Part shown: positions 1 through 64,000 of the stretch, one piece after another
How the letters are laid out: every line of letters begins with the position of its first letter
Position numbering within the stretch: position 1 is the stretch's first letter
Assembly (NCBI GenBank): GCA_004335835.1
Contig: RWJK01000127.1
Location: 1 to 64,000 of the forward strand
Origin: Scenedesmus sp. ARA3
Lineage: Eukaryota; Chlorophyta; Chlorophyceae; Sphaeropleales; Scenedesmaceae
Direction: 5' to 3'
DNA length: 64,000 nucleotides
The notes under the pieces: generated by a model
Told to the model about the DNA's origin: nothing
Database searches by the model: none
Seen by the model: only the letters and a program-made list of their open reading frames with translations
Program-made: the position numbers and the translations under genes

Positions 1-2507
1 GGTTACTGGTGAGGCTGCGTTGCTTATTTTGTCGTCCTTTTCCATTCAACGGGCGTGAAGCTCCCCATCGATATCATCAGGCTGCAGCTGTAGCTGGTGC
101 GGTCTGGCGCGATGTTTCTGGGCACGGAGGTCAGCTACGTGGCTCATGATCAAACCCGACAATGGGTTCGAAACACACATACGGAAACTGCCCCACAAAC
201 AGCCTCAGGCCACAGCAGGGACTGCGAAGCTGCGGGGCGCCCACCAAAAATATTCAGGTGTAGCGCTTGGTACCATATAAAGAAAGTTGCCCAGCTGGCA
301 AGCACTGATACAGGGCAGCTTGGCAAGAGACCCATGAGTTACATAAGCTTAAGTACTGGCATCAGCGCTTGGCCATACATACCAACAGGACATCCAAAGC
401 AGCGGAAATCCAAGACAGAGCACCCTGCTATAAGGGATCATGGCATGTCATCCACTGCTACAGGTGCTGCTAGCTGCTGTACCCATGTAAAGGCAGTGAT
501 AATAGTCGTGGTTGCCCTTTGTGGAATACTGTCCTGACCCTGCAGCTGCTGCCAGTCCAACTGCCACAAACTCAACCACACCATTACCATGCACCTGCCG
601 AAAGGCCTGACTGCCTGCAGCTGTGATGGTGACAATGATCACACATATGTGGTGTGCTACCCCATACAATGTATTGAATGTTGATACGCGTGCTGCAGGC
701 AGCACAGCAATGCTAAGGCCCTTAGCTACCTCGCCTCTGATGTTATAGCATTATAAAAAGATACAAAGCATCTGCACACCGATGCATGCAAAGAACGGAT
801 AGTGTTGCGATAGTGTGACATCCCACCTCTGAAGCAGTCAAGGTGACGCCTGCAAACTGCTGCATAGAAACTGCAGGCAAGGCAGCGCAAGTTGTACACA
901 CCACCACACAAACCAGCCAGTGTGTGGCCCCATGCAATGGAGTGGCTGTACACAGCCCCTGTAGCAGCACTGCAACAGCACCGCGTGCCAGGTGTTGTCA
1001 CAAGCTGCAGCAGCCAGCCACAGCGCCTTTGCCTGCTGCACACGCTGCATGCAAGTGCAACATGGCAGGTGCCGTGGTTATTGGTTACTGCTGACACAGC
1101 CAGCAGATCTGCTTGTGGCTGCATCAGCCGTCCTGAAAAGGCATCATGCACTGACCTAGCAGGCCGCAAACACAGAAAAGTGCGAGCAATGCCACACACA
1201 TGCACATACTGCACAGCAGCACTAGGTCAGTGCTGTGTGCACGCCATGAAACGCCAACTGCCAGCAATGCGCCTTGATTACATATGCAAGGGATGCCAAA
1301 AGCAGCACGCTGAGTCTGGCGCCACTGGCACTGCCACAAGGTGTGCAGCCTGCGACTCCGCATGAAACGCTACTGCCATGCATGCATGCTGCTGCAAGAT
1401 GCTTGCTACATGCTAGACAACTGCCGGTGCCAGGCTGGCAAGCCAGCCTCCCACTGTGTGCGACATCTAGGCAACAGTTGGCGCTGCTGTCACATGCATC
1501 ACATGCTGCAACATCACGCAGCCTGCATCACCACATCGCCGCATCAAGCCTGCCCTCGCCATGCATGGCTGTGTCGCCACTTGCGCAGCACACCAACCAG
1601 AGCTCCGCACCCAGCCCCACCCAAGCCCTACAGCATCCACGCCCTTGCGTCACAGGGCACTTAACCCCCGCAAGCATGCCTAGCACGCTTGAACACATCG
1701 CCTGCTGCCCACCCTACTGCTGCAACAGCCACCTCAACACCCCAGAAACAACCCCAAACACCACAGTCGCACAGCCCCCAGCGGGATACATACACCACAG
1801 CCGCACAGCCCCTGAGCAAGGACAAGGCGGCAGGCCTGCAGGCTGCAGTGCCCGGATGCCAGACACATACTTTGTCACATACGCTTTTTGAGACAACAAG
1901 GTAAGACGATGCATATCAATGTTGTCGGAACCGCTTGAAACCAGCCGGCACAGCGGTGGTGCCAGTGATACTACTGCTGCAGGCGGCTAGAATAAGCTCC
2001 TGGCAGCAGCTGTAGCGGGTGTGGTACAAAGACAGGACTATCAGCAACACCCCTGCTGTCCAGCGCAGCACAAACAAGAGAGCCCTGAAGGTTTAGTCTA
2101 CATAAGTGCCACGGCATCAACCTGACACGCACGATCACACAAACCACAGGTGTGTAACAAACAACAGCACTGCTTTGAATGAATTATGGCAGCTGCAGCC
2201 ACACCTCAAAACCACCAGCAAAACCCCTGCAGCAGGTTGCTTTGCCCACGTGCCACCAGCACCTCCTCCGAGCAGCAACATACAAACACACATCACCAAA
2301 CACGCTGTTACAGCAGCAGAAGCGGCAAACGCAGCCCCGCCAAGCATATGTGCACCGATGCAGCGCACGAATGCACACACATCAGCATGCCTTAGCATGC
2401 CTCAGCAGGGGCTACCGTTTGCAAGCCATCGCCCAGTGCAGCAGCAGCAGCCCATTCACCAGGGCTCCTACCCCTGCCAGCGAGCGGCTGGGCAGCAGGC
2501 GTGCCAG
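1..2507. other. Left flank and 3' side of the PP2C gene; no gene seen
   Basis: Every open frame here is short, overlaps frames on the other strand, and has the CA/TG-rich composition of the intergenic DNA elsewhere in the window. I found no domain, signal peptide or splice-consistent chain of exons. The right end should hold the PP2C 3' UTR. A TGTAA motif on the minus strand lies at 2308-2312. Confidence 0.6.
2308..2312 (-). terminator. Candidate polyadenylation signal (TGTAA) of the PP2C gene
   Basis: TTACA on the plus strand reads TGTAA on the minus strand, about 196 nt past the PP2C stop. TGTAA is the common polyadenylation motif of chlorophyte algae. Assignment is by position only. Confidence 0.35.
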
Positions 2508-4365
2508 TCAGGAGCTAGCATGGTGCTCCAGCTGCACCACAATCACCGTCATGTTGTCACACCCAACACCGCGCGCGGCCTTGGGGTCTCCTGCAAGGCA
2601 CGCATCCAGCAGCGCGCACGCCGCATCTGCAGGCTTATCGCCTCCTGCAAGCCGCTTGGAGATGAAGTCCACACACTCCTGGTTGCTCATCACATCCCAC
2701 ACGCCATCGCAAGCAAGCACAAAGAAGCTGTCTTCTGGCTTGAGTGCGATGCGGCGCACGTCTGGCTGCGCAGTGATGATCTGGTCCTTGGGCGGCAGCT
2801 CATTGTTGCCCTTGTACTTGAGGTCCCCGATGGCGCGGCTGAGGTTGAGGTTGCCGTTCACGCGGCACACGCCGCCGATCTCGCTCAGGAAGCCGCCTGC
2901 AGGCGCAAGAGGTAGCATGCAGAGTGAGAAAGCTGTGATGGTGGTGTTTGGAAAGATGGGAAGTGGTTTGGAAAGAGGGGAAGTGGAGCAGGCACACGCG
3001 GGGTGCCCTGCAGATGCAGCCAGGACGCATTGCGTGCAACTGCTGTGTCTGGCTGGCAACCTGCTGCTTGCAGGAAAGCAGCACTGCTTGCAACATTATT
3101 ACAGTAACACTAAGCACCACTGCATCACTCCCCCAAAAAGCACCGCACTTTGGCCAAGCCATATGCCCATGCCATAATTGCAAGCGAACCAGCCTGCTGC
3201 TGCTGGGATGCACTGCTTCCTTGATGACCCTGACACAGCCATGTGACAGCCCTGCTAACATGCAGCCCTACAGCTTCAGAGCAAGGCTGCAGCTTCTACC
3301 TTGTGTACAGGCCTGCTGCTGCAGTGACGCTGCTCGACGTGCGGCACATCACACTGCCCCAAAACACCTGACCTGCCGCACGGACCACAGCTGTGCTGGC
3401 GCCACTCACCCTACTGCTGTTGCTGTTGACGCTCCACCACCCAGCTCACACTCCCCGGTTCCCTTGCCCTGCCCAGCTGCAACTTTTTTCAGCTGCAAGA
3501 TCCAAGATGCATCAGACAAAGCTACCAAAGCCTTGACCTGCAATCCTGGCCCACCTGCGTTGAGGATGCGGTTGCGCTCCACTTCATGTGCTGGCTTGTG
3601 GTCTTCTGACAGCGCCACTGCCTGGCCCCCGCGGCACAGCACGCCCCGCGAGTCACCAGCGTTGGCAACAAACAGCTCGTTGCCGTACTTGACCGCAACC
3701 ACAGCTGTGCAGCCTGCCTGCACGCGCGAGTCAGCAGGCTCGATGACACGCGGCGGCGCTGCTGCGCTGCTGCCGCTGCCGTTGCCGCTGGAGCCTGCTG
3801 CGGCGCCGCTGCTGCCTCCTGCTGCTGCCTCTGAAGCCAAGCTGTCCTCACCCTCTGCTGTGCCAGCGCTGCTGCCGTCTGAGCCTGCGGGCTGCTCCCC
3901 CTGCCAGCGTTTGATTTGGAAGACCCGCTTGATCATCTCCAGGGCGTCCATGGACATGGCACTGTCCCCGTCGCCCTCAGCGCGGCTTTCCTCATCGTCT
4001 GCATCGTCCTTGGTCTTCAGCTGCTCCAGCTCCTCGGCGTATTTGTGATCGCGCAGCATGTCATCCATGCGGTGGAAGACCTGGATCAGGGAGTCCTCGA
4101 CGGCACCCGCCCCGAACTGCTCTAGGTTCTGCACCTCCTGAGACAGGTACTTCTGGCAGAACTTGGCGACCTCTGCCCCGCCGTGGCCGTCGAAGACGCC
4201 GAAGATGGCACAGCCTGGGTCCCCCGACAGCCCCACCTCGGCGATGTGGGCGTCTTCCATGGTGCGCCTCCAGCCCTGCATGGAGCCCCCACCATAGTTG
4301 ATGGACTGCCCCTGCCCTTCGAAGACCTCTTTGTCCGTGACAGGGGTAGACAAGTATGCACCCAT
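2508..4365 (-). CDS. PP2C-family Ser/Thr protein phosphatase (2 exons)
   Basis: Metal-dependent protein phosphatase that removes phosphate from Ser/Thr residues. Exons are 4365-3555 and 2896-2508 (399 aa); the donor GTGGGC and acceptor CTGCAG join in phase 1, restoring NAGGFLSE. Metal-binding motifs are all present: MEDAH at residues 36-40, DGHGG at 59-63, GDSRG near 237, DGVWD near 334 and GCDNMT near 383. Between the second and third motifs (about residues 100-215) sits an acidic then Ser/Gly/Ala-rich insertion not needed for the fold, seen in other plant and protist PP2Cs as a variable loop. The N terminus MGAY has Gly2, but Tyr at position 4 and Thr at 7 do not make a strong myristoylation site. 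The start is the first ATG of the open frame. No transit peptide or membrane segment is evident, so a cytosolic or nuclear site is inferred. Confidence 0.93.
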
Positions 4366-7026
4366 GATTGCTAGCTATATGCAGGCTCTATGGGCTCAGT
4401 CAACTACACAGACAAATGACTTGATCTCCAGCGCTTCATCGTTTTGAAAAAGACCTCAGCTGATGCATGCACACGAAGGAGGGCCACGCCAAAGCAGCAG
4501 TTCGACAGTGTCTCGCACGCACACAGCTGCTGCGTTTCATGCACCCGTCAAATCAAACTCGACGCAACTGCTTTGCTTCCAATGGGCGGCCACGCAACCA
4601 ACAAGTACGAAAGCAGGGAAACTGCTGAACCCCTGTCACACTATAACAGCAGCTGCTTGTTGTGTCCCATGTGTATGGCACAGTGGGCACAGCATAGCGT
4701 TAATGTGCTGATCGGAGCATTTTACAGCGCTGTGCGCGTCTTGCAAGCAGTTCTTATGCTGCCGCAGCCTATGAGGCAGGCTCAAGCATCACACAGGATG
4801 CACTGCTGCTGTCACTGCTGCTGCTGCTGCTGCTTGCACATTGCAGAACAGAATGGCGACCAACGTCTAATACTCATTGCATTTTGAGCGTGATCTACTG
4901 CGCTGAGATGAGAGTGTATGATGCTATGCCACCTTCCATGCCGCCAGCTCAGCAGATGGCAGTACAACTGCAAACTGCAGAACAGTGACAGAAGAATACT
5001 CGTTTACGAGCTGCAAGAAGTACGTGCAGATATAAGTCTGTGGCGTGGCGTGGGTTCTGGGTCTGCTGCGGTTTGCAGTAGTGCCTTTGCACAGGCTAGT
5101 GCTGAGTCAGGTGAGGGGGCTCGCGGTTTTATACATGTAATGCCTGCAACCAGCGCTGTGCGAACTGGCATAATTACTGTTACACTCCTTTACCTGCTGC
5201 CTTCAATTGCTGTCCTCAACAGCAGCGTGTGCATGGAACTGCTACAGCTCAACTCGACACAACACTCAGTGACTGGCCAAGTTAACGCCAGGTGGATTTG
5301 CATGGGGGGCTGTGGACGCGGCACTGCAAGTTGGCTGCATCTATTAGCACCTCCACTGAAAGGAAATCAACCGTTTTGTTCACTGGCAGTGAAGCGTATA
5401 TCTTCGGGGGCAGCTGCAAGCCCACATGCTCATGCAGGCCCTGACGCAGCGCCCAGCTAGCAGGTGTGCAGATGTTGACAGGAACAGCTGCTGCTGCAGC
5501 AGTGCAGGCGCAGTGCCCCCTGCAATCAGGTTCGCCTGACTGCTGCGTGTAACTAGCCAGTTATGTTGCGTCCCCCCTGGTAACAAAAAAACAGCAGTGC
5601 ATGCTTGCAAGTGAGGTCTCACACCGCCCCACCCGTCCCCAAGCAAGCGCTGCTGCATGCCTCTGCACATGCATGTTCTGCTGGAAGCACAGTAGACACA
5701 TGGCCGCCACTTCAGCTCTGGTAAACTGCCGTCAACGTTGACCGACATCAGTTTTGCACGTCACCTGCCCATTGCATATGGCGCAGCCATGGCACAGCCA
5801 TGGCACAGGCCGTGTGAATGTCTCAACATGCTTGTCAGTGCACTGGCAGCGTAACTATCCGCCATGAAGACCAAACTGCTGCAACCATTTGCTATTGACA
5901 GTAGGGTTCTGCTGACCACTGGTGACCACAGGCGGGTGCGCCTGCAACTACGTACACGTGCCAATACATAGGCGTACTTGCGCGCACTGTTCACGCAGTG
6001 TGACTTTACAACTTTTCTTGACGACAACACACCAACAATCATCGCCATGTGAACACCTCTACCACGAGTGCGGCAGCATGCTGGGCTGGCTCCGCCAGTG
6101 GCAGCAACTGAGTCACTAGCATTGAGGGCACCGCCAGATGCTGCAGCCGACCACCCAAACAACGGAAGGTAGATGCTTGTACAATGCTTCTCTGTGGCGT
6201 GAGGAACGGCCCCCTCCCGCCCCGCCCTGCACAACGTCAATTCGTCATTTTACAACGCAATGGACAAGCGCCTTGGCGCTTCAACACCGTCCGGGTTCAT
6301 CAAACAACAGTGCTGAACAATACAAACATAGCAGCAACTGGCATCAGTGATGCTGTGACAGCACCATGCACATGGCAAGCAGCCCTCACGCAGGCTGATC
6401 ACAGTATGCTGTTGTGCATTGTGCAGTATGCGTCATGCTGCGTGATCTTGCATGATGCATTATGCATTTTGACTGCTGTTAGCCTATGCCCCTGCCAGCC
6501 ACAGCCGCAGCGCACTTGCACTCACAGCTTTGTGCCCAGTGCGATGGGCACAGCTGCCAGCAGTGCCGCTGGGCCAGCAGCATCTGCCTCACAGAAGGAC
6601 CGTGCCACTGGCAGGTGAAACATGTCCATGCAGATGCATTGGGCTCATGAGTCATTGCCATGCTGCTAGCCAGACATGAAAGCGTAGCTTAAACAGCAAG
6701 CAGCACTGTGCTGATCATGGTGGCACACCAGGTGTTGGCATATCACTGCAATGACGTAGCGCTGCCCAGTTTGAACTAAAGCAGGGTTCAGTTTGCATCG
6801 CCAACATCACTTCAGCAACGCAGAACATCATCCGACAGCTGCTACCATGCAGCTGGCACCTGGGCAAAGCTGGCCACCAGCCCCTGGCACAGAACATACA
6901 CACATACACAGGCTGCTACACACGCATGCAGTTTTGCTTTGCAAATTTATGTTGGCAGCCAGCACAAGCACCGGCTGACAACCTGCTGACAATGCATCAG
7001 CCACCAACCAACCAGTCTGCTTCCGA
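4366..7026. other. Intergenic: PP2C promoter side and PAN-gene 3' flank
   Basis: No gene recognised. A 159-codon minus frame at 5761-6240 has no family features. TGTAA motifs on the minus strand at 6250-6254 and 6006-6010 could end the PAN/CxxC transcript. A short CTG run lies near 4804-4834. Confidence 0.5.
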
Positions 7027-7376
7027 TCAGCGTCGGACCAGGCACCTTGCCCTGTATGCCTCAGTGCTGTTCAGCTGCCGCTTCAAACACTCAAAGCAGC
7101 CACCCTTGTTGTCCGCATTCGCACACCCCAGGCACCACTGCTTTGCCCCGCTGCTGACAGCAGGGGACGCCAGGCACTGCAGGCACTGCTGCTTATCTTC
7201 CAAATCTGTCAGGCTCAGGCAGCCGGAGCAGAAGGCTTGGCTGGTGCCGTTGCTGCTTTGCAGGCTGGCGCTGCAGTTGTAGCAGGCTGCAGCAGCGGCT
7301 GGGTCTGCTTCCAGTGCGCAGTATTCGCAGTCGGCGCTGTAACGCTCCGCACTGCTGCAGGCCAGGCACCTGCAGC

Positions 7377-7428
<52 letters not shown>

Positions 7429-8204
7429 GGGCAGTGATGACAGCGCACTGACCGCATGCACACGGAACTCATGCAGTATGGCCCACCGGGTTTGTCTGCA
7501 TTGGCATAGCAGTGGCTGCTGTGAGCATGGATATGTGCCTCAAGTTTGTCCCACAGGCCTTGCAAGGCTGTGCGCTTGTTGGTGGTGTAAAGATGTGTCT
7601 ATGAATGTGTCTCTGGGCACGCTGCTGATGCACGGAGTCCAGCTTGGGCCGAGGTGGCTTGACGATTTGCTTTTAGAGTCAATAAGAATGTGTGCCCAAG
7701 CTTAGCCGAGGCAGTTGGGTAGTGCATAGCAAGTGGCAACCAGGGCGACCTGCCAAAAACCTCTGTGGCACATCAGCTTTGCTTCAAGCAAACTATGTAT
7801 GAAAAATGCTTGTTCGCCAACCTTCACTGAAGGTTGGCAACAAAGCATTCTCTATTCATAGTTTACTGTATAACATCGTCCTTTCACACCACCAGCAGGC
7901 TCACATGTCTCTCTGGTTGGAGCGCTCCACGCACAGCCGGCAGATGGGCGACGTCACACCAATGCATTGCCCGCTGCCTGGCTCATCATCCCCAGCTGCA
8001 GACACATTGAACGGCTGTGAAGAGTTGCCCGACTTGGGCCTGTTCTCACAGAAGTTCTTTGCAGCGCTGGCGAGGCAGGCGGTGCACTGCTGCGGCTGGC
8101 TGGACTGTGCGCAGCTGCTGCAGCTGCTGGCAAGGGCGATGCCGTGCTGCTTCAGGCAGGGGATGCACGCGTCCATGTCTGCGGTGGGCGCAACAGCCTG
8201 CCGT

Positions 8205-8244
<40 letters not shown>

Positions 8245-8528
8245 TGGCATGTAGTGTGCAACTTGCACGAGCCAGCGCTGTCCTGTCACCCTGACAGCTG
8301 CAGCGTGTAGCAGCTCAAGACTGTTGGGCTGCGTCTTCTCTGCATGTGCAACGACTCAGCGCCGGGCGGAGGTCTGTCACTTGCTGCTGCTGCTGCTACT
8401 GCTGCTGCTGCATATTCACCCTTACCTCAGCAGGACACCTGTGGCAGGGCAGTGTGTCGTTGGCTAGGCATGCCATGCACGCATCAGGCGCACGGCTGTT
8501 GTAGCAGCTGCGGCAGCCGTCCTGCGGC

Positions 8529-8559
<31 letters not shown>

Positions 8560-11368
8560 CAGGGTATGGTATATGGTGCATGGGGCACATGTAGCTGGTG
8601 TGTTTTAGGCACTTGCACAGTGTCTGCTTGATACGGACAGCGCATGTGCGCCATTGCCAAGGGGCGCACCCGGATGTACACTATTCTAAAACCACATCAA
8701 ATGGCTCTGTGAAATACCTCCAGAGTAAGGATCAAGCCACAGCACACCACGTCACCAGCCAGTATGGCTTCTACTGCTGCTCCCACACCATGGTACAGCA
8801 TTGCTTGCATGTGCTTAGCCATGCATCTACTGACTACAATTGTCCTTCACACGATGTGCAGCGCACCCGAGGCTGCCGCAGGGCTTGTGCCTGAGGTAGG
8901 GTTCAATCCTGAGATCTAAAATGACATATCTATATGGTAAATGCACATATAGCAGATGTATTGTAAAAGACCTTTCGACCAAATTGTATTGCAGCGCACC
9001 TGAGGCTGCCGCAGGTTTGACACGCCACGGATGGCCAGGCTGGCAGCGTCCTGCTGCGTGCTGTTCACACAGGCCAGGCAGCCAGTCACGTTGGCCCCGC
9101 CAGCACATGACTCACAGGCTCGTGCAGAGCTGCCAGTGCAGGCGGGTGGCAGCGTGAACACGCCAGACACCCAGCCTGGCAGCAGGTACAAGTGTCATAG
9201 AGCAGCACAGGTGCCGCGGCAGCGCAGTGCAGGCATGTGAGTTGTGGCGGTGAGTTCCCTGGTAGGCTTTGGCGGCTGCCTGTGCACTGGACAAAGGGTG
9301 TGCACAACGAGCCGCATCATCGTGCCATCGGCTGCTGAGGATAATCATTTGGAGGCGTTGCAAACACGACCGTCAGCAGTGACTGCAGTGCCAGCAGCAG
9401 TGCCAGTCACAAAGTAACAGCAGGCCAAGAGACTACATGGCAAGCAGGCAGCAGTCGGGTTATTTCAAGCTGTTGCTGCTGCTGCAGGCTCACCTGCTCC
9501 TGCAGCACCCTGTGCAAGGATGACAGCATCAGCAGGGTCCTCCACTGCAGCCAGGGAGCACATGCCGTACGGCCAGCCGCCGCTAGGATGGCAGCCGCTG
9601 CTGCCCTTGGGCAGGAAGGGGCCAAAGCCTGCACACAGCAGCACGAGCCTCTGTTCTTAGAACACGTGTACGTTCTTGTATTCGTGTGTCCCAGCACGGC
9701 CGTTGTGCGCCACGCCGAAACACGTCACAGCGTGTTTGGCGGCAGCAGGGGACTCCCCGGCTCACCGTGTCGAGCCGTGTCTTATTTGTCGTATACAGGG
9801 GGGTGTCCCGGCCGTGTGTCATTGCTAATTCTGCAACAGCTAGCGATCAAAGGCAACACAGTGCAACAAGGTTGTGGGCATCATACAGCACCAGGCTGCC
9901 ATGCTGGCCGGTTGCCTGCAACCGCTTGAAGGCCCGTTTTGCTGGACTGCGCATTACTGGCTGTTTTATGCAAGTGCATTAGAGCCTCTATTGCTGAGCA
10001 TTGTCCGGCCCACCTGTGATGGGCAGCTGCACCCAATAGCTGCTGGCATCACCCTTGACGCCGCCAGTGGCGTTCACTGCAACACAGCAGGCAAAGAAGG
10101 GCAGCGGCAATGGCGCATGAATGAGATCTGCTGCCTGCATGCTCACCGAAACAGGGACTCACACTGGGTGCTGCTGCAGTGAGAGGCACACACTGCGGCG
10201 TACAGCCTCAACCATCGGGCTCTGCTGCAACCATTGTGGCGGAGCAGTGGTTGGAGTTGCACACAGCCAGCCGCCCACGCTTGCCATACACAGCATGCAG
10301 GAGTGCGGCTGGGTACGCCGTCAAAGGCAGCTGGGGTGCACGCTGCATCAAACCCCCCCCAGGTGGACCAAGCAATTCACAGCTTGACAATACACGGCGC
10401 GTATGTGCTGCCTGTCTCACGCCCCCTGTCACAGCAGCCCGACAACTTCAGATGTTCACCTGGCGGGTGTTGCGCAGCCCATTCTGCGCAGCCTGCACCG
10501 CAGCCCGTGGTGGTGCTGCAGTAGCTGAACGCGTTGCAGCCGGGCAGCAGCGCGCAGTGCAGCGAGCACTCCTGCACCGACTTTATGTACAGGCCCGCGG
10601 CTGCTGTGGCTTCTGGGTTGGCTGCTGCAGCGGCTGCTGCCTCTGTGCCTGGCGTGGCTGGCTCAGGCGCATGCAGGCTGCCCACATCCAACACCAAGAC
10701 CTGCAGCAGCAGTAGCAGTAGCAGCAGCAGCAGCGAGCAGTGACATTGGCGGCGCTGGCGTGTCAAAGGCACCTTTGAAGCAGCAGGAGCATGGCTGCCC
10801 TCACAGACATAGAGGCAAGTGCGGCTGCAGTCCTGGCAAAGCTTTGCCTGGCTTAAGCCCTTGATCAGATCAGTTGCGGTAAGTGCGTACAGTAGCTGTG
10901 TCACACTGTGCAAGGCTTGTTGCCATGCGGTAGCCAATGATCTGGGAAGGTGATCGACTCTGCTGCTGTTGCCATGTGGTAGCCAATGATCTGGGAAGGT
11001 GATCGACTCTGCTGCTGGTACAACAGGCTGGTGTAGCTGCTGCTGCCTCCCGATGCACGGCACACACACCATGGCGTGGGTGCCTGAGGGGTGATACTGT
11101 ATTCTAGCAAATATAAATGTGCATAAACGATGGTTATATTCACTGTTGGCTTGATCTGTGATGCAAGCACATGCTGCAAGCTTACCTGCCCCAAGATGCG
11201 CGTGTTGCTGAATGTCCTCCCATTCACCGCTGTGGTGGTGGCACCAGCTCGTCCGCCAGCAGCAGCAGGCAGTATGTTTCTTTGTGCCGTGGTTTGTGCT
11301 GCTGCCCCTAAGTTGTGCACAGCACCCGGCCACACGGCCAAGGCGAAGCAGAAGATATGCAGCAGCAT
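7027..11368 (-). CDS. Secreted PAN/Apple-domain protein with CxxC repeats (8 exons)
   Basis: Predicted extracellular or cell-wall protein; ligand unknown. Exons: 11368-11186, 10895-10773, 10700-10421, 9628-9494, 9175-9000, 8521-8426, 8197-7905, 7369-7027; all phases match and give 542 aa. The N terminus MLLHIFCFALAVWPGAV is a good signal peptide. Exons 3-5 hold a PAN/Apple-like module (residues about 140-250) with the core CNAFSYC, later PYGMC and WVSGVF. Residues about 250-540 carry many CxxC pairs (CESC, CLAC, CRSC, CMAC, CHRC, CIPC, CSSC, CTAC, CRLC, CEYC, CSGC, CLQC, CLGC, CFEC), so a disulfide-rich stalk is likely. The stop after exon 3 at 10377 is avoided by the GTGAGA donor at 10420. 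Exon 2 is the least certain, because other acceptors lie close by. Several introns hold CAG/CTG tracts. Confidence 0.8.
7805..7848. repeat. Near-perfect inverted repeat in PAN-gene intron 7
   Basis: The core arms are GCCAACCTTCA and TGAAGGTTGGC separated by one base (7816-7838). Pairing continues outwards (TTGTT with AACAA, AATGC with GCATT) with single-base bulges, so about 20 bp can pair with almost no loop. It lies in the intron between 7904 and 7370. Confidence 0.7.
8203..8241 (-). repeat. CTG tract before the acceptor of PAN intron 6
   Basis: About 13 CTG units in the sense of the gene, ending only a few bases before the acceptor at 8198. Similar runs precede the acceptors at 7370, 8522 and 10701. 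Confidence 0.85.
8385..8412 (-). repeat. CAG tract just inside the donor of PAN intron 6
   Basis: In the sense of the gene this is a CAG run (with one TAG interruption) about 13-40 nt after the donor at 8425. It pairs in principle with the CTG run at 8203-8241 at the other end of the same intron. Confidence 0.8.
8866..8886 (-). repeat. Echo of the PAN exon 5 donor end
   Basis: A near copy of 8991-9011, which spans the end of exon 5 and its donor (GCAGCGCACC then GAGGCTGCCGCAGG in plus-strand sense). It lies inside the following intron in the same orientation. Confidence 0.6.
10921..11018. repeat. 49-bp tandem duplication in PAN intron 1
   Basis: Two copies with a 49-bp period, starting at 10921 and 10970 and differing at one or two bases. 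Both begin TGCCATG and end TGCTGCTG. It lies between exon 1 (ending 11186) and the proposed exon 2 (from 10895). Confidence 0.85.
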
Positions 11369-14300
11369 GTCAACAGCCTGATCAAATTCTCAATGAGACA
11401 GCAATCTGCGACAGGAGTAGAGTAGAATGTGTTGAAAAACAGTACATAAAGGGCTGCACGCTGTATGGAGAACAGTATCGTGGTTCTGCGATGAGCCGTT
11501 ACCTTTGACTCGACTCGCTTCCAAGGTTACCGGTCCTGGTCGCGACTAGCCGTTTTCTGCAGTGCCCGACTTCAAACCGTCAGACTTTGCGAGTCAATGT
11601 ACTTGCATAAACCAAACGCTGCAAGCGTGTTATTTCAGCATTACGGGCACAGGTCGCAGACTGCTGGCCAGGCCAAACCGCCAGTGGCTGGCTTGCCTGC
11701 GGACAGTTGAGCTGCAGTGTTGAGACGCAAGCCTTGACTTCAGCACTAAAACCTATATAAAGAACTAAACCTCTTCTACTGTTCATGCATAATGAGTCAA
11801 GTAGTTTGTTACCAGCATGTTGAGTCTCAAACAGAGGACACTGTCCACCAGAAACTCCCTGACTGCACAGCCCTGCCACTGCAGGCGGTCAATTGTGCAC
11901 AGTGGCGCACCCACAAGTACAGCCGCACAAACTCTTCAGCAAACGAAGGTTTGAAGATAGGCCCACGCGTGTTTTTTTTTTGCACCTCCTAGGACGCCTC
12001 CCACTCATGTTTTCCCATGCAGCAATGCAAGCAGACAAACACAACTGAATAATGGCAACTGATAGGCCGTCCAACCAGCCAGTTGCACACTCGAAACAAA
12101 GGCACTCTTGATCGACCGTACTCGCAGCAGCCCCGCCACCGTGCCATGCAGTAGTCCTGCAAGCGCAGCATACCCTGGTGCATGTCCGACCAAACATCTG
12201 CAACACACACTTCCACAGCAGCGCCTGAGCAACGCTGCGCAGTCCCAGGCACAGCTGCCGCTGATCTCCTCAGCCGCCTGCACTGACCGCAAACATGCAT
12301 CACTCCATTCGTTTCACGCAGGAAAAGTGACTGTGTGAACCAGCAGCCTTCAATCCCACCCCAAAACATGATCCTCAGCTCACCAGGCAGGCACAAGACC
12401 GACCTCCAATACACACCAGCTGCAGCCATGCAATAGAAAAGCACACCAGCACAAGTGCCGCATACTCCGCAGTACTACATATAGGCGTGAACACAACAGC
12501 GGCCATAGCTGCTGCAGCGGACAGCAAACACACAAGCTAAAAGATGTGCTGCGTGCAGAGCGAACTGTGACGTGCCGATGCCCCAGGCTGCATGTTGCAC
12601 AAAGTACTCCAAGGTTCATGAAAGACCCTGCGGCAGAGCCAGCCAGTAGGTACGATGGTACCAGAAGCATAGCAGCCAAGCAAGGGTGACAGATGTGGAC
12701 CGCGCAACAGATCTGTTTCGCTGCAGTAGACACACACATGTAGAGAATCAAACGTCCAGTGGTGCACCACATAAACTTGCGTTCCACCTTGGGTGCTGCT
12801 GAGCAGCGCAACCCGCCAAATGCACAACAAGGGCAATCGCGACACCAGAGAAATCTCTGGTCAAATGGGCAGCAGAGCACTCCCCATGTGCAAGTACACA
12901 AGTTGGTAACAACACAAACAACCCTGTAGGCCTAGAAGAACATGTGTATGTGTGCCATGGTGAGCATGCATGCAGCAGCTGCTGACACAGCAGCCAAGAG
13001 TCTTTTGCCCCGCCGGTACCCCAGCAATACGTGGCAAACGCTGCACAGACACCCTAACAGCCAGCTGCGCGTGTGCTGAACAGGTGTCATGCAGATAGAC
13101 CAGGCCATCAACTGAGCTACTACCGCCGAGGGCACCGACCTGGGTGGCAGGTGTCACCATTGCAACAAGAAAGCTGTGTGCACAACACACAACAAACCTC
13201 CACAAAAGGCTGCCAGGAACACATGTGGCAATGCCACCGGGCACAGCAGGCAGCGTCTGCAACAGCCGGTGTGCCGTGCAAACTCAACACTGCATAACAG
13301 GTGCAGCAGGGCACAGCCTACAGGACATACCACTGCTGGCCCCACAGTATGCTGCCGCCACTTCAGCCAGATGTGCACCCAAACAACACTGTCCAGCGCC
13401 AAAGACGAAGACCAACAGCACCCAAAAATAACCGACAGCACAGCATGGTTGGAGGATCAACACAAAGCACTCCAACCAGCCGTAGGATACTACAGCTGTT
13501 CCCACACAAGGGTTGTCAACATGAGCGGAACCAAAGAGAGGGCCTCTGCAACAAGCCAGCCAATACTACCAAAGGGCACATGGTGTCCGCCATACGCCTG
13601 ACAGCCGCAACAGCTGCAGTGCTGCTGCAGACACCTCTCAGCATGCTGTGAAGCAGCGGTCAAAGTGACCCGCAGCAGCATGCACCAACACGTTCAAGCA
13701 CAGGTTCAAAAAAGCGCCCAGCAAGCCACCCGCTGCCGGGGCAAACTGATGTGTTTGGTCAACCTGCAACAGCTGCTTGCGGCACAACCAGTCAGCCTTA
13801 CCAAAATACCCCAGAAAGCAACGCGTGGGTAGAGTTTCATGTGCACTGCCTACTACGCACTCCCAACACCCCTGCGAGTGTGTCTGCATTCGCCCTCCCA
13901 CCATAAGCACATCATAAGCACATCAAAAGCAACTCCCTACGCAACCAGCAGCAACGCAGTGTGTCAACACAGCAGCTGCAGCTGTACATCAACCAGCTGC
14001 ACAGCAATGCAGAAAACACACACTGTCACCATACCCTGTTGATTGTGTTGCAGAATAGCAGCGACTGGCTGCATTGGCTGCAAAACAGCAGCACACTGCA
14101 AGCACAGCAGCGCGATGACAACAACTGAGTTCATCAACAGTACACAGGCTACACAACAAACCAAACCAAACCAAACCAGGACACGCCAGCTGCGCGCAAT
14201 CCACCCTTGCGGCAGCACAACAAGCAGCGCTGCTGCAATACCTCAACTACATCAACGCTGCAACCACCTCACCAGCATAACCATCTCGCAGCATGATCAA
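11369..14300. other. Intergenic: PAN-gene promoter and 3' side of the zipper gene
   Basis: About 2.9 kb of CA/TG-rich sequence with no recognisable gene. Open frames of up to 173 codons occur on both strands but overlap each other and show no domain. A TATATAAAGAAC stretch near 11755-11766 is AT-rich but is not placed to serve either flanking gene obviously. Confidence 0.5.
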
Positions 14301-16458
14301 TCACCGCTGCGACGCAATGCGCGCGCTGGCGCGCGTGTTGTGCCCGCCAGCCGCGCGGCCGCGCCCGCCAGCCTGCCGGCCCGACTCTGCCAGCTGCGCC
14401 GCCAGCGCCTCATCCATGGCACCGATCACGCGCCACGCCATGCAGAACCACGGCGCACACGACAGCGAGACCTTTGCCAGCTGGTATAAACTCAACACGT
14501 TGATGCAGTAGAAGCCGACCATGTTGCGCACCACGCTTTCCTTGCGCACGTTGGCGCGCATGCGGTCCACTGCGGCGTCCCTGCTGTTGAGCTGCAGCAC
14601 ATCCTCGCTGAGGTGCGTGTGCATCTCGGATTCGACGCTGCAGTGCATGGACTCCTGGATCTCTGCGCGCTCCTCCATCACCTTGGCCATGCAGCGCCGC
14701 GACACCTGCGGCGGCAGCAGCAGCAGCAGCAGCAGCAGGACAGGGCAGGAGGTGTCCGTTGGTGTGCTGTTGGTGTGCTGTTGGTGACGTGTGGCGTGCA
14801 TTATGATCGAGTGTAGGGATGCGTGTCATGTTGAGCCAATTCGCCGCATGCAAAGGTCATGGATGGACTGGCAGAGACGCAGTACACGAGCACACGCCTG
14901 CTTGATTGAGAGCAAAGCAAATATTGGCGCGCGTGGCATACACAGCACGCAACACATGACACACGTAAGATGCCACACAGCACAGTCGCTGGTGTCGCAC
15001 ATACACACAACGCACACACTCACACATGCACAGACCAGCCCTGCTGAAACGCCGCACAGCCGCACAAACCACGCTCGCTTGCCCCAGCCCGCAGCACGGC
15101 CCAACCGGCACCACACCACACCACCAACCCCGACCCCTGCAACCCGGCCGCACCCTCACCCACCTGCATACACGTGACCCACGCACCACAGCACACACCA
15201 CAGCTTGCCTTATACAAGCCTACAACCCTACAAACCCTAGCCACCCCCACCCACCTGGATGCATGTGGAGCACTCCTGCATCTGGTCCAGCGTCGGCTGC
15301 ACATGCGCGACCGCATCCGCCCAAATGCTGTGCTCCTGCGGCGGCAGCGGCCTGCTGCCCTCTAACAAATCCATGCTGATGAACTCATACGTCAGCACAG
15401 GGTTGCTGGTCATGATGGCCAGCAGCCAGTAGAAGTTCTCCAGCACCAGCTGCTCGATCTGAGACAGCAGCTCCTGCGGCACGCCCTCCACGCTGAGCGC
15501 GTGCGCGGTCGGCAGCGAGGTCTCACTGCCCTGCTGGCTGTGCTCGCTGCTGCAGCCGCTCTGCGTGCGCTGCGGCGGCGGCAGCTGCTGCTGCTGCATG
15601 TCCACGTCGCCACCCTGCTGCTGCTGTGAGGTGCTAGGCGCTGCTGACGCCGGCGCTGGAGGCTCGGGAATTGTGCTTGCAGGAAGCGGCACAACGCCCA
15701 ACACGTCAGCAGCCTCCTGCTGGAACACTGCCGCTGCCGCTGCTGCTGCCGCCCGCCGCGGACGCCGCGCGCCGCCGCTGCCGCTACCGCTCACCGCCTC
15801 AGGCCCTGCAGACTGCTGCGCAGCACGGTACTCTGCCTGTGCTGCCTCCGCCTGCTGCATCAGCGGCCGCAGCGCATCGAGGTATGCCAGCCAGCGCCTG
15901 CGGCAGTCCTGCACAGTCCAGCCTGCCACACTGACCTGGCCCGCCCCCTCCAGCATGCGATGCACAGTGCGCGCCACCCTGCTGGCGCCTGCAGCACTCC
16001 CTGGCTGCCCCATACCTAACAATGTCAGCCACTGGGAGGCATCTGGTGTGGCGTCGCTATGCGCCATCACCTCTAGCTGCTTGTCAATATCCAGCAGCAT
16101 GTGCTCTAGGATGTGTGCCTGCCACTTGAGCTTGCGGTTCTCCTGCTCCAGCAGAGCCAGCTGCGCAATCTTCTCCTCCACCTCCCGCTCCATGCGCTGC
16201 ACTGCAAGCTTGCGGCGCGCGTGGTAGCGCTGCATGACAGTCAGGTGGCTGAGGTCTGGCTCATCGTCTGCTGGCAGCGGAGTAGGCAGGCCTGTGCTAC
16301 TGAGGGTCTGGCTGTGCACACGCGCAGCAACAGCAGCAGCAGCAGCAGCGGCAGCAGCGGGGCCGCCGAAGCCGTTGGCAGCGGCGGCCGGCGCGGCTTG
16401 CAGCGGGTTTCCTGCAGGCAGCGTGCTGCTGCTGAAGCTGCCGCGGCTAAAGAGCTGC

Positions 16459-16506
<48 letters not shown>

Positions 16507-17081
16507 ACCTGCTGCAGCTGCTGTTGCTGCAGTTGCTGTTGCTGCTGCTGCAGTGCCGCTGCAAAGCTGCTTGCACTGCTGGCAGCGCTCGCAGCGAACC
16601 AGGCAGGGTTGGGCTGCTGCAACTGCATGCCGAGTGCTGCTGGGTTGATGCCCATAGCTGCAGTGACTGGAGTTGGCATCATGCCATTGGGCATGCTGAA
16701 CGCACTAGTAAACGTGGGGGCTGCTGTGCTGCTGCCCTGCCTTGTCGCAGCTGCTGCAGCAGCAGCTGCTGCCTGCTCTGCCATTGCAGCTGCCGCTGCA
16801 GCTGCTGCAGTGCTAGCAGAGTCCTTCGAACTAGCTTCATACTGCTCCTGCTTGATGTGCCCCAAGCCATTGCTGCTGCCCTGCATGAACAGCCCGTTTC
16901 GCTGCTGCTGGAGCGCCATGGCTGCTGCACACGCTTGACTGTTGGCACTGCCATGCGACATGCCCGGCAGCATGAGCGAATGCCCGCCCAGTGCTGAGCC
17001 CTGCACATTTTGCAGGGTCTGCTGCTCGTGTTGGAAGTATGCTGCCAGCAGCGCATCTGAATGCCCCATTTGTCTATCCAT
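14301..17081 (-). CDS. PolyQ/Ala-rich leucine-zipper protein, putative regulator (2 exons)
   Basis: Function not established; a DNA-binding or scaffold role is inferred. Exons are 17081-15255 and 14705-14301 (743 aa), joined in phase 0 with donor GTGGGT and acceptor CCGCAG preceded by a CTG tract. Residues 1-275 are low complexity: Ala blocks and a long Gln tract encoded near 16455-16560. Around residues 280-345 a basic stretch (MQRYHARRKLAVQRM) leads into a leucine-heptad coiled coil (LLEQENRKLKWQAHILEHML), which resembles bZIP organisation but lacks the classic NxxAAxxCR signature. A long C-terminal region (residues 355-743) has conserved-looking Trp/Cys segments such as YQLAKVSLSCAPWFCMAWRV. 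I recall similar unnamed proteins in Chlorophyceae, but cannot check. The start is the ATG at 17081; an upstream in-frame extension has no ATG. Confidence 0.72.
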
Positions 17082-18385
17082 TATGGCCGCGGAAAGCCTG
17101 ACAGGCAAACAGATCGCCTGCTAGCCTGGCCGGGCCGAGGCTAGACTCCGACAGGCTAGCAACACTGATCAGGCTGACCTTACAGTGTCCTATCAGATAC
17201 CAAAACTTTCAAAGATCACCAAAGTGAGCATGCGCGCGCGATGCTTGAAGCCGGTGCCGGAGGGAACAAGGATGAGCCAAGAAAACTCTCTTCGTACAAG
17301 GTGCGAAGCGAGTTCACGTCAGAAAGCAGGCATGTGTGAGTGGGCTATAGTAATAGAAGGGACCGTCACAAGGACAGACTCGTGCGAATCGAAAGTAATC
17401 GATCCTAATGAGTTGTCACTTGTTCTGCTGTCACGCTAAGTTGACTTTAGAGGCATTATTAAACCTTTATAATCAACAAGAAACCTTCGGTTGCTGTGCA
17501 TCCGCCCATCTGACGCATAGTGAAAGTTGACAATCGCACTTGCCCTGGTGCTGCAACACCCCGCTGGATGACTCTCCATGGGTCTCGTCCTCAAAGCGGT
17601 GAACAGCTGCTGATTACGTTCTGGACTTATAGTTGGGCATTGGCTGCCCAAGTGTGCTTTGGCCATTGGCCTCAGCTTTTCTGTTGGTGCCTCACGTTGA
17701 GTCCAGGGTGTCAGGCTCAGCCTGGTGTCGGACACCGGTACAGCCACCCACAGATGCCTCACCAGTTGGCAGCTGACGATCCTTGGTAAATGATACTTGT
17801 CATGTGCTTTAGGGGTCGTACTTGTGCTTCCTCTAGGTCCCATTGATGCCACCTGCCGCATGCTGCACTCAGGTTTTTGGGTCACCAGCTGGTAGCCTGC
17901 GGGCTACAGCGTCACAGTAATGTAGGGTACATGCCAACAGGACATGCCAATGCTTTGTCTGGTGCATATCAAAGCATGGTCGCTCTTACAGGGTGACAAC
18001 AGTACAAAGCCAAGTGTAAAGCTTCTACAGATGCACAGGAGCCATATAACTGTGTCTTTTACAAAATCTCCTCTGCATCCCGCAGCTGCTGGTGCAGGAA
18101 GCATCCCCGCGCAGGCTTTTCCCCCAGCCAGGACCTGCCGCTGCAGGTGCTGGGAGCTAGCGAGCTGCTGCAGCAGATTGCAGAGCCTGCTGAGCATGCA
18201 GCTCCAAGGAGCCCTCCAGGACCCTTAGAAAAGCAGGGCAGCTCTTTCGCCACCAGCTAGCTGCTGCCAGCACTGGCTGTACAAGCGTCTCCCCGACAGA
18301 TAACACGCAGCGGGCTTTGACAAAAAGGACAAGGTTGCCACATCGCTGCCTTGAATGAGTCCAGCAGCGCCGTGTCAGCCGCCGC
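17082..18385. other. Intergenic: zipper-gene promoter and RFT1 3' flank
   Basis: No gene recognised. A 149-codon minus frame (17436-17885) has no family features and no flanking splice partners. TGTAA motifs on the minus strand at 18059-18063 and 17986-17990 are candidates for the RFT1 transcript end. Confidence 0.5.
18059..18063 (-). terminator. Candidate polyadenylation signal (TGTAA) of the RFT1 gene
   Basis: TGTAA on the minus strand about 320 nt past the RFT1 stop; a second copy is at 17986-17990. Confidence 0.35.
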
Positions 18386-19247
18386 TCACTCCTGCTTGTG
18401 TCGAAGCCCTGACACCTGTGCAATCGTAGCGCGCTCCACCCTGACAATGCGCATGGCGAGCACACCCAAGCAGCACACGCCCACACCCACATGCAGCGCA
18501 GCCTGCCGCCAGAAGCCGTGTGCGGCCAGCTGCTGCGGTGCCATGAATGCTGTGTTGGAGGCGGCCAGGCAGCCGGACACGACGCAGCAGGCAAGCAGCA
18601 CTTGACTGCTTGGCAGCAGCTGCCGTATGCTGAAGCCTGGCACTGTGGAGAAGTAGCGCCGGATGTACCTGCACGCAGCGGCGGCAGCAGCAGCAGCAGC
18701 AGCAGCGCAAAGACAGTCAGGCATTTTTTGTGCTGGGCTCAAGCAACTTCCAGCTGCCAGCTACGACAGTAACTACGCGGTGCGCAGGCTCATGTTGATG
18801 GACTCAGCGCTGCTGCCACGAAGCAAGACACCAAGAATCGGCACACACGGGCTAGGCTTACAACGAGCAACCACACAACCAACCGCCAGGCACCACGAGG
18901 CAGACACAGCACTTGAAGCCTTGTTGCACACGCAGCTGGCAGCTGCCACTCACCACAGCGAGAACGCGATGCGCACGCTCATGTTGACTGTGTCAGCCAC
19001 CAGGCAGAAACAGCACACAGACAACCTGGCAGCTGCCACTCACCACAGCGAGAAGGCAATGCGCAGGCTCATATTGACCGTATCAGCCAGCACCAGGCCA
19101 GCAGCGCCGCCAGCCTTGACCAGCACAATGCTGCACAGCACGTGTGCGGCTGTGAACACCACCAGCAGTGCATTCGCTGCCTTGAGCGCGGACGGCTCAA
19201 GCACCGCGTGCACAAACGCCTCGGTGATGCCTGGGGCATCGTGGTAC

Positions 19248-19307
<60 letters not shown>

Positions 19308-22224
19308 TGATTTACTGATGGTATTGATATTGGTCAACACTTGTCGGAGACACAGGGCAGCAGCTGCGGTTGTTGCTATGGCCTAATGGGTGGTTTGGTG
19401 ATGAGGGCAGCAGCTGCGCCAGACCAGCTGCAATACACAAGGCCATGAGGACCGTGGTGTGTGGCAGACTTGGGTGTGACAGCTGCCTACTTGCACGCAC
19501 CCATCACATCCAGCAGCTCAGCCCCACCACCCACTCACCATTCACGGCCAGCAGCAGCAGGTAAGCAGTGTAGCAGCCCAGCACAAAGGGCGCCTCACTC
19601 TCCGACCAGCGCTGCCCATACACCAGCCGCAGCAGCGTGTAGCTGTAGCAGGGCCCAAAAGTAACAGCCAGCAGCCCCAGCAGCGCTACAGCCTTCACTG
19701 CTACAGCCAGCACTGACGCCAGGGCCCCCCGTGAGGCTGGCTCAGCAGCAGCGCGCAGGCCAGCTCTGTGTGTGAGGGCAGTGACGAGGAAGCAGGGAAG
19801 GGAAGGAGAAGCGGGGCAGTGCAGGCAGCAGCAGCAGCAGCAGCACTGTCAGCAGATCTTGAGGTGAAGAGTGTCGGTGCATGTGTGGTGGACTCTGTGG
19901 TGTTTTTTGGCAGCTTCAGTGAGGCAGAATGATGTGCTTATGGTGCCCAGGCGCTGGCCATGTACATCGACAACCACGCAACACCAGAATAATCGCACAC
20001 ACAACAGCCAGCAAGTCATGCTGCACGCCACATCACTGCTGGAAGGCGGTGAAGGCCGCCTCATCCACGGGGCTTGACCAGCAGCCGCACCACTAGACTC
20101 CCAAGGTTTGCCACCACTGGCAGGCCGTAAGAAGCCCCCACATGTTACAACCGCAAATAGCGTAGCATGCCATTCCTGTGCCGCCTGCAACACCGCATGC
20201 TCTGCTGTCACTGTGTTCTGCCTACAACACCACCCACCTGCTGAAGGCGGTGAACGCTGCCTCCTCCACGGGCGTGAACAGCAGCCGCACCACCAGGCTC
20301 CCCAGGTTTGCCACCAGGCCGTACACGCCCTGGTTGTAGCTGCTCTCAAATCCAACCAGCGCCAGCTTGCTGCCCTCGGCCAGCAGCAGCTTCTCAGCCT
20401 GCGGCACACAGCGCGGACCTTGGTTGGTTACTATCTTGGTCAAGGACTTATCCGCCGATCATTTCCTGCTTGCCTGCTTACACGCAAAATGCAGTCTCTG
20501 TGTCAATAGCAGCCCACAGCAAGCAGCAGAACAGGCGTCAACAGCAGCCTGCATGCATTGTGCTAAGCCAGCTTGCTGCCCTCAGCCAGCAGCAGCTTCT
20601 CGTCCTGCGGCAGGGTGGCGGGTTAGCACAGCAAGCAGCAAAAGTAGGGCCTCAGCAGCAGCCTGAATGGTGTCTTGCCAGCTTGCTGCCCTCAGCCAGC
20701 AGCAGCTTCTCAGCCTGCGGCACGAGGAGAAACCACAGCAAGCAGAAGGTATAAAATAGACCAGAAGAAAAGCAGTACTAGGACAGCTTGCTGCCCTCAT
20801 CCAGCAGCAGCTTCTCAGCCTGCAGCGCGCACAGCAATCACAGGGCGCAGCAGCATAAGCCTTGTCAGCGAGCAAGGTGCTCGCCGAACTTGCTGCCCTC
20901 AGCCAGCAGCAGCAACCCGGCCTGCAATGCGCTCAGCAAGCAGCAGAACTGGAACCAGCCAGCAGCAGCTTCTCAGCTTCTGAGACCTCAGCACCCTCAA
21001 GGTGGCAGAACAGCCAACAGCAGCGCCCGGCCTGCATGCGCCTTCGTCACTGTCTGCAGGCCGTCAGGCAAATAGCAAGCTGCAGTAGGCGCCTTTTGAA
21101 ATTATAACAAGTACAGCGCCCAACAAATGTTGGCACAAACACACTACAGCCACTTTGCTGCTGCTGCCGCTGCCTCCGCTGCTTGCACGCACCGCTTGTA
21201 TGCTGAAGAGCCCTGTGATGGCCAGCGTCTGCCTGTCCTGACTGTCCAGCCGCCAGCTGTGCACCTTGAGCTGACCCTGCAGGCAGCACGGCGGCCAGCC
21301 AACAACAAGCATGCACAGCAGCAGGATGATACATCTGCACTGAACCTGCTCAAGGTACAGCGAGGTGTGCCCAGCTTTCCACAGCAAACTCACCCTCATA
21401 GATGCATTGCAGCTGCGTTGCAGTTGCATTGCAGCAGCATGCCTACAAATCAGTTGCTGCTCGCGCCATTCGCATAATATATGCCCAGCCACTTCAAGTA
21501 CTTCACAACAGCGCGGTGAACCCCTTGGCATCGCCCACCTGTGACCAGAGCCGCGCGCCACACCAGAGGCTGCCAAACACATACGCCAAGCTACTTCAAC
21601 AACTTCATCCTCCATGAGTACTTCCCACCTGTGCCCAGAGCTGCGCGCCGTACCAGAGGTACCCCCCCCTCGCCCAGCACCACACAGGAGAAGGCCAGCT
21701 GTGAGGCCCGCCCCTAAGCACACCACCTCATGAATGCCGAAATGCATGGCAAGAGCGTGCAGTCAGCCAGCGGCAGCTCATGTTTTGTGGACTGACTAGG
21801 TTGCATGTCCAGCCGCTGCAAAAACAACGCCAAACTCGCATCACCCACCTGTGCCCAGAGCTGCGCGCCGTACCAGAGGTACCCCGCAAGCACCACACAG
21901 GAGAAGGCCAGCTGCGAGGCGCCAAACACCAGCGCAGGCTGCAGGCTGCTCCCCAGCACCAGCAGCAGCGTCACGCCGCACTTGGTGATCATGGCTGCTG
22001 TCTCGATGCCTGCCCTGCGGCCAAACTCCAGGCGGGTGCTGGAGATGATGTACAGTGGCTCACTGGCCAGCTCCAGCACTGCTGCCACGCCTGCAGAACA
22101 GGTCAGAAGAGAAGGCAGCAGCCAATGCAGCCAGGTGGTGCATGCAGCTCAGCAATGCTCAGCAGCGCTGGTGCACGCGGCTCACTGGCCAGCTCCAGCA
22201 CTGCTGCCACGCCTGCAGAACAAG

Positions 22225-22258
<34 letters not shown>

Positions 22259-22820
22259 TGACAGCAATGTGAAGCTTGCGGCTGCACAGTCTGAGCCACT
22301 GCTAGATGTAAGACATAGCCAGCTCCAGCACTGCTGCCACGCCTGCAGAGAAGGCAGCAGGGCGGGCAGCAGGGCGCGGCATGCAGCTGAACAGCGCCAG
22401 CCACTGCTAGATGTAAGACACAGTCATCACAACCCACACAATTCCGTTGACACCCTTCGATTGAAAATGTATTGTTGCCTAACAGCCTGGTGCTGCTGTG
22501 CTGCGCCGGTCTGCTGCAGCCCCAGCCAACTTCACCCATGCTGCTCAGCCCAGCAGCTCCATACACCCTGCTGCATGTCAGTCCAGGCAATCTCTATGTC
22601 AGCATCCCTGCTGTGGCGCCACCTAGCTCCACCTAAGCTGCTGCAGCACCAGCCAGCGCACCATGAGCGACGACAGCCTGCTGGTATGCCAGGTCACCGC
22701 CCTGCGCAGCAGAGCGCCACAGCACGAAGCCACACACAGCTGTCGACAGCACCACCCCTATGGGCAGGATGGGCCATGACATGCGCAGCACACGCTCTGC
22801 CACGGTGGTTGAGCTCTCCT

Positions 22821-22852
<32 letters not shown>

Positions 22853-23561
22853 GGTGGTGTGGACACGTGCTGACAAACACAACAACATGGTGACATGGCC
22901 ACCTGAATGCCAGCAGGATGGTGTGCTGCGTGTCTGGCAGCACTGGCTGCTGGGTTGATGGGCTGCATGCGCCTGCAAGCCAGCCAGTGCTGCTCCCCCT
23001 CCCTTGCGTTGTGTCAGGCTGATACAGCTGTCTCAAACAGGCTGTCTGCGGCCGTGCAATGCTGCAGTACGCACCCTGTACTGCCTGTGGAGACGGCTGC
23101 TGCCGCCAACTTCAAGCAGGTTGTGCAACAGCTGCTGCTGCTGCTGCTGCTCATGCATCTTGCCAGTCCGCTGCTGCAATCATCTGCAGGCAGGCCGCAC
23201 TGCTGCTGCTGCTGCTGCTGCCGCCGGGTCACCTTGCTGCTCTGCTCCTCCTGGATGCGCAGGCCGCCCCGCCTGAAGCCCTCCCTGCTGAGGAATAGGA
23301 TGGACGTGGTGATCAGGTGGAACTGCACCGCAGACAGCTGCTCGCAGTGCAGCAGCCAGCACAGCAGCAGAGCAGCAGCACAATGTTGTATGCGTGCCTA
23401 ATTCAGCGCATGGCCCTACAAATGTGCTGGCGCCAGCAACAGCTCGCTGCTGAGCAACATGCAGTGCTCCAAGCAGGCAGGCGAAGCCGGCTCCCAGACA
23501 GCACAATGCACATGTTGCATCAAGTGACCAGCGTCAGCTGTAACCACTGCTGCTGCTGCTG

Positions 23562-23601
<40 letters not shown>

Positions 23602-23736
23602 CACCCCGTAGGCCTCGGGTGACAGCTGCCGTGCCACCAGCAGGTTCATGCAGAAGGTCACCAGCCGGGTAGCCACCTGGGACACTGCGGCAGCACGCAC
23701 CAACAAGTAGCAGCAAGCAGCGGCATGCAGCAACAT
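18386..23736 (-). CDS. RFT1: RFT1-family ER membrane protein (N-glycan precursor translocation), 9 exons
   Basis: RFT1 proteins are polytopic ER proteins needed for the step that brings Man5GlcNAc2-PP-dolichol to the lumen; whether RFT1 is itself the flippase is debated. Exons: 23736-23605, 23337-23233, 22818-22650, 22090-21849, 21276-21193, 20398-20238, 19765-19539, 19230-19044, 18668-18386; every junction keeps phase, giving 529 aa against about 540 in human RFT1. Family hallmarks in order: VATRLVTFCMNLLVARQL, FLSREGFRR, ELASEPLYI, the segment KLLLAEGSK leading to NQGVYGLVANLGSLVVRLLF, FGPCYSYTLLRLVYG, NGITEAFVHAV and RIAFSLW. About a dozen hydrophobic helices are visible. The start is uncertain: the ATG at 23736 gives a plausible N terminus, but the frame stays open upstream and a separate first exon is possible. 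The introns are full of duplicated exon edges. Confidence 0.93.
18949..19008 (-). repeat. Echo of the RFT1 exon 8 donor end
   Basis: A close copy of the end of exon 8 and its donor (19034-19095): the shared plus-strand text includes CTGGCAGCTGCCACTCACCA followed by the coding part. A third, weaker copy of the coding part lies at 18775-18815. Both lie downstream in the intron, same orientation. Confidence 0.8.
20037..20115 (-). repeat. Echo of the RFT1 exon 6 donor end
   Basis: Degenerate copy of 20238-20320 (end of exon 6). Shared blocks in plus-strand sense include GCAGCCGCACCAC and CCAGGTTTGCCACCA with small changes. The copy sits about 200 bp downstream in the intron and keeps the orientation. 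Confidence 0.8.
20510..20990 (-). repeat. Tandem array of echoes of the RFT1 exon 6 acceptor end
   Basis: The first 35-45 bases of exon 6 with its acceptor (20366-20410) recur at about 20568, 20680, 20784 and 20888, with a partial copy at 20959; the period is about 104-112 bp. Each copy has the core CTTGCTGCCCTCAGCCAGCA or a close variant and most keep the CTGCGGC/CTGCAGC acceptor side. The array fills most of the intron between exons 5 and 6. Confidence 0.85.
21530..21712 (-). repeat. Two echoes of the RFT1 exon 4 donor end
   Basis: Copies of 21841-21935 at about 21620-21712 (strong) and 21530-21590 (weaker). The shared part starts with the donor and last codons (CACCTGTGCCCAGAGCTGCG in plus-strand sense) and runs back into the exon. 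Both lie downstream of exon 4 in the intron. Confidence 0.85.
22186..22350 (-). repeat. Two echoes of the RFT1 exon 4 acceptor end
   Basis: The acceptor and first 25 bases of exon 4 (22066-22096) are repeated at 22186-22216 and 22319-22349, upstream in transcript sense. The block GCCAGCTCCAGCACTGCTGC is identical in all three. The echo at 22216 has its own CTG tract (22224-22256) in front, as real exons here do. A second short motif, CCACTGCTAGATGTAAGACA, is also repeated at about 22298 and 22399. Confidence 0.88.
23547..23600 (-). repeat. CAG tract immediately after the RFT1 exon 1 donor
   Basis: About 17 CAG units (one TAG interruption) in gene sense, starting 4 nt after the donor at 23604. 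Intron 1 ends in a CTG-rich stretch (about 23351-23380). Intron 2 shows the same layout: CAG at 23201-23222, CTG at 22821-22852. Confidence 0.85.
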
Positions 23737-24469
23737 GCACATCAACAGGGCGTGCTGCTGCTGCTGCAAACCGGTTTGATGCTGCATGCAGCTGCTGGGT
23801 GACATGCAGCAGGCGGTTGCCGGGCGGTTGGATGAGCAGTACAGCGATCTGTCGGCTCCAGAGCTATGGATGCTTTGTAAGTAGCTTGAAAGGGGCGTTT
23901 CCCAGACAATTGTATCGGCTGCTGTGCTACAAGCAAACTGAGGTTCTACCCACCCATGAGCTTTGTGAAGCCAGAGGCCATGACATGCAGCTGGTCTGCT
24001 GCTGCAGGAGCCATGGTGAGCTACCGGGAAACGTGTTCCCACTGCTGTTATGTTTTCAAAACTCCGTTCAAGCAGCACAGGGAGGAGTTCAACAGCAGTA
24101 CACAAGCAGCATCACCCCACCACTCTACTGCATACTGCAACAGCAAGCTGTGAGGCCCATTAGCAGGTAACTGATGAGGTTTCAAGTTTCCCTGCTGACA
24201 TCGTTGAAAAACCAACGAGACGGAGATCCGCTCAAGACGGGCCTTCCAAACCGGGTGTAGAGCCCCAGCCAGGACAACATGGCACACCAGCAGTCCCGCC
24301 CTGTTACTTACCATTGTTGCGAACTACAAGTGCTCCGTGATGTCGTAGCAGTAATTAATAAGGGTCAAACACTTAAAAAGAGGTTCTCAACGCAGGACAG
24401 GGTCTGCTTCGTTTGATTCCTCTTCACGCAGACGGCGATTGACAAGGGCACCTTGCAGACGCAAGCAGA
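23737..24469. promoter_or_regulatory. Divergent promoter region between RFT1 and the NAP1-family gene
   Basis: About 0.7 kb separates the proposed starts of RFT1 (minus) and the NAP1-family gene (plus), which are head to head. An AT-rich block with ATTAATAAGG lies near 24351-24362, about 110 nt before the plus-strand ATG. The exact boundary is uncertain because the first RFT1 exon is uncertain. Confidence 0.45.
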
Positions 24470-27400
24470 ATGGCCCTCGCAGCACGCACAGTCAGCAATA
24501 TATTGCGGAGATGCAACTATGCTAGCCCTGCAGCTCTGAGGTGAGGAGGCAGTTCTTTGCTTGTGTGGTTGCCAGGACAGCAGCAGCCCAGGCACCAGCT
24601 CGGCTGGGTGTTGCCTTGATGCAGATCAGGCGCTAAATTGCATGTTATGTCATTGCGCAGTGGGATGGGCCGTACACTGACCACCTCCAGGGCCGTGGTG
24701 AGTCCATCGCCTTGTCCCGTGCTGGTGTTGCTGCATGTACACTTGCATGCATCCTGATCACCCAGGACATATGCAATGCCTGCAGCTTGTGCTGGATGCA
24801 ATAACAAAGTATAGTCAAACAAATGTCATAAGCATGCCGTGACAGATCACGCCCAGCGCAAGACTTCTGCAACTGCTGTGATCACGCGAAACCCTTGTTG
24901 TTTCTGAGTTAGCAGCCGGCCACATCACCCAAACTCAACACCTCCCACCGGTTCAAACACATGTTCCATTGCAGCTGGCGCCGCCTCCTGCAGTTGCAGC
25001 GGGCGACATTGCAGAGGACATCGACTGGACAGAAGACATGCCAGTGCCAGTCAAGCGGCGCGTGGCAGCGCTGCGTGAGGTGCAGGAGGATTATGACAAG
25101 CTCATAAAGCAGTTCATCAAGGAGCGCGCAGAGCTGCAGGCAAAGTACGAGCAGCAAGCAGGTACGGGGGCGACACACAGCAGCAGCAGCAGCAGCAGGA
25201 GCAGCAGCAGCAGCAGCAGAGTATGTGTGCAAATGTGCGCTCAGAAATGCGGGATGTGCCAGCTGCAGCAGCGATGGCAGGTCCGGGCGAGCATACAAGC
25301 TCAGAAAGAGAGAGTGCATTTGCTCTGCTGTGTTGTTGCCAGTAAGGATGCTGTGTCCAGCCAAGCAGATGTGGCGAAGCAGTAGTTGCAAGGCGGCAGC
25401 GGTGAGCATGCTGAGCACGCTGGCAAGATGCAGTGTGTGGTGCAGCAGCTGCATCAAGGTGGGGCAGAAGGGCAAAGGGAGTTGTTGGTGAAGTGCATGT
25501 ATTTGTGTCGGGTCAGGTTTGCTGCTGTCTGATCCCGCTTTCCCTCTGCTGCTGCTGCTGCTGCTGCTGCAGCGCCCATGATGGACAAGCGCGTGCGGCT
25601 GGTGGCTGGTGAGGAGACGGTGGGCGCATATGACATCGCAGACAGCGATGAGCCAGGTGAGGTGCAGCATAGTGTGTTGCTAGAGCAGCTCCAGGAAGCA
25701 GAGATTAGGATGGCAAGTGCTGAGCATAGCATGGTCAAATCGCAGCAACGAGCCAGGTGAGGCAGCCAGTGTGCCTCCAAAACATCTTCACGAAGCAGAC
25801 ACAGCAGAGACCAGGAAGGCTAGTAGTGGTCGCAGCATGGTTTCATGGCGTGGGCGGGGTGAGCTGGAGCACTGCAGGAGATGGCTCAGCACATCGCAGA
25901 CAGCAGCAAGCCAAGTGAGGTGCAGCACGTGAGTCAAGGTCATCGAGGCCAGAGTAGCAGACGCACAAGGGATCAGGAACTTTTATGATGGCAGCACTGC
26001 AGCAAATAGTGAGCAATCCGTGGCCTGCCCTGACGTGCATTTGCTGAGCACATGCAACACGCCACAGCCCGCCGATGCCGCGCACGCCAGCGCACATGCC
26101 GCACACACACCACCTATATAGAGGATGCTCTGCACCCTTAGACTGCTTACAATATTTACTGCATACTGAAAGTCTGCATCTTCTTATGCTGCGCAGACGA
26201 GGGCATCCCCGACTTCTGGCTGACGGCCATCACCAACCACGACCTGCTGGGCGAGTACGTGACTGAGCGTGACGCGGAGGTGCTGTCGTACCTGGCTGAC
26301 GTGCGCGTGGCCAGCCTCACCGGGGAGGAGGCGGGCAGCTTCAAGCTCACCTTCAGCTTCAGGGACAACCCCTTCTTCACGAACAAGGTGAGCCAGGGTC
26401 AAACTCTGCCAGAGGTTCCAGTGTATAGCTTGCTATCTATTGGGTCGCCAGCCTGACTGGTGAGCAGGCAGGCAGCTTCAGGCTGACTTCTAATTTGAGA
26501 AAGAAGCCCTTATGCAGCAACAAGGTGAGGGCCAGGGATAACAAGCAAACAAACAACAAAGCGTTGTACGACGAAACAACCAAACACAAAGTAACAACAC
26601 ACAAGGGAGGGCGGGAGGCGCTGCACGCCACGCTGGCTGCATCCCGCTGATGCCCTGTGTGTGATGCTGTATACGTAGTGTGCTGACTGCTTCGGTTTTC
26701 CAAAACACCCAGCTGCACTCACATGTTGACCCAGCTGCATTCCAACATGTGCTGCTGCTGCTGCCGCTGCTGCTGCAGGTGCTGGAGAAGACGTTCTACA
26801 TGGAGAACCCGGACGAGATTGTGCCTGACAAGTTTGTGGGCTGCAGCATCGACTGGGCGGCCGGCAAGGACACCACAGTCAGCGTGGTCAAGAAGAAGGT
26901 GGGGGACAAGAAGAACAAGGGCAAGGGCGCTGTGACCATCAACCAGACCAAGCCCTGCGACTCCTTCTTCAACTTCTTCAAGTGAGTGCCTTCGATCTCG
27001 TGCTATCCTGCGTGTGCGCTTGTGTGTAAATCCAGGGGTGTGGGTGAGTGCGTGCGGCGTGTGAGTGAGTGAGTGAGTGAGTGAGTGAGTGAGTGAGTGA
27101 GTGAGTGAGTAGTTTTTGAATCAACTATTGCACTGTCGTAGTTAAAAAGGTTGGGGGTTTGGATCTGAAAAGGCTGTGGCGCCCTATGATGCTTGTGTAA
27201 TTGGTGAATTCTGTTGCAGGGCCTTACGCCCGATGACATGACTGGCCACTAGGCCCACACCTGACGGCGCCACAGCACAAAACATTGTTGATATGTCGTT
27301 TTTTTTGGGTGGGTATAAGATGGCACGTCTCCTGGTGACGTTTCGCGCACATCATGCTCTCTGTGCTGCTGTCTGGTACATTCTCGTGCAGCGGCAGACG

Positions 27401-28901
27401 TTGAGCAGCAAGCTTGTTTGGTGCAGTTTCACCACCACCTTCCTTGCTGAAAAGCATGCAGTGCTTGCAGACAAAGCAGCTGCTGCATGGGCTGCCCAAC
27501 TGGCCTGTAAGCCGTAAGATTTCAGCCAGGCCCAAGGAGCATGTGGTGTGGCAGCTGCACAGCTGGCCATGTATTGAGAGTGTCACAAAGTGTCATTCTA
27601 GCTTCCTCAAGGTGTCCCCCAAGCAGCTGCTGCAGCTTATTGGATTTTGTGGTCATATTGCAGCTTTGCACGTGTGGATGCAGGAGGCTTGGCTGTTATA
27701 AAAGTGCTGCCCAGTTATCAATTGGCGCCCTATGATGCTTGTGTAATTGGTGAATTCTGTTGCAGGGCCTCGTGCCCGATGACATGACTGGCCGCTAGGC
27801 CCACACCTGAAGGCGCCACAGCACACGATGTTAATAATATGCTGTGTGTGTTGTTTGATTGAAGCAGCATTGTGAGTGCAACAAGTAGGTGTTTTCCCTG
27901 GTGATGCAACTTTGCACAGCTGCACTTGTGGGGTTGTTGGCAGTTTTGCTTGTTGCAGCCGCTGTTCTTCTGCCCTCATCAGGCTCTTGTGTGCATGGCT
28001 GGTGTGGCCTCGCCAAACCATGCCTCTGCCAAACATGCATTGCTGGCAGTCACTGATGCGCTGAGTGGCCAACACCAGCCACTGAGCTGATGCATCCAGG
28101 ACCAAGGGGCACATGCGTGGGACTCTCCTACAGCTGACCCTCTGCCTGAGATGCACCCTTTTTGCGTTTTTTTGTAGCCGTCTTTCTGTAGCAGCGATTG
28201 CACAGCTATGTGCAACAGCTGCTTCACAAGGACAGCTTCAGAAAGTGGTCACTGCAGTGTCTACTATGACTCACAAGCTGATGAAGGAGGCTAAATGTTG
28301 TTGAGCTTGATGCTCAGCTGTGCCTTGGCGCCCTATGATGCTTCCGTAATTGGTGAATTCTGTTGCAGGGCCTTGCGCCCAATGACATGACTGGCCACTA
28401 GGCCCACACCTGACGGCGCCACAGCACAGCTGACTCCTTATGCACGTAACGGCACAGTGCGTGACGTGTGTTGTTATGTTACATTTCCAATGATTAATTG
28501 CTCATCATCAGCTGGCCTTTCACTGAGTACCTGGTTGATGTTGCTTGTCTGCGCTGGTCAACATCTGGCCAGCGACATGTCCCGGTTTGTTACCTCCACT
28601 CCCACTCAACATTTCGGCATCTGGTGTCCTGTTCACCCCCTCCACCCCTTTCCCCTGCAGGACGCCTGTGGTCCCTGAGAACCCTGATGACCTCAGCGAG
28701 GAGGAGCTGGAGGCGCTGCAGCAGCAGATGGACGAGGACTACGAGATCGCCACAGCGCTGCGCGAGAGCCTGGTGCCGCGCGCAGTGGAATGGTTCACTG
28801 GGGAGGCCGCGCCACCTCTGTATGGTGATGAGTTTGATGACGGGGAGTATGGCGAGTTTGAGGACGAGGAGGAGCCGGAGCCGGCCCCTCGCAGGCGGTG
28901 A
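24470..28901 (+). CDS. NAP1-family histone chaperone with transit-peptide-like N terminus (7 exons)
   Basis: NAP1 proteins bind H2A-H2B and aid nucleosome assembly. Exons: 24470-24540, 24661-24697, 24975-25161, 25573-25656, 26197-26387, 26779-26981, 28661-28901; all phases agree, giving 337 aa. The NAP core is clear: VKRRVAALREVQ and a long helix, APMMDKRVRLV, GIPDFWLTAI, FTNKVLEKTFYM, then the acidic tail with GDEFDDGEYGEFEDEEEPEP before the stop. The surprise is the N terminus: MALAARTVSNILRRCN followed by a Ser/Thr/Arg-rich stretch (residues 1-36) with no acidic residue, which looks like an organelle presequence. It depends on two small exons that fit in phase; if they are not used, translation could begin at the ATG at 24665. 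Intron 6 (1.7 kb) holds three 94-nt repeats and a GTGAGT microsatellite. Several exon edges are echoed in introns and in the 3' UTR. Confidence 0.9.
25178..25219 (+). repeat. CAG tract after the NAP1-gene exon 3 donor
   Basis: CAG run (one GAG interruption) starting 17 nt inside intron 3. The same intron ends with a CTG run at 25547-25570 directly against the acceptor at 25572. Confidence 0.85.
25741..25930 (+). repeat. Echoes of the NAP1-gene exon 4 donor end
   Basis: The junction GAGCCAGGTGAGG (25649-25662) recurs at about 25750-25762, and the longer context CATCGCAGACAGC with GTGAGGTGCAGCA recurs at about 25895-25928. Both lie downstream in intron 4. Confidence 0.7.
26448..26530 (+). repeat. 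Echo of the NAP1-gene exon 5 donor end
   Basis: A diverged copy of 26305-26395: GCCAGCCTGACTGGTGAGCA matches the exon's GCCAGCCTCACCGGGGAGGA, and both copies end with AACAAGGTGAG. It lies about 60 bp inside intron 5, so it offers a second full donor. Confidence 0.85.
27061..27111 (+). repeat. GTGA microsatellite in NAP1-gene intron 6
   Basis: About 12-13 tandem GTGA units, 80 nt after the real donor GTGAGT at 26982. The tract is a run of overlapping GTGAGT donor consensus sites. Confidence 0.95.
27178..27271 (+). ncRNA. 94-nt intronic unit, copy 1; candidate box C/D snoRNA
   Basis: Begins and ends with GGCGCC, which can form a terminal stem. One base inside the 5' stem is ATGATG (C-box-like, consensus RTGATGA); one base inside the 3' stem is CTGA (perfect D box). 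An internal GATGA may be a C' box. In this copy the complementary ends extend to GCTGTGGCGCC and GGCGCCACAGC (27173-27276), so a MITE-like element is the main alternative. No rRNA target was identified. Confidence 0.42.
27724..27817 (+). ncRNA. 94-nt intronic unit, copy 2; candidate box C/D snoRNA
   Basis: Same length and same end motifs as copy 1. Differences are few and clustered (CTCGTG for CTTACG in the middle, CCGCT for CCACT, GAAGG for GACGG). The C-like and D boxes are unchanged. The outer left arm beyond GGCGCC is not conserved, which argues against a simple terminal-inverted-repeat transposon. Confidence 0.42.
28327..28420 (+). ncRNA. 94-nt intronic unit, copy 3; candidate box C/D snoRNA
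   Basis: Third copy, again 94 nt, with changes at TTCCGTAAT and GCGCCCAATGA, the latter altering the internal GATGA to AATGA. The end stem and the boxes near the ends are conserved. Copies are spaced 546 and 603 bp apart in the same intron and orientation. Confidence 0.42.
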
Positions 28902-28913
28902 GCTGTGAGTCAA

Positions 28914-28959
<46 letters not shown>

Positions 28960-30346
28960 ATGTGTGCTTTGTATGATGACGAGTTCGAGTATGGCGAGTT
29001 TCAAGATGAGGAGGAGCCAGAGCCAGCCCCTCGCAGGCGGTGATCTGTACCTTCGTGAGTTTGATTGCCGCTGCTGCATTGTGCTGTGTATGGGGATGAG
29101 TTTGATGGTATGTTGGGGAGGCTCTGGCTTGTTGCTGCTGAAGCTCGAGCTGCGCCTCTTGTGTTGGGGTGTGGCTGTATCGGTGTTGCTGCAGGCTTGC
29201 CGTCGAGGCCCGCAGGCAGCGAATGTCTGCTGCCTTCGGTAGGCTGACTTTTGCTTTTCTTCCAGCCCCGCGATCAGTGTGCAAGCAGCCGCTGCATACG
29301 GGTGCCCTTGTTGCGGTTGGCTTGGTTGCAGCGGGGCAGGCGGTGTCTTGTATACGCTGATGCATGGCGTGCAGCCGCAGCTGCATCCTCAGGCTGTTGA
29401 TTGGTCACCGGTCAGCTGAGCTGCCTTGGCTTACAGGGAACCCAGGGCCTGTCAGCTGCAACGGAAGCCGCCGGTGCCATTCTGTGCAGCCCATGTTGCT
29501 GCATGACCTGGTTTTACAATGCGTGCAGCTGTCAGCAGCCAACAGGTGTATGTCACACGCAGTGTATGTTTCTCGCAGCGTATGAATGCACATGTGCACA
29601 TGTGCGTGGCCATCCTGGCCTGCTGTGACAGCTTGAGCAGACTGGCATCAGCATGGTGATGTGCTGCCCTGTTTGACTGTTGATACCTTGGCTTGTGCAA
29701 CCGCCTCAGGCCATGGAAGTACTTCATGGCGTGGCTGCCAACATGTCTGATAGATGGCGCTTGGTCAACAACAGTGTCAGCGTTGTGTCATACTTGCTGC
29801 ATTTCGGCCGGCTGTTGGTGCATCTGTTACCACCCTTTAAGCAATACTATCGTCGTTATGGTGTTGTTTGTAGCCAGCCGTGTGATCTGTGCTGTGTAAG
29901 CCACGATCAAGCATGCAATGGCCCCACATGGCAACCTTGATGGATTGGCGTAGAGTGCTGACAGCATCCAGTCGCACTGATTAGACGTGTCTTTAAGGCA
30001 ATAACATACGGTCTTGTCTGCACGTGTTGTGACGATCAGCCAGTCCGCGAGTGTGTCGGTGTGTGTTGCCCACGTGGACACCACCTGCGGGCGATTGACC
30101 GTGACTCATTTTGTTACAGACACAAGGCACTGACGATCCACCAGCATCGTAACTTTGTTAAGGTAAATAAGCGACTTTTGGTCGAGCGATGGTTCCTCGC
30201 CTGTTACTTTCGTAGCCGCGCCAACCACCACTCCCGCGCACACGAGCGTGAATAGTGCGTTCAGTCAAGCGCTACAGTTGTCAGGCTGAAAAGAAACAAC
30301 GGTGTACCTATTAAACTGTGTCCATTCTGCCTTTGACCACTGCACG
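28902..30346. other. 3' flank of the NAP1-family gene and NPC2-like promoter
   Basis: Apart from the echoes near the left end, no gene is seen. A TGTAA motif on the plus strand at 29895-29899 is a candidate end of the NAP1-family transcript. The short open frames show no domain. Confidence 0.5.
28915..29110 (+). repeat. CTG tract and echoes of the NAP1-gene last exon
   Basis: Directly after the stop lies a CTG run (28915-28959), then a copy of the end of exon 7 (about 28968-29043: GTATGGCGAGTTTCAAGATG then the Glu/Pro codons and the same CTCGCAGGCGGTGA). A shorter third copy is at about 29086-29115 (TATGGGGATGAGTTTGATGG). These are in the 3' UTR, so echoes are not confined to introns. Confidence 0.85.
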
Positions 30347-31571
30347 ATGCATTCAGCACGGTTCAGCCTATGCCTTGCTGTGGTGCTTTTGGGAGCGCTC
30401 AGCTGCAACGCCTTGACGTGGGAAAGCTGCAATGAATCCAACGCAGCGATTAAGCTGTCCAAGGTGGAGATGACACCCGACCCTCCGACAGCCAACAGCC
30501 TGGTCAAGATCAGGATTCTAGGCACATCAGGTAAGCCCATTCAGGCCAGGCTGCAGACTCGAGCCAGCTGTTTGTTTACTGCAGCATTGACTTGTTGCAC
30601 TACACAGTGCTGTCAGCAGCAGCACCTCTACTGCAGTTTTGGCAGCTGTTATTTGGAATGAGCAGCATAGCTGAATCTCCTGTTGCTTGCAGCTGCATAC
30701 ACTGTAAGCCTCCAAGCAAGCAGGGTAAAGCTAGCAGGTCAACCACAGACACAAAAATGCAGCGTAACACCAGCATCCAATCCAGAACAACGGTGTGAAA
30801 ATTGCAGCATCCGTTCACTAGTCGTGCCTAACATATCTGAACCAGAGCGAGTGACAGAAAGTCAGAGTAAGCGCATGTGTCTGTTATGCCTGCTGTGCTT
30901 GCTCTCATCAGGAGCTGAGGTGGCAGACGGTGACGTCAGCGTGAAGATCAGCTGGGCCGGCATGCAAGTGGCACAGCAGACGCTGAGCCTGTGCAAGTTT
31001 CTGAGCTGCCCCATCAAGGCTGGGCCCATCACAGCCACATATGAGAACACCATGCCGTCATTTGTGCCCAGGGTAAGCAGCAGTCACCTGCCGTTGTTGC
31101 AGGACGACCTTCAGATATGTGTTATACAGTAGAGGCATGGCTACGCACCTGTAAGCAATGCTGCACCATCCTCCATTGCTGTGTCTGAGCCAATAGGAAG
31201 AGGGAAGAGGCATGCAGGCTGGGTAAAATAGCACAGGACTGGCAGCTGACCAAACCAGCTGAGTTCGCCTGCCACATCATGCAAGCACAGCTGGTCCAGC
31301 TTGCTGCACTGTGCGGCAGCTGCATGCACTTTGGGCTGTGCTCACAGTTTGCGGCGTGCGGACTGGCGCCATGTTTCCGGCACTTGAAGCAGCAGCAGGA
31401 TTGCCCGACAATATAAAACACAGCTGACAAGCACCGCCATCGGGCGATGCCCTGCTTCTCCTGCTGCTGCCTGCGTTGCTGCTTGTGTAGGGCAAGTATG
31501 GTGTCGATGTCGTGGCGCGCAGCGGCAGCGGCAGCGACGTGCTGTGCATGAGGGCCTCCTTCAACGTTTAA
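30347..31571 (+). CDS. Secreted ML-domain (NPC2-like) lipid-binding protein (3 exons)
   Basis: ML/MD-2-related proteins such as NPC2 are small secreted or lumenal carriers of sterols or phospholipids. Exons: 30347-30530, 30912-31072, 31491-31571; phases 1 and 0 match and give 141 aa, the usual family length. Residues 1-22 (MHSARFSLCLAVVLLGALSC) form a signal peptide. The mature part starts LTWESCNES, the normal first Cys of the fold, followed by LSKVEMTPDPP. Exon 2 has the family signature LCKFLSCPIKAGPI, and exon 3 ends with a Cys in VLCMRASFNV. The final position of this protein (vacuole/lysosome or outside) cannot be read from sequence. The lipid ligand is unknown. Confidence 0.88.
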
Positions 31572-33568
31572 GACACGTGGCGGCTGCCAGCAGGGCACTG
31601 CCAGCCGTGAGTTTGCAGCACAGCCACTGTGCTGGCGCCACCAGCTCTGACTGAGCATGGCGAGCACCAGCTTGACGGCAAAACACATAACATCATTGCA
31701 GTATACATAACACATGCATGTGCGACCAAGGCTGACTAGGCCGCTTGTCACAGCCAGTTTCAAGCTGAGTGTTTGATGGGCTAACAAAGTGTATATTGAA
31801 AGCAGCCTCAGCTTCAAGGGAACACCGTGGTGGGTGTACTGGGCTCCATGGCAGGTTATTGGCGGAAGGGTGATGTACAGTGATGCAACCTTTGGGGCAT
31901 ATGTTATCGTGGGATCGGTGATTGTGCATTCAGTATCAAGTTGTAGGGGCCTCGGTTGTGTTGCTGTTCCTGTGGGGGCGTCAAATGCAAGTGATTTGGT
32001 AGCCAATCCAAGCTTGGACGCTTAAGCAGCTTGCTTGGAGTCGTGTAACATTCGAGTCGATCTTCTTCTTTGGCATTCCGTTGACTACATACTATGTGAT
32101 CCAAGGTTTTGAGAAAATACGTAAGATGTAATTTCTGGGGTGCGTTTACAGGGAGCAGTACGCACCATGCCACAAGAACGTGGCACTTGAGCCAAATGCA
32201 TCGCTGAGTGGCCAACGACTCCGCCCCTGCACAGCATGCTGCAATCTTGCGCGGCAGCATGTTCCAGCTGAAAGAGATCTAGAGGCACCAGGCACCCGGT
32301 GCCACGGGCCGTGCTCATGCCCCACAACAATCATGCAGGGGGTGCCAAACTGCTGTCCCTGCAGCCTGCAGCACCCTGGGGCCATGTTCTCATTCGTTGA
32401 AGGATGCTCAAGTGTTGCGCCAAGAGGGGCGCTTGTCTATTATCCTCTGCCATGCAGTGTTCTGGGATAAACGTGTGCTGCTGTGCACGCCAACTCAGGC
32501 AGAGCTGCCCGCCCGCCAAGTGATGGCCACACATGCCGTGCACGGCACCTACCGCAGTGCATTGCACACAGCATCACACCAAACAATAGATATGCAGCGC
32601 AGCGGTGCAGCAGCAGCCAACATGTGCACTATGTGCACTATGCTGGTGCCACCAGCGCTGCTTGAGGCAACAACCAGCAGATAGCTGCATGAATACAACA
32701 CAGCATTCAGTCCCTAGCCTTCAATGCTGCTGCCACTATGCGTGCTGCTGTGCAGCATGTGTAATTGGTTGTTCCGGTGCTTCCGGGACATGGTGATGTG
32801 TGGCAACAACATACAGGTCACTCAGAAGCCCTTCAGTCACACATGACACGGCTCTGGAGGCTCATCTTGATGCAGCCACATCTGGCACACTGCTCAGACA
32901 ACTGTGCCGTGTCAGACTGACATGACCAATTGCGGCGACTCCCCTGAATCCTCCGTGAGCATGATCACTATCCTTGTCCAGGTGCAGATCAATCCATAGC
33001 AGCCAAGCTGGCAGCCATCCAAATGCCAATCCTAATCCTGTAGCACATTGCTGATGCACAGCGTTCTTTCCTGGTACCCAGCACCATTGAGACCAATCTT
33101 GACACCACATGCTAAGAACTCTGCAACTTCCCTGTTAACAACACATCCTGCCAATGCCGCATGCTGCATATCACCACCAAGCTACATGACAAGTTCTTCA
33201 GGTTTGCTCTAGCATTGAATAGGTTTGAGTCCTCCTTGCACACCACACACAGCCCTGCTATAACAGCAGTGGCTTGCCTTTGCATGTGTGATGTAGGGTT
33301 GCAGCAATGCACGTTGTATGCACTGCACGCTGCAGCAGCACAGCATCGAGGGTTCACTGTACACCTGCTGTGCATAATTTGCACTGCTGTAATGCCACGC
33401 AAGATTGTGTTTAGGCAGCAACATGTGCTTGTCAGCACAAACATAAAAGGTTGGAGCAGTCCATCAGTCAAGCTCTAAATGCACACACCGCACAGTGCAG
33501 CATCACCATCAGCTGCAGTGCCACAACAAACACCGACAGCCGGACTGTGCAGTGGAAGCCCAGCAGCA
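31572..33568. other. Convergent intergenic region
   Basis: Lies between the plus-strand NPC2-like gene and the minus-strand transporter, so it should hold both 3' UTRs. TGTAA on the plus strand is at 32044-32048; TGTAA on the minus strand is at 32146-32150. A 78-codon plus frame (31789-32025) and an antisense frame (31122-32006) look like chance. Confidence 0.5.
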
Positions 33569-36524
33569 TCAGCTGCCGACAAGGTTGCTGTTGCTGCTGC
33601 TGTCGGTGCTGTTCCTGCTCTTTTCAAGCAGCGGCATCCAGCACTGCCTGTTCAGCTGCTGCTTGGCCACGCGCTTGTAGCGGAAGCCGATCACATTCAG
33701 CATCACAAACAGCCACATCAAGAACACAGCCTGCAGCGCCCACGGCTCAAAACGGCAGTTCTTGCAGCCCAGATTACGCACTAGTGATGTTACGCTGCTA
33801 CTCAAGCCCAGCAGTGACAGCGGCAGTGACAGCCCCAGCAGAGCATAGTCAAGCACAACTTCTGCTCGAGCCATGCTGCCATGCAGCAGCTTCACAGCAA
33901 ACCAGCAAGGCAGCGTGTAGGCACAGACCAGGTACGTGCTGCTGCTGACGATGCCCACCATGCAGGAGAAGTACGGAATCATGTTACTGACAGCATACGA
34001 ATACGCCACCACAAAGCCGCTGGCAGCCAGCCAGTGCAGCGGCTGGTGCTCTGCTGCTGAGCGCGCATTTGCTGACTGTGCAAGGGCGCTGCCAACTGCG
34101 CTGCCTGGGCCTGGCTTTGCATCTGGTGAAGAGCCAGCTGTTGCTGCTGCAGCCTTGCGGTATGTGCGTGCTGTCAGCACCAGCAGGTTGTGGCTCCACA
34201 CATTCAAGTTGACCAGGTACTGAGACAGCGCCTGCGGTGGCAGGGGGAGCGGCACACCGCGCAATGCAGAGCAAGCAGCAAGAGTCAGCCAGGCATCTGG
34301 GTCGCTGCACAGCTGCACGCATGTCATGCCAGCTGTGTGCATGACCTCGATGAAGATGCACAGGACAGCCGAAGAAAGCAATGCAGCACACACATATGCA
34401 CAAGACACAGTATCGTGGCGGGCCTGCACAGCAGCCGCTGCTGTTGGTTTCCTGCAGAGCATTCGCTGCTACAGCAGCAACTGCACCAACAGCATCCAAT
34501 GACAACCGCACCCACCTGGACCAAGATGAGTCCTGCTGCAATGCGCGCCTGCAAGCTTTCCCCCAGGCTGAAAATGACAATGTCAGTGACGCTGTTGCCC
34601 CGGGACCAGTAGCCGGTGGCTCCCACCAGTATGTACAGTGGCGCCATTATGGCTGTGCACACGCTGATGGCTTTGGGGAAGAGCAGCGGCGCCTTCATGT
34701 CTGCCAGCAGCTCGCAGAAGGCAAACCTGGTTGCAGGACGGGGGCAGGGCGCAAGATGCATCAACATCATCATCATCAGCAGCAGCAGGCAGCCAGCTGG
34801 TCAGGGAACAGTGAGCACAAGCCTCTGCAATGTCCAGCAAGCAGTGGGCTACATCTGTCAAGCTTGTAGGTGGGGTAGCAGCTATAAGTACAGACACGAA
34901 GAGCAGGAACAGCACGCTGCTGCACAACACTCAGCACGCTCAGCAGCCAGATGCATTGCCTGCTGCTTGCCGTTCTATGCTGACGTAATGCCAGACAGGC
35001 ACGGAAGCCTGCTGCAGCTCCTGCTGCTCCCCAACCGCCCACCACTACTGCTGTCAGCTTGCAGGAAAGGCACTCACTGGCCGCCAAAGGCGAAGATGAT
35101 GGAGAAGGCCGCCACAAAGCCCTCATGGAAGGTACCATGCTCGCTGCTGTCGCCTGCCAGCTGCGTGACTGCATCAGGGCTGGGGCTGCGCAGCATCTCG
35201 TACAGCACGATGCCGATGGCTGCCAGCTGCGACATGGTGCCCAGCAGGAAGAAGGAGCTCAGGCGCGACAGCGCGCGCACCTGCACAGCAGCAGCCAAAC
35301 ATATTGGTCAAACATCCTGGTCAAACATGATGGTTGGTGATTGCTGTAGTACCAAATCAGCTCAAGCGGCCAGCCACACTTCGACATGTTCTTGCCAGCA
35401 AGCAGCATGCACAGCTGCATAAGGCCTTCCACACTTAGCCCAGCGCTGCCAGGCAGTGCGCAGCTGCAGGCAAGCAGTTCCGCACCTGGCTCAGCAGGCC
35501 AGGCACTGTCAACAACAGCAGACGCGCCCATCTTGAATGTAGGGGTGCCACACCAGCCACACCTGCCTAGTGCTTTGTCAGCAGCCGCAAGCAGGCAGTC
35601 CTGCAAGCTGCGGCCCTCACCTGGCTCAGCAGGCCTGCCAGCAGCACCACCACCAGCCCGCACTGCCACATGGCTGGTGCAGCAGCACCCAGTGCATGGC
35701 TGAGGCTCTGCGTGGCTGCCAGCTGCAGGATGATGCAGCGCGTGGCGTCCAGGGAGTAGATGACGCAGTAGACCAGCGTCCTGCCCACCTCTCCCCTGGC
35801 TGCCTTGCCTATGTCTCCCAGCAGCACTGCGCAGCATGGCCAGCAGCAGCATGACTTTGAAGGAGAATGTGAAGGCATGGGGAAGAGCGCAAGCTGCTTG
35901 TGATGTCTTTGCTAATGTAGGCTGGCGAAGGACACATGCTGAGCAATGTCATAGTGCTGCTGAGCGCGTTGCATGGCAACCTCCAAGGTCGAGCAGAGCA
36001 TGTACTTTGCACATGATTGCTGTTGCTGTGGCCGCTGCTGTCGCCCTTCCTGCAAGGGCATCTGATGCTGTGCAGCTGCGGCCCACCTGCTTCAGGCACA
36101 GCCATGTATAGCCGTGTGAACAGCGTGCCCGAGTAGACTGACGTAAGCGCCATTAGCAGTGTGATGCCGATGCCAGGAATCCATCCCAAGCGAGCATAGG
36201 CAGCAGGGAACAGCCACAAACCCCAGCCCAGCTGTTGCAGGACAGCAGCGGGAGGTGGCAGAAATGGCAGAGCAGCAGGGTGAGGAACGGACAACGTTTT
36301 TTTGTTGTCTTCTTCGTTTTATGACAAGTATACAGCTGCATGCAACAAGTGTGCTTGCAACGAAGGAGCTGCTGCTGTCCCTTGCACCTCTGCTGCTGCA
36401 GCAAAGCACCACATGCATGGCACAACCAGCTGCCTACCTGAAGTGATAACAAAGCAGATGTCGTCTGACCCCATGTGCATTTCGGACCCTGCAATGGGCT
36501 GCCTTCATCGCTGCATGCTGGCAT
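33569..36524 (-). CDS. Amino-acid transporter, AAAP/AAT family (6 exons)
   Basis: Polytopic membrane protein expected to move amino acids with protons across plasma or vacuolar membrane. Exons: 36524-36438, 36231-36087, 35826-35621, 35280-35078, 34726-34516, 34231-33569; all phases match, giving 504 aa. The first helix has LGWGLWLFPAAYARLGW, followed by SVYSGTLFTRLY and DIGKAARGEVGR, the usual order in this family. Later helices include LVYCVIYSLDATRC, FVAAFSIIFAFGGQ, SVTDIVIFSLG and the large last exon with YAVSNMIPYFSCMVG. A Ser/Ala/Gln-rich loop of about 40 residues (starting RKAAAATAGSSPD) interrupts the C-terminal half. Substrate cannot be told. The start is the ATG at 36524; no ATG extends it upstream. 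A TATA box lies about 80 nt before it. Confidence 0.85.
35484..35507 (-). repeat. Echo of transporter exon 3 donor end
   Basis: CACCTGGCTCAGCAGGCC matches 35619-35636, the exon 3/donor junction, and lies about 130 bp downstream in the intron in the same orientation. Confidence 0.65.
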
Positions 36525-36600
36525 GACGTTCCCCTGCCCTGCCCCTGGCTGTCCAGCCCACGCCAGCAACGCCACTGGACACAGCCGCCCCTCCTTCAAG

Positions 36601-36610
36601 TTATTTATAA
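36601..36610 (-). promoter_or_regulatory. TATA box of the amino-acid transporter gene
   Basis: TTATAAATAA on the minus strand, 77 nt upstream of the transporter ATG at 36524, in a locally AT-rich stretch. Position and sequence suit a core promoter. Confidence 0.5.
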
Positions 36611-38047
36611 CTCTTTTGACTGATACACCATACGAGCAACTGCCTTGACAGACAGTGCTTCAATCTGAACAGCGTCAAGGCTGGCAGTAGGCAAGCGTGC
36701 AAGGTGTGCGTTCAGACGAGTGCAATAAATTTAAAATTCATCTTCTGACGATCAATAAGCTAGCGTATTGCTGAAGGTGGGTGTCGGCACGAATTCAGAG
36801 GTTCGGAGTGTTCAATAGACGAACAACAGATATGAATTTCGGGCAGCCCTCTGTTTTACGTACCATCAGTTTCAGTATTGATCACAAATCAGGCACAACT
36901 GTCGCTCTTCATGACTCCCTGGCACATTCCCGGCCCGTCAGCAATGCAGCTTGGTGCACCCGCCACCGGTGGTGACTGGCTGGTGATACCACAGCTTGTA
37001 CCCGATAGCAGATGCAAAAGCCAGCAAGCCTGATTTCACCACTGACGTCCTGTCAGCCACGATTAGCCAACGAAAGTCATGAATGGATTGGGCTGCACCC
37101 AGCAGCTCGGCTGATGTCAGCCAGCCAACAAACCAAAGATAGCAGTACAAGTTGATGGCGTCCACCAGAGACGCCATCAGCAAGTGCGGCTTCACGCAGA
37201 TGCATGATGCTGTCAGCACTTCTGAGAAGAATGCACAGCAACAAAGTCAACACGCACACTAAACCCCAGTGCTACCAGCATTGCGGACTTTGCATAACGT
37301 TGATAGCTGTCACGGCAACTGCTGCACATTCCAGCGTGGCTTACTGAACATTCACGTGCCGCACAGATCCTACAATGGACATCAGTTGCATGTCAGATGG
37401 TGTGCAGAGCAACTCGTAATCATATCCTCTGCAACTCTGAGAAGTGACACCTGTCTAATGATCACCCTGGGCCCGGCCGGGCCGAAACTGTCAAGCTCGC
37501 AAGACCCAAGCCACTGGCAAAGCAGACTTCCGCATGCACCGCGGCTGGAACAGCTACTAGCCAGTAGCCCTACATACACCGCTACGTGCTTCGGCTGAAA
37601 CTGAGCAGACACACTATATGCCTGACATGCCTCAGGCGGCAGAATAATCTGAGATCGATTCTCAGCCGTGCAGCCAGGCGCCTGCCAGCATTTGCTGCAG
37701 CTAGACAAAGTGTCAACCAGCAACAAGCAGTATCACAGCGCAACCCATCCACATCCTCGACAGCCACATCTATCAGCACGGCTTGGGAGCTGCCGCTGCG
37801 GTGCCAGCTGCGCCCTGCATAGCATCCACTGCATGGGCAAGCCATTACCCAGTCGCTGCACGGGGCAATAGCAGTGGGCATAGCGGCTGAGCAGGCGTGC
37901 ACATGCCGGGCGGGGCGTACCGCAGTAATCTCCAGTGCATGCTGTGGCTCACATACCAAGCTGTTTAAGCAATGTGCCTGACACACACACTGTACACAGG
38001 AGCACACGCGCGTGTCAGCTTCGTCAGCCATCAGCAAGCTGACGCCA
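36611..38047. other. Intergenic: upstream of the transporter, 3' side of the coiled-coil gene
   Basis: No gene recognised. Minus frames at 36938-37219 and 37382-37726 and a plus frame at 36781-36975 show no family features. A 14-bp palindrome GGCCCGGCCGGGCC lies at 37470-37483. Confidence 0.5.
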
Positions 38048-38970
38048 TCACTCGCAGTCAGAGTCACTCCCAGAGCTGCTGCTGTCGCTGTCGCCGTCAC
38101 TGTCACTGTCGCTGCTGTCACAAGCATCCGCACCCATTGCCGGCATACCAGCAGCTGCCATGCCAGCTGCAGTTGCTGCCATGCCAGCTGCTGCCACGTC
38201 ACCCTCAGCCGCTGCTCCATGCTCCCCTGCCTGCTTCGTCTCAGCCTTCAGCCTTTTCTTCTCCTCTTTCTCCTCCTCCTTGTGCTTCTTCTTCTCTGCT
38301 TTCAGCATCTGCTTCTCCTCCTTCGTTTCCTCCTTGTGCATCTTCTTCTCTGCTTTCAAAGCCTGCTTCTGCTCTCTCTCCTCCTCCTTGTGCTGCTTCT
38401 TCTCCATCTTCAGGGCCTGCTTCTGCTGCTTCTCCTCAGCTTTGGCTGTCTCCTTCTGCTGCTTCTCCTCTGCTTTGAGCTGTGCGCGTGCCGCCTTGTC
38501 CAGCACCTTGTCCTTGCCACACTCACACTCGCCCTCCTGCTCCTCATCACTGCTGTCAAGCCGGGCAGCAGCAGGGACAGCAGCAGAGACAAAGCAGAGA
38601 CAGCGGCTGCTAGAGTGAGTTCGTTGCAGCCAGATGGCAAGTGACAAAGTATAGGGCGGAAGGGTGCCGGGTACGAGCATACAGGTAGCATCAGCCGGCC
38701 TGTGCAGTGAGCTTTGCCAGTGCTACAAGCTTTGCTGGCGGCGGGTTTCACGCTGCTCAGCACACCAGAGGACATGAAAGGCATTGCTCACAAATGCAAA
38801 TGATTAGTTGCTTGTTGACTGCCAACAGCGCAGTTGCCATGTGCACTGCACAACCACGCAGCACCACCAGCCGTCAAGGCGGCGCTCACTGCTGCCGTTC
38901 AGAAATCAGACGCGGCCACCCACCTGTCATCGCTGCTGTCGCAGTCGCTGTCACTGCTGGAGCTGCTGTC

Positions 38971-39003
<33 letters not shown>

Positions 39004-39595
39004 GTCATCAGGCATTGACAGCATGCCAACCACCTCTGACAGGTCCATCTGCAGTGCTGCTGGTGCCAGTGCTGCTGCAGCAGCGTCTGGCAGGCCAGCC
39101 TCCTGGGTGTCATCTCCTGCCTGTGCTGCACCCTCCTTGTGTGGCTTAGCAACACCGCATGCAATGATCCTCCTCTGGTTGGACGAGGGAGAGGTGCTGA
39201 TGGTGCTGTGTGGTTGCGTTGTCCAGCAGTAGGGCTTCAGCAGTGCATGGTTCGCTGCTGCCGCAGGACAAATGTAGCGAAGCACGCTGTGAAAACAGAG
39301 CACAAGAACATTGATGAATAAACAGCTGAGAACACGCATGAGTGCATAGAAAGTGTTGCAAAGTGCAACAAGGGCCTGCCAAGCGCTGCAGAGGATGCAC
39401 TGCCACTGCTGTTGCCCCCGCCACTGTCGCACTGACTGTTGCTGCCACTAAATCATAGTGATGTAAGTTACCATCGCACACAGTGAGCGGGTCGAACCTG
39501 GCTGGGCGACTGCATGTCCTTGACCACACACAAATGGTTTGCTGTTGACCTGTGCTGCTGCTGCTGCGTGTTGCTGCTGCTGCTGCTGCGTGTTG

Positions 39596-39641
<46 letters not shown>

Positions 39642-39935
39642 GTGTTGCTGCTGCTGCGTGTTGACCTGTGCTGCTGCTGCTGCAAAGGCAGCTGCAGTGC
39701 TTGCCTCCTGGTGCAGACAGCCTGCCTTGAGCCACGTCACCTCACCTCGTCCTGCAGCATGCACTAACCACACCAGGCTTGATGCATCGGCTGGAGGACG
39801 CTGCGAGAGCCATGCTTGCTGCTGACGGTTTGGGGGTGAAGTGGTGCGAAACGATGGCAAGCAACCTCGCCTCAGCTGTGAACGAACATCGAGCAATGAC
39901 AGCCGATCATCAAACCCCTTGACCACCGCGTGCAT
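38048..39935 (-). CDS. Unrecognised acidic Ser-rich protein with Lys/Glu coiled coil (3 exons)
   Basis: I do not recognise this protein. Exons 39935-39472, 39286-38924 and 38552-38048 keep phase (2, then 2) and give 443 aa. Exon 1 starts MHAVVKGFDDRLSLL and continues into Gln, Ala and Ser runs encoded by sense-strand CAG repeats, unlike introns here, where CTG precedes acceptors. Exon 2 ends in a Ser/Asp-rich acidic stretch (phospho-site-like for CK2). Exon 3 opens SSDEEQEGECECGKDK and then has about 110 residues of KAEEKQQK/KAEKKMHKEE-type heptads, a charged single helix or coiled coil, and closes with another Ser/Asp acidic tail. Such charge patterns are common in nucleolar or chromatin proteins; that is inference. 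A donor-like GTGAGG inside exon 1 (39745) offers an alternative model. Confidence 0.6.
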
Positions 39936-40455
39936 GTGAGTGGTTCTTGTTTAGGGTTCTTCCGAGCTTCCGAGGACGTCAGCAGCTACTACATCACTGC
40001 GGCAACATCATCACGTCTGAGCAGTACTGGCTGCATCTGTGACAAGAAGCAAATAATACGGTGATGGTTGCTGCTGAAAACCTGACACAGGCAGTGATCT
40101 GGAGGAGCTTGTGGGAGGCCCCGCTGCATCTGCCAGGTGGCAGCTGAGTCAGCACCATGCTGCTGTGGGACAGCAGCAAGGGGTTGCAGGAAACTCGGGA
40201 ATTATATGTTACAAGGGTTGCAGGATAACCATTTCAATTTATGATATCAGCCGCTCATCAAGCGTGCAATGCCTGCTGTGCATCTGACGTGTGGAAAGTC
40301 AGTTCTTGTACAGCTGGCAGCAGGCTGGATGGGATACCCGCAGTGCAAAATGCATGACGGTTTGGACGATGATGAGTTGTTCTTCGATGTTTCCTCCCCC
40401 TATGAGCCTCTCGTTGGCTCCTGACTGGGGTTCCCACTCCTCGTTGAGTGGAGCA

Positions 40456-40470
40456 TGTAATGTAATGTAA
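40456..40470 (+). repeat. Three contiguous TGTAA motifs
   Basis: TGTAA is repeated three times without a gap on the plus strand. It equals the chlorophyte polyadenylation motif, yet no plus-strand gene lies upstream within reach. Confidence 0.7.
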
Positions 40471-40643
40471 TGTATGCATTATGTGATGCAAGTAGCGCCA
40501 TGAAGAGCGATAAACAATAACGTTTTGGACACCAGACGTGATCAGCTCTGCCAGGGGGGAACACACTAGCGCAACGCTGAAGGCAGGCACCTGCCTGCCG
40601 CAGTCCATGCACAAACGACTTGTACAACTTCATGTTGCTAAGC

Positions 40644-40667
40644 AAGGGTGACAAGCTTGTCACCCTT
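40644..40667. repeat. Perfect 24-bp palindrome
   Basis: The half site AAGGGTGACAAG is followed directly by its exact reverse complement, with no spacer. It is intergenic, downstream of the LRR-PIN gene stop and upstream of the coiled-coil gene start. Confidence 0.95.
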
Positions 40668-41094
40668 AAGGGCACATAGCACATCAGCTGGATTCAACAC
40701 CACCCCGGCGTAGCCTCAGGCTTGGGTCAAGCCAAGCCCTGCCAGTGTGCCACATGCTGCAGGCAGCGCTTCTGCTGCTTCGGCCCTCTGCTTGCATCTG
40801 CTGCGCAACTGCCAACCGACAACTGCAACTACTGCAACAAGCTCAACGTCACAGCAACCAAGCCACAGCGAACTACAGTCAGTCCAGCACAGCTCCTAGC
40901 ACTGCCAATTACCTTACTGCACCTGTTACCAAACCCCCTGGTCCACCTAGGGGGCCAGAGATGTGCAACCATAACAGCCCCACTATCATAGCAGCTCACC
41001 CCTGACCAGGCACCTGTGCACCCACCCCACAACATGCTACAGCCACACCAACTCCCAAGATTGCCAAGCGCCCTCTTCAAAGCAAACCGATGCT

Positions 41095-44000
41095 CTACCT
41101 AGGGCCAGCAGGCGTGCGCCCTGTGCTGCTGGCCCACTTGAGCACCCTGCTGGGCGTGTGCCGGCCCCTCACCCGCGCCTCCCACCCCTCAAGGCTCCTC
41201 TCAAGAGCAGCAATGTTGGATTGTGCCACTTCCAGCACAGAACTGCCGCTGTCGCAGCCGCCAGCAGCAGCAGCAGCAGGGGTGCAGCCGCCGCCGCTTG
41301 GGCTGCTCTCGAAGGGTGCGGTGTGCTGGTGGTCCTGCAGCAGCTGCCGCAGCTCCTGCAGCGCAGCAGGCTCCTCGCCAGGACCTGCACCAGCCGCCAG
41401 CATGCTCACCTGCAGCAGCAGCAGCAGCAGGAGCAGCAGCAGCAGCAGCAGCAGCATGGTGACACATGCTACATGTGGCGTCATGGCGTAGCAATGGAGA
41501 GCGGTTGGGCTGCCGCGGTACAACGACAAAACATGCATAAGCACTACTGTAACGGGCCCATGCTCTGTGAGTCACTGATGATATTCTGCTGCTGGCTGCC
41601 TCACCCTTGCCAGCAGCCCGCTGAGGTCTTGGTAGGCGTCCAGCAGGCCACGCGTGCAGCACACAGCACCGTCAAAGTCATCCTGCAGTGCCAAAGGGTG
41701 AATCGGCAGTAGTGTGAAGCAAGCCCGGAGGTAGCACAGCAGCACGACAGGCGCATTGGTTGGAAAGCAGGTGCAGGTAGATGATAATGCGTGTGGTTCC
41801 CTCGATAAGCATGAGATGTGAGACACATCAACTGATGTCTGCGGCAATATTTCCATACAGCTGTATGCCTGGTCAGCAGCTAAAGGCAATAGAGAACCAA
41901 GCCCTGCCGGGCAGCTGCGACAGCGCAGGCTTCATGCTCCACACCACACCACGCACCTGCAGGCTGCGGCCCGCCACCGCCCCCAGGCCTGCTGTTGCTG
42001 CTGGCGCCATAAGCTGCCGCAGCTGCCTGCTGCTCAGGTCCGCCCCTCCCTTGATCAGCTCACCCAGGGAGGCCTCAAAGCCAGCAGCACCTGGCACAGG
42101 GGCAGCACAGCAGGCGGCCAGGGGGTGGCCAGCAGCATGAGGTGGATGCTGTGTGCATGCGGCATGTGGAGTAATCAACCAATCAAACATGTGTGCGAAT
42201 GCAGTGCAGCAGGAGACAATGGCATCTGAGTGACATGATGCAGCAGAAAGCAGCCCAGGCGACTACAGATAAACATTGCTGCGTTGCCAGATACATAATG
42301 CTGTAGTTGATCTAGCTGGTGACGCAGACCCACTGCCGGTGCATACCTGCCAGTTTGAATGCAGGCAGGCCGTGCGCCTTGGCCAGCTGCAGCTGCGCAT
42401 TGTCATTCGTCACAAGGATGACCGGCTGCGCCTCAGCAGCAGCTGCCGCTGCAGCCTGCTGCTGCCGGGTCGGTGTGCAGGGTGCAGCTGCAGCAGCTGC
42501 CTCTTCTGAAGCCCCACTGGCTGCTGCTGTTGCCTCTGCTACTGCTGCTGCTGCTGCCGCCAGCAGCTCTGTCCTGAAGAAGAGTGCCACCTCAATGATG
42601 GCCAGGTCGCTGCGCTGGCCGCTGCTGCCGGCAAAGGCAGGGCTGCGGGAGCCCGCCACTGCGGCTTGCCTGCGATACATGGATACATAGTATAAGGAGT
42701 TGCTGGAAGCACGATTTTCACAAGCACAACACATACAGAGCAAACAGAGCATAGGCGAGTAATGACAGGGCAAAGGACATGTTGCCTTGAGTAGAGTTGC
42801 TGCGCTGGCCGCTGCTGCCGGCAAAGCGAGGGCTGCGGAAGACTGCCACTGCGGCTTGCTCGCAATGCACATGTGCATACAGAGCGGACGAAGCGATGGG
42901 CGCACAATCACAGGACAAAGGAACATGTTACAGCACTGAAGACCTACCAACAACGAGCCCGTCATGCGCACCATTCACAGGCATGCTTACACGCATATAT
43001 AGTACTGTTGCTGCCACAGTGCCTCACCTGTCCACCACCAGGCCTTAGTACCCTACTCCTCTTGCTGCTGCCGCTGCTGCTACTGCTTAAGGTTTGGTCT
43101 TGACCCCAACCCTCAGCCCCTGCCACCCGACTCATGCAGCGCCCAACCTGTCCACCACCAGGCCCTCGCCCTTGTCACAGCCAGCACTGCCGATTGTCTG
43201 CTGCTAAGTCGTCTGCTGCTAAGTCCAACCCTTGTCTGCCACAGCGAAAGCACTGCCCCCACCTGTCCACCACCAGTCCCTCGCCCTCGTGTGCCGCCAG
43301 CACTGTGAGGAAGTCCAGGCCCTTGGGGCCAGCCTCGTCCAGCCCGCGGTCAAGGAACCTGAGGGGAGGCGGCAGCCACACGGCACACGGTACGTCAAGT
43401 TATAATGCACGAGTTGGTGTTCGAGCACAACATTGACCCTAGTGCAGCTGCACCTTGTGGGGATGCCACGTGCTGCAGCGCATGCGCATGCATGTGCAGC
43501 AGCACGTACTGCATGCCAGGTCCAACCTTGAAAGCGTAACATGATTGTACCACAAGTAGTTGTGATGTGCACTCCGGCCTTCACTATGATGCCGACCATA
43601 GCCTGTGTGCTGCTGCTGCTGCTGCTGCTGCTGTACCACTGGTTGCTGCGCACCTACGCACGGGCCCGCCCACGCCCGCCTCTGCCGCCTTGCAGCTGTC
43701 CAGCTGCTTCAGCACTGTGTCAGCTAGCACGATGAAGGTCTGCTGCTCAGGGGCCAGGCCTGCAGCAGTTCAGCATGTTAGGGCAGCCAGAATGACAATT
43801 GAACGTTGCGGTGTTGCAGACATCACAGCCAGCACGATGAAGGTCTGCTGCTCAGGGGCCAAGCCTGTGTGTGGCAGAGAGGCGGGGGGGATGATGTAAG
43901 GCAGGCATGTCAGCAAAAACAGCAACAACGGTGGCAAAAGAAAACAGCAACCAAGGTGGCAGGCATACTGCAGTTCTTACGTGCTACATCCATGGGGCAG

Positions 44001-46631
44001 CAGACGCGGCAGGCAGCAGTACATGGCAAGCACACTGCAGTTCTGAGCTAAAAAATGGGCTCGCTCACCCCTGCCGAACCTCCCTGAGCCAGCCAGTGCC
44101 AGCAGCAGCTTCATGGTGAGGCAGGTGCCGGAGGCCACACTGCCTGGTGCAAGTGAACATAGGGTGATACAGCACTGTCTGCTAGCCAGTCAGCCGGCCA
44201 GCCAACAACAGCCACAGCCACGCAGCAACCCAACTGATGTTCTGAGCAGAACCAACCATTTGGCAAGCTGAGGGCAACAAAAGTGGACAAAGCCGCACCC
44301 AAACCAGCTCACTCACCCCTGCCGAACCTCCCTGAGCCAGCCAGTGCCTGCAGCAGCTTCATGGTGAGGCAGGTGCCTGAGGCCACACTGCCGGGGCAGC
44401 CCAGCATGGACAGGAAGGCTGAGGTGTCCACAAACAGCATCAGCGGGCCATCCTGGTAGGACACTGCAGCGCTGCTGCTGCTGCTGCTGTCGCCGGCTGG
44501 CTCTGCCGCTGCAGATAAGTCCGGGGTAGCTGCTGCTGAGAATGAGACGCGGCTAGGTGGCGGCGGCTGGGGCTGTACTGCATGTGCTGGGGGAGGTGGG
44601 GGTGGAGGGGGCTGCTGCTGCTGCACGAATGGCAGCGTTGCAGCGTCATCCTGCTGCTGCCGCACGCCTCCTGCACACTCAGCTGACATAGCTGCTACAA
44701 CAGCAGCCATCCTGCCACCACTGCCACTGGCCAAAGATGCCGGCGTCGCCGCCTGCTGCTGCTGCTGCCGGCGCTGCTGGGAGCTGTCGCCGGCAGCGCC
44801 ACCTGCTGCTGCTGCCGGAGCTTTGGCCCAGATGGCCTTTGCTGCTTGCAGGACTGCTGCCTCTGCTGGTGTTGCGCGCTGGCAGCTGAGCCAGGGCATC
44901 TGCACGTGCACCTGCTGCCAGGGCAGCGACCACACCAGGTTGAGCTCCCTGCCCCTGCTGTCGGTGCGTGTGCGCTGCTCCACTGGCAGCTCCTTTGCAA
45001 TGTCCACCACCAGCTTGCGCGCAGCACAGTCCTGCAGGAGGCATGAAGGAGCAGGCAAAAGTAGCACAGACGTAGAACCTTGGTTTAAAAACTTGAAGGA
45101 ATGGGTTCTGTAACTTGCAGCTCCTTGGCAATGTCCACCACCAGCTTGCACGCAGCACAGTCCTGCAGGCGGTAGAGACCAGGATCAGAAAGACAAGCAG
45201 GCGCGCATAACTTGATATCCTGCAGCTTGTCAAGGGTGAGGGCACTGCAAAAACATGCACACAAGGTGAAGCCGCAAGCACAGCTGCAGGCAGACTGCAC
45301 CCGCTGCTCAGGCCAGCGCAGCACGCTTTGCGGCCACATTGCCCTACATGCCAAATGAATCCTTCCATTACGCAAGCACATACGGTCGTGCTGCTTCGGC
45401 AGCAATCGCATTGTTGCAGCACGGCCTATCAGTGTCCAGTCATAAAACTCCTGCATCCATGCAGTGTGGCTAACCAAAAACACGCACCTGCTGTATGTAG
45501 CGCCGCAGCTCCGCCTCATCGATCTGGTTCCACTCCACGCGCAGCCACAGCGGCTTGGCGCCACGCGCGCGCTGCAGCGGCACGGCCCCCAGCAGCGCCT
45601 TGGCGCCCGCTGCGCTGATCTGGTTGTGGCTCAGGTGGATCTCTGTGGTGACGGGGCCTGCGGGATTTCAGGTGTGATGATACAAAGATTAAGCCGATGT
45701 TGGTGCAACGGCAGATGCGTAGAGCTGCAAATGATTGACAACAATGCTGGCTGTTTGAAGCTGGTGATCAGTCGATGCCTGCCTAGTGAAGCAGAAGAAG
45801 CACAGTGCCAGCACAGCAGCAGCATGTGGCTGAAGCAAGCGGTGCTCACCTATGAGTGGTGCCAGTGCTGCCGCTGCGCCGTCGCCCAGTGAGTTGTCAA
45901 ACAGCCACAGCTTGGCGAACCCCAGGCGCTGCGCGCCCGCACTGCTGGCATACCAGCTGGCGATCACCCGGGCCTGTGGGAACACAGCAGCAGTAGCGCG
46001 TGCGCACAGCAGTTGGTGTTAAGAACTTGATGAGACACACGGTGGAGAGACACACAGCACTAGATGGCCAACCAGGGTTTGAAAACGTCAGAGCCGTTGG
46101 ATATCTACTGTTGTCGACTTAGCCTGCTGCCCATAAAAACATCCCTGTGCACAATCGCTGCCATTTCAATGTGCAGGCAACGCGTCCATTCCGTCAGGTT
46201 CTGCCCTCAATCACCCACCGGCACGATAAGTCATGCTGGGAGGACTTGCAGGTCAACCTGTATCCACAGAAACACAGTCCATGCAGAAACGCTTGTAGAG
46301 CACATCAGTCTTAGATACACACACCAACGCACCTCTTTGTCTGTGAGCCCCTGCTTCTCCAGCCTCAGGCTGACCAGCAGCTGCGCCTGCTGCTGCGCCT
46401 GCCACCGCTCACGCTTGCGCTCACCACGCCGCTGCTTGGGTGGCCGCTGGCTGCCCACCCCTGCTGCTGCTGCTGCTGCTGCTGCTGCTTCCTCCTGCTC
46501 CTCGTGCTGGTATTCGCCAAGCAAGTCCTTCTCTTCTGCTGCTGTCAAAGCAGTATCCATGGCTGCTGTGTCAGACTCGTCTGAGCTGCCTTCCTGCTCT
46601 TCCTCAGAGCTGCCTTCATCCCCCTGCCCTA

Positions 46632-46662
<31 letters not shown>

Positions 46663-48060
46663 CTCCCCTTGCGCCTGCTGCTGTTCAGCATCGTCATCAC
46701 CCTCTGCTGCCTCACTGTCTGTCTCCCAGCTGCCTGAGCCTGAGTCATCATCCAGCTCCCCAGAGCCGCCAGCAGCAGAGCCATCAGCCATGCCTGCAGC
46801 CCTGGCAGCAGCAGCAGCAGACCCGCCTGCTGCACTGCGTGGCTTGCTGCTGCTGCTGCCGCCGTTGCGGCCCCAGCGAGGGCGCCGGCTGCCAGCAACG
46901 GAGCTGCCTGCGGTTGCTGCTGTGCTGATGTTGTCGTCTGCGCTGTGCTGGCTGTCGTTATCATCATCACCAGCAGCAGCAGCAGCACTGTCGTCCTGCA
47001 GCGTCATCCTGTTCAGGTATGACACCATGTCGTACGCATCATCCTCCGAGGCGTCACTGTCATCACTGTCTCCGCTGCCACCTGCTGCCGCCTGCTCCTG
47101 CTCTGCTGCATCTTCGTAGTCTGAATCTGTTTCTTCAGAGTCAAACTCATAGTCATCATCATGCACCTCTGCGGGCTCTGCAGGCACTGGTGCAGCGCCT
47201 GCTGCTGCTGCTGCTGGCTGGCTGCGAGGGGGTGGTGGAGGGGGTGGCATGGCCAGGCCCTGCTGCTGCTGCTGCTGGCTGGCCATGTTGAGGGCCCAGC
47301 GGTCTACTGCTGCGAGCCACGCAGCGCTAAAGCGCTGGCTGGGGTGCACACGCAGCTGCAGAGGCGGCGCAGGGCAGAAATACCACGAATGGCAGCGGAG
47401 GAGGCAAGTACAGAGCGCTGTGGATGACTCGCCGGCTGGCCTTGCAGTTTGCTGCTCAATTAACAGCTGGTCATAGCCGTGCATGCATGTGCATGGTGTG
47501 ATACTGTCCAATATCAAGTTGTGTGAATGTGGCGTGTGCCAAGTCCATGCATGCCATATCAATTATCTGTTGCTGGTGCTGCAGGTGCGATGTGTGTGGC
47601 TGCAACATGCGCCTGCAGGCCAGCAGCGCCCCAGCCTCACCTCCCACACATGATGCATCTTGGCGTCCCTGCTGATCAGCAGCAGCTCACGGTCAGCAGC
47701 ATCAACTGCTGCTGTGCCACTGACTGCTGATGGTGCTGGTGCTGCTGATGGTGTGGACTGTAGCGCCTGGGGTGTGAAGCGGCCACCTGCGCCCCTGCCT
47801 GCGCCCCTGCCTGCAGAGCTGGGAGTGCCGCGATTGTCCCCAAACCATGGGCTGTTGCTGCTGCTGCCGCCACGTCCCCTGCCCCTGCCTCTGCTGCTGT
47901 TGCCGGGGGTGTTGTAGTCTGCAGCTGGGCTGAATGCTGCATGTGCACCCCTGCCTTGCTGGGGCGTGCCTCTGCCCTGCTGGGGTGTGCCTCTGCCAGG
48001 AGTGTCCCTGCCCCTGCCCCTGCCTCTGCCATTATTACTGCGCCCTCTGTCGCCTGCCAT
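41095..48060 (-). CDS. RGG-rich, leucine-rich-repeat and PIN-nuclease domain protein (11 exons)
   Basis: Likely RNA-binding endoribonuclease; target unknown. Exons: 48060-47641, 47355-46333, 45973-45850, 45657-45488, 45031-44317, 43759-43654, 43358-43263, 42669-42347, 42090-41957, 41682-41605, 41409-41095; all ten junctions keep phase, giving 1167 aa. Residues 1-140 are Gly/Arg-rich (RGRGRGRD, RGRGRGRG). Residues 160-450 are acidic and low complexity. Around 455-580 are RNI-type leucine-rich repeats (AKLWLFDNSLGDGAAAAL, EIHLSHNQISAAGAKALL, LWLRVEWNQIDEAEL). Residues 580-770 include an unassigned block (KLVVDIAKELPVEQRTR, LVWSLPWQQVHVQMPW). About 772-993 is a PIN fold with acidic sites in LFVDTSAFL, VLKQLDSC, QRSDLAII and VTNDNAQ, the order seen in SMG6/SWT1-type PIN domains. 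The C terminus is helical. The ATG at 48060 has a good context (ACCATGG). Exon edges are echoed in at least five introns. Confidence 0.85.
42795..42872 (-). repeat. Echo of LRR-PIN exon 8 acceptor end
   Basis: Copy of 42610-42680, sharing GCGCTGGCCGCTGCTGCCGG and CCACTGCGGCTTGC in plus-strand sense. It lies just upstream of exon 8 in transcript sense and keeps an AG at the matching place. Confidence 0.85.
43022..43170 (-). repeat. Two echoes of LRR-PIN exon 7 donor end
   Basis: The exon 7/donor junction CACCTGTCCACCACCAG (43259-43275) recurs at 43144-43161 (ACCTGTCCACCACCAGGCCC) and 43025-43041. All copies keep the GT donor in minus sense. Confidence 0.8.
43830..43868 (-). repeat. Echo of LRR-PIN exon 6 acceptor end
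   Basis: Plus-strand AGCACGATGAAGGTCTGCTG continuing through CTCAGGGGCCA is repeated exactly from 43727; the true acceptor copy is 43727-43760. The echo lies upstream of the exon in transcript sense. Confidence 0.88.
44062..44147 (-). repeat. Echo of LRR-PIN exon 5 donor end
   Basis: A copy about 85 bp long of 44308-44395 with few differences; shared text begins CTCACCCCTGCCGAACCTCC. It includes donor, last codons of exon 5 and the start of the PIN region codons. It could act as a second exon end if spliced. Confidence 0.9.
45115..45176 (-). repeat. Echo of LRR-PIN exon 5 acceptor end
   Basis: Copy of 44985-45043, sharing CAATGTCCACCACCAGCTTG and GCAGCACAGTCCTGCAGG in plus-strand sense. It keeps a CAG acceptor and an open frame, so use as a short alternative exon cannot be excluded, though it does not lead to a good donor. 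Confidence 0.88.
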
Positions 48061-48748
48061 GGTAAATACTGAGGAGTATAGCTGTGTCAGGATCACGCTG
48101 CTGCAACACTGTGTCTGCTGCAGGTCGATGCTGCAGTGAATCTACAGCAGAGTACTGGCTGGGAGGGAGGAAACTAACAACGCGTAGTATGCAGCCCTGT
48201 GTCTACAAGCCAACCCGATCTTTGTGGATCACTGCTTTGCCTTCGTCCGAGCACTGCCACAGCCCCAAAGTCACTAAAAGATGCTATTGCACCAGGCAGT
48301 GTACTGCTGCTGCTCTCGCAAATCCCTGTGTTGGTGCGTGCACTGCCAGAATGCCACTTCAAACTTCTATAGTACAGCAAACTCTGCACTGATACAATTA
48401 AGATGCAGCCAGCCCTGTGGATAAGTGATTGTTCATATGACGCCCTGACACGTCCAAGGCATGCCCAGCCACAAGCAGTCGGAACCTTGATCCAAAGCAC
48501 AGTCGAAACAAACAAAAGCACTGATACGATACTTGAGCTGCCGCAGCCTATCACAATTGAGGAGTAGCGGTTGGTTCTGCGACATGCAAATGACATTTTG
48601 AGGCAGGGTGGCTCGGCGTCGACCTTTCATAGCATTCCCGGGTGCAGTCCGACTCTGAATCGCCGCTACGTGCAAGAGGCACTCGTGCGCTGCCGTGCAT
48701 CAGTAAACTGCTCATACTGCACACGCTTTTATGGACTAATAGGCCAAG
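48061..48748. promoter_or_regulatory. Divergent promoter region of the LRR-PIN and NT-C2/DIL genes
   Basis: The two ATGs (48060 minus, 48749 plus) are head to head and 688 bp apart. No strong TATA box was found on either strand. The interval has no supported coding sequence. Confidence 0.5.
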
Positions 48749-51700
48749 ATGCTGCAAAAATTCAGAAACCGTATAAATGCTACGCGTTTTGAGTTTACAA
48801 TACATGTGCACACGCTGCAGCCATGGCCTGCTGGCTCAAAGGCAGTGGCCATCGGCTGGCAGAGAGGCAAGAGGAGGCGTGGAGCGACCAGCAGCGTGCT
48901 GCCACTGCCGAGCAAAGACAAGCTGGGCACTGTTGTGCGCCTGAACGAGAAGTTCACGCTCACCTCCTCTCTGTACAAGGTGCGCTGCACAGCAGCAGGC
49001 TGGGGAGAGTACAGTAATTTGAAGCCCTACCAGGGACATGGGGCCCTTGCATGCAGTGAGCACGTGATGTTGTTACATCTTTGATACATCTTCTAGTTGC
49101 AGGATTGACATGCATTGCTGGCAATGCAGGTGCCTGGCGCCGACCGCAACAGCCAGTTGGGTCCGTTCAAGAAGAAGTGCCTCATCCTGGCTGTGCTGGA
49201 GACAGATGGCCGGACACACGCCACAGCAGCACTCGGCAGGATTGTCATTGACCTGTCAGAGTTTGCTTCCATTGATGGTCAGGAGCTGCGCACATTTGCA
49301 GTGGCTTGCAACAAGTCCATCCACGCAGCTGTTGGCGAGCCTCACCTGACTGTCACCATCAGGTGTGTTGCAGGACAGCAGGCAGGGCAGCAGAGGGTTT
49401 CAACATGGCTGCGAGACGTGTCAGCAGCTGAAAGGGGTGTCCTGCAAGCTAGGTGCAGCTGCCCAGAACAGCCTACTGTGGCAACTGCCGTGCAACTGAC
49501 GAAACCCCAGTTGCATGACAGCGCAGCTTGCCTGGTACAAGGCACACACAAACACCCAGGATTGCAGCTGGCATGAAGGTTTGCATCAGCTTTTGCATCA
49601 ACAGGCTGCAGCGCATGCTGTGCAGTTGACATGATGATGCTTGAAACACGCAGCCAGTTGCAGCTGCTGACGTGCTTGCTCAGAGGGTCGTGTGTGCCAG
49701 AATGTCAGCAGTGCGTGGTCAAGGCAGTAGCCCGGCGCCGCAACAGCCGTGTTGGCACGCTAGGCCAGCCTTGCAGTTTGGGGTTCGTCTGTGCAGCACA
49801 TAACAAGGCGCGGACTCTGCTGTCACTCCTGCTGCTGCCAGGTGCCACTGGAAAAAGGCTGGTGCTGACATGACAGAGGATGAGGTGGCATCCATGAGCA
49901 CCGACACAACAGGTGCGGCAGCTGGCCCTGGCACACAGCTGCTGGGGGTGCAGGGGCAAGACGCAATAGCCAGTCAGCAGCATTTACAGCAGCAGCAGGA
50001 GGAGCAGCATCTGCAGCAGCCATTTATATTTCAGTTTGAGTGCTTGTTGTGCAGTCTGCGCGCCAACACCAACAATTCAGACCCACTCACTCTGCGTATC
50101 GCATTGCTGCTGCCGCTGCTGCTGCTGCTGCTGGCGCCAGGCTCTGGCCTTGCCACCAACATCCGCGACTTCTTCAGCCTGGGGAAGGGCGCCAAGGCCA
50201 ACAAGCGCACAGAGCAGGACCTCAAGGGCTTCGCGCCAGGCCAGGGTGCGTGGCTGTGGTCGGCCGGCTAGCTGGCTGGTGGCTGTTGCAAGCAGCACAG
50301 CAGCACACTGCTGCCACAGATTTGCAGCAGCACACAAGGCAGTGCGGCAGCTGCAATGGCTCAGTAGAAGACTTGCCGCGCATTGGGGCAGTGACACGCT
50401 GGAACAAGCAGGACACGGCACACGAGGAGCGCTTTGTAGCAGCTATTTGATTGCCGAGCGAGGCAGCGTGTGCTGCAGATATGTCAGACACCTTGCTGCG
50501 CATCACGCGGTCACTGCTTCTGCTCAAGAACTGCCATGGCTGCTGCATGCGTGTGCGTTGCCGTGCCGCGCTGCTGCAGGCGGCGACACGAGCATGGCCA
50601 CCATCGGGGAGGACGAGGGCGGCGAGGACGAGGGCGGCGGCATCCGCAGCAGGCAGACGCGCATCAGCAGCGGCGACGGCGGCGCCAGCAGCGGCAAGGG
50701 CTTCCAGGAGGCGGAGGACGTGGACTTTGACAGCAACAGGGGCAGCCTGTGAGTGGGGAGGCGGGCTATGCGTGTGCTTGAATGCGGGGGTTGAGGGTCT
50801 AGGGCCTGCTTGGAAGCAGAGGACTTCGACTGGACAGTAACAGGGGCAGCCTGTGAGTGGGGTGGATGCGTGCGGTCAATGCAGGCTGCTGTTGGTGACG
50901 CCTGGCTGTGCTGTGCCTGGCAGTGGTTGGTGAAGCAGCAGGGAAAAGGGAGCATGTTCTGCATTTCACTCAATTGCTCATTTGGGTGGGTGTGCTGCTG
51001 CTGCTGCCGCCGCTGCTGCTGCTGCTGCAGGGAAGGCTCAGGTTGGGGTGCGCAGGACTTGGAGTATGACGCAGTGGGCGCGCTCAACCTGCACGACGAC
51101 GACGAGTTCTCGCCAGCGCAGCGGCAGCAGCACAGCAGGCCGGCGCAGTCGCCATCACCACACCAGCAGCAGCCGCCACCACTGCCGCTGCCGCCGCAGC
51201 AGGTGCCGGGCTACAGCAGCAGCATGGGGCCGTCATCTGTGCGCAGCGTTGGCAGTGGCGCCGCTGACGGCGCAGCAGCGCCGGCTGGCCCTGCAGACAT
51301 GGCAGCAGCAGGCAGCAGTAGCAGGTGAGCGGTGTTACGCAAGCAGCAGCAGAGCAGCTGAGGCAGCCCTGCAGTTGTCCGCGTGTGTGCTACATAGCAG
51401 CAGGTAGATATTTGCACAGGGCAGCCATTGTGGATGGCAGGGGCAGTGATGATTCTGGCGCCTACAGCATTGCAGGCAGCTGGTAGCTCGGCCAGGTTGC
51501 GTTTCTGTCGGACTTTCCTTGCACTGCTGCCTGACCTGTTTGCTGTATGGCTTGTGCAGGCGCTGGCGCATGGAGGGCGTGGATGCTGCTGGTGCTGCTG
51601 GGCTGAGCCGCAGCATGGAGAAGAGCAGCTCACGCAGCTCGCGGCCCAGCAAAACCATGTGAGCAGCAGCAGCAGCAGCAGCACGCAAGGATGCAGGCAG

Positions 51701-54700
51701 GCACTGTGCAGGGGATTGTCATTGCAGCCTGCACGGCGGGTTCGGGCAGCAGGGACAGCAACTTGCTGCTGACTCGGTGCCTGTGCTGCGTCTGGTTTCT
51801 CGTCCGTAATTGTGTGCTGCTGACCTTGTGAATGGAATGTTGTGTTGTGTGCTGTGCCTGCAGCGCTACGCAGACGGAGCTGGCAGACATCACCCAAGTG
51901 GAGCCGCAGCTGGATGATGTCACCAGCCTGCAGGTGAGGCCAGGCGGCGGGAACAGGAAGATTAGTGGCAGTCAGACGCAGTTGCCCCACCGTCAGGGAC
52001 CTGCAGTGCCCGCGAGTGCAGAGTGCTTGGGGCCCCTCGTGCAACGGCGGTTCAGGAGCAGGGCCTTGGGCGCGTGTTGCGTGTGTATGGCGGAGGCAGA
52101 GCACCAGCAGTGGGCAGTCTGGTTGTGGGTAGCCTGTGATGCGCATCGGTTTTGCAGCAGTGCCAGCAATGCAGATCTGTGGTATGTCAATGGTGTGCAT
52201 GCACATGGTGCTAAGCTGTTGCTGCCGCTGCTGCTGGTGTGCAGGACGAGCTGCTGATGTCGGCTGCCATCGAGTTTGCCATCTACAACGCGCAGCGGCC
52301 GCTGCTCCCGGGCCGGCTGCCCAGCCGCAGCGTGCATGCGCCCGCGCGCCGCATCGCACGCACGCTGGTCTGCCTGGGCCGACAGGTGCGCGCATGCTGG
52401 GTGTGAGCTGGGGACTGCAGTGTGGGCAGTGACCAACAGCAGCGGCGGCAGTGTTGCGCTTCTGACTTGCGGCTGATTTCATCCTCCAACATTTAGCTCC
52501 TTGAGTTCTCCCCTTGGCTCTTAGTTTACCAAATGCAGTCTCAAGCTGTTTCTCGTGTGGGCTGACGCACCTTGCTGCTGCTGCTGCTGCTTCTGCTGCA
52601 GGACGGGCTGCCGTTTGGCCAGCTGGCGCTGCGGCAGCTGTCGGCGTGCGTGGTGGCGGGGCGCTCCGACATCCGCGGGCTGGCCACCTGGTGGAGCAAC
52701 GCGGTGCACCTGCGCGGCTTCCTGCAGAGCCTCAACCTGGCCTTGGCTGAAGCAGCAGGGGAGGAGGGCGGCCCGCGCCACTGGGCGGCAGAGGTGAGGC
52801 GGCGCTGGCTGCTGGCTTGCCTGGTGCATTGTCATCGAGGCCAGCTTCCACTTGGTCTGCCGCAGCTGTTGACCAGCTGCTGCTGTCCTGGCTGCGTGCT
52901 GTGTGCTGCGTGTTGTGCAATAGGTGACCAAACCATTCGGTTTGGCTGAACCGTGGTTGTCCTGGCTGTGTGTGCTGCTGTGTACTGCTGCAGGCGTTTG
53001 TGCCGCGGCTGCTGCAGCAGGAGAAGTTCATCTTTGACGAGCTGGTGAGCTACGTGTGGACGCACACCTTTGTGCCGGCGGTGGCGGCCAGTCGCGCGCG
53101 GCCGGCCAATGCCGCTCTGGCTGCAGGTGTGGTGAAGCGCAGCGGGCAGGAGGCAGCGCTGCGCAAGTGGCTGGGCGCGCTGGAGGCTGTGAGCAGCCAA
53201 CTCAAGGGGCTGGGGCGGGAGGGCCACACCAGCACGCTGCGGCACCAGGTGAGCAAGTTTTGCTGGTGTTGTTTGTTTGTTTGTTTTGGGTGGGCAGGAA
53301 ACAAGGATGGCAGCAGCAAGGCCGGCTGGGTTTGCACAGCGTGAGGAATTTCTTTGAGATATGCAAGATGCCTGGTATCTTTGCACAGGCGGTTGGTGCA
53401 AAAGCTGATCTGCTTGGGTTTACTTTGTTGCTACTGCTGCTGCTGCCGCCCCCAGGTGCTGCTGGAGGTGATGAAGCGCATGGACACCCTCATCTTCCAC
53501 TTCCTCATCACGCCGCCCTCCGACAGCAACAGCGAGGGCGGCAGCAGCAGCAACGCGGGCGCGGGCGGCCCGCTGTCGCCTGGCGAGTCCAGTGCTGCCA
53601 GCAGGGACGGCGGCAGCCCCAGCCACGCGGCAGCAGCCAGCAGCCAGGTGCTGCACGACCCGCTCAACCCCAACATGCCCATGCTGGACGACAGCATGCT
53701 GTTCTTCCAGCGGGGCGTGCTCACGTTTGGCACAGGCATGCACCTGAAGATGGCCTGCACCAGGTGCGGCTAGTTCTCGACAAGAGAAAGAAATGTCTCC
53801 ATATCGGGTCGTCTATTGTTTGTGTAAGGAGAGGTGTCTCTGCATGTGGCTGTTGCTGGTGGTGCCGCCTGCTAGATGTTTGGTTGCTGGCACCGCCAAG
53901 TACACATGGATCGTCCTGAGCAGGGGAGCAGAGAGGTTTTATGCACTCGCTGTGCTGTCCCTAGGTGGGGTGTGCATGCTGTGGATGTATGGGCAGCAGT
54001 TGATGCAGCTGGCTGAAGCTGGAGCCTGGCAGTGTTGTGCTGCTGTGCGGCATGCAGCAGCCAAGCCCCGCTCACATGCGCTGGCACAAGCAAGCTGACT
54101 GGCACATACTGTTGCTGCTGTTGTTGGCGCTGCCGCAGGTTCCAGCAGTGGGCGTTTGGCGAGGGCGGCATGCGTGAGATCTGGGCCAACCTGCCGGCGC
54201 AGGGCCAGAGCCTGTTCCCGCTGCTGCGCAGCACCAGCGACCTGCTCATGATGCCCAAGGACCTGCTGCTGGAGGAGGGCATCCGCTCAGACATGTGCGA
54301 GAACGTGAGTGGCGGCGCGGCTGAGGGTGGCGGGCCACACAGCACAAGCCGCAGCAGCTGGGTGCGGTGTGGGAGGCCAAGAGCAGGTGCAGGGGATTCT
54401 CTCTGCACCTTTGCCATCCGCCAGACTACGTGTCATGCTGTCTGCAGGTGCAGCTGCCGCAGGGTGGAGTTGATGCTCGACTGCTGCTCCCGCTTCAGCT
54501 GGTTGAACGGCTACGCTGCAAGGCTGCTACACTGGCAGATCACTTAACACACCCTTGCTGTCTGTTTGCTGCCTGTTTGCTGGCCGTGTGCTGCCTGTGC
54601 TCTTGCCCCCCTCCGCGCAGCTGGCGCTGCCCACGCTGGTGTTCATGCTCAACCGCTTCCAGCCGGACGACTTCAGCCGCGAGGGCATCCCCTACGAGGT

Positions 54701-54995
54701 GCTGGGCGCGCTGCGGCAGCAGGCCGGCGGCGCCGACGTCAGCGTGCCGCCGCGGCTGCAGGTGGAGGGCGAGTGCACCTACTACTCGCCCACCGACGAC
54801 ATGGCCATGGAGAAGGTGCGAGGAGGGGAGGCAGGCGGGATGTGGCGCTGTGTGGCTATGGCGTGGGCAGCCTGCTTGTGTACGCTGTGTCGTGTGCTGC
54901 CTTGAGCTGCAGGAGCTTTCCACATGAGGCACAAGATGTGGCACAGGATGTCGTCGACATCATTGCCTCTGACTCTGCCTCACCGATGGTGCCGC

Positions 54996-55030
<35 letters not shown>

Positions 55031-55266
55031 GTCTGCTGCTGCTGCCTGCTCAGGTGGAGGTTGGCGAGGAGCCCGGGCTGGAGTACGACGCTGACAGCGA
55101 GGACGAGCTGGACGCGCTGGGCGGGCTGTGCGGCGAGCCGTCCGCAGGGCTGCCGCTGCCGCTGCGCTTCAAGCTGCTGCACAACCTGTGGGGCGCGGGC
55201 GTGCCGCGCTCGCGGCGCATCACCATCGTGCGCGCGGAGAGCGGCGCGAGCACGGGGCTGATGTGA
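48749..55266 (+). CDS. NT-C2 (EEIG1/EHBP1-type) and dilute-domain protein (15 exons)
   Basis: Probably a membrane-trafficking or organelle-tethering adaptor. Exons: 48749-48979, 49130-49362, 49842-49912, 50141-50245, 50580-50748, 51031-51324, 51560-51658, 51864-51933, 52245-52385, 52602-52793, 52994-53248, 53456-53763, 54139-54304, 54621-54815, 55054-55266; all phases match, giving 913 aa. Residues 1-160 form an NT-C2 domain (FEFTIHVHTLQPWP, LNEKFTLTSSLY, GRIVIDLSEFASID, HLTVTI). Residues 160-430 are a charged, Ser/Gln-rich linker with NIRDFFSLGKGAK. From about 430 a dilute/myosin-V-tail-like region follows: RGLATWWSNAVHLRGFLQ, FIFDELVSYVWTHTFVP, EVMKRMDTLIFHFLI, FQQWAFGEGG, LPTLVFMLNRFQPDDF. 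No motor domain is present. Land-plant proteins pairing these two domains exist; their exact roles are poorly known. CTG tracts precede many acceptors. Confidence 0.87.
49975..50020 (+). repeat. CAG-rich tract in NT-C2/DIL intron 3
   Basis: CAGCAGCAG-rich stretch in the intron 49913-50140, which ends with a CTG tract (50106-50132) before the acceptor; another intron with complementary tracts. Confidence 0.7.
50815..50868 (+). repeat. Echo of NT-C2/DIL exon 5 donor end
   Basis: The exon 5 end and donor (50716-50765) are repeated about 92 bp downstream; the shared core is AACAGGGGCAGCCTGTGAGT. Both copies carry a complete GTGAGT donor. Confidence 0.88.
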
Positions 55267-57750
55267 TGTAGTGCGATGAGCAGGGTTGGGTGGGGTTTTT
55301 GGTGGCAGGGCTTGCAGGTTGGGGTGTGGGGTGTAGGGGCAAGTGTGAGGGGCAGCAGCTGCGGATGGCTGCATTGCAATTTGACATGCGACGCAGGTGG
55401 TGGGAGGCGGGGATGCACAGTGTTGTCGCTACAGCAGCAGCTTGCTGGTTGGGTTGCTGTGCCAGGCTGCCAGTGAGGTGTGGTTCATTGTGCGTGCATG
55501 TGCAGTGTTGTGCTGAATGTGATGGCCACTGCATGGTGAGTTCGCTGGTGGGCTGCTGTAATCATACGGCTTGCAAATGTCCCAAGCCCCGTGGCAAGGG
55601 CAGCATGCAGGTGGCATTGGACAGGCTCATGGTGTGTATTGGGTGGGGGACAGCAGCATGTGTTTTGCAACATAGGAATCCTGGCAGTGTGCCGCTAAGA
55701 GCACGGCCTTGCGCCTGCCTGGTGTTGGTGGCTTCAACATGACCATGGCCCCGTCAATGACCTAACAAATGGTATCTGAACTGGGAGCGTGAAAGTGGCG
55801 CTAGGCTTACATCGACTGATGTGAATGGGTTTTGGAGCCAGCCATTGGCTGGCTGAAGGGGTTCTAAAGCCAGCCATTGGCTGGACTGGGTTGCAATACT
55901 TGCTGCCTTGCTTGCGCTGCATTGTTGTTCCATGCCTTGGAGGTTGTATGAGTTGTTGCTTGCAGCCGTGGTACCAGGGGATCATGTGCATGTTGGTGGC
56001 AACATGGCTGTTGAGCATCATCGTCAGACGTCAGCTGCAACATGTATATCACGGCCGATGCTGCTGTGCCCAGCATACACCTGTTGCGTTAGCAGGAGTG
56101 GTGGCAGGCATACGCTACCCAGCACCCTTCTTTTTCAGGCCAGACAGAAGGTCAAGTTGCTGAAACTTCTGGTCAGTGCCTTGCTGCTGTAATTGTTTGC
56201 TTGTTGTTGTGCCGGGCACAGCCCCCAGATCAAGGTGTACCATACAAGGGAACACAAGGTTGGTGCGCACCCCAAACCTTGCCAAGGCAGTGCCAGTCGC
56301 TGTTCATAGCGGGCCAGCACACCACAGGGATCATCGCCGTCATGCACGCATCCTTGCGCAAGGATCGATGGAGCAAGTGGGGTGTAAATCCACACTATAA
56401 GTGGAGGCACCCATATGCCGATGCATCGGCAAGTGAGCTGCATGTGAATGATGTCAATGCCACCGCTCACATACTCAGCTGCTCGGCTCTCAAGCCAAAA
56501 GCATGGCACCCTAAAGGGAAGTAAGGCTTCATTGTCGCTGTGACATGGATAGCATGTCACCAACATGCTGTGTGCTTGCTCAGTTGTAGGTCTGAGTGTG
56601 CATCATCAGCATCATCAGCATCATCATCATGCTACCCATCAAGTGAGTGTGCTTGACAATTGGGGCCCCAGCGGCTGCTAAGGCGTTTTGCAACGCACTT
56701 GCTTGCACAAAAGTATCTGGTCACCAGCTGGCACGTGTGTAGTGCAACCATGCTGTAATGTATGTGCGCATAGGATACTCAGCGCCTGGTTGCTGTGGCA
56801 GGATGCCAAAGGATGCCAAGCCCAGCGCCTACTAGGTAGTCCCACCGATGTGTGGTGGCACTGAGGAGTCTTGTCCGTTTCGTTGTACTTGTTCAGCACG
56901 AGCACACAGGTTGCTGACGCAGCACGTGTTCTGCATTCTGGCAAGTTGACAATCATTGAATGTGCTGCACAGAAGGGGTGCGCACCTGCTGTTTCAAGCA
57001 AGTCAACTGCTCTGCTTGGCAAGCATGTCATGCTGATCAACCAACAGACTGGCGCTTCAAGCGTCTAAAGGGGTTGCCAGACAAGGCAGCAGCATCCTTC
57101 AATGCTTTCAACGAGGACACACAGAGGCTCCGACTCACCTCAGGCATCTGCCTGAACTGGACGAGATGCAGTCAAGCCAGCAGCCAGCAGCCAGCATGCC
57201 AGCATGCACCGCTTCCCCGTCAGGGAATCCTCACAGTCACACCCATACCTTGAGTGTGTGATGTTTCGAGGCAAGACCAGGGGCGTCACACTAAGACAGC
57301 TTCCTGCAGCAACGTTACTCTGTCACTTGAGGTGATTTCAGCAGACCCGATGCCTTGTAAACAAAGTATCGTTGTTTGGTGACCAAACAATGTTCCCTCC
57401 GCGCGATCAGTCTCCACTAGAACTTCGGGCTCAACATTCCAGCGTGAGATGAGAGCGCAAGAAAAGCAGCAAATGAGCATCATTGACTATTGGTGTGGTG
57501 GCGAACCCGAAGGTTAGCGTGGTGCGTTGTCTGCGAAACAACAAATCCCTGAACCCAGGCATGGGAGCCATGGAAGCCCGTTTTTACACCCCAAGTGATC
57601 CGCCACAGGCAACTCAGTAGCTTTGATGTGATTTATATGCACCGGGACATCACAAGAGCTAGTTTGGGTTCGATATTGCTGTGTCTGACATACAGCGTTT
57701 CTCGTGCTTCAGCCCGTTCAGCATAGCGACAGCTTTCTGTAGGTTTGTTT
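55267..57750. other. 3' flank of NT-C2/DIL and upstream region of the next gene
   Basis: No gene recognised in 2.5 kb. A phrase AGCCAGCCATTGGCTG is repeated at about 55837 and 55868 (an imperfect tandem duplication). A CATCAG/CATCATCA microsatellite lies near 56601-56632. Confidence 0.5.
55557..55561 (+). terminator. Candidate polyadenylation signal (TGTAA) of the NT-C2/DIL gene
   Basis: First plausible TGTAA on the plus strand, about 290 nt past the stop at 55266. Confidence 0.35.
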
Positions 57751-59974
57751 ATGAGTTCTGGGAGCGAGGACGTCCGCAACACGCTTTCTTGGCACTTGGG
57801 GCAGGCTGCGGCCTACTTGGATGAGGTGAGAAGCCCGCCCGTGCTGTCTTCATGGACATAGCGTTTATGTGACTGCGAGTCAGCGTTTCAGCAGCGCCCT
57901 CAGCCTGCGAGCTAGCGACGCGGTGTTCGCAGCTTTGGTGTCCCCGGTGGGCCCTGACGGTGCCTGCTGGGCTCATATGTTGCATTTCTTGACGTCAGTA
58001 TCGGTTATTTGTGTTGCTCGAAGGCAGGAATGGCCGATTTGGTCATCTCGGCTTTCAGGCATCTCTGGTCTGCTCAGCGTCAAGGCTAGCTCCGCGCTTG
58101 ATGCGTCCTGTTCACGGGTGTGATGACCAGCGCGCACGTTTACAAGGCATGCCTTGGGCTCGCGGACACCTGCTGGCGCTGTTGGCATCTTCGTGCGTGT
58201 GTTGACGCAGCTTGCTGTGGCTGTGCCGCAGGTCATCTGAAACAAGACCTCGCAACGGGCTTGCTGATGCTGGGCGCCGCACGTCTAAGACACTGAAGCT
58301 GCGGCTGGCTAAGCAGGTGCCTGGACCCCATGTGTCCAGTGCTTCTGGAGAAGCACCAGTTCAGCCACAGGCTGCAGCTTCCTTGCTTTACAGCCAACAG
58401 GTAGGTGGGGCAGGCTGTGGATGGTTATAGCAACTCAGGACAGAAACAGCATATCCTGCTGGGCGTTAGTATTGCAGCAGGGTCGGTCGGCGCCTGCCCT
58501 GTGTGGGCTGATCAGCGTTGCTCCACCTCCTCCAGGCAGCACATATGTGTTTCAAAGACAGCAGACACACAGTAGTTTAGCTGCGTCACCTGCTGACAGG
58601 TCTTTGTGATCAGCGCAGCGGCACATGGTTGCATAGAACTCGGGCCTAAGAACAGCAACGTGTGTGCTGCCATGTCACTGGCATGCATGTGAGAGAGGGA
58701 CCACACTTGGATGCAAGCACGCAGCATAGCACTCCCCCACTGAATCATGGCCTTTGAAGAGAAACAGCGATCTACAAGGACAAGTCGTTCTGTCACCTGA
58801 GTGTTGTTGTGCCTTAACGTCCACAGCGTATAGCTCCGTACTCTGGCAGAACTTCTCAAGGCTGTTGCTGATCTGCTGTTGCTCTGGTGTTCTTCTTCTG
58901 CTGCAGCTATGGGCAGCTTCTGGGCACCTGCAGCAGCGGCTGCACTGCGACCGGGAACTGTACTTTTCAGGCCTCGTGGTGATGGGACCATTGGTGAAGC
59001 AGATGCCGGCAGACAGTGGAGTTGACGCGCAGCAGGGCAAGCGTGCAAAGCTGGCAAGCGGCCAGTACAGGCGCAGTTTCAGGGACGCACCCTGTGACAG
59101 TACCCCACCCGGTACGCCCTTCAAGCCCATCAGGCAGCAGCAGCAGCAGCACGAGCAACAGCTTCAGTTTGAGCATGTGCCGCCGCCTATGGCTTTGGAG
59201 GATCGCCTGCTCAGTCAGGCGTTTGCCACCACCAGCAGCAGCAGCAGTCATGAACCACGGCAGTTGCACAGGCAGTCCATGTGCGACACTGTTGTGGCTG
59301 AGGCTGATTGCGACAGCATCGAGTGGCCTATTCGTGTGAGCAGCAAGCAGAAGCGCAGCAGCAGGTTGCGGCGCTCGCAATGGCAGCAGTGGCCGTCGGT
59401 GTTGCAAGACCTTGGCCAGGACAATGGCGCAGCAGCAGCAGCAGCAAGTGCTGCCGCAGACAGCGCAGCAGGGCAGTGTCAGCAGCAGTTGCTGCCGTCA
59501 TGTGGCCTGCAGCAGCTGGTGGCGCCTATGCAGCCATATGAGCAGCAGCCTGTCCAGGTTGCTGCAAGTGGTGTGGTGCAGCAGGCACCAGCAGCCGTGC
59601 ACTGCGTGCAGCAGTGTGCTGTGCGGGAGATTGCAGCAGCATTCCCGTCAAAAGCCAGCGTGGGGCTGGCAGCAGATGCGAAGGCTGCTGCAGCAGCCAG
59701 CAGCGACATCAGCCCTGGGCATGAGACCAGCCAGTCGTCAGAGCTGACAGTGTGCAGAGACTCCCCGCGTGCTGTGGCAGGCGTGGCACTTTCTTCGTGG
59801 CCCTCAAGCTCCACTGAAAGTGACTGCCAGGCGCATCTGCATGAGTATGATGGTGTACACAAGGCAGCTGCAGCAGCAGCGGCAGCAGGTGTGGCAGCAG
59901 GTGCACACGCAGCAGGCAAGCGACCGCAGGCCTCTCCAGAGTCTGCAAGCTGGCCGCTGCATGGCGTGTACTAG
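57751..59974 (+). CDS. Unrecognised Gln/Ala-rich protein (4 exons)
   Basis: I do not recognise this protein. Proposed exons: 57751-57825, 57884-57993, 58232-58400, 58907-59974, keeping phase throughout and giving 473 aa. The start MSSGSEDVRNTLSWHLGQA and exon 2 (RFSSALSLRASDAVFAALV) look like a short helical N-terminal region. Exon 3 is basic (RRTSKTLKLRLAKQVPGP). The last exon is certain as an open frame and holds LYFSGLVVMGPLVKQMP, a basic patch KRAKLASGQYRRSFRD (possible nuclear signal), Gln runs, SIEWPIRVSSKQKRSSRLRR, and Ala/Gln low complexity to the stop. The exon 2 donor (GTCAGT) is non-standard and is the weak point. A nuclear regulator is a guess from composition only. Confidence 0.55.
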
Positions 59975-62135
59975 ATTGGGCGTGGGTGTATGCTGTTGCT
60001 GCTGTGTTGCTGCTGCGCAGCACATGCACGCTGCAAGGCGTGTCTGTTGCTGCTGCTTTGTGTCATTTATCATCCAATTGAAGGCAAGGCATTGACCGCG
60101 AATGCGCGTCTTGAATGCCAAACCACACACGCCTGCACCTGCAGATGCTGTGCTGATGCCGTGGGTTTCCTGGGCTGTACAGTTGTGGACCGACTGGCGT
60201 GTGACAACCGGGCGATTCGCGCTGATGTGTGTATGGCCGAGTTCCGTCCCTGCTCCTATTTGACTGATGCATACTGACCGTTGACCAGTTTTGACAAGCC
60301 CTAGTCGTCATGATTGCTTTTGGGTGCATAGCATTACCTTTTGTACAGCGGTCGAGGGGGATTGGTTTGGTGGGTGGTGGTTGCCTCTGGGCAGCAACGT
60401 CAGCTGCATGCGGCTGTTGTGTTGACAGCCTGGAGCTCAGACCTGTGTGTGCTTCTGTGCATGCACTAGCTCGCTGGGCGTATGGCATGGCGTGGACGAA
60501 GAAAGCATTCTGTGTGACCACAGCACGTGCTGGTAGTGCACAGGGCAGCCAAGCACCCTGTCCTCTGCCGCACTTGCATACTCATGTGTGTGTGCTTGCA
60601 CTACGTCATCGTTCCTGTGGCTGAAGCGCTGTCCACTGTACGCGCTTGTGCATGTGCGCCGCATATGTGCATGGCATGCGGTGGCTGAAGTGTCTGTGAG
60701 GTTGCCTAGGACAGTGCAGCCTGGGCTCCAGTTTTGCTGGGGCCAGGCATCCACACTGTTGCGCTCCTTTTTGAAAGGGTCTGCAGAGTGCCAGGGCCTG
60801 CAGAGTGAAAGGAGAGGAGAGATGCAGGGTTGATTATCGAGTATCATAGCGCTTATTCTGTGAGTTAACTCAGTGTGTGTCACTGGTGCAGTAGCTTGAT
60901 CAGCAGGCTGCATCCCTCTCCTCAGCACATGTGTGCATTGCAGCTGTGTATTACAGCTGATGTTGGTTTGTACATCTTAAGCTCGCGGCTGTAATCAGCT
61001 GCGGCATCTATGTAACAGATGGATTGGCTGTACATTGGCCTGCAACCGTGTCTGCTGCATTTCCGTGGCTTGCAAGCCAGCAATTGCTGTGCACAGGAAT
61101 GTGACTGCAGTAGACCATGATCATTGCAACGCGCAGTGCAGGAGGAACTCTCAACACTGTAGGCATCACCCGGGCGAGTGAAGGCTGTTCCCTGCCCAGC
61201 TTGGTTGTGTTTGCAGCAAGAAACGTGTGGTGCAGACAGTCATATGAAGGCGAGCAGCCAAACCCTAGGCCATCTTACACTAAACCTCTGTCACAGAGCA
61301 GTGACAAAACCTGTGGTGCAGTGAGCGACAAAAGCCGGCTGGCACAGCACTGGGAGGTTTGTGCAACATAGCAGGTAGAGATGCTGAGTTGATGCCAAAG
61401 TCAGATGCAGCAACGCCACACTTTCACGGCAACCCTGGGCCCCCTTCAAGGCTCGCACCATTCATGGTGCAATATTGCTGGTCTTTGCCAGCTGACACAC
61501 TGCCCTCAGCAACTGGCTTTGCCAGCCACAACTGCCAACACAGGCAAGATCACCAGCTACATGCAATACATTGAGGATTGCATCACAGCAGCCTGTGTTC
61601 AACGAGGATGGGGCCATACAGCGTCCGCCGCCACTGTACGAGCTTGTACGTGCCTCGGCCCACACCGCTGTAGCTGCACCTTCATGCATGTACAGGGCAG
61701 GGGGGCTTCTGGTCCAGCACTGCTTGCAGGTGCGCAGTAGTGCACTTGCCATGCGTAGAACTGCCTTATCACAGTGCGTGAGCACTTGTGCACATGCCCT
61801 GTGAAGACGTGCATGCCGCATAGCAGCTATCCCAGCTGCTGGTCGTGAGGCATGACATGCAAGCCACTTGCTGACCACATGTTGACAGAGGGATTGCATA
61901 TGGATGCATGTAAGCGGTGTGACAACGCCCTGTACATGTGCACCAACGTGCTGGCAGCAGGGCGGCTCAGCAGCATGCAACACGCCAGCGCGCTGCACAC
62001 ACCACACGCGCCACCACCTCACACAAGCACAACAGCCGCATGTAACAAACTGATGGATGCACACCATGCTATCATGTCAGTGCAGCTCAGTGGCCACAAG
62101 CAGCAATGACGGGCCATGCAGTGCGCTGCATGGCA

Positions 62136-62198
62136 CACGCACGCACGCACGCACGCACGCTCGCACGCACGCTCGCACGCTCGCACGCACACACACAC
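62136..62198. repeat. CGCA-type microsatellite
   Basis: Tandem CACG/CGCA units with interspersed TCGC variants, ending in a short CA run. Confidence 0.9.
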
Positions 62199-62215
62199 CG
62201 TCGCATAGCAGCACG

Positions 62216-62365
62216 GCCAGTGCCAGCACCAGTGCCAGCACCAGTGCCAGCACCAGTGCCAGCACCAGTGCCAGCACCAGTGCCAGCACTTGTGCAAGCA
62301 CCAGTGCCAAGCACCAGTGCCAGCACCAGTGCCAGCACCAGTGCCAGCACCAGTGCAAGCACCAA
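62216..62365. repeat. 12-bp minisatellite
   Basis: About 12 copies of GCCAGCACCAGT, with variants carrying TTGTGCAA or an extra base near 62290-62310. It starts about 18 bp after the CGCA block. It is open in several frames on both strands, which is expected of a 12-bp unit. Confidence 0.95.
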
Positions 62366-62763
62366 ATCAACCAGTGCTGGGCTGGGCAGGCAGTAGCTGT
62401 ACCGTGCAAGCCAAGGTGCAGCCTGCCGTGGCCACAATTCACAAAGGCATTAAGGCAGCCTGCCATGTGCAGCGCTTAGGCAAGGCTTGCTGTGCTTGCC
62501 AAGCAACAGGCGCTGACGTACCAGGCGAGCAGCTGCAGGGACAGCATGCCTGGCCTTGTCATGCAGCGCAGCGGCGGCTGGGGTAAGCTGACATGCTGGT
62601 GCAGTGCCGCACACACCAGCAGAGGGCGAGTGCCTGCTGCAACCCCAGCTGGCGCATGCCGCACGGCGCAGCCACCGCTGCTGCTGCTGGTGGACTGAGG
62701 AACCCACCGGGATGCTCAACAGCTGACGAGCATATGCGCATGTGCCATGGCAGCAGCATCACA

Positions 62764-63697
62764 TCATCCAGGCCCCTTGGGCACCCACTGCTGCTCTTGC
62801 TGCTGCTGCTGCTGCTGACCAGAGCCGCCCCTGCCACGCCCGCGCCCCTTGCCACCTCCCTTGGCACCTTTGCTGCCGCCAGCATCACCAGCACTGCTGC
62901 TGCTGCCAGCGCCACCCTCCTGCAGCTGCAGCTGCGACAGGCCTGCTGTCACTGCCTCTGCGCCCTTGCTGTCTGCAGCAGTACCTGCACCACCAGCTGC
63001 TGCTGCTGCCTTGGATGAGCCACGAACGCCCCGCCCTGCTTTGCTGGCAGCAGGAGCAGCAGCGCTGGACTGGATGCTGCCACCACCGCCGGCTGGAGCG
63101 GCAGCAGCAGCAACTGCCTCACTGCTGCTGCTGCCTGGAGCCTCTGCTGCTGCCGCACTAGCACTAGCACCAGCAGCAGCAGCAGCAGCTCTGCCAGCGC
63201 CGCGCCCGGCTGCGCCTCCTTTGGCTCCCAGTGCTGCTGCAAACAGCCGGCCGCCAGCGCCGGGTGTGTACACCTGGTGGCCTGCCTTCACACGGGACTT
63301 GCGCGCGGCAGCTGCAGCAGCGTTTGCAGCGGAGGCTGCAGCAAGCGCGGCAGCAGCAGCACGCTTTACCTCCTCATCCTCTTGTGCAGCAGCTGCTGCA
63401 GAAGCAGCTGCAGCGGGTGGGGCAGCAGCTGCTGCTGTTGCGGCGGTTTTGCTTGGCTTACTGCTTCTGACAGCAGCAGAGCCTGCTGCATCTGCCGTGC
63501 TGGCTGCTGCTGCTGCTGCAGCGCGTTTGCTGTGCTTGCCGCCTTTCGCTGGCGCGCCCTCTTCAGCAGCTGCTGTTGTGGCTGCTGGCACTGCAGCTGC
63601 TGTCGCCTCCTTGGCAGCAGCAGCCTTACTTGAGGCCTTCTTGCCTTTGGCAGGGCCTGCTGCACTTGCTGCCTGCTGCTGCTCTTGAGCCTCTTGT

Positions 63698-63742
<45 letters not shown>

Positions 63743-63954
63743 CCTTTCCCAGGCTTACTCTGCTTCTGCCTTGTGCCCTTGAGCGCTTGCGTGGCAGCGC
63801 CAGACGCAGCAACAGCAGCCGCTGCGGCTGCCGCTGCTGCAGCAGCTGACTCTGCTGCTGCTGACGGCTTGCTGCTGCTCCTGCTGGCCTTGGCCCTGCT
63901 GCCTTTGCTGGCCCTGTCAGCGCTGGCAGCTGCAGCTGCAGCTGCTGCAGCCTC
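62764..63954 (-). CDS. Ala-rich protein with C-terminal RGG box, last exon only
   Basis: Partial: the gene continues beyond the right edge. The exon runs from an acceptor (CTTGCAG, exon from 63954) to the stop at 62764, 396 residues, opening on a full codon. It is dominated by Ala blocks with Lys/Ser/Gly (GSRAKASRSS, KGTRQKQSKPGKG, SKAAAAKEAT) and Gln runs. One less repetitive segment, ARKSRVKAGHQVYTPGAGG, may be a functional motif. The end is Gly/Arg-rich (KGGGKGRGRGRGG) then Gln and WVPKGPG. RGG boxes usually bind RNA; the protein itself is not recognised. The 46 bases right of the exon are intron. Confidence 0.6.
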
Positions 63955-64000
63955 CTGCAAGCAGACACCACAGCAGCACAGCAGGTAGGTCGGCAGATGG

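Follow-up and report, generated by a model that had tools for sequence, protein, structure and literature searches.

The 64,000-nucleotide stretch analysed here, referred to below as the window, carries an RFT1 gene on the minus strand, a NAP1-family gene (Pfam match NAP) on the plus strand, an AAAP transporter gene and a PIN-domain gene (LRR-PIN; Pfam match PIN_4) on the minus strand and, again on the plus strand, a gene called NT-C2/DIL. A further gene, called PAN, is presumably the model at 9988-17069, which lies outside the range (18386-55266) to which the first-pass annotation of this DNA referred. That annotation had claimed that exon edges, together with their splice sites, are echoed in neighbouring introns in at least these six unrelated genes. 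Gene models are those of the unsupervised gene finder used in this analysis, and only RFT1 was compared with a protein of another organism (T. obliquus P0001, tblastn). The exons and their echoes are as follows.

RFT1 (exons placed by tblastn with T. obliquus P0001):
18954-19005, minus: donor-edge echo of 19044-19230, 46/52, flank also partly duplicated (flank z 3.2)
19044-19230, minus: live exon
20036-20116, minus: donor-edge echo of 20238-20398, 71/79 with two 1-bp gaps, donor GT lost
20238-20398, minus: live exon, both edges echoed
20567-20601, minus: acceptor-edge echo of 20238-20398, 34/35
20677-20714, minus: acceptor-edge echo of 20238-20398, 37/38
20784-20819, minus: acceptor-edge echo of 20238-20398, 34/36
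20889-20925, minus: acceptor-edge echo of 20238-20398, more diverged, 86% over 37
20958-20977, minus: 20-bp remnant of an acceptor-edge echo of 20238-20398, 20/20
21528-21569, minus: second donor-edge echo of 21849-22090, 88% over 42 columns
21629-21707, minus: donor-edge echo of 21849-22090, 70/72 with gaps of 6 and 1
21849-22090, minus: live exon, both edges echoed
22179-22212, minus: acceptor-edge echo of 21849-22090, 34/34
22318-22342, minus: acceptor-edge echo of 21849-22090, 25/25
NAP1-family gene (gene model; Pfam NAP):
26197-26387, plus: exon
26444-26524, plus: old donor-edge echo of 26197-26387, 61/80, with 2, 4 and 13 differences at codon positions 1, 2 and 3
28661-28897, plus: exon
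28971-29039, plus: donor-edge echo of 28661-28897, 59/66
AAAP transporter gene (Pfam Aa_trans):
35480-35500, minus: short donor-edge echo (edge 35615-35635), 95% over 21, below thresholds
PIN-domain gene (gene model):
42347-42642, minus: exon
42796-42832, minus: acceptor-edge echo of 42347-42642, 34/37, intron flank also similar (flank z 5.8)
43148-43189, minus: donor-edge echo of exon 43263-43358, 37/42 (flank z 3.8)
43826-43864, minus: acceptor-edge echo of exon 43654-43759, 37/39
44069-44147, minus: donor-edge echo of 44317-45031, 76/79
44148-44316, minus: spacer between the live edge of 44317-45031 and its echo, sole genome match itself
44317-45031, minus: exon, both edges echoed
45113-45162, minus: acceptor-edge echo of 44317-45031, 47/50
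NT-C2/DIL:
50812-50865, plus: donor-edge echo of exon 50580-50748, 85% over 55

Echoes are thus present in five of the six named genes, weakly in the AAAP transporter, where 0 of 7 edges have one at the survey threshold. Within RFT1, as mapped from the T. obliquus protein, 5 of 18 edges are echoed; the two acceptor and two donor echoes of exon 21849-22090 lie where they had been placed, as does the array at exon 20238-20398, which consists of four acceptor echoes spaced about 105-110 bp apart (20567, 20677, 20784, 20889) and the remnant at 20958. The same applies to the PIN-domain exon echoed at both edges (76/79 and 47/50). Two echoes are found in the NAP1-family gene and one, at 1 of 25 edges, in NT-C2/DIL, the latter in the survey and below the listing threshold. 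The claim fails for the presumed PAN model, with no echo at any of its 14 edges; this model contains a plain 49-bp tandem pair (10918-11017) and low-scoring repeats in both orientations.

Frequencies and repeat orientation were obtained from 175 kb of the 87-Mb genome of this green alga, which is close to Tetradesmus. Of 329 exon edges, 39 have an echo on their own side; the reverse-complement control gave 1 of 329, the other-gene control 13 of 1634 and comparisons with exon-interior segments 3 of 806, 4 of the 18 RFT1 borders used in this last control not lying exactly on the splice consensus. Given that all three controls are far lower, chance is excluded, and exon edges match their own introns more commonly than interior exonic segments do. 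Intron segments adjoining the junction recur in their own intron at 10 of 332, compared with the 39 of 329 exon edges. The copies had been described as never inverted, downstream of donor edges and upstream of acceptor edges, and this description holds: local repeat pairs are direct in 110 cases and inverted in one, and the side is concordant in 55 of 61. At least one echo occurs in 12 of 28 gene models, and echo-bearing genes lie also on other contigs, including a RAD16/SNF2-like gene (the SNF2-like protein search gave no Tetradesmus name among its best 120 matches, in which names are abbreviated) and light-harvesting genes. The light-harvesting loci were fetched after echoes had been noticed in one of them, and they were therefore excluded from the frequencies, which come from the first 175 kb only. 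The presence of exon-edge echoes beside neighbouring exons is confirmed and is not limited to the 64-kb window, and their proposed status as a property of the genome, not of gene families, holds for the genome sample. Introns with echoes have a median length of 514 bp (n=25) versus 258 bp (n=156) for those without, longer introns also offering more search space.

For the analyses that follow, a starting list of 57 edges and 144 matches was reduced to 34 edges (families) and 52 copies by removing matches that ended more than 6 bp from the junction, had less than 70% identity (which drops masked-repeat matches) or covered fewer than 24 columns, together with exons extending less than 12 bp past the copy and eight predicted exons that, on visual inspection, were taken for echoes or considered unreliable. 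The model L010 6457-6745 was retained; its start is probably too early, the live exon probably beginning near 6575. The copies do keep their splice sites, as first noted: the dinucleotide is retained in 48 of the 52 (GT in 22 of 25, AG in 26 of 27).

Identity between echo and exon is about 90% up to and including the splice consensus and then collapses, the boundary being sharp and lying near donor position +5 and acceptor positions -4 to -6. Flank resemblance, taken for the farthest echo of each of the 34 families, has z < 2 in 23, 2-3 in six and at least 3 in five, and is uncorrelated with edge identity (rho -0.02), which is 0.906 at z >= 3 and 0.904 at z < 2. Flank homology of the nearest echo, measured against other introns, reaches z values of 12.0 (C1200 59203), 10.6 (L005 1252) and 13.5 (L010 5072), with values up to 21.9 within arrays. 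Homology of the whole unit or of the flank survives in some families and shows that duplication across the junction does give rise to echoes; it may have done so in most families. Certain arrays did grow by repeated tandem duplication of an edge with its spacer, and the two diverge together in C1200 59203, L005 1252, L027, L030, the C1328 1504 acceptor family and L010 4629; pooled by hand over these six array pairs with alignable spacers, the differences (35 of 340 in edges, 59 of 558 in spacers) indicate equal rates, eight other multi-copy families having been omitted from the comparison for poorly alignable or unequal-length spacers. The proposal that introns grow by repeated tandem duplication is borne out in part, by these arrays, the direct-only orientation and the longer introns, and is not supported as a full account, given the flank z < 2 in 23 families. 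Half-rate decay, in which the constrained exon side lasts about twice as long, was rejected: similarity would then fall only modestly at the junction, whereas it drops from about 90% to near background.

In the case of introner elements, intron sequence recurs elsewhere, and related sequence is present in many introns. Three spacers searched genome-wide matched only themselves or their own tandem copy, and 34 spacers compared with about 199 kb gave, beyond their own locus, only 15-35-base matches; no such element was found in these searches, and an introner-like origin of the spacers was rejected. The three spacers tested genome-wide are unique and the similarity of an echo is to the adjacent exon, unlike the situation with introner elements (compare PMC7789003).

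Echoes of the same exon, compared in pairs within 14 families, differ from each other at 25 of 405 first, 24 of 400 second and 81 of 400 third codon positions, the third positions thus standing against 49 of 805 for the first two together. The raw third-position ratio is 3.5 for exon-echo and 3.3 for echo-echo comparisons; restricted to those 14 families (summed by hand), the two values are 3.9 and 3.3. A third-position mutation bias was rejected by stratifying on base and neighbouring bases, which gives ratios of 4.0-4.4 with family-bootstrap intervals within 2.6-8.8, and six aligned spacer pairs, with differences of 0.108 at G/C and 0.103 at A/T, show no base bias that could mimic the excess. 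G+C at third positions amounts to 0.838 for exons and 0.812 for echoes, introns having a G+C of 0.554. Stops (4 versus 5.5 expected) and frameshifts (5 of 15 indels being multiples of three) are not depleted in the echoes, both on small numbers, and given that they look neutral, the synonymous excess more likely stems from functional exons than from selection within the intron. That unused edge copies vary like working coding sequence suggests their repeated renewal from the working exon.

Plain tandem duplication across junctions followed by neutral decay, the model of the first-pass annotation, is in agreement with the co-divergence of edge and spacer in the six arrays but is contradicted for most families here, and as a general account it appears very unlikely. 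Such duplication is insufficient because the intron beside the live exon should resemble the intron beside the echo; flank divergence is expected to be at most about twice that of the edge, whereas most families with edges at 88-100% have flanks that are close to background, and under neutral decay echoes should differ from one another without regard to codon position. It can also be asked whether the assembly joined pieces of several strains or haplotypes, since echo and exon are related in the manner of diverged gene copies (paralogues), with exons alike and introns not, and since the contigs listed all exceed 10 kb, so that shorter ones may be absent from the assembly. We consider such an artefact quite unlikely given that no second haplotype was seen (RFT1, the SNF2-like gene and three spacer queries each match a single locus), that arrays are regular with three to five units, that the window contains no N and that the edge-to-spacer joins inspected have little or no overlap usable by an assembler. 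A role for the echoes in place, as alternative exons or splicing decoys, would accommodate the retained GT and AG and the coding-like substitutions, and is nevertheless highly improbable: splice-like motifs are not enriched over background at their inner ends (CAG in 4 of 25 versus 0.217, GT[AG] in 6 of 27 versus 0.242), stops and frameshifts persist as described, and the repeated segments are missing from the RFT1 protein of T. obliquus, which bears on the matter if that species carries echoes too.

Another explanation is that a local process copies only the edge through its consensus, for example by template switching or by a repair event linked to the site that the splicing machinery binds; the flanks would then never have been homologous, and arrays would have arisen later by ordinary tandem duplication. 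The sharp end of similarity, the confinement of the three tested spacers to their own locus and the lower recurrence of junction-adjoining intron segments all agree with such copying. So does the observation that in L027 and L030 the outermost echo is almost identical to the exon (26/27 in L027, the first 29 bases matching fully in L030) while its outer flank is unrelated beyond the consensus. Against it stand the flank homology at z >= 3 in five families and at 2-3 in six, with the high values within arrays, and the threefold to fourfold third-position excess, which is unexpected for neutral copies unless the source population was very diverse. We know of no enzyme that performs this kind of copying, and overall we regard it as possible, if on the unlikely side. 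Its extension, in which splice-site-bounded mutational copying into adjacent introns samples functional alleles and makes introns an archive of exon variants with recombination hotspots at exon borders, is unlikely.

The explanation that we tentatively prefer, with somewhat less than an even chance of being right, combines junction duplication with renewal by exchange. Short tandem duplications across splice junctions, with a spacing often of 100-140 or 180-260 bp, would survive since the spare edge leaves with the spliced intron. The spare edge would then offer a short stretch of homology next to an exon under constraint, from whose functional versions it could be rewritten by gene conversion or unequal exchange in a sexual, diverse population. 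Intron parts, lacking such an anchor, would drift apart. As a result, only the exon edge and splice consensus would remain recognisable, echoes of the same exon would differ mainly synonymously, and later plain tandem duplication of edge plus spacer would produce the arrays.

A toy simulation, in which nonsynonymous changes were lethal, gave an echo-echo ratio near 1 without exchange; when exchange was allowed but individuals did not recombine with each other, the ratio did not exceed 1.5 (2.0 for exon-echo). Strong exchange with recombination and a third-position diversity of 0.18-0.32 gave 2.0-6.8, and weak exchange or lower diversity 1.0-2.1 even with recombination. Second-order selection, in which bad echoes are copied back into the exon, was rejected, the ratio staying at or below about 2 in simulations without recombination between individuals. 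Renewal by exchange requires high synonymous diversity, about 0.1-0.3 in the fitting runs. Its fit is imperfect: with recombination, the simulated exon-echo ratio exceeds the echo-echo ratio by a factor of 1.2 to 2.2, close to two in those runs that come nearest to the echo-echo values observed, whereas the raw ratios observed are 3.5 and 3.3, or 3.9 and 3.3 in the 14 families. Renewal is also invisible on the time scale of the arrays, given that edges and spacers diverge equally in the six array pairs, and no exchange event between exon and echo was observed in this sample.

In the literature searched, chiefly freely readable, no account of exon-edge echoes was found among the matches listed. 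In potato RdRp, one recent tandem duplication across an intron-exon border made a new intron (Ma, Lan and Niu 2016, PMC4974935); direct repeats across such a border are likewise found in the 34 families and 52 copies, with duplication over an existing 3' splice junction including its splice signals, but here dozens of edges are involved, mostly without an evident new intron and with mostly unrelated intron flanks. A duplication case described within the same article is likewise short, direct and located in a gene, with splicing making it neutral; the echoes differ in that their unit extends over a junction already present and in that each ends in a donor or acceptor of its own. The AGGT model of intron gain, to which the annotation had related the copies, does not fit. 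In that model the duplicated segment is exonic and both splice sites of the new intron come from its AGGT, whereas echoes cross existing junctions, the original GT or AG is retained in 48 of 52, and there is no evident new intron. L010 6575-7045 is a possible exception with a new intron. Tandem exon duplications and mutually exclusive exons (PMC9013439) share the direct repetition of exon sequence nearby, but there an acceptor and a donor bound each copy, while here the edge only is repeated and the second splice site is missing, with inner-end motifs at background. Small tandem duplications at DNA breaks (PMC8355091) are a plausible source of short direct duplications, and alone they explain neither the end at the splice consensus nor the synonymous pattern.

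If renewal by exchange is correct, about one in eight sampled exon edges adjoins recombining copies of itself, intron growth would have a route tied to splice junctions, and dead sequence can look coding. One algal lineage with close relatives could then serve to test how introns grow, how duplication is linked to junctions and how live and dead copies exchange sequence. Echoes are also a trap for gene finders in that they can be called as small exons, and the gene finder used in this analysis took several of them for such.

Copies of exon edges in neighbouring introns, each ending just past a splice site and here termed echoes, are real, strong and spread across our genome sample, which comprised the window and 111 kb of arbitrary stretches, with light-harvesting loci added later (runs of N, either gaps or letters withheld, in three fetched stretches: 6402 bases in C1200, 1366 in L010 and 11 in L006). 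Gene models came from a purpose-written hidden-Markov gene finder trained without labels on 175 kb, which reached the splice consensus (donor CAG/GTGAG, acceptor CTGCAG/) and sometimes predicted echoes as small exons. At a score of at least 44, 39 of 329 exon edges had an echo on their own side, against 11/326 on the exon's other side, 1/329 for the reverse complement, 13/1634 in other genes and 10/332 for intron segments compared with the remainder of their own intron; exon interiors gave 3/806.

Pfam matches back NAP, Aa_trans and PIN_4 in the window models, and a Pfam search of our own models gave none for the NT-C2/DIL model or the PAN piece. The protein closest to RFT1 is OEZ85_012938 of Tetradesmus obliquus (87% over 68% of the query); eight of ten mapped RFT1 exon pieces match it at 89-100%, the other two extending past exon ends, and the repeated RFT1 segments are absent from this related protein, against which the RFT1 exons were checked. 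This similarity makes the alga a close relative within Scenedesmaceae. RFT1 edge scores, with 4 of 18 borders off exact splice consensus, are bimodal (64-93 for 5 of 18 edges, 14-25 for the remaining 13); reverse-complement scores reach at most 28.

Local repeat pairs in the 175-kb sample were direct in 110 cases and inverted in one, in line with the earlier statement that copies are never inverted, and their spacing was densest at 100-140 bp (35/110), with a second peak at 180-260 bp (26/110). Counting only repeats beyond which the exon continues, acceptor edges were repeated upstream in 31 cases and donor edges downstream in 24, the arrangement originally described; among the six discordant repeats, some exon models are themselves echoes.

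The exon part of an echo is usually 25-112 bp long, with an abrupt inner end, where no particular motif was found, and an outer end formed by the splice consensus. Donor positions +1 to +5 are identical in 14, 13, 13, 10 and 14 of 15 echoes and +6 in six; acceptor positions -1 to -4 are identical in 18, 18, 17 and 17 of 19, falling to seven at -10. Three structures recur: live (working) exon, spacer, echo and then unrelated intron; its mirror image at acceptors; and arrays with mutually copied spacers whose outermost flank is not a copy (loci L027 and L030). Three spacers searched against the whole assembly (87.3 Mb, 1567 contigs) had no match beyond their own locus.

The tandem duplication initially proposed as the origin of echoes stands in part. 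Intron-flank similarity had z of at least 2 in 11 of 34 families of edges and echoes, above chance, which shows that duplications did run across the junction; of the five families with z of at least 3, one (the L010 6457 donor) is a doubtful coding case. Neutral decay after plain duplication would make edge identity track flank similarity, and the two were unrelated (rho -0.02, 34 families); the simple duplication model is incomplete. We tentatively favour, at somewhat under even chances, a duplication that would span the splice junction and produce a spare edge, which exchange with the working exon would then preserve. Copying of exon edges bounded by the splice sites themselves ranks second and is rather unlikely. 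A genome-wide pattern of this kind was not described among the matches listed in our literature search; a potato study (PMC4974935) offers a close case, a single duplication across a junction, whereas in the alga the pattern runs over the genome sample.

Differences between exon and echo fall at codon positions 1, 2 and 3 in 56, 50 and 187 of about 1007 sites each. Comparing echoes with one another, the live exon not being involved, gives 25, 24 and 81 differences among some 400 sites per position, counts that are not independent since the pairs lie within 14 families. The raw echo-echo third-position ratio of 3.3 rises to 4.0-4.4 once context is stratified, with lowest bounds of 2.2 and 2.6, respectively, on bootstrapping over the 14 families. 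The signal is uneven (2, 2, 20 in SNF2-like L010 5072; 0, 2, 0 in RFT1 exon 20238), and the window alone provides just two echo-echo differences, with an exon-echo ratio of 4.8. Exon-to-echo codon changes comprise 156 synonymous, 98 missense and 4 stop (neutral expectation 74, 178 and 5.5). Missense changes are thus depleted while stops and frameshifts, in small numbers, are not, a pattern that fits copies which already differed synonymously on leaving a functional exon and decayed freely thereafter.

Exchange was simulated in a Wright-Fisher toy model that held a single live edge and two spares, nonsynonymous change being lethal in the live edge only. Echo-echo ratios stayed near 1 without exchange. 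Exchange in the absence of recombination between individuals gave 1.0-1.5 (exon-echo up to 2.0), and adding recombination gave 1.0-2.1 when diversity was lower or exchange weak. Strong exchange with recombination, at a third-position diversity of 0.18-0.32, gave 2.0-6.8, the class that the observed echo-echo values match (third position 0.20, first and second 0.06). The model fits in part only: exon-echo ratios in the strong-exchange runs (3.4-14.7) always exceeded echo-echo ratios, about twofold, whereas the observed ones are close (3.5 vs 3.3; 3.9 vs 3.3 on the same families).

Between the light-harvesting paralogues L020 and L021, exons are 92-98% alike but introns cannot be aligned past the consensus, just as when an exon is set beside its echo. 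Codon bias and conversion may act on these paralogues, so the comparison is an analogy and not a clock. Introns lie at many different positions among such paralogues (L018-L021, L009 and, on C1328, L022-L024), and the L021 intron after GWDTA is missing from L020; these differing positions suggest rapid intron turnover.

Other repeats were also observed. Three direct copies of a 103-bp element (window 27177-27279, 27723-27825 and 28326-28428; 93-96% identical) lie within one NAP1-family intron region; by the gene models the element is not an exon edge. At L010 6575-7045, the presumed intron after 6745 begins with sequence aligning to the coding sequence of the second copy and may have been gained by coding duplication. 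The model taken as the PAN gene holds a 49-bp plain tandem pair (window 10918-11017, 98% alike), and L008 6798-7019 is a perfect coding-like minisatellite of 27-bp period repeating a nine-residue motif. CAG/CTG runs account for 2335 masked bases (about 2.3 kb) in the 64-kb window, and its gene models contain long Q, A and S runs.
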